From Bacteroidota bacterium (GTDB taxonomy: Bacteria; Bacteroidota; Bacteroidia; Chitinophagales; Chitinophagaceae), in assembly GCA_013287475.1 (NCBI GenBank), contig JABDDT010000026.1, forward strand, positions 1 through 36,181: DNA of 36,181 nucleotides. Direction: 5' to 3'. Position numbers and translations under genes: made by a program. Positions within the stretch are counted from its first letter, which is position 1, and each line of letters starts with the position of its first letter. The notes below the pieces were generated by a model. The model worked only from the letters and a program-made list of their open reading frames with translations. It had not been told where the DNA came from and ran no database searches. Of this stretch, positions 1 to 36,181 are shown in pieces.

Positions 1-563
1 TGGTGTGGCAGGGGGATTTCGAAAACCAGAGAAGAGCGCAAAACAGACTGGCTGAAGTTGTACCCATCAGCCTGACGCTGATATTTCTTTTATTATTTGT
101 AATGTTCGGAAATTTCAAAGATGCTGCGCTTGTTTTTCTGAATGTTCCTTTTGCAATTGTTGGAGGCATCGTTGCGCTTCTTATTACTGGTACTGATTTC
201 AGTATTTCTGCGGGAATCGGATTTATCGCTCTTTTTGGAATTTGTATACAGGATGGCGTTTTGCTGATTACAGTTTTCAAACACAATATGGAAAAAATAA
301 GAAGTGGTCCGAATGCAATTTATGAAGCGATAAAACAAGGAGTCGAATTGAGGATAAGACCGGTAATGATGACTGCACTCATGGCAGCAATAGGATTATT
401 TCCTGCAGCCATTTCAACCGGAATCGGTTCCGAAAGTTCCCGTCCGCTGGCAAGAGTGGTTATCGGTGGAATACTATGCGCCATGCTTTTCTCGCTCCTT
501 ATTTTTCCGCTGATATTCGGTCTTGCATACAAAAACATAGATAAAAAAACGAACGGATCATAA
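1..563 (+). CDS. RND efflux transporter, CzcA/CusA-like, C-terminal fragment
   Basis: This is the C-terminal ~187 residues of an inner-membrane resistance-nodulation-division pump; the reading frame runs off the left edge, so the gene is partial and the GTG at position 3 is not its real start. Several long hydrophobic segments are visible, beginning with VVPISLTLIFLLLFVMFGNF, then a stretch with GFIALFGICIQDGVLLI and the motif RIRPVMMTALMAAIGLFPAA. These are typical of the last membrane helices of heavy-metal-efflux and related RND proteins. It would work with a periplasmic adaptor and an outer-membrane channel to expel a substrate using the proton gradient. The substrate cannot be told from this part. 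It is not an MMPL-type pigment exporter. Family call is firm, subfamily moderate. Confidence 0.88.
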   Translation, partial: VWQGDFENQRRAQNRLAEVVPISLTLIFLLLFVMFGNFKDAALVFLNVPFAIVGGIVALLITGTDFSISAGIGFIALFGICIQDGVLLITVFKHNMEKIRSGPNAIYEAIKQGVELRIRPVMMTALMAAIGLFPAAISTGIGSESSRPLARVVIGGILCAMLFSLLIFPLIFGLAYKNIDKKTNGS

Positions 564-669
564 CTTATTAAAATGGACCAAAATCATGAGTATGAACATT
601 TTTTTTAAATGAGGGCATACAATTGATCCTTATCAATATGCTGATAATGAATACAATAATTATAGCGAC

Positions 670-716
670 TAAGCGTTTCCCCTTACTCAGCCATCTAAGT
701 GTTTACCCTTAGATGG
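670..716. repeat. Imperfect direct repeat plus hairpin upstream of the T9SS gene
   Basis: Two 16-base copies lie 26 bases apart: TAAGCGTTTCCCCTTA (670-685) and TAAGTGTTTACCCTTA (696-711), matching at 14 of 16 positions. The second copy sits inside a perfect 9-bp stem, CCATCTAAG (691-699) with CTTAGATGG (708-716) and an 8-base loop. There is no T-run after the stem, so a terminator for the RND gene is only one option. A paired regulator-binding site controlling the gene that starts at 756 is another. Confidence 0.4.
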
Positions 717-755
717 TTGTGATCCGTTTGTTATTGTTCTCAAATCCAATATTAT

Positions 756-3530
756 ATGAGACTAGTCATAAGCTGCTTATGTTTAGTTTTGTTATTCAGC
801 ATGTGTCAGGATGCAACCGCAGCCAATCGTTTCTGGGTAGCGGCAGCTCCATCCAATTGGAATAATATAGCCAACTGGTCAAATGTTTCAGGAGGAGCGG
901 GTGGTTTCAGCGTGCCGGGTGCTGCAGATGCAGTTACATTTAACAATGCCCGTAATGCCAACTGTACGATTGATGTTCCTGTAAATGTTTTAAGTATCAC
1001 AGTAAACGGTTATACAGGAACCATCTCGCAGGGTGCAAATAGTTTTTCTACTGTCAACAATGCTTCTTTCTCTTCAGGCATTTTTACAGGCGGGTCTGCA
1101 AATATTACGATAGGCGGCAATTTTACACTGGCCGGAACTGCCTTCACTTCTACATCAGCCATTCTTGAATTTGACGGAAACGCCACATTCACCAGTGCAA
1201 CTTTTATTCACAATAACGGCACCACAAGATTCAATGCTACGGGGGGAGCAACAACTATCTCGGGAACGAGCCCCGCTTTTTATACACTTGAATTTGTCGG
1301 AGAAGGATTCAGCTACATCATTTCTTCAGCAGGAAATATTACTGTTGCAAATAGTTTAAATCTTACAGGAACTTTATTTTATAATTTGAACACAGGAACC
1401 ATCGATGTAAACGGTGATATCAACGTGACGAATACCGCAGCAGGATGCGGAGGTACAGGCCTGGTTGAAATCATTGGAACGGGAGTACAAAACTTTACGG
1501 GTGCGCCTGTTGCCGGAGAAGGCGCGCTTCCTCAACTAACCATCAATAAAGGTTCAGGCACTTTAATTCTGATTAATTTTCCTACTTCTTCAAATGCATT
1601 TACCTATACTGCAGGCGCTATAAGCGCTGGTACTTCCACTTTTTGTTTTACAAATGGTAGTGCAAATCCATATACGATTAGTGGAAGTTTAAACCTGAAC
1701 AATATTGAATTTCTATCAATTGCAAATCAGCAGTTTACCATTCCGGTAACAACCACGCTTACTGCCACAGGTGATTTTACTATCGCAGGAAACAGCAGGG
1801 TAACTTTAAATACAGGGAATATTAATGTGGATGGAAATATATTCTTAACCAATACTTCAGCAATCGGGGGTGGTAATGCAACTATAAATATTGTGGGTGC
1901 GGGTAATGAAACAATGGATGGATCTGCGATTGCAATAAGTCAGGACCTTCTGCCCTTTATTGTAATAAATAAACCCAGTGGAAAACTTACACTTAAGGGG
2001 ATTATTTCAGAAAGTCGGAGTTGGACCTATACCAGCGGTTTGATAGATGCCTCAAGTTTTGCTTCAACGGTTGCATTTGGTGGCAATGCGTTAAACATTA
2101 CAAGTGCAGGTATGAGTTTTTTTAATGTTACTGTTACTGGCAATACCATAACACAGACAAATAATCTGTCCATCCTGAATAATCTTACCATTAATGCCGG
2201 ACGTCTGGCCCCGGGAGCCAATACTGTGAATATTGCAGGGAATTGGAATGATTATGGTACTGCTGGTTTTACCGAAGCCACAAGCGTCGTGAATTTTAAC
2301 GGTTCGGCCCTGCAAACAATTACCTCACCCGGAGGAGAAAATTTTGCGAATGCAATAGTCAATAATTCAGGTACTGGAATCCAGCTACTCAATAGCGTGC
2401 AGATAGCCACCGTACTGACAATGATTCAGGGTAATATTAGTCTGAACGGAAATACACTGACTCTTGGATTATCAGTCGCCAATAACGGAACACTCGCGTA
2501 TACTTCAGGTACTATGACCGGTACAGGAACATTTACCCGCTGGTTTAAAACGGGTATAATTGCTACAGGGTCCGTTACGGGTCTGTTCCCCATGGGAACA
2601 ACTACTGACTACAGACCATTTTTTGTTTCTGCACCTATTGCAGGTCCGACAACAGGTGGTTCGATGAGTATTTCTTATAATGATGCGACAACGAATACCA
2701 ATGTTTCCATTGTTGATGGTGCATCTACTGTTGTGGTAAGAAAAGATCTGAACTGGGCCCTTTCAACAAATGGAATAGCAGGCGGCACTTATAATCTGCA
2801 GGTGCAGGGGACAGGATTTGGTCTGATTGGTGCTGTATCTGATTTAAGATTGACGTTGATAAATAGTGTAACAGGAGTTGCCGGAGTCAACGCCGGCACT
2901 ACTTTAAATCCGCAAATCAACAGAACGGGCTTAACACTGGCCAATCTTTCGAATAGTTTTTATGTTGGTTCCATTAATTCCGCAAACACACCGCTACCTA
3001 TAACATTGATTTCTTTTAATGCTATTCCTGAAAATGGTGAAGTGAAACTCGAATGGTCCACCGCCTCTGAAACAGATAATGCATTCTTTACCATTCAAAA
3101 ATCAACAGATGGCCGTACCTGGACAACAGTTCAAAAAGTATTGGGATCAGGCACAAGCAGTAATATTGAAAATTATACTGCTTATGACCTGACTCCTTTT
3201 ACCGGAATTTCCTATTATCGTTTAATGCAGACAGATATTGACGGAAAACAAACCTTTTCTCCTATCATATCGATCAAACTGGGAAATAAAAATGCTGAAA
3301 TTTCTGTTTTCCCCAACCCTGCCATCAACCTTGTTAATATAAGCCTTCCTTCTTTCGCCCGGTATGAAATTTCTTTACTAAATATATCCGGCCAGTTGAT
3401 TTACAACACTACAATCACAACGAATGATAATCTCGTACTGAATGTTTCAGGATATAAGGCCGGTATTTATTTTATCCGGATCATCCATGAGGGAATAACC
3501 GAAAGCAAAAAATTAATAATTAATAATTGA
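756..3530 (+). CDS. T9SS-exported repeat-rich surface protein with type A sorting domain
   Basis: The 924-residue product has an N-terminal signal peptide (about residues 1-23, ending DATAA). A long Gly/Asn/Thr/Ser-rich body follows, with short alternating beta-strand patterns (for example IDVNGDINVTNT and INVDGNIFLTNT) that suggest a right-handed beta-helix or similar solenoid. Two units starting near residues 216 and 355 are clearly related, so the body contains an internal duplication of about 140 residues. After about residue 750 comes a fibronectin-like segment (LPITLISFNAIPENGEVKLE) and then a C-terminal domain with the hallmark ISVFPNP and a final KKLIINN. This is the type IX secretion sorting signal, so the protein is expected outside the outer membrane, attached or released. 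No catalytic motif was recognised; an adhesin or structural role is inference. Confidence 0.85.
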   Translation: MRLVISCLCLVLLFSMCQDATAANRFWVAAAPSNWNNIANWSNVSGGAGGFSVPGAADAVTFNNARNANCTIDVPVNVLSITVNGYTGTISQGANSFSTVNNASFSSGIFTGGSANITIGGNFTLAGTAFTSTSAILEFDGNATFTSATFIHNNGTTRFNATGGATTISGTSPAFYTLEFVGEGFSYIISSAGNITVANSLNLTGTLFYNLNTGTIDVNGDINVTNTAAGCGGTGLVEIIGTGVQNFTGAPVAGEGALPQLTINKGSGTLILINFPTSSNAFTYTAGAISAGTSTFCFTNGSANPYTISGSLNLNNIEFLSIANQQFTIPVTTTLTATGDFTIAGNSRVTLNTGNINVDGNIFLTNTSAIGGGNATINIVGAGNETMDGSAIAISQDLLPFIVINKPSGKLTLKGIISESRSWTYTSGLIDASSFASTVAFGGNALNITSAGMSFFNVTVTGNTITQTNNLSILNNLTINAGRLAPGANTVNIAGNWNDYGTAGFTEATSVVNFNGSALQTITSPGGENFANAIVNNSGTGIQLLNSVQIATVLTMIQGNISLNGNTLTLGLSVANNGTLAYTSGTMTGTGTFTRWFKTGIIATGSVTGLFPMGTTTDYRPFFVSAPIAGPTTGGSMSISYNDATTNTNVSIVDGASTVVVRKDLNWALSTNGIAGGTYNLQVQGTGFGLIGAVSDLRLTLINSVTGVAGVNAGTTLNPQINRTGLTLANLSNSFYVGSINSANTPLPITLISFNAIPENGEVKLEWSTASETDNAFFTIQKSTDGRTWTTVQKVLGSGTSSNIENYTAYDLTPFTGISYYRLMQTDIDGKQTFSPIISIKLGNKNAEISVFPNPAINLVNISLPSFARYEISLLNISGQLIYNTTITTNDNLVLNVSGYKAGIYFIRIIHEGITESKKLIINN

Positions 3531-3544
3531 TAATTAAGCGTTGG

Positions 3545-5398
3545 TCATTCCAAAACTACCTTCTTATCCTTCGGATATTTTACACTATACCCTACCTGTA
3601 ATTTTCTTTCCTGTCCAGGGGGTAAAATAATTTTCCAGGTTACAATCCCATTATCCCTATCTATTTGCGCATCTGGCGCTTTTACATCATCGACGCTGAT
3701 TTCTTTATTCACAGATACCGGGAACTGGTCCAGGACCGAAATATTTACGGGGACAGATTTTGTATTGTGCACACTTATTTCATATTCCCTGGTTTCCGTG
3801 CGATTGCTTCCGATAAATTTTTTGCTGCTGAATTCTTTAACCAGTTTACGGGCAACTTTAACAGCATTGTCCTTTCCAAGTGACAGTGAAAGCGTATCTG
3901 TCATCGCGTCCAGATCAATGTAGGTTTTACCCAGGTAGGTTCCTTCAAAATACAAACTGGCTTCACCTGACTGCAAATTATAATCCTGCCAGTTTATAAT
4001 TTTTGCTGTTAGAAAAGCAGAAGGGTCCACTTTAGGTGCAGTATAATAATCATAGATGGCAGGTATTTCAAATTGTTTAATACCGATAGTTGTTGTTTTT
4101 CCATCTGTTTCAAGGGTGTATTTATCGTCGATTTTGAAAACAGTGGTAGTTGGCTGGTATGGGGTGGTAACGGATACTGTTTGGATACTTCCTACTATAT
4201 CTTTTTTATAACTTGGAGCGAAAGCAGTTGATTTATCTTTTTCAACATTATATCCCCTTACGACAACTTCATTTAATGCCATGGAAGATCTTTCGACAGT
4301 AATTGTAAAATAACCTGGTTTCCCATCAAATTCTTTAGACTCAAAACCTACACTTCTTACTTCAATCTTACTGTGTTCAGGAACTTGATGAATCTTGAAA
4401 AAGCCATTTATATCTGTCAAAGTAGCGATGCCTGATTCTTTTACTATAACTGTAGCTCCCCCAACAGGCTGGTTTTTATCGTCTGTAATTCTGCCGGAAA
4501 CAACTCCCGGACTATTCTGGCCATGAATGGAAATGGATGGATCATAAAATCCCAGCATCCATGGTTGTAATAAAGAAGGTGTGGCGTTGTCGTTTGGATT
4601 GCCTGTACTAAGAAAGAGCGAAACATTTTTCCAGGTTTCGCCACTGCGCTGGAAAACATTGGCATTCATCAGAACACTAAGCGGTTCGGTTACATTATTT
4701 ACCCTTACATCGTAGGCCGGGAACCATCCTGCATCTTTAACATTATATAACAACTGAAAATTTACAGTCCTTGTTTCTTTACTTTCTACCAAAGCAGTTA
4801 CGATATAATTGATGCTGTCTTTTTTCCTGCTGATTTCATTTAGTTGCAGAGTAGTTTTATCATAATCCTGCTGGTCTGTAATCAGGTGCTTCTGAATTTC
4901 AAGTTGCTTCCCGTACACTTCTGTGAGGCGCTGCCTTTGAAGATCCAGGGATTCTTTTAAATCGGTTGCTTTGATTCCTGATTGTCCGCCTATGGCCTGA
5001 TTTTTTATCAGCATGGCTTCTTCATTCTTATACACATCGAACAGTTTCGTATCCAAATCCAATCTATCTTTATATGCATTTGACTGTTCGGAGAGATTTT
5101 TTTCTTCCTGTTCAATTTTGCGTGCAGATAAAAAATCTTTGGTTGACTGAACCGAAAGCAGGGTGATATTTGCATCCGCTTTCAGCTGAACTGTCTGTTC
5201 ATCCAGCTGATTGCTTAGTCCGCCAAATGAAATTTCAGAACGGCCAGCCTGAATGTAAACAGATGACGACCTTTCTACCCTTGCACCTGATGAAAATATT
5301 GTCACGTTTTGAATGGTCGTTTCCGCATTCAGTTTTTTATTCTGAGAAAACGCATTATAGAATAATAATAGGGCCGGTACGAAAATAGTAATTCGCAT
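3545..5398 (-). CDS. DUF4139 (MuiA-like) protein with carboxypeptidase-regulatory-like insert
   Basis: The 617-residue product starts with a signal peptide (about 1-19, ending NAFSQ). Residues ~27-90 resemble DUF4140 (VTIFSSGARVERS). About 91-195 is charged, heptad-like and probably coiled coil. From ~205 onwards it resembles DUF4139 (NVKDAGWFPAYDVRV; the C-terminal end has GIVTWKIILPPG). Inserted at ~298-370 is a carboxypeptidase D regulatory-like beta-sandwich (VSGRITDDKNQPVGGATV), followed by LNEVVVRGY (375-383), a phrase usually found at the start of SusC-type TonB receptors. The protein is exported, probably to the periplasm or cell surface; its biochemical role is unknown. It is convergent with the T9SS gene, with a 14-base gap. 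Confidence 0.82.
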   Translation of the reverse strand: MRITIFVPALLLFYNAFSQNKKLNAETTIQNVTIFSSGARVERSSSVYIQAGRSEISFGGLSNQLDEQTVQLKADANITLLSVQSTKDFLSARKIEQEEKNLSEQSNAYKDRLDLDTKLFDVYKNEEAMLIKNQAIGGQSGIKATDLKESLDLQRQRLTEVYGKQLEIQKHLITDQQDYDKTTLQLNEISRKKDSINYIVTALVESKETRTVNFQLLYNVKDAGWFPAYDVRVNNVTEPLSVLMNANVFQRSGETWKNVSLFLSTGNPNDNATPSLLQPWMLGFYDPSISIHGQNSPGVVSGRITDDKNQPVGGATVIVKESGIATLTDINGFFKIHQVPEHSKIEVRSVGFESKEFDGKPGYFTITVERSSMALNEVVVRGYNVEKDKSTAFAPSYKKDIVGSIQTVSVTTPYQPTTTVFKIDDKYTLETDGKTTTIGIKQFEIPAIYDYYTAPKVDPSAFLTAKIINWQDYNLQSGEASLYFEGTYLGKTYIDLDAMTDTLSLSLGKDNAVKVARKLVKEFSSKKFIGSNRTETREYEISVHNTKSVPVNISVLDQFPVSVNKEISVDDVKAPDAQIDRDNGIVTWKIILPPGQERKLQVGYSVKYPKDKKVVLE

Positions 5399-5418
5399 AA
5401 AGAAAGATTAATTGTTAA

Positions 5419-5452
5419 AAAATTTATGATTTTATCTGATTGTTAAATCAAA
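5419..5452 (-). promoter_or_regulatory. Possible Bacteroidota promoter for the DUF4139 gene
   Basis: Read on the minus strand, TTTG (5452-5449) is followed 22 bases later by TAAATTTT (5426-5419), an approximate match to the Bacteroidota -33 TTTG / -7 TAnnTTTG pattern. It lies about 20 bases upstream of the ATG at 5398. The -7 box lacks the final G and the region is AT-rich, so a chance match is quite possible. Confidence 0.25.
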
Positions 5453-5586
5453 GGGGTTACTTTATGAGATGATTCAGAAAGCAGGACAATTACATAAGGC
5501 TCTTCAGGATTTACTCAAAATTCAATATCATCTTCGGTGAGGTTTTACTTATTTTTTAGGAAGTTTCCGGAAAACAACCCATCCTC

Positions 5587-6267
5587 ATGAAGGTTTTGAT
5601 CATTGAAGACGAAAAAGCGCTAACAGAGAGTATTTTTGCCTACCTGAATTCTGAGCATTATACCTGTGAAACGGCTATGGATTTTAAGACGGCTATGGAG
5701 AAGATCAGCCTGTATGATTATGCCTGTATTATACTTGATATCACGCTGCCCGGAGGTAGCGGAATGGATCTTCTCAGAGAATTAAAAGCCAATCTTAAAG
5801 CAGATGGAATTCTTATCATATCTGCAAGGAATTCTTTAGAAGAAAAAATACTCGGTCTTAAATCAGGGGCCGACGATTATTTAACAAAGCCCTTTCATCT
5901 TTCTGAACTTGCTGCAAGGGTTTCAGCTATTATACGCCGGAAATCCTTTGATGGAAAGAACAGTCTCCGTTTCGATGAACTGCAACTTGACCTGCTGGAG
6001 AAAACCGTTCGTGTGCATAATCGTTTAATTGATCTTACCAGAAAAGAATACGATTTATTGTTGTATTTTATCAGTAATAAAAATAAAGTGATCAGCAAAG
6101 GAGCCATTGCGGAACATTTGTGGGGTGATAATATGGATATGGCGGACAATTACGATTTCATATACACGCATATCAAAAATCTCCGTAAAAAATTGTTGCA
6201 GGCCGGCGCTCAGGATTATATTAAATCTGTATATGGCATGGGTTATAAATTCAGCGACCATCCATGA
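5587..6267 (+). CDS. OmpR/PhoB-family response regulator
   Basis: The 226-residue protein is a two-component transcription factor. The receiver domain (1-~115) shows the acidic pair E7-D8, phospho-acceptor D51 in CIILDITLPGGSG, S79 as the conserved Ser/Thr and K101 in LTKPF. A winged-helix DNA-binding domain follows (~128-224) with LTRKEYDLL and the C-terminal hairpin VYGMGYKF. Its stop codon overlaps the start of the histidine kinase gene (ATGA at 6264-6267), so the two are translationally coupled partners. The regulon is unknown; the neighbouring RND pump or envelope proteins are candidate targets only by position. Confidence 0.96.
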   Translation: MKVLIIEDEKALTESIFAYLNSEHYTCETAMDFKTAMEKISLYDYACIILDITLPGGSGMDLLRELKANLKADGILIISARNSLEEKILGLKSGADDYLTKPFHLSELAARVSAIIRRKSFDGKNSLRFDELQLDLLEKTVRVHNRLIDLTRKEYDLLLYFISNKNKVISKGAIAEHLWGDNMDMADNYDFIYTHIKNLRKKLLQAGAQDYIKSVYGMGYKFSDHP

Positions 6268-7511
6268 AACTTTTCACCCGATATTTCCGGATCAACCTGC
6301 TGGCGACCCTGCTTATATTCCTGCTGGCAAGTATCGCATTTTATTTCTTGCTCTGGTGGGTCATGATAAACCAGGTGGATGAAGATCTTAAAATAGAACA
6401 GCGGGAAATACAAACCTATGTGAGTAAATATAACAGGCCACCCGAGCCTATAACGGTCAAAGACCAGCGCGTTTCTTATGAACAAACGGAACTGCATGAA
6501 TATACCCGTCATTTCAGTACAATTAAATCGCCCGAAAGACATGAAAGAGAAGATTTCCGTCAGATCAGTTTTACCATTCCTGTGGGTAATCAGTGGCTGC
6601 TCTTTAAAGTGTCGAAATCACTGGAAGGGACGCAGAATATGAACAGGTCCATCATCATCATTTCGTTTTTAACTGTTATATTAATACTGGTAGTGAGTCT
6701 GCTTATTAACCGATGGCTGCTCCGACGCCTCTGGCAGCCGTTCTACTCCACGCTTTCAGGCGTTAAGAAATTCAGGCTGGGAGAAAAAAAACCTCCTTCA
6801 TTCGTTCCGACATCCATTGATGAATTCGATCTGCTGAATAAAACGCTGGATCAGTTTATCCAGAGCGCCGAAAAGGAATATACCCTTCTTAAAGAATTTA
6901 CCGAGAATGCTTCCCATGAATTGCAAACTCCCCTGGCTATCGTTCAATCCAAACTGGACACGTTGATACAGGATGAACACCTTTCGGAAGCCCAGAGCAA
7001 TGCTGCGCAAACCGCCTATGAAGCCATAAGGAAAATGGCCAAACTGAATCAGTCGCTTTTATTACTAAGTAAAATTGAAAACAGGCAGTTCTCAGAAACC
7101 ACCACATTCGATTTTAAAAATCTGGCTGAAGAGAAAATAGCAGACTGGCAGGAATTATGGCAGGGTAAAAATCTTAGAATAACTTCTTCCATGGAACCTA
7201 CTTCCATTATAATGAATACGCAGCTCGCAGATATACTCCTGAATAATCTCTTCAGTAATGCAGCGCGACATACCGCCGATGGAGGGTCTATTCATATGAA
7301 TCTCCGGCAAAATGAATTCATCATCTCAAATGATGCATCCGGCGGAGCGCTTGACTCCGGTAAATTATTTAAACGATTTTCCAAAGGGGGCCAAATCACT
7401 GATCAATACGGCCTGGGACTCTCCATAGTACAACAGATCGTAGAAGTTTCAGGAAAACGAATTTCCTACCATTTTGAAAAAGGACAGCATAATTTTACCG
7501 TAGGTTTTTGA
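6264..7511 (+). CDS. Membrane sensor histidine kinase
   Basis: The 415-residue kinase is the partner of the response regulator just upstream, with which it shares an ATGA overlap. It has an N-terminal membrane helix (~11-33), a periplasmic sensing region (~34-128), a second helix (~129-149) and a HAMP-like linker. The HisKA dimerisation domain contains the phospho-acceptor H218 in ENASHELQTPLA. The ATPase domain shows an N box (NNLFSNAARHTADG, ~327-340), a G1-like motif with an unusual NDASGG and a G2 motif GLGLSIV (~383-389). The periplasmic domain is short (~95 residues) and resembles no sensor fold I can name. The overall architecture is like CusS/QseC-type kinases. The signal is unknown. 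Confidence 0.95.
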   Translation: MKLFTRYFRINLLATLLIFLLASIAFYFLLWWVMINQVDEDLKIEQREIQTYVSKYNRPPEPITVKDQRVSYEQTELHEYTRHFSTIKSPERHEREDFRQISFTIPVGNQWLLFKVSKSLEGTQNMNRSIIIISFLTVILILVVSLLINRWLLRRLWQPFYSTLSGVKKFRLGEKKPPSFVPTSIDEFDLLNKTLDQFIQSAEKEYTLLKEFTENASHELQTPLAIVQSKLDTLIQDEHLSEAQSNAAQTAYEAIRKMAKLNQSLLLLSKIENRQFSETTTFDFKNLAEEKIADWQELWQGKNLRITSSMEPTSIIMNTQLADILLNNLFSNAARHTADGGSIHMNLRQNEFIISNDASGGALDSGKLFKRFSKGGQITDQYGLGLSIVQQIVEVSGKRISYHFEKGQHNFTVGF

Positions 7512-7546
7512 ATACTTCCCTACAGGCATGTATACCCCAAAATAAT

Positions 7547-7554
7547 TACATTTG
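7547..7554 (+). promoter_or_regulatory. Candidate -7 promoter box TACATTTG
   Basis: TACATTTG matches the Bacteroidota -7 consensus TAnnTTTG exactly and lies 40 bases before the ATG at 7595, which would leave a 5' leader of about 30 bases. No TTTG is visible at the expected -33 spacing (the nearest is at 7507-7510), so the call rests on the -7 box alone. Confidence 0.38.
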
Positions 7555-7594
7555 TTACGGACCATGAACAGCAACCTGGAAACAATCTATTAAT

Positions 7595-9058
7595 ATGCTT
7601 CATAATTGGAAGGAATTATCGATTTCGTGGAAAGATCTGAAAATATTTTCCAATTCTCTTCATAGCCATCTTAAATATATATACCTCACTTACGCTTTAT
7701 TTATCGTTCTCCTGACAACTATTATCACACCCGGATACCAGTCACCAGACGAACATTCCCATTATTTAAGAGCCGAACAGATCAGCCGGGGCGTTTTTGT
7801 GGGAAGATTCATTTCTCTGATGTCAACAAAGGAACACCGCACTTCACCGGATGGAAGAATTGTATATCCTGATAGTGGCGGATATTATGGAAATAAGGGT
7901 ATCCTGTTGTCACAATATGCATTTCACGAACTGAATTTTAATCCGGATAAGAAAGTAACAAGGGCAATGATCAATAATTCGAGGGAATATTACTGGACCC
8001 CTGAATTGGTCCTTTTTCATTTTCCAAATACAGTAATTTATCCACCTACCGGTTATATTTTTCCAACAATAGGAATTCTTTTAGGGAAATGGATGCATAT
8101 GACGGTTTTTGATACTTTCATCCTGTCAAGAATTATCAATGCAACCGGCTGTATCATCATTTGCTTTTTTGCATTAGGTCTGGCCAGGAGGTGCAGGTTA
8201 CTTTTATTCTTCCTGCTGCTTTTACCCCTTCCCATTTCACTTTTTGCCTCAGTCAGCCAGGATGGCTTTATAATCAGCCTTGCAGTACTGATTGTTGGTC
8301 TCATAGATCATATCGAGTCTGGTGAGACAAGAAAATATTCGAAAGCCCAGATGATATTACTCGTCATTTGTATAACGGCCATGAGTGCGGCCAAGCCGCC
8401 TTATTTTCTTTTGATACTCATTTTTTTGTTTTTGAATCTTACTCCGCGAGAAAGGATTTATTGTATGGTGATTCCTTTTATTTTAGTCCTCACCTGGGGA
8501 TTGTTAAACCTCCCCAATTATTCTGTGGCCTGGGCCGACCCGGAGATGAAAATCAATACAAGCCTTCAAATGGCGTATGTATTGCATCATCCTTTCAGAT
8601 TCATCGGACTTTTCTTTCATTGGGACCTTTATACCATAGCTATAAAATTGTATGAATTCATTGGTATACTTGGATGGCTGGATGTCATATTACCTTCGAA
8701 TTATTACAAGCTTTCTTATCTCGTATTTTTTCTTACTATTCTTTTTATTCTCAGCTTCAGTTCTGAAAAACTGAAACTCAGGATGGTGATTCTCCTGTCT
8801 GCTTTTTTATCCATGCTTGCAATTATGACGGCTCAGTACATTACCTGGACCGCACTTGAAAGTCCTTATCTCGGCGGTTTGCAATCCAGGTATTTTATTC
8901 CCTTAGTGCCTTTTCTGGCTCTTGGAATTGCGGGTTTCCAAAAGGGAAAGCCATTGAAGAACTGGCAGGCAGGCATTTTTATCCTGGTGGTTATTTTCCC
9001 AGTGATCACGCAATTCATCATGATATATAAGTTCATACTCAGGTATTACCTCACCTAA
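7595..9058 (+). CDS. DUF2142-like polytopic membrane protein
   Basis: The 487-residue product has about ten to twelve hydrophobic segments. After the first helix it carries the extracytoplasmic sequence TPGYQSPDEHSHYLRAEQIS, the hallmark of DUF2142 proteins, which resemble GT-C glycosyltransferases. The acidic pair D-E in SPDEHSH sits where GT-C enzymes place a catalytic or metal-binding acid. A role in transferring sugars from a polyprenyl carrier in envelope or exopolysaccharide synthesis is plausible but not shown. It stands alone between the two-component system and the ABC genes. The window's last gene is also a polytopic membrane protein but is not obviously the same family. Confidence 0.8.
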   Translation: MLHNWKELSISWKDLKIFSNSLHSHLKYIYLTYALFIVLLTTIITPGYQSPDEHSHYLRAEQISRGVFVGRFISLMSTKEHRTSPDGRIVYPDSGGYYGNKGILLSQYAFHELNFNPDKKVTRAMINNSREYYWTPELVLFHFPNTVIYPPTGYIFPTIGILLGKWMHMTVFDTFILSRIINATGCIIICFFALGLARRCRLLLFFLLLLPLPISLFASVSQDGFIISLAVLIVGLIDHIESGETRKYSKAQMILLVICITAMSAAKPPYFLLILIFLFLNLTPRERIYCMVIPFILVLTWGLLNLPNYSVAWADPEMKINTSLQMAYVLHHPFRFIGLFFHWDLYTIAIKLYEFIGILGWLDVILPSNYYKLSYLVFFLTILFILSFSSEKLKLRMVILLSAFLSMLAIMTAQYITWTALESPYLGGLQSRYFIPLVPFLALGIAGFQKGKPLKNWQAGIFILVVIFPVITQFIMIYKFILRYYLT

Positions 9059-9123
9059 AAATCTGTTATTACTGTAGAGGTGCCAAAAGACAAACTCTTT
9101 CTTTCGTATTTTGCGTTTACCAG

Positions 9124-10056
9124 ATGTTCACCGTAACCGTTTCCCATCTTACAAAAAAATTCAGGACCCATTTAGCGGTTGAAGATCTTTCATTCACCGT
9201 AAATGAAGGCGATGTATATGGCTTTCTTGGACAAAACGGAGCAGGTAAGTCAACCACCATCCGTATGTTACTTACACTTGTTACGCCTACTGATGGTCAT
9301 ATAAAAATATTCGGGCTGGATCTTAGAAAAGAAAGAAAAAAAATTCTAAGCCAGGTGGGAGCTGTAATTGAAAAACCCGACCTCTATAAATACCTGAGTG
9401 CTTACGAAAATCTTTCGCTATTTGCACGCATAAGCGGTTCGAAAATCAGTAAAAAAGAATTGTATGCACAACTGGAAATGGTTGGATTGGGTGAACGGGT
9501 GAATGATAAAGTGAAAACTTTTTCACAGGGTATGAAACAAAGGCTGGGAATCGCAGTAGCCCTTGTTCATAATCCGCGACTGATCATATTGGATGAACCG
9601 GCCAATGGGCTGGATCCTCAGGGCATTGCTGATATGCGTAACCTGATTCTTCATTTAAGCCGTCACCAGAATAAGACCATTGTTGTTTCTTCCCATCTTC
9701 TTCATGAAATTGAACAGGTATCCACGCGCATGCTTATCATCGACGAAGGAAAGAAAATGGTGGAAGGAACCGTTGCTTCACTATTGGATCCGTCTAAAAC
9801 GCTGGTAGAAGTGGAAGTGCATAATCCGGGAAACGCAGCAAATCTGCTGGAAAATACCGGATGGTCAAAATGGCTTCAGAAAACAACGGAAACTATGTTG
9901 ATTTTCCAGTTGCCCAGGGAATCAATTCCGGATTTGAACCGGGAATTGGTGCGGCTGAAAATCCAGGTATTATCACTTCAGGCAAAAACTTCACTGGAAT
10001 CTTATTTTTTATCCTTAACCCGGAGTAAACAAAATGTGGCAGCTTTTACAGATTGA
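9124..10056 (+). CDS. ABC transporter ATP-binding protein (ABC-2 exporter type)
   Basis: The 310-residue protein is the cytoplasmic ATPase of an exporter. It shows Walker A GQNGAGKST (36-44), the signature FSQGMKQR (~133-140), Walker B LIILDEP (153-159), a D-loop NGLDPQG and a switch histidine in VVSSHLLHE. The C-terminal ~80 residues form the extra domain seen in NatA/CcmA-like and GldA-like proteins. Its 3' end overlaps the permease start by 23 bases, so the two subunits are co-translated. The substrate is unknown. With the LolA-like gene downstream, a role in moving a lipid or envelope component is possible but unproven. Confidence 0.95.
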   Translation: MFTVTVSHLTKKFRTHLAVEDLSFTVNEGDVYGFLGQNGAGKSTTIRMLLTLVTPTDGHIKIFGLDLRKERKKILSQVGAVIEKPDLYKYLSAYENLSLFARISGSKISKKELYAQLEMVGLGERVNDKVKTFSQGMKQRLGIAVALVHNPRLIILDEPANGLDPQGIADMRNLILHLSRHQNKTIVVSSHLLHEIEQVSTRMLIIDEGKKMVEGTVASLLDPSKTLVEVEVHNPGNAANLLENTGWSKWLQKTTETMLIFQLPRESIPDLNRELVRLKIQVLSLQAKTSLESYFLSLTRSKQNVAAFTD

Positions 10057-10915
10057 GCTATTTAAAATATTCCGCAAGCCGAGGACCTATATCAGTTTCG
10101 GCGCAATTGCTGCCATGGTAATCATCATTCAGATTGCTTTGAAATTTGATGGACAATCCTATATCGAATTTATCGTGGGGGGGTTGAAAGATTCGCTCGA
10201 TATCCCGTATGAGCATATACTTAACGGGTTTTTTGTTTGTTTTATCATTTTGAATTTATTGCTGATCCATATTCCCCTGCTCATTGCGTTGGTTGCCGGA
10301 GATTCCATTGCAGGTGAAGCCAATATGGGTACACTTCGCCTGCTTGCAAGCAAGCCCGTAAGCAGAACAAAACTCATGATCGCAAAATTTATGGCAACTG
10401 TAGTGTATACAGGATTACTTCTCCTGTGGCTTGCATTTATTGCACTTTTGCTCAGCATTCTGGTTTTTGGAACCAATGATATACTGATCGCGCGAAATGA
10501 TGCGTTGGAAATCATCCGGAGTAATGATGTGATGTGGAGATACCTGGCAGCTTTTGCATTCGCCACGCTGGCACTTACAACAGTAGCGGCCCTGGCTTTT
10601 CTGCTTTCGGTGTTTGCAGAGAACTCTATCGGCCCGATCGTTTCCACAATTAGTATTGTTATCGTATTTACTATATTATCTGAAATGCAGATCCCTTTAT
10701 ACGACCGGACCATAAAACCCTTTCTGTTCACTTCACATATGCTGGCATGGAAAGGATTTTTTTACAGCAAGATCGATGCTGGCGGATCATCCATTCCCGG
10801 TACGATTGAGAATCTAAAGGCCATTGGCAAAAGTGCCGTGATCCTGGTTTTGTATATAACCGGATTTGTATCGGCTGCTATTGTGGTGTTTAACAGGAAA
10901 GACATATTAAGCTGA
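10034..10915 (+). CDS. ABC-2 type transporter permease
   Basis: This 293-residue integral membrane protein begins MWQLLQIELFKIFRKPRTYI, the usual cytoplasmic start of ABC-2 permeases, followed by about six membrane segments (first near 22-38). The internal sequence AGDSIAGEANMGTLRLLASKPVSR is characteristic of the family's cytoplasmic loop. It overlaps the ATPase gene by 23 bases and is its partner. Followed by a 150-base spacer carrying repeat elements before the LolA-like gene, so it may end the transcriptional unit. Confidence 0.93.
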   Translation: MWQLLQIELFKIFRKPRTYISFGAIAAMVIIIQIALKFDGQSYIEFIVGGLKDSLDIPYEHILNGFFVCFIILNLLLIHIPLLIALVAGDSIAGEANMGTLRLLASKPVSRTKLMIAKFMATVVYTGLLLLWLAFIALLLSILVFGTNDILIARNDALEIIRSNDVMWRYLAAFAFATLALTTVAALAFLLSVFAENSIGPIVSTISIVIVFTILSEMQIPLYDRTIKPFLFTSHMLAWKGFFYSKIDAGGSSIPGTIENLKAIGKSAVILVLYITGFVSAAIVVFNRKDILS

Positions 10916-10993
10916 AAGCTTAAGGCTTAAAGCCAAAAGCAAGTGTGGTAATGTGGAAGTGTGGTGGTTACATGCCTTAAAAATTCTGCCAAC

Positions 10994-11026
10994 CGCTTCG
11001 CCCGCCGAAGATTTAGCGTAGGTGGG
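10994..11026. repeat. GC-rich palindromic repeat element
   Basis: CGCTTCGCCCGCCGAAG followed by ATTTAGCGTAGGTGGG is much more GC-rich than its surroundings and self-complementary. CTTCG (10997-11001) pairs with CGAAG (11006-11010). Alternatively CCCGCC (11001-11006) pairs with GGTGGG (11021-11026) through one wobble. From memory, very similar sequences occur as dispersed intergenic repeats in many bacterial genomes. It lies upstream of the LolA-like gene and is one reason the longer ORF start at 10961 is rejected. Confidence 0.55.
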
Positions 11027-11065
11027 TCAATCATCAGGAAGACTAATAGAAATAAAAATAATATC

Positions 11066-11758
11066 GTGAAAGTTTTCTGTTTAATACTCATTTGCTTTTT
11101 TGTACAAATGGAAAACATTTGTGCGCAGGATCCAACTGCTTTAATGAAAATCATTCAGACAAAGCTGAAAAAAATTAATGACTATGAAGCTTCGGCATCT
11201 TTGAAAACGCAGATACCATTTTTGAGAGTCCCGGATGCCATTGTTAATATTTATTATAAAAAGCCCGATAAGATCAAGATCAAAAATAAAAATGGTATTT
11301 CTCTTGTTCCCAAAGAAACAGTGAGTATCAGCATGTATAGCCTGGTGAATAGTAGCTATCAGGCTTTGGATGGCGGAAGCGATAAAATACAGGGAATTCC
11401 TGTCAGGATTATTAAACTCCTGCCGGCAGATGAAAATGGAGAACTGGTACTGGCAACTTTATATATAGACACGAGGCGGATGCTTGTGCTGAAAGTAAAA
11501 ACAACTACCAGGGAAAATGGTACCAATGAAGTAGAATTGTATTATGGGAAATTTATCGATAGCGGATTACCGGATAAAATTATTTTCAGCTTCAATACCC
11601 AGGATTTCAAACTACCTAAGGGTGTAACTTTTGACTATGACGATGGATCCGTGAAGAAAAAGGAATCAGAAATAAGCCAAAATCAAAGAGGAAAGATTGA
11701 AATTACCTACCTGAGTTATTCGCTTAATAAGGGAATACCGGATTCTATTTTTAAATAA
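11066..11758 (+). CDS. LolA-like outer-membrane lipoprotein-sorting protein
   Basis: The predicted 230-residue protein begins at GTG 11066, which gives a good signal peptide (VKVFCLILICFFVQMENICA, then QDPT). The open frame extends upstream to 10961, but that part runs through a palindromic repeat and reads as non-natural, Arg-rich sequence. The mature protein has the pattern of LolA/LppX-like half-barrels: repeated beta-strands, IVNIYYKKPDKIKIKNKNG, IPVRIIKLLPAD and LYIDTRRMLVLKVK. Such proteins carry lipoproteins or other lipophilic cargo through the periplasm. It follows the ABC exporter pair in the same direction and precedes the pigment cluster. A second LolA-like protein is encoded inside that cluster (26110-26745). 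Confidence 0.72.
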   Translation: MKVFCLILICFFVQMENICAQDPTALMKIIQTKLKKINDYEASASLKTQIPFLRVPDAIVNIYYKKPDKIKIKNKNGISLVPKETVSISMYSLVNSSYQALDGGSDKIQGIPVRIIKLLPADENGELVLATLYIDTRRMLVLKVKTTTRENGTNEVELYYGKFIDSGLPDKIIFSFNTQDFKLPKGVTFDYDDGSVKKKESEISQNQRGKIEITYLSYSLNKGIPDSIFK

Positions 11759-11788
11759 TCAGCAAGCTCAAGGCCTAAAGCCTTTATT

Positions 11789-11904
11789 AAGCCTAAAGCT
11801 TAAAGCTAAAACCCTTTTATGATTTTTTATACTAAAACTATTTAGGTAGTTCAATTTCAAATTCTCAAATTAGTTTTGGGCTTTAAGCTTTCGGCTTTAG
11901 GCTT
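11789..11904. repeat. Long imperfect inverted repeat of the AAGCCTAAAGC family
   Basis: The arm AAGCCTAAAGCTTAAAGC followed by TAAAACCC (11789-11813) is complementary, with small gaps, to GGGCTTTAAGCTTTCGGCTT plus TAGGCTT (11878-11904). An AT-rich spacer of about 64 bases separates them. A shorter AAGGCCTAAAGCCTT palindrome lies just before (11770-11784). Related pieces occur at 10916-10935 and 16955-16970. It fills most of the gap between the LolA-like gene and the ammonia lyase, and could insulate the pigment operon or act in its leader RNA. Confidence 0.55.
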
Positions 11905-11915
11905 ATGAATAAAAA

Positions 11916-11946
11916 TTTGCCGTCTTGCTGTTAATTCGCTTTTTTT
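11916..11946 (+). promoter_or_regulatory. Weak promoter candidate for the pigment cluster
   Basis: TTTG (11916-11919) is followed 19 bases later by TTTTTTTG (11939-11946), which fits the Bacteroidota -33/-7 spacing but lacks the TA of the -7 box. It is 30 bases before the ATG of the ammonia lyase, the first gene of the cluster, which is why it is listed. The match is poor. Confidence 0.22.
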
Positions 11947-11976
11947 GCGCTGGGCACTTTAAAACAGAACAGCTAC

Positions 11977-13512
11977 ATGGTAGACATCGGATCGCGGAGC
12001 CTTTCCCTTATCAATTTTTCAGACATTGTTTTTAAAGAGGATCAAATTACCCTGAATCCTGCGGCACTTGAAAAAGTAGATGCCAGTTTTCAATTCCTCC
12101 GTCATTTTTCAACCGGAAAGCTCATCTACGGCATCAATACGGGTTTCGGTCCCATGGCCCAATATAAGATCAGTGACGAAAATCGCCTGCAGCTTCAATA
12201 TAACCTGATCCGCAGTCATAGTTCAGGGATGGGCAGTGCCCTCAGCCCTCTTCTGGGAAAAGCCGTGCTGGTTGCCCGTTTGAACAGTCTCATGCAGGCA
12301 CACTCAGGAATTCATATAAGTCTGGTGGAACTGCTTGCTGCTCTTATAAATAAAAATATCATTCCCTGTATTTATGAGCATGGTGGTGTGGGTGCCAGCG
12401 GCGACCTGGTACAGCTGGCCCATGTGGCCCTGAATCTGATCGGAGAAGGAAAGGTATGGTATGAATCTGCATGGCAGGATACGTCGGTTGTATATAAAAA
12501 AGCCGGTTTGAAACCACTTGAAATTCATATCCGCGAAGGAATTTCAGTTATCAATGGAACATCTGCCATGACAGGCATTGGCCTTGTTAATATTATATAT
12601 GCCAAAAAACTTCTCGCCTGGTCCGTTATGTTCTCATCCATGACCAATGAAATCGTGGAGGCTTACGACGATCATTATTCCAAGGAACTCAATATTGTTA
12701 AACACCATACGGGACAGAACTATGTAGCGGCTATGATGCGCGGTATGCTGAAGGACAGTAAGATGATCCACAGTCGTGTGGAACATCTTTATAATCCTGC
12801 CAATATCGAATATGATGTCTTTGAAGATAAAGTGCAGGAATATTATTCACTTCGATGCGTGACACAGGTTTTGGGTCCGGTTTACGATACCATAGAGCAT
12901 GCAGAAAGAATTCTCGTGGAAGAACTGAATTCAGTAAACGATAATCCGGTAATCGATCATAAAAACAAGAACATTTTTCATGGTGGCAATTTTCACGGGG
13001 ACTATGTGGCACTTGAGATGGATAAACTTAAAATCGCCGTCACCAAATTGTCCATGCTTGCTGAAAGACAGCTGAATTATCTCTTAAATGATAAGTTGAA
13101 TCAAATACTGCCGCCCTTTGTAAATCTGGGAGTTCTGGGATTTAATTTTGGTATGCAGGGAATGCAGTTCACGGCAGTTTCCACGGTTGCAGAAAATCAG
13201 ACACTTTCCTACCCTATGTATATTCACAGCATTCCAAATAATAACGACAATCAGGATATTGTAAGTATGGGATGCAATGCTGCGCTGATGACAAAAAAGA
13301 TAATTGACAATAGTTTTGAAGTGCTGACCATTCAGGCGATAACCATTCTGCAGGCGATTGATTATCTCAAATGCCAGGAAAAACTTTCACCAGCTACCCA
13401 CAGAGTTTATTCCTCGATCAGGCAGATATTCCCGAAATTCGTTGAGGACAGTCCCCGGTATGAAGAACAGGAAAAAGTAAAAATCTGGCTCCAGAAAAAT
13501 GATCCGTTATGA
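11977..13512 (+). CDS. Aromatic amino acid ammonia lyase (tyrosine ammonia-lyase type)
   Basis: The 511-residue enzyme belongs to the MIO-dependent HAL/PAL/TAL family. The self-cyclising A140-S141-G142 triad lies in GGVGASGDLVQLAH, and the catalytic tyrosine loop YGINTGFGP starts at Y51. NNNDNQDIVSMG is the conserved C-terminal active-site region. The selectivity segment reads LIRSHSSG (S80-H81). From memory the whole protein closely resembles the Flavobacterium johnsoniae tyrosine ammonia-lyase, so deamination of tyrosine to p-coumarate is the likely reaction. This supplies the aryl starter of flexirubin/aryl polyene pigments. The stop codon overlaps the start of the ketoreductase gene (ATGA). 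Histidine as substrate is the main alternative but is disfavoured by context. Confidence 0.92.
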   Translation: MVDIGSRSLSLINFSDIVFKEDQITLNPAALEKVDASFQFLRHFSTGKLIYGINTGFGPMAQYKISDENRLQLQYNLIRSHSSGMGSALSPLLGKAVLVARLNSLMQAHSGIHISLVELLAALINKNIIPCIYEHGGVGASGDLVQLAHVALNLIGEGKVWYESAWQDTSVVYKKAGLKPLEIHIREGISVINGTSAMTGIGLVNIIYAKKLLAWSVMFSSMTNEIVEAYDDHYSKELNIVKHHTGQNYVAAMMRGMLKDSKMIHSRVEHLYNPANIEYDVFEDKVQEYYSLRCVTQVLGPVYDTIEHAERILVEELNSVNDNPVIDHKNKNIFHGGNFHGDYVALEMDKLKIAVTKLSMLAERQLNYLLNDKLNQILPPFVNLGVLGFNFGMQGMQFTAVSTVAENQTLSYPMYIHSIPNNNDNQDIVSMGCNAALMTKKIIDNSFEVLTIQAITILQAIDYLKCQEKLSPATHRVYSSIRQIFPKFVEDSPRYEEQEKVKIWLQKNDPL

Positions 13513-14237
13513 AGTGTGCACTCGTTACCGGAGGATCCAGGGGGATAGGCCGGGCAATATGTATAAAACTCGGATCCCTGGGTTATCATGTTCTCATTAA
13601 TTTCCGGTCGAATTCTGCTGAAGCCGATCAGACTCTTTCTCTTATTCATAATAATAAAGGAACGGGAGAATTGCTGCCCTTCGATGTAAGCAATAAAAAG
13701 GATATTTCTGAAACCCTGGGTCTATGGACAGAAGCTCATAAGGAAGATCATATTGAAGTATTAGTTAATAATGCCGGCATTAAAGACGATGTGCTGATTA
13801 TGTGGATGAAGGATGAACAATGGGAAAATGTGATCAGGACTAACCTGGACAGTTTTTTTTATGTTACCCGCCTTGTTATTAACGATATGCTCATGAAAAG
13901 ATATGGCCGCATCGTTAATATAGTTTCACTTTCAGGGCTCAAAGGTCTTCCCGGACAAACCAATTATTCCGCAGCAAAAGGTGGTGTTATTGCAGCGACC
14001 AAGGCACTTGCTCAGGAGGTGGGTCGGCGTGGAATTACGGTAAATGCTGTGGCGCCAGGGTTTATCAAAACTGATATGACTGAAAATATTTCAGAAAAAG
14101 AAATGAAATCTATTATTCCTGTAAACAGGTTCGGTACGGTAGATGAAGTAGCACATCTGGTTGCTTTCCTGGCCTCTCCCGAAAGCGGATATATTACCGG
14201 GGAGGTGATTTCGATTAATGGAGGGCTTTACACTTAG
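13509..14237 (+). CDS. fabG: 3-oxoacyl-ACP reductase (FabG-like ketoreductase)
   Basis: This 242-residue short-chain dehydrogenase would reduce 3-ketoacyl-ACP to 3-hydroxyacyl-ACP with NADPH during polyene extension. It shows the cofactor motif TGGSRGIG (7-14), NNAG (87-90), N112, a serine region NIVSLSG (S140/S142) and the catalytic Y153-x3-K157 in NYSAAKGG. The C-terminus SINGGLYT is typical of FabG. Length is normal. It overlaps the ammonia lyase gene by four bases and is the only ketoreductase in the cluster, so it probably serves every extension cycle (ApeQ-like role). A repeat-rich hairpin follows it. Confidence 0.95.
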   Translation: MKCALVTGGSRGIGRAICIKLGSLGYHVLINFRSNSAEADQTLSLIHNNKGTGELLPFDVSNKKDISETLGLWTEAHKEDHIEVLVNNAGIKDDVLIMWMKDEQWENVIRTNLDSFFYVTRLVINDMLMKRYGRIVNIVSLSGLKGLPGQTNYSAAKGGVIAATKALAQEVGRRGITVNAVAPGFIKTDMTENISEKEMKSIIPVNRFGTVDEVAHLVAFLASPESGYITGEVISINGGLYT

Positions 14238-14240
14238 CAC

Positions 14241-14390
14241 AAGTATAGGAGTATAAGAGTATAAGAGTATAAGAGTATAAGAGTATGGGAGTGGAAATTC
14301 ACACTCTTATACTCTTATACTCCTATACTCTTATACTCTCACACTCTCACACTCTCACACTCTCACACTCTCACACTCTCACACTCTCAG
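14241..14390. repeat. 8-bp tandem repeats forming a long cruciform
   Basis: The left half is six 8-base units (AAGTATAG, four GAGTATAA, GAGTATGG; 14241-14288). The right half is eleven units (three ACTCTTAT and one ACTCCTAT at 14303-14334, then six ACTCTCAC and one ACTCTCAG to 14390). The left array is nearly the reverse complement of the first part of the right array around an 8-base centre (14294-14301), giving a stem of about 45 bp. The element fills almost the whole gap between the ketoreductase and the first ketosynthase and probably influences read-through. Confidence 0.9.
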
Positions 14391-14412
14391 ATATCTTTCC
14401 TAATTTGGCCCC

Positions 14413-15636
14413 ATGAACAGAGTGGTCATTACCGGCCTCGGTATTTACTCCTGCATCGGCAAGGATTTGGAAGAAGTGAAAAACAGCCTGTTTCAGGGAA
14501 GATCGGGTATTATCTACGATGCGGGTCGCAAAGAAATGGGGTTTCGTTCTGCCCTGACTGGTTTTGTTGAACGACCCAACCTGAAAGGGCTCCTCGACCG
14601 CAGGGCCCGGATCATGCTTCCCGAACAGGGCGAATTCGCCTATATGGCTACTCTGCAGGCTCTATCCCAGGCCGGAATCAATACTGAATATATCCACCAT
14701 AATGAAATTGGAATTTTATACGGGAACGACAGCTCGGCAAAGTCAACCATTGAGGCCGTGGACATCATGCGTCAGAAAAAAGATACGATGCTCGTCGGTT
14801 CGGGAGCTGTTTTTCAAACCATGAATTCAACGGTTACGATGAACCTGGCTACTATTTTTAAATTGCGCGGTGTTAACTTTACGATCAGTGCTGCCTGCGC
14901 CAGCGGATCCCACGCAATAGGACTAGGATATCATTTCATCAAAACGGGTCTGCAGGAATGCATTATCACCGGAGGGGCGCAGGAAATCAACGCCTTATCG
15001 ATGGGAAACTTTGACGCCCTGTCGGCTTTCTCATCAAATGAAAATCACCCACAAAAAGCTTCCAGGCCATTTGATAAAGACCGCGACGGACTGATACCCA
15101 GCGGTGGGGCTGCAACAGTCGTACTGGAAAGTCTTGAATCTGCCCAAAAAAGAGGCGCAAATATCCTGGCTGAAGTCGTTGGATATGGCTTTTCTTCAAA
15201 CGGAGAGCATATTTCAAATCCTACCGTAAATGGCCCTGTTCGTTCTTTGTATATGGCCTTAAAAGACGCGGACCTGGAACCTTCAGCCATAGAATATGTC
15301 AATGCCCATGCTACGTCGACGCAGGCTGGTGATTCAAGTGAAGCAAAAGCACTGGTAGAAGTTTTTGGTGAGAAAAAAGTTCCAGTGAGCTCAACAAAAT
15401 CTATGACGGGACATGAATGCTGGATGGCCGGCGCCAGTGAAATTGTTTATTCCATGATCATGATGCAGAATGGATTTCTAGCACCCAATATTAACTTTGA
15501 AAATCCTGATGAAGATTCATCCAAACTGGATATCGTTAAAACTTCCACAGAAAAAAATATAAATGTATTTTTGTCGAATTCATTCGGCTTCGGGGGAACG
15601 AATTCTTCCCTGATAGTGAGAAAATGGAAACCCTAA
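14413..15636 (+). CDS. Beta-ketoacyl-ACP synthase (FabF/FabB family), KS 1
   Basis: This 407-residue condensing enzyme joins an acyl thioester with malonyl-ACP. The catalytic triad is visible: C162 in SAACASGSH, H299 in NAHATST and H334 in KSMTGHECW, with K329. The C-terminal FGFGGTNSSL is conserved. Length is standard for FabF. It is the first gene after the repeat-rich gap and is followed 17 bases later by an ACP. Two further complete ketosynthases and a chain-length factor occur downstream, so it may act alone (ApeR-like), for example in initiation or in making the acyl partner. That assignment is inference. Confidence 0.93.
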   Translation: MNRVVITGLGIYSCIGKDLEEVKNSLFQGRSGIIYDAGRKEMGFRSALTGFVERPNLKGLLDRRARIMLPEQGEFAYMATLQALSQAGINTEYIHHNEIGILYGNDSSAKSTIEAVDIMRQKKDTMLVGSGAVFQTMNSTVTMNLATIFKLRGVNFTISAACASGSHAIGLGYHFIKTGLQECIITGGAQEINALSMGNFDALSAFSSNENHPQKASRPFDKDRDGLIPSGGAATVVLESLESAQKRGANILAEVVGYGFSSNGEHISNPTVNGPVRSLYMALKDADLEPSAIEYVNAHATSTQAGDSSEAKALVEVFGEKKVPVSSTKSMTGHECWMAGASEIVYSMIMMQNGFLAPNINFENPDEDSSKLDIVKTSTEKNINVFLSNSFGFGGTNSSLIVRKWKP

Positions 15637-15653
15637 TCGAAATTTAACCCAAC

Positions 15654-15944
15654 ATGCAACAATCTCTACCCGTTATTGAAAAAATAAACGGCTTTCTGTC
15701 TGATGAATTTGAAGCAGATATCGACCGGATGCAACCGGATGCGAATATCAGGCAGGTACTGGAACTGGATAGCCTTGATTATATTGACCTGGTCGTAGTG
15801 GTCGAAAACAATTTTTCTTTCAAAGTAAAACCAGAGGATTTTATACGGATCATAACATTTCAGGATTTCTATACGTATATTATCTCCCGCGTCCAATCTA
15901 AAGAACCAACCGATGCCGTCATGGCAGGGCAAGTCCCGAGGTAA
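15654..15944 (+). CDS. Acyl carrier protein, ACP 1
   Basis: This 96-residue carrier protein has the phosphopantetheine attachment serine S40 in LELDSLDYIDLV. Helix 2 is rich in hydrophobic and acidic residues, as usual. It lacks the exact DSL-D/E-V pattern of housekeeping AcpP, which supports a specialised role. Its 3' end overlaps the acyltransferase gene by 32 bases, suggesting coupled expression and perhaps direct use as acyl donor. No phosphopantetheinyl transferase is encoded in the window. Confidence 0.92.
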   Translation: MQQSLPVIEKINGFLSDEFEADIDRMQPDANIRQVLELDSLDYIDLVVVVENNFSFKVKPEDFIRIITFQDFYTYIISRVQSKEPTDAVMAGQVPR

Positions 15945-16809
15945 CAGAACTGGTTTCCGGATTTTCGTCTGGGTACTCAAACATGCCGGTCTGCCTTCGG
16001 CTTATTTGTTATTACGTTTTGTTGCCTTCTATTTTTTTATTTTTTCAGGTAAAGCCTTCCTGTGTCAATATGATTTCTTCAGACGGCGTCTTGGATTTTC
16101 TGCATGGCGCAGCTTCTGGAGTATTTACAAAAACTATTACTGGTTCGGACAAACGATCATCGATAAAATCGTACTCACTTCCGGAATAAAAAACCCCTTT
16201 CTTTTTGAATTTGAAGGTGAAGAAAATCTTCGGGAGATGGTAAATCAAAATAAAGGGGGGCTTCTTTTAAGCGCTCATACGGGTAACTGGGAAATCGCCG
16301 GTTATCTGCTGAAACGTCTTGGTACAGATATGCATATCGTAATGTACGATGGGGAACAGCAACAGATCAAAGACTACCTGGAAAGCATAACCGAAAAACA
16401 TTCTGCGCGGATTATACTAATCAAAGAAGACCTCTCTCATATTTACGCGATCCAGGAAGCTTTGGCCAATAATGGATTTGTCTGTATGCATGCTGATCGT
16501 TTCCTGGAAGGAAATAAAACACTCACAGGTATTTTATTAAATAAAGCGGCAAGATTTCCTGCAGGGCCATTCCTTCTGGCCCATAGTTTTCATTCACCCG
16601 TTTCTTTCGTCTTTGCCATGAAAGACCATGCTTTTGATTATCATTTTTATGCAAGTGCCGCGAAAATATATTCAGGCCCTAGGGATTCTTCGATACGGGA
16701 AATGCTGCGTGATTATTGCGCTGCGATGGAAGAGACTATCAGAAAATATCCTTTGCAGTGGTACAACTATTATGACTTTTGGATTGAAAGTCCAAAGCCT
16801 AAATTCTAA
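15913..16809 (+). CDS. LpxL/HtrB-like lysophospholipid acyltransferase
   Basis: This 298-residue membrane-associated acyltransferase resembles late lipid A acyltransferases. The catalytic HxxxxE motif is H122-T-G-N-W-E127 in LLSAHTGNWEIAG. An N-terminal hydrophobic stretch lies around 30-50. The first residues MPSWQGKSRGN are, from memory, a common beginning of this subfamily in Bacteroidota, supporting the start at 15913 despite a 32-base overlap with the ACP gene. In the cluster it probably transfers the finished aryl-polyene chain, or the fatty partner, to an alcohol or lipid. Homologues occur in many aryl polyene clusters. Confidence 0.9.
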   Translation: MPSWQGKSRGNRTGFRIFVWVLKHAGLPSAYLLLRFVAFYFFIFSGKAFLCQYDFFRRRLGFSAWRSFWSIYKNYYWFGQTIIDKIVLTSGIKNPFLFEFEGEENLREMVNQNKGGLLLSAHTGNWEIAGYLLKRLGTDMHIVMYDGEQQQIKDYLESITEKHSARIILIKEDLSHIYAIQEALANNGFVCMHADRFLEGNKTLTGILLNKAARFPAGPFLLAHSFHSPVSFVFAMKDHAFDYHFYASAAKIYSGPRDSSIREMLRDYCAAMEETIRKYPLQWYNYYDFWIESPKPKF

Positions 16810-16817
16810 AACTAATG

Positions 16818-16952
16818 AATGTGGCAAATCTGGGATTGTATATAATTGCTCTGCAATTATTTGAAAGAATGGGAGAATTGAATGTATAATGACAATGTGA
16901 AAATTTTAATTTCTTAATTCTATTATTATTACAGTCCCTCATTTGCCACATT
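16818..16952. repeat. Large inverted repeat with internal hairpin
   Basis: AATGTGGCAAAT (16818-16829) is the exact reverse complement of ATTTGCCACATT (16941-16952). Pairing continues inward with a few mismatches to about 16845/16925, giving arms of about 28 bases around an AT-rich centre. A perfect inner hairpin lies at 16842-16860 (ATAATTGC, loop TCT, GCAATTAT). A TAAAGGCTTTAGGCTTA piece follows at 16954-16970. The element fills the acyltransferase-dehydratase gap. A miniature mobile element, RNA structure or processing site are all possible. Confidence 0.6.
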
Positions 16953-16979
16953 ATAAAGGCTTTAGGCTTATCTTTAAAT

Positions 16980-17405
16980 ATGCCTTTCGATCCCCAAAAC
17001 GCATCTGTACTCATCCCCCATAAACCTCCGTTTGTTCTGGTTGACTGGCTCCTGTATGCAGATGAAAAAAAATCCCTCTGTAGTTTTAAAATCCCGGAAG
17101 GGAATATATTTGTTGAGCAGGGTTTTTATACCACGCCGGGAATGGTGGAATCGATGGCACAGACGGCGGCCGCAGGTACGGGATTTTTATTTAAGAAAGG
17201 GAATAAACCTGTTCCGGTCGGATATATCGGCTCTGTACAGAAACTGGAGGTGATAGAATGGCCACCGGTAAACGCAGAAATTACGATGGAGATCAGCCTG
17301 CTTACCAATATATTGCAGGTATCCCTCGTTTCCTGTAAGGTAAAATATGAGGGGAGAATCATGGCTTCCTGCGAAATGAAAATTTTTGTAAACAGTTTAT
17401 CATGA
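16980..17405 (+). CDS. Hotdog-fold 3-hydroxyacyl-ACP dehydratase, ApeP-like subunit
   Basis: The 141-residue protein has the hotdog dehydratase frame: LIPHKPPFVLVD near the N-terminus and the central-helix sequence GMVESMAQTAA with E57, equivalent to the catalytic acid of FabZ. The GHFPG segment that supplies the catalytic histidine in FabZ is missing; the region reads VEQGFYTTPGMVE. This is the pattern I associate with COG4706/ApeP proteins of aryl polyene clusters. It therefore probably needs a partner that supplies the histidine, and the protein at 27342-27707 fits. It would dehydrate 3-hydroxyacyl-ACP to trans-2-enoyl-ACP. Its stop overlaps the next start (ATGA). Confidence 0.85.
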   Translation: MPFDPQNASVLIPHKPPFVLVDWLLYADEKKSLCSFKIPEGNIFVEQGFYTTPGMVESMAQTAAAGTGFLFKKGNKPVPVGYIGSVQKLEVIEWPPVNAEITMEISLLTNILQVSLVSCKVKYEGRIMASCEMKIFVNSLS

Positions 17406-18058
17406 AGAATAAAATTTTAACACACGGTTTCTTCTTTACCCTACTGGTGGCCCCTGCTTTCATATATGGACAATCATTATCGGCGTCGGCTTTTTTCAAT
17501 AATGAATCCCTCCCTGCTACTTACCTGGGAATTGATTTTACGCTCGCAAAACTGATCAACGACGATGCTTCCAGTGCAAGAACCATCCAGTCAACACAAT
17601 TCAACGGCATCAATGACCTGATGATCAGTGAAAGTAAAAAATACGAAATCAAAGAAGCATATCATCGTAGTAACTGGACCCCGGATATTAAAGAAGTAGA
17701 GAACCGTAATGATAAAGCGAATCCTGATTCTCTCAAATCAAACAATGAAGGCGATCTCACCAGGTTGAAACCGGAGGATATCGATAAACTCGTTAGAAAT
17801 TTTAATTATGGATCTCTTAAGGGTTATGGTGTCCTGCTCATCATGGAAGGGATGAGTAAAACTGATAAACGTTGTACGATTTGGTTCACGCTGATAGATA
17901 TGGATTCAAAAAAAGTGCTGACGACTGCAAGGGTCGAAGGTAAATTGGGCAATGGATTTGGATTCCGGAATTACTGGGCTTCCGCTATTAAAAGCGCTAT
18001 CAGCCATGTAAAAAGCAAAGACTACGATCAGTGGAAAACCGGCGCAGGAAGCAAGTAG
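17402..18058 (+). CDS. Secreted protein of unknown function in the pigment cluster
   Basis: This 218-residue product has a signal peptide (about 1-23, ending AFIYGQ) and no lipobox, so a periplasmic or exported location is expected. No family was recognised. The mature part is mixed alpha/beta with strands such as GYGVLLIMEGMSKTDKRCTI and IWFTLIDMDSKKVLTTARVE. The latter resembles beta-rich envelope proteins that report a difference or modification state, but no catalytic residues stand out. Its start overlaps the dehydratase stop by four bases, so it is translated as part of the pigment operon. A role in pigment placement or envelope adaptation is inference. Confidence 0.75.
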   Translation: MKNKILTHGFFFTLLVAPAFIYGQSLSASAFFNNESLPATYLGIDFTLAKLINDDASSARTIQSTQFNGINDLMISESKKYEIKEAYHRSNWTPDIKEVENRNDKANPDSLKSNNEGDLTRLKPEDIDKLVRNFNYGSLKGYGVLLIMEGMSKTDKRCTIWFTLIDMDSKKVLTTARVEGKLGNGFGFRNYWASAIKSAISHVKSKDYDQWKTGAGSK

Positions 18059-18225
18059 AATTAAGGCATAGTCGCAGGGTTTAAAGCGTAAGGATTATGG
18101 TTTGAAGTATTAGATGCTTCGCCTTTAGTCTGATACTGGCACGTTTTCAGAGGTATGAAGCAAGACACTGAAAATAATAAATTGTTACCGGGATGGAAGG
18201 GCAGGTATTGAAGAAATAAATAAAG

Positions 18226-18669
18226 ATGTCAAAAAAAAATATATTGAAGAGTGAAACGGAAGTTCTTGTGCGATTCAATGAAGCAGATCCTCTGGGGATT
18301 GTATGGCATGGACATTATATACGTTATTTTGAAGACGGCCGCGAGGATTTTGGAAAACGCCATGGGATAAGTTATCTCGATTTTTTTAATATTGGCTTTG
18401 TAATCCCCGTCGTAAATGTGGATTGTTCTTTCAAAAAATCCCTTCGTTATGGTGATACTGTGATTGTAGAAACGACATTTATTCCATGTGATGCTGCCAA
18501 AATCAAATTCAGTTATCGTTTATTTAATAAGAAAACACAGGATCTGGTAGCCACCGGCAACTCCATACAGGTTTTTCTCGACAGGGAACATTCCGTTCTG
18601 CAACTCCTCAATCCCCCTTTTTTTGAGGAATGGAAAAGAAAATACCTTCATCCCAAACAACATCCATGA
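18226..18669 (+). CDS. Acyl-CoA/ACP thioesterase, 4-hydroxybenzoyl-CoA thioesterase family (ApeK-like)
   Basis: The 147-residue hotdog thioesterase has the active-site loop NEADPLGIVWHGHYIRYFEDG, in which D21 is the catalytic aspartate of the YbgC/4HBT family. The following FFNIGFVIPVVNVDCSFKKS and SLRYGD are also typical. It would hydrolyse acyl-thioesters, either to release products or to edit stalled ACPs. A 167-base gap without clear signals precedes it. Its stop codon overlaps the start of the next ketosynthase gene (ATGA at 18666-18669), so it belongs to the same translational chain. Confidence 0.9.
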   Translation: MSKKNILKSETEVLVRFNEADPLGIVWHGHYIRYFEDGREDFGKRHGISYLDFFNIGFVIPVVNVDCSFKKSLRYGDTVIVETTFIPCDAAKIKFSYRLFNKKTQDLVATGNSIQVFLDREHSVLQLLNPPFFEEWKRKYLHPKQHP

Positions 18670-19784
18670 GAAATGTATATGTGACAGCTGACAATATATT
18701 CTCGCCCCTTGGAAAAAATACTTTTACCAATATGGATTCCCTGAAGAAAGGCATAACCGGTATACAGTTACATAAAACGAATATTTCTCCCGAACCATTT
18801 TATGCTTCCCTTTTTTCGCCGGAAGAAAAAAGAGATGAAGAATTAATAACTTACTTCGAACGCATCATAATAAATTCAGCGCTGGATGCCATGCAGCAAA
18901 TTGATTTTGATCCGGGAAACAAAAAAAACGGATTTATTCTTTCTACAACGAAGGGCAATATCAGTCTTATAGAAAATTTATCGGATGAAAATATTCCTGA
19001 GAATCGTGTTTCTTTAAATACCAGCGCCGGTATTATTGCAAATTATCTTGGTTTCGTTTCGGAGCCGCTTGTAATTTCGCACGCGTGTATTTCCGGTTTA
19101 CTGGCTATCATCACAGGCATGCGCCTGATCCAGTCCGGTGTGCATGAAAACATTGTCATATCGGGAGCTGATCTTATCAGCACATTTATTTTTTCGGGGT
19201 TCCGGTCATTTCAGGCTATCAGCCCTGGTCCATGCAAACCCTTTGATGCCGCCAGAGATGGAATCAGTCTCGGGGAAGCTGCTGCCACAATAATCCTATC
19301 AGCAAATAAAACGCCGGATGCTATTTTGCTGGGTGGAGGTTCTGTTTCGAATGATGCAAATCATATCTCTGGTCCTTCCCGTACCGGGGAAGAACTATTT
19401 CTCGCCATCGGCCGCGCTTTAAATCAGGCAGGAACCCATGCAGATGAAATAGATTTTATTTCGGCTCACGGAACAGCAACCCGGTTTAACGATGAGATGG
19501 AAGCCAAAGCTTTTCACCTGGCATCGTTGTCAGAAGTTCCAACAAATAGTCTGAAAGGTTACTATGGTCATACCCTTGGTGCGGCCGGCATATTGGAATC
19601 CATTGTGACAATAAATTCAATGAGAGATAATATTATTCTTCCCTCATTTGGGTTTAAAACACCAGGAACTGAAATGCCCGTCAATATCGTTAAGGAATTA
19701 AAACAGGAGAAATTGAATAAATGTTTAAAAACAGCGTCTGGGTTTGGGGGGTGTAATGCAGCGCTGGTAATTCTCAATTATTAA
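18666..19784 (+). CDS. Beta-ketoacyl-ACP synthase-like protein, KS 2
   Basis: The 372-residue product starts at ATG 18666 (ATGA overlap with the thioesterase stop). The open frame reaches upstream to 18630, but MRNVYVTADNIFSPLG is the natural family start. The catalytic set is present: C141 in ISHACISG, H268 in SAHGTAT, H302 in YYGHTLGAAG and K297. Compared with KS 1 and KS 3 the N-terminal half is divergent and the nucleophile context is unusual (HAC rather than TAC), indicating a specialised substrate. The 3' end, including the stop codon, lies inside an AT-rich palindrome. Confidence 0.9.
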   Translation: MRNVYVTADNIFSPLGKNTFTNMDSLKKGITGIQLHKTNISPEPFYASLFSPEEKRDEELITYFERIIINSALDAMQQIDFDPGNKKNGFILSTTKGNISLIENLSDENIPENRVSLNTSAGIIANYLGFVSEPLVISHACISGLLAIITGMRLIQSGVHENIVISGADLISTFIFSGFRSFQAISPGPCKPFDAARDGISLGEAAATIILSANKTPDAILLGGGSVSNDANHISGPSRTGEELFLAIGRALNQAGTHADEIDFISAHGTATRFNDEMEAKAFHLASLSEVPTNSLKGYYGHTLGAAGILESIVTINSMRDNIILPSFGFKTPGTEMPVNIVKELKQEKLNKCLKTASGFGGCNAALVILNY

Positions 19785-19820
19785 TTATTAATTATTAATT
19801 ATTAATTAATAATTGAGAAT
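19770..19820. repeat. AT-rich perfect inverted repeat covering the end of the KS 2 gene
   Basis: ATTCTCAATTATTAATTA (19770-19787) and TAATTAATAATTGAGAAT (19803-19820) are exact reverse complements with a 15-base AT-only loop. The stop codon TAA at 19782-19784 lies in the left arm. Strength is limited by the AT content, and no T-run follows, so it may be a weak terminator, an RNA-stability element or an expanded repeat. Confidence 0.7.
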
Positions 19821-19871
19821 AAATATCTGGACAAACATTAATCATTAATAATTAATATTTGATAATTAAAA

Positions 19872-20948
19872 ATGAGGTTTTTTAAAAAAGACAATAAAAC
19901 TGCATTCGAAGCAAAGGGGCTGGCACAGTGGATTGCATTCGGACCTGTTGTATTCCAGGTTGCGCGCGTGTTGCGCAACACCGGTGTGCTCCGGATCCTG
20001 CTGGAAAAAGGCAGTTCAGGTCTTACAATGGTGGAGATTCAGGAACAGCTGCAATTACCCTTTTATGGATTGCGCGTACTGCTGGAATCGGGCCTTGGCA
20101 TTGGACTGGTGGTTTTGAATGATGAGAAATATAACATCACCAAAACGGGAACATATATTCACAACGATCCCCTCACCAATGTGAATATGAATTTCGTACA
20201 TGATATATGTTACAAAGGATTATTCGCCCTCGACAAAAGTATAGAAACAGGAAAACCCGAAGGCTTAAAAGAATTTGGAAACTGGGATACGATTTATGAA
20301 GGACTTTCTTCCCTTCCGCCACAGGTACAAAAAAGCTGGTTTGCCTTCGACCACTTCTTTTCAGATATTGCTTTCCCTCCAGCTTTATCAAAAGTATATA
20401 ATGACAGCATAAAAAAAATTCTGGATATTGGAGGCAATACAGGGAAATGGGCAATCGCGAGCGCAGGCTATGTAAAGGATATCGAAATAACTATTATGGA
20501 TCTTCCCGGACAGCTTGAAGTTGCCAGGGAAAAAGTTAAACAGGCCGGATTAAGCGATCGCATTAATTTTTATCCCGCCAACCTGCTCGATGAAAAAACA
20601 GTTTTCCCAAAAGGTTTCGATGCCATTTGGATGAGCCAGTTCCTGGATTGTTTTTCTGAGACTGAAATCATTTCAATTTTAAAACGTTGCTACGATTCAA
20701 TAACAGATGATCAATATGTATTAATCCTTGAAGCGTTTTGGGATACACAAAGATTTGAAGCGGCTGCATTTTGTTTACAGCAGACTTCAATTTATTTTAC
20801 AGCCCTGGCCAATGGCAATAGCCAGATGTACCATTCGAAAGTTTTTATCAGATGTATTGAGGACGCGGGTTTTATGGTGGAGGAAAGAATTGATGATATC
20901 GGTCTTAGTCATACCCTGCTGAAATGTAAAAAAAGAAAATCTATTTAA
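19872..20948 (+). CDS. SAM-dependent methyltransferase, O-methyltransferase family 2 fold
   Basis: The 358-residue protein has an N-terminal dimerisation/winged-helix region (~16-95) and a Rossmann domain with SAM motif ILDIGGNTGK (183-192) followed by IMDLPGQLEVA. In plant-type O-methyltransferases the catalytic His lies in a LHDWxD-like sequence. Here the aligned stretch is FLDCFSETE, with D259 where the His would be. It may therefore methylate carbon rather than oxygen, which fits the ring C-methyl group of many aryl polyenes and flexirubins. It is followed 15 bases later by the halogenase-like gene; both are likely ring-tailoring enzymes. Confidence 0.85.
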   Translation: MRFFKKDNKTAFEAKGLAQWIAFGPVVFQVARVLRNTGVLRILLEKGSSGLTMVEIQEQLQLPFYGLRVLLESGLGIGLVVLNDEKYNITKTGTYIHNDPLTNVNMNFVHDICYKGLFALDKSIETGKPEGLKEFGNWDTIYEGLSSLPPQVQKSWFAFDHFFSDIAFPPALSKVYNDSIKKILDIGGNTGKWAIASAGYVKDIEITIMDLPGQLEVAREKVKQAGLSDRINFYPANLLDEKTVFPKGFDAIWMSQFLDCFSETEIISILKRCYDSITDDQYVLILEAFWDTQRFEAAAFCLQQTSIYFTALANGNSQMYHSKVFIRCIEDAGFMVEERIDDIGLSHTLLKCKKRKSI

Positions 20949-20963
20949 AGATAAATTCATATT

Positions 20964-22214
20964 ATGTCTATTCAAACCACAGATGTCCTGGTCATTGGTG
21001 CCGGTCCTGCAGGCACGGTCGCTGCTTCTATTGTTAATAAGTCAGGTTATAAAGTAAGGATTGTGGAAAAAATGAAATTCCCCCGATTTGTGATTGGAGA
21101 AAGTCTTCTGCCCCGTTGTATGGAAGCACTCGAAGAAGCAGGTTTCCTGGACGCGGTGAAAGCTAAAAAGTTCCAGGAGAAGGGTGGCGCTAAGTTTGTA
21201 AAGAACGGTAAGATCTGTGATTATCGTTTTTCGGAACAATTCACCAAAGGATGGGAATGGACCTGGCAGGTTCCACGCGCCGAATTTGATAAAATACTCG
21301 CTGATACGGTTGAGAAAATGGGCGTTCTCATTGATTATGAAACCACAGTAACCGCCATAGAATTCAAGGGCTCCGATTCAATTACGACAGTGATCGATAA
21401 AAACGGAACCGAATCGCAGATCAAAGCAAGATTCATCATCGATGGAAGTGGTTACGGACGGGTAATTCCGAAACTTTTCAAAATGGATAAACCCTCCAAT
21501 CTACCTTCCCGAAAGGCTTTGTTCACCCACACAGTCGATCTGCGCAGGGAGATGTCGGATGAACCAAACCGGATAACGATCGTTGTTCATAAACCCGGAG
21601 TATGGATCTGGATCATACCTTTTTCTACCGGAATAACTTCTTTGGGTTTTGTTGGCGATCCATCTTTTTTTGCAACCTATCCGGGCGATACGGAAAAGCA
21701 ATTAAGATCCATGATCGCAGATGAGCCTTATCTTAAAGAAAGATTTAAAGATATTGAATTTTTATTCGAACCCCGGGTTCTTGAATCATGGTCTTCTACG
21801 ACGGATCGTTTTTTCGGGGAGGGTTTTGTTCTAACAGGAAATGTTACCGAATTTCTGGACCCTGTATTTTCTTCCGGAGTTACACTGGCAACAGTTTCAA
21901 GTCAGATCGCCGGAAAACTTGTTGTAGAAAAATTAAAAGGACGTGAAATAGACTGGGAAAATGAATATATGAAAATCATGATGCAGGGAGTGGATACTTT
22001 TCGTTCCTATGTTATGGCCTGGTATGAAGGCACGCTTGACACCATATTCTTTGCGGATGATCAGGATCCGCTGATCAATAGTCAGATCTGTTCCGTGCTG
22101 GCAGGTTATGTTTGGGACATCAGTAATCCTTATGTGAAAAATCATAAAACCGGATTACACCGACTTGCTTCCGTGATCACTTACCGTGATAGTCTGAAGT
22201 CGAAATTGATTTAA
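20964..22214 (+). CDS. FAD-dependent halogenase-like oxidoreductase
   Basis: The 416-residue flavoprotein has the FAD-binding GAGPAG (12-17) and the sequence MKFPRFVIGESLLP, followed by FQEKGGAKF (K73). WTWQVPRAEFDKIL is also present, as is the halogenase signature WIWIIP (214-219, W-x-W-x-I-P). These together separate it from plain monooxygenases and geranylgeranyl reductase relatives. It would use FADH2, oxygen and chloride or bromide to halogenate an aromatic ring, matching the chlorinated aryl end of many flexirubins. It lies right after the methyltransferase gene. No flavin reductase is encoded nearby, so reduced flavin must come from elsewhere. Confidence 0.85.
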   Translation: MSIQTTDVLVIGAGPAGTVAASIVNKSGYKVRIVEKMKFPRFVIGESLLPRCMEALEEAGFLDAVKAKKFQEKGGAKFVKNGKICDYRFSEQFTKGWEWTWQVPRAEFDKILADTVEKMGVLIDYETTVTAIEFKGSDSITTVIDKNGTESQIKARFIIDGSGYGRVIPKLFKMDKPSNLPSRKALFTHTVDLRREMSDEPNRITIVVHKPGVWIWIIPFSTGITSLGFVGDPSFFATYPGDTEKQLRSMIADEPYLKERFKDIEFLFEPRVLESWSSTTDRFFGEGFVLTGNVTEFLDPVFSSGVTLATVSSQIAGKLVVEKLKGREIDWENEYMKIMMQGVDTFRSYVMAWYEGTLDTIFFADDQDPLINSQICSVLAGYVWDISNPYVKNHKTGLHRLASVITYRDSLKSKLI

Positions 22215-22228
22215 ATCTTAAGAATACA

Positions 22229-22852
22229 TTGCAACCTGTACCAAATATTTCCGCTTACTGCCTGATCTCTCCAAATAAAATTTTCCTGGATGGACAGATT
22301 ATTTTTGAGCATCCAGGATCTGCAGGAATTTTTCTGGATAAAACATATGATCATTTGGACTTTCCTTATCCGAAATTTTATAAAATGGATAATCTCTGTA
22401 AACTCGGCTTCCTGGCTGTCGAGATCCTGCTAAAAGGGAGGTCTCATGAAAAAAAATACAGTGATTCAGAAACCGGACTGGTACTCAGCAATTCGCATGC
22501 GAGCCTCGACGTAGATTTAAAATATTCAAAAACCATCCATTCCGGCGCTAGTCCTGCCTTATTTGTTTATACCTTACCGAATATTGTAATTGGAGAAATA
22601 TCCATACGTCACCATTTCAAAGGTGAAAATGCATTTTTTGTGTTTAAACACTTCGATGGTAATTTTATGGCTGAATATGTGTCGGGCTTAATTGAAAACA
22701 AACTCATAAAAAGCTGTATCTGTGGATGGGTGGATATTTTGAAAGAAGATTACCGCGCCATACTTTTTTTAGTAGAAACAGGTGGCGGAGAAAATAAACT
22801 ACCTTTTAATGCGGATAATTTGAATAAACTGAATGAGTCTGAACATGGATAA
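22229..22852 (+). CDS. Degenerate ketosynthase-like protein lacking catalytic residues
   Basis: The 207-residue product begins at TTG 22229, 14 bases after the halogenase stop; no ATG fits upstream. It resembles only the N-terminal half of a beta-ketoacyl synthase: GLVLSNSHASLDVDLKY, then SPALFVYTLPNIVIGEISIR, equivalent to the KS region before the active site. The sequence after that carries no Cys nucleophile, and the C-terminal half with the two His residues is absent. From memory, proteins like it occur in other Bacteroidota aryl polyene clusters. A structural or scaffolding role with the ACP or the other ketosynthases is inference. Confidence 0.75.
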   Translation: MQPVPNISAYCLISPNKIFLDGQIIFEHPGSAGIFLDKTYDHLDFPYPKFYKMDNLCKLGFLAVEILLKGRSHEKKYSDSETGLVLSNSHASLDVDLKYSKTIHSGASPALFVYTLPNIVIGEISIRHHFKGENAFFVFKHFDGNFMAEYVSGLIENKLIKSCICGWVDILKEDYRAILFLVETGGGENKLPFNADNLNKLNESEHG

Positions 22853-23117
22853 ACTAATGTATAAACTGAAGGAACAGATTATTGAGAGACTGCATTTGAA
22901 AGATCTGAAACCAGAAAATATCGGAGATGACCAGCCTCTGTTTGTTGAAGGAATCGGGCTGGACTCTATCGACGCGCTGGAACTGATCGTTTTATTGCAG
23001 CAGGAATACAATATTAAATTGTCCAATGCTGAAGACGGACCCCGCGTTTTTCATTCTGTAAGAACCATCGCAGATTATATTACCGCAAACAGCGGCGCTT
23101 TAAAGGTTACCACATGA
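22845..23117 (+). CDS. Acyl carrier protein, ACP 2
   Basis: This 90-residue carrier protein has the attachment serine in GIGLDSIDALELIVLLQ (S41 from the start at ATG 22845). An alternative in-frame ATG at 22833 would add MSLN; the later one is preferred because it gives the usual ACP N-terminus. Both overlap the end of the preceding gene. Its stop overlaps the KS 3 start (ATGA at 23114-23117), so ACP 2, KS 3 and the chain-length factor form one module and ACP 2 is the best candidate for the polyene chain carrier. Confidence 0.92.
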   Translation: MDKLMYKLKEQIIERLHLKDLKPENIGDDQPLFVEGIGLDSIDALELIVLLQQEYNIKLSNAEDGPRVFHSVRTIADYITANSGALKVTT

Positions 23118-24313
23118 GTAGCCATACTTTTGTTGCAGGCATGGGCATTGTTTCCGCAATAGGCAATGGCCTTCTTGCTAATCTTCAATCATTGAGCAAC
23201 GAAAAAGCGGGAATTGGAAAAATGAAATTTCTGCAATCCATTCATAGTGGAGAACTGCCTGTCGGCGAAGTAAAATTTAGTAATGGAGAACTTGCAGCAA
23301 TCTCCGGACTTTCATCTCAACTTCCCCGTACGGCTCTGTTAAGCAGTATTGCAGCATATGAAGCGCTCCTGGATGCCGGATGGGATAAAAGTTTTTCTCA
23401 GCGAACAGGTTTTATTTCAGCCAACACTGTCGGAGGAATGGATAAAACTGAAAATTTCTTTAAACTTTTTTCAAAAAATTCTGCTGCAGGAAAACTCGCT
23501 GATGTAGTAAATCATGAATGCGGTGCAGTAACCGAACTGGTAGCCGGTCAATTGGGTATCCGGCATTTTGTTAGTACCGTAAGTACGGCCTGTTCCTCTT
23601 CCGCAAATGCAATATTCACCGGTGCACGCATGATCAGGGCCGGCATGATTGACTATGCACTTGTAGGCGGAGCAGATGCACTAACACGTTTTACACTGAA
23701 TGGTTTCAATACGCTCATGATACTTGACAAGGAATTATGCAAACCATTTGATGAAAACCGCCATGGATTGAATCTCGGAGAAGGAGCAGCTTACCTGTTG
23801 CTGGTGTCGGAAAATGGGTTGAACCAACTGGGGAAAAAACCTTATGCCCTGGTCAGTGGATATGCCAATGCCAACGATGCTTTTCATCAGACGGCCTCTT
23901 CTCCGGAAGGAACAGGTTCATACCTTGCAATGAAGAATGCTTTGGATAACGCCGGAATCCAGCCTGGTGAAATAGATTATATCAATCTGCATGGAACAGG
24001 AACCCAAAATAATGACATCGCAGAAGGAACGGCTATCCAGTTATTGTTTGATCAGTCCTTTCCTAAAATGAGCTCTACCAAGGCCTATACGGGTCATACA
24101 CTTGGCGCAAGTGGAGCCGTGGAAGCCGTTTATTCAATACTTGCCATTCAGCAGGGGATCATTTTTCCTAACCTGCGACTGCAAACACCCATGAAAGAAT
24201 TTCCTTTTAAACCGGTTTCAGGTTTTTTAAGAAACCAGAAAATCAAATCTGTGATGTCGAATTCATTTGGTTTCGGAGGAAATTGTACATCACTTATTTT
24301 CTCTGCAGCTTAA
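23114..24313 (+). CDS. Beta-ketoacyl-ACP synthase, KS 3 (partner of the chain-length factor)
   Basis: This 399-residue condensing enzyme is complete: C160 in STACSSSANAI, H293 in NLHGTGTQNND, K323 and H328 in AYTGHTLGASGA, and the C-terminal FGFGGNCTSL. It is directly followed, after 8 bases, by a ketosynthase-like chain-length factor, the same arrangement as ApeO-ApeC in aryl polyene clusters and as KS-alpha/KS-beta in type II polyketide systems. The two probably form a heterodimer that iteratively extends the aryl starter with malonyl-ACP and sets the number of double bonds. Confidence 0.95.
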   Translation: MSSHTFVAGMGIVSAIGNGLLANLQSLSNEKAGIGKMKFLQSIHSGELPVGEVKFSNGELAAISGLSSQLPRTALLSSIAAYEALLDAGWDKSFSQRTGFISANTVGGMDKTENFFKLFSKNSAAGKLADVVNHECGAVTELVAGQLGIRHFVSTVSTACSSSANAIFTGARMIRAGMIDYALVGGADALTRFTLNGFNTLMILDKELCKPFDENRHGLNLGEGAAYLLLVSENGLNQLGKKPYALVSGYANANDAFHQTASSPEGTGSYLAMKNALDNAGIQPGEIDYINLHGTGTQNNDIAEGTAIQLLFDQSFPKMSSTKAYTGHTLGASGAVEAVYSILAIQQGIIFPNLRLQTPMKEFPFKPVSGFLRNQKIKSVMSNSFGFGGNCTSLIFSAA

Positions 24314-24321
24314 AAGAACTT

Positions 24322-25350
24322 ATGAAAGTTTATATACGGTCCGCGGGAAATATTTCTCCACAGCACAGTCTGGATACGGATTCCTTTTTTCTGTCCCGTA
24401 CAACTACTTCAAATAATTATTTCAAATCAGTAGAGCCGGATTATGATTCATTCATAGATAGTAAAATGATCCGCCGAATGAGCCGGATTGTTAAAATGGG
24501 CGTAACAGCTGCGATAACCTGTCTCAAAGAAGCTCATGTCGAAATCCCTGCCGCCATAGTAACTGCAACAGCTTACGGCTGTCTGGAAGACAGTTCATCA
24601 TTCCTTCGGCGCATGATTGAATTTGACGAAAAATTATTGAGTCCCACCGCATTTATCCAGTCCACCCATAATACCGTCGGGGCCCAGATAGCTCTTATGC
24701 TCAAATGTCATAACTATAATAATACCATCGTGCATCGTGGGCTTTCGTTTGAAAATGCTCTGACTGAATCAATACTGCTTCTGAAGGAAGGAACCCGACC
24801 GGTTTTGGTCGGTGCAATGGATGAAATTACTGATGACAGTCAAGCTATTTTAAGCCGGTTCGGACTCTACAGAAAAACGGATAATCGGATGGGAAATATC
24901 GCAGGAGAAGGCGCAGCTTTCTTTCTGCTGGAAAAAGATCAGGGGAAAAAATCCCTTGCAATTTTAAAAGGGCTTCATATCCTGTATAAGCCTGAAAGCA
25001 ATAAAGCAATTCAACATTCCCTACTTGAATTCCTGAAAGAAAAAGAAACGACCCTGGATCAGATCGGACTCATCCTCACCTCTCATACTGGCAATAAAAA
25101 AATGGATGAGCAGGACAAAGAACTTATGAATTCAGTATTCAGGAATAAGGTAACTTTTCCGTTCAAATCACTTTGCGGAGATTACCCGACTGCATCAGGA
25201 TTCGCCTTATGGATGGGGTCTGTCATATTGAAAGAACAAATGGCGCCATTCTGGATGGAGCACGGACCCCAGTTCCCACTCAGTAATATACTAATACATC
25301 ATCATTCAGGGAATTCCCATCATAGTTTCATTTTAATTAGCGAATCTTGA
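24322..25350 (+). CDS. Ketosynthase chain-length factor (Ketoacyl-synt_2, ApeC-like)
   Basis: The product is 342 residues from ATG 24322, where MKVYIRSAGNISPQ is the natural start; the frame is open upstream to 24283 within the KS 3 gene. It has the fold pattern of a ketosynthase but no nucleophilic Cys: the equivalent region reads SPTAFIQSTHNTVGAQIAL and TIVHRGLSFENALTE. The two catalytic His of the C-terminal half are also not evident. This matches the Pfam Ketoacyl-synt_2 group annotated as chain-length factor. It should dimerise with KS 3. Its stop overlaps the deacetylase start (TTGA). Confidence 0.88.
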   Translation: MKVYIRSAGNISPQHSLDTDSFFLSRTTTSNNYFKSVEPDYDSFIDSKMIRRMSRIVKMGVTAAITCLKEAHVEIPAAIVTATAYGCLEDSSSFLRRMIEFDEKLLSPTAFIQSTHNTVGAQIALMLKCHNYNNTIVHRGLSFENALTESILLLKEGTRPVLVGAMDEITDDSQAILSRFGLYRKTDNRMGNIAGEGAAFFLLEKDQGKKSLAILKGLHILYKPESNKAIQHSLLEFLKEKETTLDQIGLILTSHTGNKKMDEQDKELMNSVFRNKVTFPFKSLCGDYPTASGFALWMGSVILKEQMAPFWMEHGPQFPLSNILIHHHSGNSHHSFILISES

Positions 25351-26117
25351 ACAACCGCAGCTTCAATATTTTTTATATCATACTGATCCTTCTCTGGATA
25401 TGGGCAGATCGTCATTTACAGATGGGCGCTGCTGTTTATGGATGGCTATTGCTGGTATATGTTTCTGTTTTATTTTGCGGCAGTTATTTTATCAGAATGG
25501 GATTTTTTATGAAGTCCATTTGTTCCGCCAGGACCAATGAAAAAGTTATTGCCCTGAGTTTTGATGATGGTCCGGCAGGAAAAAAAACAACCCGTATCCT
25601 GGATATACTGAAAGAAAATAATGTTGAAGCAGCTTTTTTTTGCATTGGGAAAAATATGCCGGATAATGAGAATATCCTTAAAAGAATTACAAACGAAGGA
25701 CATATTATCGGAAATCATAGTAATTCCCATAATAGTTTTTTCGATCTGTTTAGTTCGAAAAAAATGCTGAATGAATTGGAGCTCGCCAGTCAGACCTGCC
25801 AGGATATTACCGGATTCTATCCACGCTTTTTCCGCCCACCGTACGGCGTTACTAATCCCAATCTGAAAAAAGCTGTTCTGCAAGGTGGATTTATTTCAAT
25901 TGGCTGGTCTATCCGTTCTTATGATACAGTTATAGGAAATGAGGAACGTTTGCAAGCCCGTATTCTTGACAGACTGAAATCCGGTGCCATACTTCTTCTG
26001 CACGACAGCAGTGAATCAACCCTGAAAATTTTGCCAAGATTGTTAAAAGAAATCCGTAATAAAGGCTATAAAATGATACGACTGGATAAAATGATTAATT
26101 TGAATCCCTATGATTAA
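25347..26117 (+). CDS. Polysaccharide deacetylase family protein (NodB domain), membrane anchored
   Basis: The 256-residue product begins at TTG 25347, overlapping the preceding stop. Two hydrophobic segments (~7-20 and ~29-48) anchor it. The NodB domain shows D73-D74 in LSFDDGP, H124-x3-H128 in GNHSNSH, RPPYG and the late LLLHDS motif, so the metal-binding triad and catalytic base are intact. It would remove an acetyl (or similar) group from an N- or O-acetylated substrate at the outer face of the membrane. Such an enzyme is uncommon in a pigment pathway; deacylation of the polyene or of an envelope glycan acceptor are possible roles. Confidence 0.9.
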   Translation: MNNRSFNIFYIILILLWIWADRHLQMGAAVYGWLLLVYVSVLFCGSYFIRMGFFMKSICSARTNEKVIALSFDDGPAGKKTTRILDILKENNVEAAFFCIGKNMPDNENILKRITNEGHIIGNHSNSHNSFFDLFSSKKMLNELELASQTCQDITGFYPRFFRPPYGVTNPNLKKAVLQGGFISIGWSIRSYDTVIGNEERLQARILDRLKSGAILLLHDSSESTLKILPRLLKEIRNKGYKMIRLDKMINLNPYD

Positions 26118-26745
26118 AACGGTGAGCCTGGTATGTTTTATTTTATGTTTTATTAATAGCAATGGTCAATATCCCGGTTTTACATTATTGAATAATCCGG
26201 AAACTTTTAAAAAATCATTTGCTCTGGCCACAGCAACAACGGAATCCATTCAATCGGATTTCAAACAGGAGAAATCTCTGAGTATGCTTTCGGAAAATAT
26301 AAATTCGTCCGGTAAATTCTGGTATCGGAAAAAGGATAAAATACGGATGGAATATATACAGCCCTATTCCTATATTATGATCCTTAACGGGGGTAAAATA
26401 TTCATTAAAGAAGGTCAGAAAGAGAATAAAATATCGGCCAATTCAAATAAAATTTTTCGACAGGTAAACCGGATACTAATTGATTGTATTGGTGGCAGCA
26501 TGCTGGAGAATCCGGATTTTCAATCACGTATTTTAGAAAGTTCCGGGACTTTCCTTGTTGAACTCACACCAGTAACAAAGAACCTGAAGGATCTTTATAA
26601 AAATATAAATATCCTCATAGATAAAAAGGATTACACGGCTACATCTATCGAGATGTTTGAACTTTCCGGAGATAAAACCATCATCCGTTTTCAGAACAAA
26701 ATATTAAATGAACCAATCAATGACCCGGTTTTTAATATTCCATAG
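26110..26745 (+). CDS. LolA-like periplasmic carrier protein in the pigment cluster
   Basis: The 211-residue product has a signal peptide (about 1-19, ending NSNGQ) and a LolA-type pattern: TESIQSDFKQEKSLSMLSE, then SSGKFWYRKKDKIRMEYIQP, YIMILNGGKIFI and a long beta-rich tail. LolA carries hydrophobic cargo across the periplasm. In aryl polyene clusters LolA homologues are thought to move the pigment or its lipid to the outer membrane. Its start overlaps the deacetylase gene by 8 bases and its end overlaps the lipoprotein gene by 38 bases, so it is tied into the operon. Confidence 0.85.
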   Translation: MIKTVSLVCFILCFINSNGQYPGFTLLNNPETFKKSFALATATTESIQSDFKQEKSLSMLSENINSSGKFWYRKKDKIRMEYIQPYSYIMILNGGKIFIKEGQKENKISANSNKIFRQVNRILIDCIGGSMLENPDFQSRILESSGTFLVELTPVTKNLKDLYKNINILIDKKDYTATSIEMFELSGDKTIIRFQNKILNEPINDPVFNIP

Positions 26746-27355
26746 TCTGTTCTGCCTGAGTATCTCCTGCAATCAGTACCGTTATATGCAGAAGATTCCA
26801 TCAGATGAATCCTGCATTGAAAAATTAAAACCGGATTTCCATCATGTCGTGTATAAAACTTCGGTTGATGTCATTGGAAAACATATCAGCGGATTATTGG
26901 TTGTAAAACACATGCCTGACAACAGCACAAGAGTGGTTTTTACCAATGAGATGGGTCTCAGCTATTTCGATTTTGGCTTCCCGCCCGATAGTGGATTTAA
27001 AGTTTATTCGATTATTCCCCAGATGAATAAAGAAGGATTGGTCAGAACATTGCGGAAAGATTTCGAACTCCTGCAATTCAGGAATATGGATAATAGTAAG
27101 TCCTATGCGCTTAAAGCCAGCGGACTGATTTATCATGCTTATCCACAAGCTGAAGGCGCAAATTATTATATTACCGATAGTAATTGCCGGCAATTGGTTA
27201 AAATGCAGAGGGCTTCTGCGAAGAAGCCAGTTATGGAAGCTGTTATTTTTGGAGACTCCAGGAATATTTCTCCGGACAGTATTTCGATCCGGCACTTTAA
27301 TATTTCACATTTTTCTATTACATTAAAACAAATAACTTCTCCTGCTGCTCAATGA
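26708..27355 (+). CDS. Lipoprotein of unknown function, possible LolB/DUF3261-like partner
   Basis: The 215-residue product has a lipoprotein signal (hydrophobic stretch then LSISC, lipidated Cys at about 21). ATG 26720 is an alternative start that still leaves a full signal. The mature part is beta-rich with GKHISGLLVVKHM, TRVVFTNEMGLSYFDFGF and FELLQFRN, a pattern reminiscent of LolB and of the DUF3261 lipoproteins found in aryl polyene loci. Family assignment is tentative. The most economical model is an outer-membrane acceptor for the LolA-like carrier encoded just before. Its stop codon lies inside the start region of the final dehydratase. Confidence 0.75.
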   Translation: MNQSMTRFLIFHSLFCLSISCNQYRYMQKIPSDESCIEKLKPDFHHVVYKTSVDVIGKHISGLLVVKHMPDNSTRVVFTNEMGLSYFDFGFPPDSGFKVYSIIPQMNKEGLVRTLRKDFELLQFRNMDNSKSYALKASGLIYHAYPQAEGANYYITDSNCRQLVKMQRASAKKPVMEAVIFGDSRNISPDSISIRHFNISHFSITLKQITSPAAQ

Positions 27356-27707
27356 CCTCTATATTATCCAAAAGCTGACAGAATCAGGGAATCAAATTCA
27401 GGCTGTCGTTGAGCTTCAGCCGGATCATGCCATTTTTAAAGGGCATTTTCCCGGACAGCCCGTTTTACCCGGGGTATGCATGATGCAGATGATCACGGAA
27501 ATTACCGGTGAATTTTTAGAACAGACTTTCCGGATCACTGATGCGCCGATGATCAAATTCCTGCATATGATCGACCCCGGGAAGAATCCGCTGATCCACC
27601 TGGAAATTAAATTCGATTCAACAAACACTTCAAAAACAAATGTAAGCGGAAAGATATTTTTCGAAGCAGAGATATTTATGAAGTTTCTGATGGCTTTGTC
27701 AGTGTGA
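27342..27707 (+). CDS. Hotdog 3-hydroxyacyl-ACP dehydratase, ApeI-like subunit (CTG start)
   Basis: The frame is open from a stop at 27333 to 27707 and reads LLNDLYIIQKLTESGNQ, then IFKGHFPGQPVLPGVCMMQ. It thus has the GHFPG catalytic-histidine motif of FabZ-like dehydratases (H35 if CTG 27342 is residue 1). No ATG, GTG or TTG lies upstream of it; the first ATG is 27480, which would delete this motif. CTG 27342 or 27345 gives the expected N-terminus (M)LLNDLY, about 121 residues. FabZ's catalytic Glu is replaced by Gln (Q49). The protein complements the His-less dehydratase at 16980. The gene overlaps the lipoprotein gene by 14 bases, consistent with translational coupling. Confidence 0.85.
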   Translation: MLLNDLYIIQKLTESGNQIQAVVELQPDHAIFKGHFPGQPVLPGVCMMQMITEITGEFLEQTFRITDAPMIKFLHMIDPGKNPLIHLEIKFDSTNTSKTNVSGKIFFEAEIFMKFLMALSV

Positions 27708-27906
27708 AAGAAAGACCAGATTATTTCATAACGTGATTGTCTTACCCTGCATAAATAGAACTCTTTTAGAACTATTTTAGAATCTGGCCGGAACTTTAAA
27801 GGAATCCTAAGCGATTTTATAGCAAATTCAGAGTCTGGCTAAAATCAAACTGCCATCTATATGCTCTTCTACTAATATGTTTTTACAAAAATTTTTTCGA
27901 TTCAAT

Positions 27907-29319
27907 TCAACTTTCTGTGCCCATTGATATTCTCTCTATCCAGTTAAGAATCGGGCTCGTCATCATCGTTGTGAGCATTGCCATAAGGACCATCATGGAG
28001 AAAATTTCGGTGCTGAGGATTCCCATATCATATCCGATATTTAAAACGATGAGTTCCATCAATCCACGTGTATTCAGGAGTGCGCCGATGGAAAGACTAT
28101 CCTTCCAGGTTTGTCCAAGTGTACGGGCAATCAATGCACTCCCGCCTAATTTACCTGCGACCGCACAAATAAGGATGAGACAAAAACTAAACCATAATGC
28201 ACCAGTATTCAGTATGCCTGCCTGCGTTCTCAATCCTGTATAAACGAAAAACAGAGGTAGCAGCATAACCATACTTATGTCGCTGATTCTGTCTATAATT
28301 TTCTTTTGCATCGCATCATTTTTGGGTATGACGATCCCGGCCAGAAAGGCTCCGAATAACGCATGTATGCCGATCAGCTCCGTACAATAAGCTGAAGACA
28401 AAAGCAGGATAAACATGATTGACATCAACGTATTATATCCGATTTTCCCTTTGTCATAGGCCATCTGGATTTTCTTTAAAATTATTCTGACAGGAATCAG
28501 CATAATGAATGCATAGAGAACGACCATACCTACTACCACAAAACCATTCATTCCAGATCCAGAACGTATAAAGGCAATCAGAAGCGCGAGCAGACACCAT
28601 GCCGTTACATCATCTGATGCGGCACAGGTTATGGCAAGTATACCAAGCCTTGTTTCAGTTAATTTACGATCACGGATAATCCTCGCCAGAACAGGAAAAG
28701 CCGTTATACTCATGGCAATACCCATAAATAATGCGAATGAATAAAATTGGGTTTGTGCCCCGGCATATCTGTTATATAAATACATGGATAGCCCAATACC
28801 CAGGCAGAATGGAATTAGGATACTCGCGTGGCTGATAATCAAAGCTTCAAATGCCTGTTTTCTCAGTAATTGTTTATCTAATTCCATTCCTACAATAAAC
28901 ATAAAAAGAATAAGTCCAATCTGGCTTAGGAAGCGAAGATTTGGAAGGGATTCCATGGGAAAAATAAAATGAAATACGGAAGGAAATAATAATCCCAGCA
29001 ATGAAGGTCCGAGTAAAATACCAGCTACTGTCTCACCAATAACCGCGGGTTGTCCGATTTTTTTAAATACTGATCCCAGTAATTGAGTTGCAGCAATAAT
29101 AATAATGATCTGCAATAAGAGCCTTGGAAGCGCTTCCTGAAGATTGGTTTGAATGATACTTGAAAAAATTCCCCCATTCGAAGAAGGCGAATTTGCAACT
29201 GAGGAAATAGCAGAAACAGAATGATCCAACGATCTGCCCTCGTGAAGCAGATAAAAGATAAGTCCGCCGAAAACGATAATCAGCCCAATATATAGTATAA
29301 AATGTTTTACAAATTTCAT
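27907..29319 (-). CDS. Cation:proton antiporter, CPA2 family
   Basis: The 470-residue protein has about thirteen membrane helices. The conserved pair D236-D237 in CAASDDVTAW is the ion-binding site of the electrogenic CPA2 branch; GQPAVIGETVAGILLGPSLLG and FLSQIGLILFMFIVGMELD are also characteristic. An extra periplasmic segment of about 35 residues follows the first helix (~27-64, Ser-rich), and there is no regulatory RCK domain at the C-terminus. It would exchange Na+ or K+ for H+. Its start overlaps the stop of the small ORF upstream (ATGA). It is convergent with the pigment cluster, separated by 199 bases with no clear signal. Confidence 0.92.
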   Translation of the reverse strand: MKFVKHFILYIGLIIVFGGLIFYLLHEGRSLDHSVSAISSVANSPSSNGGIFSSIIQTNLQEALPRLLLQIIIIIAATQLLGSVFKKIGQPAVIGETVAGILLGPSLLGLLFPSVFHFIFPMESLPNLRFLSQIGLILFMFIVGMELDKQLLRKQAFEALIISHASILIPFCLGIGLSMYLYNRYAGAQTQFYSFALFMGIAMSITAFPVLARIIRDRKLTETRLGILAITCAASDDVTAWCLLALLIAFIRSGSGMNGFVVVGMVVLYAFIMLIPVRIILKKIQMAYDKGKIGYNTLMSIMFILLLSSAYCTELIGIHALFGAFLAGIVIPKNDAMQKKIIDRISDISMVMLLPLFFVYTGLRTQAGILNTGALWFSFCLILICAVAGKLGGSALIARTLGQTWKDSLSIGALLNTRGLMELIVLNIGYDMGILSTEIFSMMVLMAMLTTMMTSPILNWIERISMGTES

Positions 29320-29540
29320 TCAGACAAATAAGGGTTGATGAATAATTGTTCCCGTACCGTTTTGGAGGCCGGAATATAGGAAGGATCGGTAAATATTCGT
29401 CTGTAAAAATCTGCGGTAAATCCAGCATCTGGAAAATCAAGCTTCTGGAATATAAAAATGATTTGAATAAAAATGATGAAAACAAAAATAAATTTGTCAT
29501 TCATGCCATCAAAAAAATCTTCCAGATAAGTTCTGTGCAT
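29316..29540 (-). CDS. Small membrane protein overlapping the antiporter start
   Basis: This 74-residue ORF has one hydrophobic segment (FIFVFIIFIQIIFIF, about 17-31) followed by a polar tail. Its stop codon overlaps the antiporter start codon as ATGA, an arrangement expected for a translationally coupled gene, which is the main reason for calling it. The start could also be the Met at residue 13. No family was recognised and no homologue can be checked here. Confidence 0.42.
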   Translation of the reverse strand: MHRTYLEDFFDGMNDKFIFVFIIFIQIIFIFQKLDFPDAGFTADFYRRIFTDPSYIPASKTVREQLFINPYLSE

Positions 29541-29626
29541 TTGTTGGTTCGGGTTTAGGATTATTTCGGCCTTGCATAGTATTTTTCATCCGGATCTTCC
29601 TGAAGATAAGGAAGAAACCGGGGAAA

Positions 29627-31711
29627 TCATTTACCATAAGCCGGTTCTTTGCATAAAAGCATAATGGGCTTTTCATCTACAAGCAATTGGACTCTTCCAT
29701 CAGAAAAAGGCAAATTTTCTTCAACTCCCCACACTGAATTATCCACGAAACTGATCTTATGAACTTCATTCCCTGCTGCTTTTCCGATATCAAGTGAATA
29801 TGAAAACGATTGGCTTTCTGTGAATGATGGTCTATAAAGAAAATATGCTACTGAGTCCTGCACCTGACTATTCCTGTATCGGTAAATCCAGACATCTCCG
29901 CTTTCACTGATCACTTTGTCAGGCATGTAATTACCGAGATGATTGACGAGTGTATTTATGTAATACCAGCCCGGATAGGCTTTTGTTTTCCCATCGGGCA
30001 TCCTACGTAATATACCACTGGTCAGATATGTCCTTGGATCATCCTGCGGATTTCCGTCTTTCAACCAATATAAAATATAGGCGTCAAATCCAGAAAAGAA
30101 GGTGGCATTAATGGAACGAATCAACATAATACCCTGGCTTTGTGCAGCAGATAACCCGGGAATCAGGGGTGTTGACTGCCTTGAAGAAGGCGATTTATCA
30201 TAACCGTTTTCTCCTAAAATGCATTTAACTCCGGGGGCTATGCGATTGCTGCATCCTGCAACTTTTGATAACCTCCATCGTAGGGAATCAGCTTCCGGAG
30301 AAATACCCCGGCCATCTTTTTGCGCATAATAATGATATTGAATTCCCCCCTGCCAGATAAATTTCTGATCATTGCGCAGATTTCCGGCAAGAAAACGATA
30401 TACTTTAACCCGGTTGGTATCCAAGCCGGTTAATCCGCTCATCATGAGTTGCGCTTGCGGATCTGCCGAATGAATTCCAAAACACGTACCCAGTCTGCCT
30501 TCATCTCCATCCCAATCAGCAGTACTTTGTGCAAAATATTCATAAGGACTGCAATATTTGTTTCCTACCCAGTTGGCATCCTCTTCATTTCCGTTCTCAT
30601 ACAAATCCATAGAACCACGGCCTGTTTGTCTCGGTTCATGCGACAACGAAAGAAGGTTGGTATCCGTTTTATTGTATCCGAAAAATGCTGCCATATTCCA
30701 CATCATCGCCGCATGCCTGGAATAATTTACGGGATCTTCGGAATTCTGGTTTGGCCGGTTCAACGGCCGGTCTTTATCAGTAAAACCCAGATCACTCATC
30801 CATTTCGAAACACCACGAATGCTATACCAGATATTTCCATGGTTAATATTTTTTAGCGTATCAATATCGAAAATGTATTTTCCTTGTTGCTTATTATAAT
30901 ATCCATAATGCAGCATATTAAAACGAATGTGTTTTTCATCCCGTGACAAATCGTTGTCATAATCCAGAGCAAAATTATAGAGCCTGCTATAATGAAAAGG
31001 TTTCAGCCATCGGGGTTCATTTTCCATAATATAATTGACACCCAGGAATTCTTTAAGCGGGGTTTTAGTCAGCCCTTTTGACAGATAAAAATTTTCAGCT
31101 TCCGGAACGGGCTGAAGGGGGATTCCATATAAAACCATTTCTGTAATAGCTGTTTCATAACTGCTGAACCGAATCATTACAAATCGGGTTTCCTGATCCA
31201 GCGTAATTTTTTTCCATTTTCTTTCTCCAGGTTCATCAACAGTAGTGAATGAAGCAATGCTCTTCCATTTTTTAAGATTCCCTGAATAAAGCCAGCAACT
31301 ATCAGGCTGATGCGACCGATCATACAGATATATTTCCTTAACGGAATAAGGGATTTTCAGGTCTACAACGATGCGGTTACCTTCAGATCCATGAAAATAA
31401 ATGGCGGGATGGATTGAAGGCTGACAATTAGTTACGGGAATAAAGGCGTCGGGAGATTTATCATAACGGGGATCTACATACGCATTCTCATCAAAAAGGT
31501 TAAAAGGGTTACCTCCGCCTCCACCCGCATAACCGCTCAGGTCAAAGACCTGATCTCTTGTTATAAAAATTTTCCTGATCGCATTATCCAATTCAGCCGT
31601 GGGTTTTTGATCCCCATGTCTGCATTCAGGGCATAAAAAAATAATGCCGGCAACAAAAAACCAACGAACCAATTTAGGTATCTTTAGCTTTGAAAAAATC
31701 AACTTATACAT
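29627..31711 (-). CDS. Exported glycoside-hydrolase-like protein (clan GH-A-like) with discoidin-like N-terminal domain
   Basis: This 694-residue product has an N-terminal hydrophobic segment (~15-28) ending in a Cys-containing stretch, so it may be a lipoprotein. Residues ~40-200 hold a Gly-run (GYAGGGGGNPF) and a beta-sandwich pattern resembling discoidin/CBM domains (GNRIVVDLKIPYSVKEIYLY). The rest reads as a TIM-barrel glycosidase with a probable acid/base at E376 in YENGNEEDANW and a probable nucleophile at E501 in ILGENGYDKS, the spacing and context of retaining clan GH-A enzymes such as GH39/GH79 types. A short beta domain closes it. The family number and substrate cannot be assigned. 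It is divergent from the PAP2 gene across a 33-base gap. Confidence 0.75.
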   Translation of the reverse strand: MYKLIFSKLKIPKLVRWFFVAGIIFLCPECRHGDQKPTAELDNAIRKIFITRDQVFDLSGYAGGGGGNPFNLFDENAYVDPRYDKSPDAFIPVTNCQPSIHPAIYFHGSEGNRIVVDLKIPYSVKEIYLYDRSHQPDSCWLYSGNLKKWKSIASFTTVDEPGERKWKKITLDQETRFVMIRFSSYETAITEMVLYGIPLQPVPEAENFYLSKGLTKTPLKEFLGVNYIMENEPRWLKPFHYSRLYNFALDYDNDLSRDEKHIRFNMLHYGYYNKQQGKYIFDIDTLKNINHGNIWYSIRGVSKWMSDLGFTDKDRPLNRPNQNSEDPVNYSRHAAMMWNMAAFFGYNKTDTNLLSLSHEPRQTGRGSMDLYENGNEEDANWVGNKYCSPYEYFAQSTADWDGDEGRLGTCFGIHSADPQAQLMMSGLTGLDTNRVKVYRFLAGNLRNDQKFIWQGGIQYHYYAQKDGRGISPEADSLRWRLSKVAGCSNRIAPGVKCILGENGYDKSPSSRQSTPLIPGLSAAQSQGIMLIRSINATFFSGFDAYILYWLKDGNPQDDPRTYLTSGILRRMPDGKTKAYPGWYYINTLVNHLGNYMPDKVISESGDVWIYRYRNSQVQDSVAYFLYRPSFTESQSFSYSLDIGKAAGNEVHKISFVDNSVWGVEENLPFSDGRVQLLVDEKPIMLLCKEPAYGK

Positions 31712-31744
31712 GGGGATTAAAATTAGAGCAATTATATTTCAATC

Positions 31745-32350
31745 ATGAGTTTACCCCTTACCACAATTTACCTGGCTATTTTAAAACCGCTTATTCAATT
31801 TGATCATTGGTTATTCCATGAAATTAACCAGGTTTGGATAAATCCCTTTTTTGATCTGGTGATGCCGTTTCTGCGCCAGCAGGAATTCTGGTATTTTTTT
31901 TATTTGTTCCTGTTGGTATTCGCACTTTACAATTTTGGGGTCAAAGGATGCTGGTGGGCTGTATCACTTATCATGACTGCCATTGTCAGCGATCTCTTCA
32001 GCAGTCAATTGATAAAGCACCTGATTTTTCGTTTCAGGCCCTGCAGAAATCCGGATATTGCCGATCAGGTAAGGGTTTTGGTGAACTATTGTCCACAGAA
32101 TTCAAGTTTTACATCCTCACATGCCTGTAATCATTTCGCTGCTGCTTGGTTTATTTTTATAACTTTAAATCAAACAGGTTCCTGGCGTTGGTTGTTATTT
32201 GCATGGGCCTTCATCATCTGTTACGCCCAGGTTTACGTTGGGGTTCATTTTCCACTCGATATACTTGGGGGAGCCATACTGGGAACTACCATCGGCTATG
32301 GAATGAGTATTTTATACAGAAAGCAGTTTGGGACCCTCAGCTTAAAGTAA
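31745..32350 (+). CDS. PAP2-family membrane phosphatase
   Basis: This 201-residue membrane protein has about five to six helices and the three PAP2 motifs: K91-x4-RFRP (to 99), SSHA with H126, and VYVGVHFPLD with H168 and D172. The arginine usually preceding the third motif is replaced by Ala-Gln (YAQVYVG), which I have seen in other Bacteroidota members. It likely dephosphorylates a lipid phosphate such as undecaprenyl pyrophosphate or phosphatidylglycerophosphate. The next gene starts 8 bases after its stop, suggesting one unit. Confidence 0.93.
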   Translation: MSLPLTTIYLAILKPLIQFDHWLFHEINQVWINPFFDLVMPFLRQQEFWYFFYLFLLVFALYNFGVKGCWWAVSLIMTAIVSDLFSSQLIKHLIFRFRPCRNPDIADQVRVLVNYCPQNSSFTSSHACNHFAAAWFIFITLNQTGSWRWLLFAWAFIICYAQVYVGVHFPLDILGGAILGTTIGYGMSILYRKQFGTLSLK

Positions 32351-32358
32351 GAACCAGC

Positions 32359-33651
32359 ATGTTTGCATTTTTAATACTTTTTTGTTTAATTTTTTTGAAT
32401 GGTTTGTTTGTCATGGCTGAGATTGCCCTGGTTTCCGCCAGGAAATCCAAGTTGGAAGAAATGGCCTCCAAAGGAGATTTAAAAGCGAAGGCTGCGCTAA
32501 ATCTGTCAGAGAATCCCGAATTGTTCCTCTCCACTGCCCAGATCGGAATTACATTAGTCGCCATACTGACGGGTCTTTATTCGGGAGAAAAATTCAGTGA
32601 GAACCTAAAACCAATCATTGAAAAAATTCCCTACCTGCACAGATATGCAGGAAGTATTGCTACGGTGATTATCGTCATCTTCGTAACCTTTCTGTCAATT
32701 TTGTTTGGTGAACTGATTCCCAAACGGATTGGCCTGTTGAAAGCTGAAAGGATTGCAAGGATCGCAGCTGGACCTATGAAAGTTTTCTCCCGAATCGGAT
32801 ACCCCATCGTTGCTTTACTTAACTGGTTCAGTGGTATTTTCTTCATTATTTTTTCTATCCGGCCTTCTCCGGAAGGAAATGTAACAGAAGATGAAATTAA
32901 AGCCATCATCAATGAAGGAACTGAACAGGGAACCATTGAAGAAGCCGAACAGGAAATTATTGAAAGGGTATTTCATCTGGGCGACCGAAATATAACTTCC
33001 CTGATGACACATCGCAGTGATATTGTGTGGTTCGATTTGTATGAAACAGAGGAAATGATCAAGGAAAAAATATTAAAAGAACCTCATTCCGTTTATCCGG
33101 TATGTGATGGAGAGATTGACAATATCAAAGGCATGGTCTCTATTAAAACTATGTATATGGCGGACGATTCAACGCCATTTAAAGACATGATGACACAGCC
33201 GCTTTTTGTACCGGAAAATAATACAGCTTATCAGGTACTTGAAAAATTCAAGGAAACGAAAACACACAGTTGCTGTATCGTGGATGAATACGGAAGTCTT
33301 CTCGGCATGATCACATTAAACGATATCCTGGAAGCGTTGATTGGCGATATACCCCAACCTGATATGAAGGATTATGAAATTGTCAAACGCGATGACGGAT
33401 CTTTTCTTGTAGATGCTCAAATTCCCTTTTACGATTTTCTCGATCATTTTGATAAGACAGAATGGATGAATGAAGGTGAACATGAATTCGATACACTCGC
33501 GGGTTTTATCCTTCATCAGCTGGAACATATTCCAAGAACAGGGGAAAAGATGGAGTGGAAAGATTTTAATTTCGAAATCGTAGATATGGATGCGCAACGC
33601 ATAGACAAAGTACTCGTTAAAGTAAAAAAAGCTTCCTTGAAAACCGACTAA
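32359..33651 (+). CDS. CorC/HlyC-type membrane protein (DUF21, CBS pair, CorC_HlyC)
   Basis: The product is 430 residues from ATG 32359. The frame is open further upstream inside the PAP2 gene but MFAFLILFCLIFLNGLFVMAEIALVSARK is the family's natural start. An N-terminal DUF21/CNNM membrane domain (~1-180, with SARKSKLEEMA) is followed by a CBS pair (~200-310, LGMITLNDILEALIGDIP at its end) and a C-terminal CorC_HlyC domain (~340-425, GFILHQLEHIPRTGEK). Members transport or regulate Mg2+/Co2+ rather than act as haemolysins. The start of its last codons overlaps the opposite MORN gene by four bases. Confidence 0.93.
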   Translation: MFAFLILFCLIFLNGLFVMAEIALVSARKSKLEEMASKGDLKAKAALNLSENPELFLSTAQIGITLVAILTGLYSGEKFSENLKPIIEKIPYLHRYAGSIATVIIVIFVTFLSILFGELIPKRIGLLKAERIARIAAGPMKVFSRIGYPIVALLNWFSGIFFIIFSIRPSPEGNVTEDEIKAIINEGTEQGTIEEAEQEIIERVFHLGDRNITSLMTHRSDIVWFDLYETEEMIKEKILKEPHSVYPVCDGEIDNIKGMVSIKTMYMADDSTPFKDMMTQPLFVPENNTAYQVLEKFKETKTHSCCIVDEYGSLLGMITLNDILEALIGDIPQPDMKDYEIVKRDDGSFLVDAQIPFYDFLDHFDKTEWMNEGEHEFDTLAGFILHQLEHIPRTGEKMEWKDFNFEIVDMDAQRIDKVLVKVKKASLKTD

Positions 33652-34307
33652 TTGGTTTGACCGTCCCGGACTTTTATTTGTTTCTTTCCGGCATTTTTCT
33701 TTTCATAATCCTGTACCTCCTTCGGCTTCACCATCGTCTTACTGGCAACTTTTGTAGAATCGGAACCCGGATCGCTTTTATGCGTTTCGAGTTTTCCCAT
33801 CGTATAGGTTTCCGTTTTATAAATCATGCCGGTGGATGAATTATAATATTTCCACAGTCCATGTCGGATGGCAACACCTTCATTCTTTACAATCACGGTT
33901 TTGTATTCATTCAGGTGGTCGATGTCTTCTATAACAAGGGTATCATATAATTTATCCGGATTCAGGGCCTTCCAGTTTTCTTCCCTGACAAGAGCTCCTG
34001 AAGGATTGAAATACTGACAAAGACCATCTTTATTACCCCATTTATAGAATTCAAGGCCGGTCAGATCTCCTTCCAGGCTGTAAATCCTCCAGGTTCCTTC
34101 TTTTCGGCTATTTTTATATTCACCTTCTTCTTCATATCCTGGTTCACCCCTCACTTCGTCCACATGATTAATCCATTTACCCTGTTTCATGGATTTGGAA
34201 TCAACTCTGTTAAGGGTGTCGCCTTTTAATCCAATGATATATGACCCTGCCTGGGAAAAGCCCCTGCAGAAGGCGAAAACAAGGATCAAAAACAGGAATC
34301 GTTTCAT
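33648..34307 (-). CDS. Secreted MORN-repeat (YwqK-like) protein
   Basis: The 219-residue product has a signal peptide (~1-19, FAFCRGFSQA). Its body contains MORN-like repeats: KQGKWINHVDEVRGEPG, EEEGEYKNSRKEGTWRIY and GLEFYKWGNKDGLCQYFNPS, then RHGLWKYYNSSTG. The tail is Lys-rich and polar. Such proteins are common and mostly uncharacterised in Bacteroidota; some are toxin-immunity-like but nothing here supports that. It overlaps the end of the CorC-like gene by four bases, tail to tail, and is divergent from the isomerase gene. Confidence 0.8.
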   Translation of the reverse strand: MKRFLFLILVFAFCRGFSQAGSYIIGLKGDTLNRVDSKSMKQGKWINHVDEVRGEPGYEEEGEYKNSRKEGTWRIYSLEGDLTGLEFYKWGNKDGLCQYFNPSGALVREENWKALNPDKLYDTLVIEDIDHLNEYKTVIVKNEGVAIRHGLWKYYNSSTGMIYKTETYTMGKLETHKSDPGSDSTKVASKTMVKPKEVQDYEKKNAGKKQIKVRDGQTN

Positions 34308-34377
34308 GGTAATATGCTTCCTGCAAAAAACGATCCGGTAAGCTGATTTGTTGCTGTGAGAGATCAGGGTGGCTGAC

Positions 34378-34385
34378 TATATTTG
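34378..34385 (+). promoter_or_regulatory. Candidate -7 promoter box TATATTTG
   Basis: TATATTTG matches the Bacteroidota -7 consensus TAnnTTTG exactly and lies 18 bases before the ATG at 34404 in a 96-base divergent gap. The nearest TTTG upstream (34347-34350) is 27 bases away, longer than usual, so only the -7 box is convincing. Confidence 0.42.
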
Positions 34386-34403
34386 CAACCTTAACAAGTT
34401 TTT

Positions 34404-35042
34404 ATGCCGAAATGGTTATTCTTCATTATATTGGTTATTAGTTACTTACATGGGTTTAGCCAAACAAAATCCATAACGGAGATCAAAACGGAACTCGAAA
34501 AATCGCCGAATTCTCCGCTTTATGTAAAGGATGTAATGAAGAAAAAATTCATTCTTGATACAATCGTCGTCACCAGGACAACCCACTTTTCCAGTCTGTC
34601 TGACAGTCTCGCTTATAGAGGAATTCTCAAAAAAGTATACGGTCCATATACGATGCAGGGTAAAAAATTCCTGGTACAGATCCTGGCAAGAATGCCCAAT
34701 ACTTTTTACAAAATCAGCCAGATTTTTATTGATACCTCCGTTTTCAGGTACCGGATGGCAGACAGTCTCGGAAAATCCATCCTCAGTAAACTTAAAAACA
34801 ATCAGGACAATTTTGAGCGGCTTGCTGAGGCTTATTCGATGGGTGGAGAATCAATTACCAAAGGGGACCTAGGTTGGGTGGCAAGAGGAAGTATTATTCC
34901 TGCTATTGACAGACAACTTGCCAAATCAAAAAAGGGAGATGTCTTTATGTTATGGTCAGGCAGTGGGCTTCATATCATAAAACTAACCGATGGGCCCAAG
35001 CAGGACAATGGAGCGGCTTTGATGATGCGGATTTTTTTATAG
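34404..35042 (+). CDS. Parvulin-type peptidylprolyl isomerase-like exported protein
   Basis: The 212-residue product has a signal peptide (~1-20, ISYLHGFSQ). The C-terminal half (~105-205) resembles a PpiC/rotamase domain: YKISQIFIDTS, then FERLAEAYSMGGESITKGDL plus GWVARGSIIPAIDRQLAKSK, and a final SGSGLHIIKLTDG. It would assist folding of exported proteins in the periplasm. The N-terminal part has no recognised domain. It overlaps aroQ tail to tail by 6 bases. Confidence 0.82.
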   Translation: MPKWLFFIILVISYLHGFSQTKSITEIKTELEKSPNSPLYVKDVMKKKFILDTIVVTRTTHFSSLSDSLAYRGILKKVYGPYTMQGKKFLVQILARMPNTFYKISQIFIDTSVFRYRMADSLGKSILSKLKNNQDNFERLAEAYSMGGESITKGDLGWVARGSIIPAIDRQLAKSKKGDVFMLWSGSGLHIIKLTDGPKQDNGAALMMRIFL

Positions 35043-35450
35043 AAAATAAAGTAATCCGAGTTCATATCCTTTGAGGCCAAGTCCGGTAATAGATCCGACA
35101 GATTTTGCTCCAACAAAGGAACGCAGACGGTATTCTTCTCGCGCCGAAATATTGCTGATATGAATTTCAATTACGGGTGTTTTAATAGCCGAGACAGCAT
35201 CTCCGATCGCGACTGAAGTATGTGTATACGCGGCTGCATTCAGCAGTATTCCATCATATGAAAATCCCACTCTCTGTAATTCATTTACGAGTTCACCTTC
35301 CACATTGCTTTGAAAATAATCGATCTGGACAGCGGGGTATTTTTCCCTGAGCCCTTTCAGAAAATCTTCAAATGTTTGCCGCCCATAAATTCCAGGCTCC
35401 CTGATTCCAAGCAGGTTTAAATTGGGACCGTTGATAATTGCAATCTTCAT
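35037..35450 (-). CDS. aroQ: Type II 3-dehydroquinate dehydratase
   Basis: The 137-residue enzyme converts 3-dehydroquinate to 3-dehydroshikimate in the shikimate pathway, upstream of tyrosine. Family motifs are complete: INGPNLNLLGIREPGIYG with catalytic Y22, NAAAYTHTSVAIGDA with N71 and H77, and EIHISNISAREEYR with H97 and R104/R108. Length is normal and type II enzymes are dodecamers. It is separated from the membrane protein behind it by 91 bases containing a perfect hairpin. Confidence 0.96.
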   Translation of the reverse strand: MKIAIINGPNLNLLGIREPGIYGRQTFEDFLKGLREKYPAVQIDYFQSNVEGELVNELQRVGFSYDGILLNAAAYTHTSVAIGDAVSAIKTPVIEIHISNISAREEYRLRSFVGAKSVGSITGLGLKGYELGLLYFL

Positions 35451-35498
35451 CCCCTAAATATATGAATTTCCAAAAAAGAAACTTTGATTGCAATTTGT

Positions 35499-35522
35499 GA
35501 ATCGTGAGTTGTTACACGATTC
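35499..35522 (-). terminator. Perfect hairpin between the membrane protein gene and aroQ
   Basis: GAATCGTG (35499-35506) and CACGATTC (35515-35522) are exact reverse complements with an 8-base loop. On the minus strand it lies 20 bases after the stop of the membrane protein gene (35542) and before aroQ, the right place for a terminator. The sequence following it on that strand is AT-rich but has no clean T-run, so efficiency is uncertain; a regulatory hairpin for aroQ is the alternative. Confidence 0.45.
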
Positions 35523-35541
35523 GGGAAATATGATTAACGAA

Positions 35542-36181
35542 CTACAATACACGATATCCAGTTGTGTCATTCAGATTAAAATGTTTGACAATTTTTTCTC
35601 CGGTTCTTAATACAAGGGATTTAGGAAGATCGGGCATTATTGCGGGAGGAATTATTTTGGTAGAAGAACTCGACATGAACGTTGCGCTGTTGTTTGGAAT
35701 GGGAACTTCCCGAAATGGAATATCATATTCAATAAATCTTGCCCGGTTGGAAGTAAAATAAGTGAACTCGACAGGGATAATCTTTTTGCTTGCTTTCAAC
35801 TGGTCCAGTTCGTATTTTATCTGTGCTGTTTTATAATATACATATGGAAATGAAGCCAGACAGAAAGAAATATCCACGATCATGAGGATATAAAGAAAAT
35901 GCCGGATTTTTCTGATTATTCTACCCTGGTCAGCTTCTGAGGCTATGAGAAGGACGAGTGGAAAAAACCATAACTGCGGAACATATCTTGCATACCACGC
36001 TTCCGATATGATTAAAACTGACAGCAAAATTGTTCCGGACATAATAATAAAAGGCAGTGCGGTTCTCCAGTTTTTCAATCTCCAAAACCAATAACCAAAG
36101 ATGAATATTGCAGACAGACAGATTCCACTGAAAAAAGGACCTAAACCTGCCATGTATACTACATAAGGTTTGGATGCATTA
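35542..36181 (-). CDS. Polytopic membrane protein, C-terminal part (partial)
   Basis: The frame is open from the stop at 35542 to the right edge, so the Met at 36153 is internal (it is preceded in frame by NASKPYVVY) and the gene is incomplete at its 5' end. The visible ~213 residues contain about four hydrophobic segments (starting GLGPFFSGICLSAIFIFGYWF) and a soluble C-terminal tail of about 80 residues with a YFTSNRARFIEYDIPFRE segment. The look is that of the end of a GT-C glycosyltransferase-like or O-antigen-related membrane protein, but no family motif is in view. Confidence 0.6.
   Translation of the reverse strand, partial: NASKPYVVYMAGLGPFFSGICLSAIFIFGYWFWRLKNWRTALPFIIMSGTILLSVLIISEAWYARYVPQLWFFPLVLLIASEADQGRIIRKIRHFLYILMIVDISFCLASFPYVYYKTAQIKYELDQLKASKKIIPVEFTYFTSNRARFIEYDIPFREVPIPNNSATFMSSSSTKIIPPAIMPDLPKSLVLRTGEKIVKHFNLNDTTGYRVL

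Follow-up and report, generated by a model that had tools for sequence, protein, structure and literature searches.

Flexirubins are yellow-orange outer-membrane pigments of Bacteroidota, and the question raised by this locus was whether its genes direct the synthesis of an unusual aryl-polyene product or form one part of a standard flexirubin pathway. The window, i.e., the whole stretch of DNA analyzed, was one entire contig (C26; 36,181 bases) of a draft genome of 137 contigs that is 74% complete. The first-pass annotation described nineteen co-oriented genes at 11977-27707, and the open reading frame list together with a frame check bore this out: 18 listed frames covered 11977-27355 on the + strand, and the nineteenth gene, encoding a FabZ-like dehydratase and ending at 27707, lay in an open frame whose 5' end held no ATG, GTG, or TTG. 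The genes, flxA to flxS, overlapped at 11 of 18 junctions by 4 to 40 bases (4-38 had been claimed), counted with the longest starts and, at the last junction (flxR/flxS), from the frame boundary instead of a start codon. The letters A to Y follow the description of the C. pinensis cluster in the available part of PMC3992019, fitted to Chitinophaga gene order. An Rfam scan of the window gave 0 matches, and no tRNA was found in it.

The aryl-polyene/flexirubin-type label originally given to the locus was upheld by four pathway models, all of which were passed. The tyrosine ammonia-lyase encoded by flxA (11977..13512), with its ASG/MIO motif (ASG at residue 140), scored 846.8 bits against NF053541 (cut-off 700), and the SDR ketoreductase encoded by flxB (13509..14237) scored 394.5 bits against NF053542 (cut-off 340). 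The products of flxQ (26110..26745; LolA2) and flxR (26708..27355; LolB2 lipoprotein) reached 203 bits with NF053544 (LolA2_flexi, cut-off 125) and 118.2 bits with NF053540 (LolB2_flexi, cut-off 60). Three ketosynthases carried Cys-His-His active-site motifs: FlxC (14413..15636), FabB-like, with KAS I/FabB as its best NCBIfam (below cut-off) and PDB relatives; FlxI (18630..19784), ApeO-like, with ApeO 6qsp_A as its best PDB match (E 3.1e-38); and FlxN (23114..24313), matching PF00109/PF02801, with FabF first among its PDB relatives and ApeO in the top six. The chain-length factor FlxO (24283..25350) matched PF13723 and, best in the PDB, ApeC 6qsp_B (E 2.5e-4); a motif scan of FlxO found no ketosynthase active-site motif. 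Acyl carrier proteins were encoded by flxD (15654..15944; PF00550, DSL motif) and flxM (22833..23117; NF006617, 71.8 bits, cut-off 70).

FabZ-like dehydratases were encoded by flxF (16980..17405), which scored 33.5 bits with PRK00006 FabZ, under the cut-off of 113, and had no Pfam match, and by flxS (27342..27707, in the open frame 27336-27707), also below cut-off. The start codon of flxS is probably CTG; the aligned codon was ATG, GTG, or TTG in three relatives. The remaining genes with family assignments encoded an LpxL-like acyltransferase (flxE, 15913..16809; PF03279, 40.8 bits, cut-off 22.3), a hot-dog thioesterase (flxH, 18226..18669; PF13279, 65.1 bits, cut-off 25.5), a methyltransferase (flxJ, 19872..20948) matching the FlxJ model NF053543 over its full length at 536 bits, just below the cut-off of 560, a flavin-dependent-halogenase-like protein (flxK, 20964..22214; PF04820, 85.3 bits, cut-off 21), and a polysaccharide deacetylase (flxP, 25347..26117; PF01522, 105.7 bits, cut-off 23.1). 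FlxG (17402..18058) bore an apparent N-terminal signal, read from its sequence, and matched no family; its predicted fold (AF2 pLDDT 87.9) weakly resembled CsgG/PelC/TolB-N envelope lipoproteins (Foldseek best E 3.3e-5, TM-scores <0.5).

Family searches thus confirmed the inventory drawn up earlier, with the exception of the 207-aa product of flxL (22229..22852), which had been listed as a protein of unknown role and which, on its predicted structure (AF2 pLDDT 87.2), looks like a short chain-length factor. A family search with FlxL gave no match, but its top Foldseek matches were ketosynthase/chain-length-factor chains, including ApeC 6qsp_B, with a TM-score of ~0.6 (by query) to chain-length-factor chains, and a profile match was obtained to 6kxd_B (E 4e-4). 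Kinship of FlxL with the ketosynthase FlxN was considered and rejected, as their comparison by hhalign was not significant, although both structure and the PDB profile search pointed to chain-length factors. We tentatively propose, with slightly less than even confidence, that FlxL is a truncated chain-length factor pairing with FlxI, that the polyenes are built by FlxI-FlxL and FlxN-FlxO heterodimers helped by the FabB-like ketosynthase, and that I-L-N-O form an exchangeable module, which compact clusters retain alongside A, B, F, S, Y, and the dar genes and which some other strains lack in their main cluster. The apparent FlxC in compact clusters was a 29-34% match to another ketosynthase, not an orthologue.

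The first-pass annotation had also called the inventory unusual and suggested a chlorinated, methylated aryl-polyene acid joined to a partner other than dialkylresorcinol. Its premise stood: no ligase, phosphopantetheinyl transferase (PPTase), MMPL exporter, DarA, or DarB turned up in the reading frames of the 36-kb contig (family scan over 9124-29319; translations read for the rest), and the deacetylase FlxP, together with the glycosyltransferase FlxT, could suggest a glycan. All of the enzymes missing from the window were, however, found on a second contig of the same draft genome, C13, which carried flxT to flxY (glycosyltransferase, MMPL exporter, oxidoreductase, C45 acyltransferase, holo-ACP synthase, and 4-coumarate ligase), with DarA, DarB, and DarH after them. 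FlxY scored 669.9 bits with NF053551 (cut-off 520), DarB 618.6 bits with NF053539 (cut-off 550), and DarH 465.4 bits (cut-off 300). DarA passed no NCBIfam model and was assigned by position and because it is 40% identical to the neighbor of darB in Flavobacterium sp. SLB02. Because C13 bears these genes, all 25 flx genes and the dialkylresorcinol genes are present in the genome, and a gene scan of the window and C13 located A-Y, DarA, DarB, u134, and DarH.

An unusual inventory is therefore not supported: the gene order matched that of Chitinophaga clusters, with the remaining genes on C13. In addition, the ammonia-lyase, FlxY, and DarB co-occurred in 25 of 25 FlxA-positive relatives, and a characterized flexirubin producer belongs to Chitinophaga, in which the genes have the same order (PMC3992019). 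With DarA, DarB, and DarH in the same genome, a non-flexirubin pathway with another attachment partner is very improbable. A resorcinol from genes on contig C20 (L001), named from their translations as type III PKS-like, UbiA-like, and methyltransferase, is not needed as an alternative source, and none of the three reading frames listed there was an flx gene. We conclude with high confidence from gene content that C26 holds flxA-S of a flexirubin pathway which is complete and, except for occupying two loci in this lineage, standard.

In the incomplete draft, C26 and C13 stand as two contigs, and no read joins them; with 137 contigs and 74% completeness, a binning or assembly artefact that combined blocks from different organisms could be imagined. 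Four close relatives (G003, G005, G006, and G008), however, also had flxA on one contig and DarB on another, the latter with T-Y next to DarA/DarB. In the present genome, each block was bordered by other genes within its contig, the G+C contents of the two were 0.404 and 0.398, and both were about equally close to the relatives' genes, with identity to G005/G003 of 72-88% for eight C13 genes and 69-91% for five genes of the window. An origin in different organisms is accordingly highly unlikely, and a two-locus arrangement is the preferred reading. In five other genomes of the genus, flxT-Y stood immediately before flxA.

Among 58 relatives' genomes, 25 exceeded the curated FlxA cut-off, and each of these also matched FlxY (23 above cut-off; the other two were fragments at the ends of contigs) and DarB (23 above cut-off; G033 at 547.2 against 550; a fragment in G019). 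One genome, G022 (78% complete), contained FlxU and DarB and gave no full-score FlxA or FlxY match. Of the 80 named loci kept, 13 were collinear from A to N, although G was not detected in two of these; the 13 included seven of the eight Chitinophaga-titled records. The one record read under the title C. pinensis (L100), a short contig from a metagenome-assembled genome, held only flxA and a divergent FlxK-like gene. A-Y were all found in both Chitinophaga loci that were extended.

Comparison with characterized clusters showed agreement with Chitinophaga in gene content and order. In C. pinensis, flxA-flxY correspond to Cpin_1853-1877 and darB/darA to Cpin_6850/6851; by the description in the accessible text of PMC3992019, the same 25 genes are present, and the dar genes lie away from flxA, as they do here. 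Chitinophaga loci read in this study had A to S in the order of C26, whereas flxT-Y are here apart from flxS, beside the dar genes. The flexirubin cluster of F. johnsoniae UW101 spans 37 kb with the dar genes inside (PMC3992019, in part). Flavobacterium, read in Flavobacterium sp. SLB02 (L150-L152), shared the core enzymes of C26 and C13, but its dar genes and flxA occupied one region, and its divergent halogenase-like gene had 46% identity to FlxK. The SLB02 order DarA, DarB, u134, DarH, ABC, ABC permease was repeated on C13, minus intervening Flavobacterium genes. Proteobacterial aryl-polyene clusters (ApeO-ApeC, ApeR; PMC8358021, in part) have in common with this locus a ketosynthase/chain-length-factor pair and a FabB-like ketosynthase, a likeness also visible in the best PDB matches of FlxI and FlxO, ApeO and ApeC; they differ from it, as far as that source describes them, in the tyrosine start through FlxA/FlxY, the two chain-length-factor-like proteins, and the dialkylresorcinol genes of the present genome.

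Whether the main product of the flexirubin pathway is ring-chlorinated by FlxK was a further question. GxGxxG, WxWxIP, and an active-site lysine are motifs of flavin-dependent halogenases, and in an alignment of FlxK the GxGxxG glycines, K73, both tryptophans and the proline of WxWxIP, and FxDPxxSxG were kept in 59 of 59 rows (the isoleucine in 58/59). FlxK exceeded the Pfam Trp_halogenase cut-off and reached 156.6 of 900 bits with the NCBIfam CmlS model. Its PDB relatives include the halogenases 8zop, CmlS, and PltA, but the closest, 3nix, is named only 'Flavoprotein/dehydrogenase'. FlxK was present in 13 of 14 genomes behind the named loci, the exception being a close relative (L068) in which the contig stops after flxJ, and a FlxK-like gene occurred at 8/8 Chitinophaga-titled loci; by sequence, FlxK is a usual member of Chitinophaga-type flexirubin clusters. 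PMC3992019 mentions chlorinated flexirubins, yet reports the C. pinensis pigment as C43H54O4, without chlorine; the presence of flxK in C. pinensis DSM 2588 itself is taken from the genus. A ring-chlorinated main product is thus possible and somewhat doubtful.

A trio of ABC, permease, and LolA-like genes (9124-11758), which adjoins flxA in the closest relatives, was considered as a pigment exporter and rejected. Because its LolA-like gene also occurs in genomes without FlxA above cut-off (G007, G014, G025, G031, and G034), the trio is probably a neighbor of the pigment genes.

From the gene content, order, and co-occurrence observed, we infer, by homology with the published scheme, a route in which every catalytic step is a proposal for this organism. 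FlxA would deaminate tyrosine to 4-coumarate, to be activated by FlxY and extended on the carrier proteins FlxD and FlxM, primed by FlxX. Malonyl units would be added by FlxC, by FlxI with FlxL, and by FlxN with FlxO, and reduction by FlxB and dehydration by FlxF/FlxS would yield the aryl polyene. FlxJ would methylate the phenol ring, which FlxK may chlorinate. DarA and DarB would make the dialkylresorcinol, an acyltransferase, either FlxW or DarH, may catalyze esterification, and transport of the pigment to the outer membrane may fall to FlxU with LolA2/LolB2; FlxY, FlxX, FlxW, FlxU, and the Dar proteins are those of C13. The product is likely a standard flexirubin, an aryl-polyene acid esterified with dialkylresorcinol, ring-methylated and possibly ring-chlorinated.

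These findings remove a false lead: read from a single contig of a fragmented genome, a standard flexirubin pathway had seemed incomplete and exotic. They also show that flx gene order has been rearranged within one genus, and the existence of compact clusters that lack flxJ, flxK, and the LolA2/LolB2 genes makes the roles of these accessory genes testable.

The first-pass annotation's nineteen co-oriented genes at 11977-27707 were borne out as 18 open reading frames spanning 11977-27355 on the forward strand and an open frame ending at 27707, with 11 of the 18 gene junctions overlapping, and its gene list matched family scans of the window proteins. The nineteenth gene, flxS (27342-27707), was a FabZ-like dehydratase frame whose 5′ end lacks ATG, GTG and TTG; its apparent CTG start aligned with TTG in G005, GTG in G008 and ATG in G015 (genomes of relatives). 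Four window proteins (FlxA, FlxB, LolA2_flexi and LolB2_flexi) passed curated flexirubin models, and FlxJ scored 536 against a cut-off of 560. The flxB-flxC gap (14242-14389) carried short tandem repeats with 8-bp units, AGTATAAG and TCACACTC, and a 7-bp TAATTAT repeat occupied the end of flxI together with the spacer before flxJ (19768-19814). FlxG (17402-18058) had no family hits, and its predicted likeness was to CsgG/PelC/TolB-N-type envelope lipoproteins, at low TM-scores. An ABC ATPase, a permease and a LolA-like protein (9124-11758) were also found upstream of flxA in close relatives, the LolA-like gene being present as well in genomes without FlxA above the cut-off.

No starter ligase, phosphopantetheinyl transferase (PPTase), MMPL exporter, DarA or DarB was seen among the window open reading frames, and the inventory had been called unusual. 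The window spans the full length of a single contig, C26, from a draft genome of 3.16 Mb that is split into 137 contigs and estimated to be 74% complete. Searching the same genome for the MMPL protein FlxU yielded a match on a second contig, C13, which also bears one of two PPTase matches. On one strand, C13 carries flxT, U, V, W, X and Y, a short gene frame, DarA, DarB, a gene for a 135-aa protein (u134), DarH, an ABC transporter pair, an ACP, a KS and a CLF; FlxY, DarB and DarH passed curated cut-offs. All five functions not seen among the window frames were on C13, and the whole genome held 25/25 flx genes together with DarA, DarB, the 135-aa gene and DarH. The inventory appeared unusual because one contig of a split pathway was viewed; the locus comprises ordinary flexirubin genes, with the pathway divided over two contigs. 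Elsewhere in this genome, on contig C20 (L001), a type III PKS-like gene lay between UbiA-like and methyltransferase-like genes, all named from translations.

Mis-binning of C13 was argued against by its likeness to C26 in G+C and in identity to relatives. In G003, G005, G006 and G008, flxT-flxY likewise adjoined DarA/DarB on a contig other than that of flxA. In G015, G026, G028, G020 and G010, they stood directly in front of flxA (flxX was undetected in G028), so that this genus has a permuted cluster compared with Chitinophaga. FlxA was above the cut-off in 25 of 58 relatives, all of which had FlxY (23 above cut-off, with fragments at contig ends in G027 and G029) and DarB (23 above cut-off, 547.2 of 550 in G033, and a fragment in G019). 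Among the other 33, DarB exceeded its cut-off in G001, G018 and G022, and FlxY in G001, G018 and G048; FlxA was present as fragments in G001 and G018, whereas G022 and G048 had no FlxA match above its cut-off.

The flexirubin-type assignment stood, given the four curated models passed and an order matching Chitinophaga, in whose loci the nineteen window genes correspond to A to S in the same order. Among the 80 named matches listed for the FlxA search, A to N were collinear in 13 loci (G undetected in two), including seven Chitinophaga and two Flavihumibacter records; in the eighth Chitinophaga-titled record (L100, a MAG locus on a short contig), flxA and a FlxK-like gene in divergent orientation were all that was seen. 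In two Chitinophaga loci that were extended, N was followed by O to Y: CLF, deacetylase, LolA2, LolB2, dehydratase, glycosyltransferase, MMPL protein, oxidoreductase, C45 acyltransferase, holo-ACP synthase and FlxY. This order agrees with the flxA-flxY description available for C. pinensis (PMC3992019); the gene letters used here represent a fit of that description to Chitinophaga loci.

In the proposed pathway, FlxA would form 4-coumarate and FlxY would activate it, activities demonstrated for the C. pinensis enzymes (PMC3992019). The chain would then be elongated and reduced by KS, CLF, ACP, KR and DH proteins, methylated by FlxJ, esterified with a dialkylresorcinol from DarA/DarB, and transported by FlxU and the LolA/LolB pair. 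The best solved relatives of FlxI and FlxO were ApeO and ApeC. FlxL had no family hit; its predicted structure (pLDDT 87) best matched KS/CLF chains, ApeC among them, and a profile of 30 homologues matched a CLF (E 4e-4), while hhalign of FlxL against FlxN was not significant. FlxC was FabB-like. In aryl-polyene synthesis in vitro, ApeO-ApeC alone is reported to give full-length polyene, with the FabB-like ApeR raising throughput (PMC8358021), which suggests by analogy a possible accessory KS role for FlxC.

Halogenation, as claimed for the cluster, is a possible activity. Halogenases were among the solved relatives of FlxK, and K73, the two W residues and the P of WxWxIP, and FxDPxxSxG were present in 59/59 aligned rows (the I in 58/59), some rows coming from overlapping loci. 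However, a FlxK-like gene occurred in 8/8 Chitinophaga-titled loci (between flxJ and flxL in seven, divergent beside flxA in the eighth), and the C. pinensis pigment is reported to be without chlorine in PMC3992019, which also describes flexirubins as varying in methylation and chlorination. Judged from sequence, flxK would thus permit chlorination, short of proving it. In the genome behind L079 (Niabella hibiscisoli), the FlxK-like gene appeared as two overlapping pieces, one with an inner TGA (G068:C1:1357005-1358230).

A compact form of the flexirubin cluster, in which approximately Y-A-B-F-I-L-N-O-S faces a block of DarA-DarB-u134-DarH-ABC-ACP-KS-CLF, was found in the same genus (L045-L046 in G002, L053-L054 in G030, L055-L056 in G032, L057 in G021, L059-L060 in G013 and L065-L066 in G023) and in Mucilaginibacter (L072-L074, L078, L084 and L085). 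Within the stretches read, several of which stop inside the dar block, D, E, G, H, J, K, P, Q and R were undetected throughout, and in certain loci B, F, O, S or Y was undetected too. Across these six same-genus genomes, a genome-wide search gave a FlxU-scale match in G023 and G032 and none in G002, G013, G021 and G030. L089 (Mucilaginibacter flavus) and L203 (G018) were flx-like near-complements of the compact cluster, with I, L, N and O undetected; L089 also gave no E, G, J or P, and G018 no H. This pattern would fit two putative KS-CLF pairs (I, L, N, O) acting as an exchangeable module.

A survey reported 268 flexirubin clusters in 252 strains, among them a Chitinophagia family to which BGC0000839 belongs (PMC9248904). 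The present locus belongs to these widespread, already known flexirubin clusters, and its difference from them, as far as tested, is one of arrangement.
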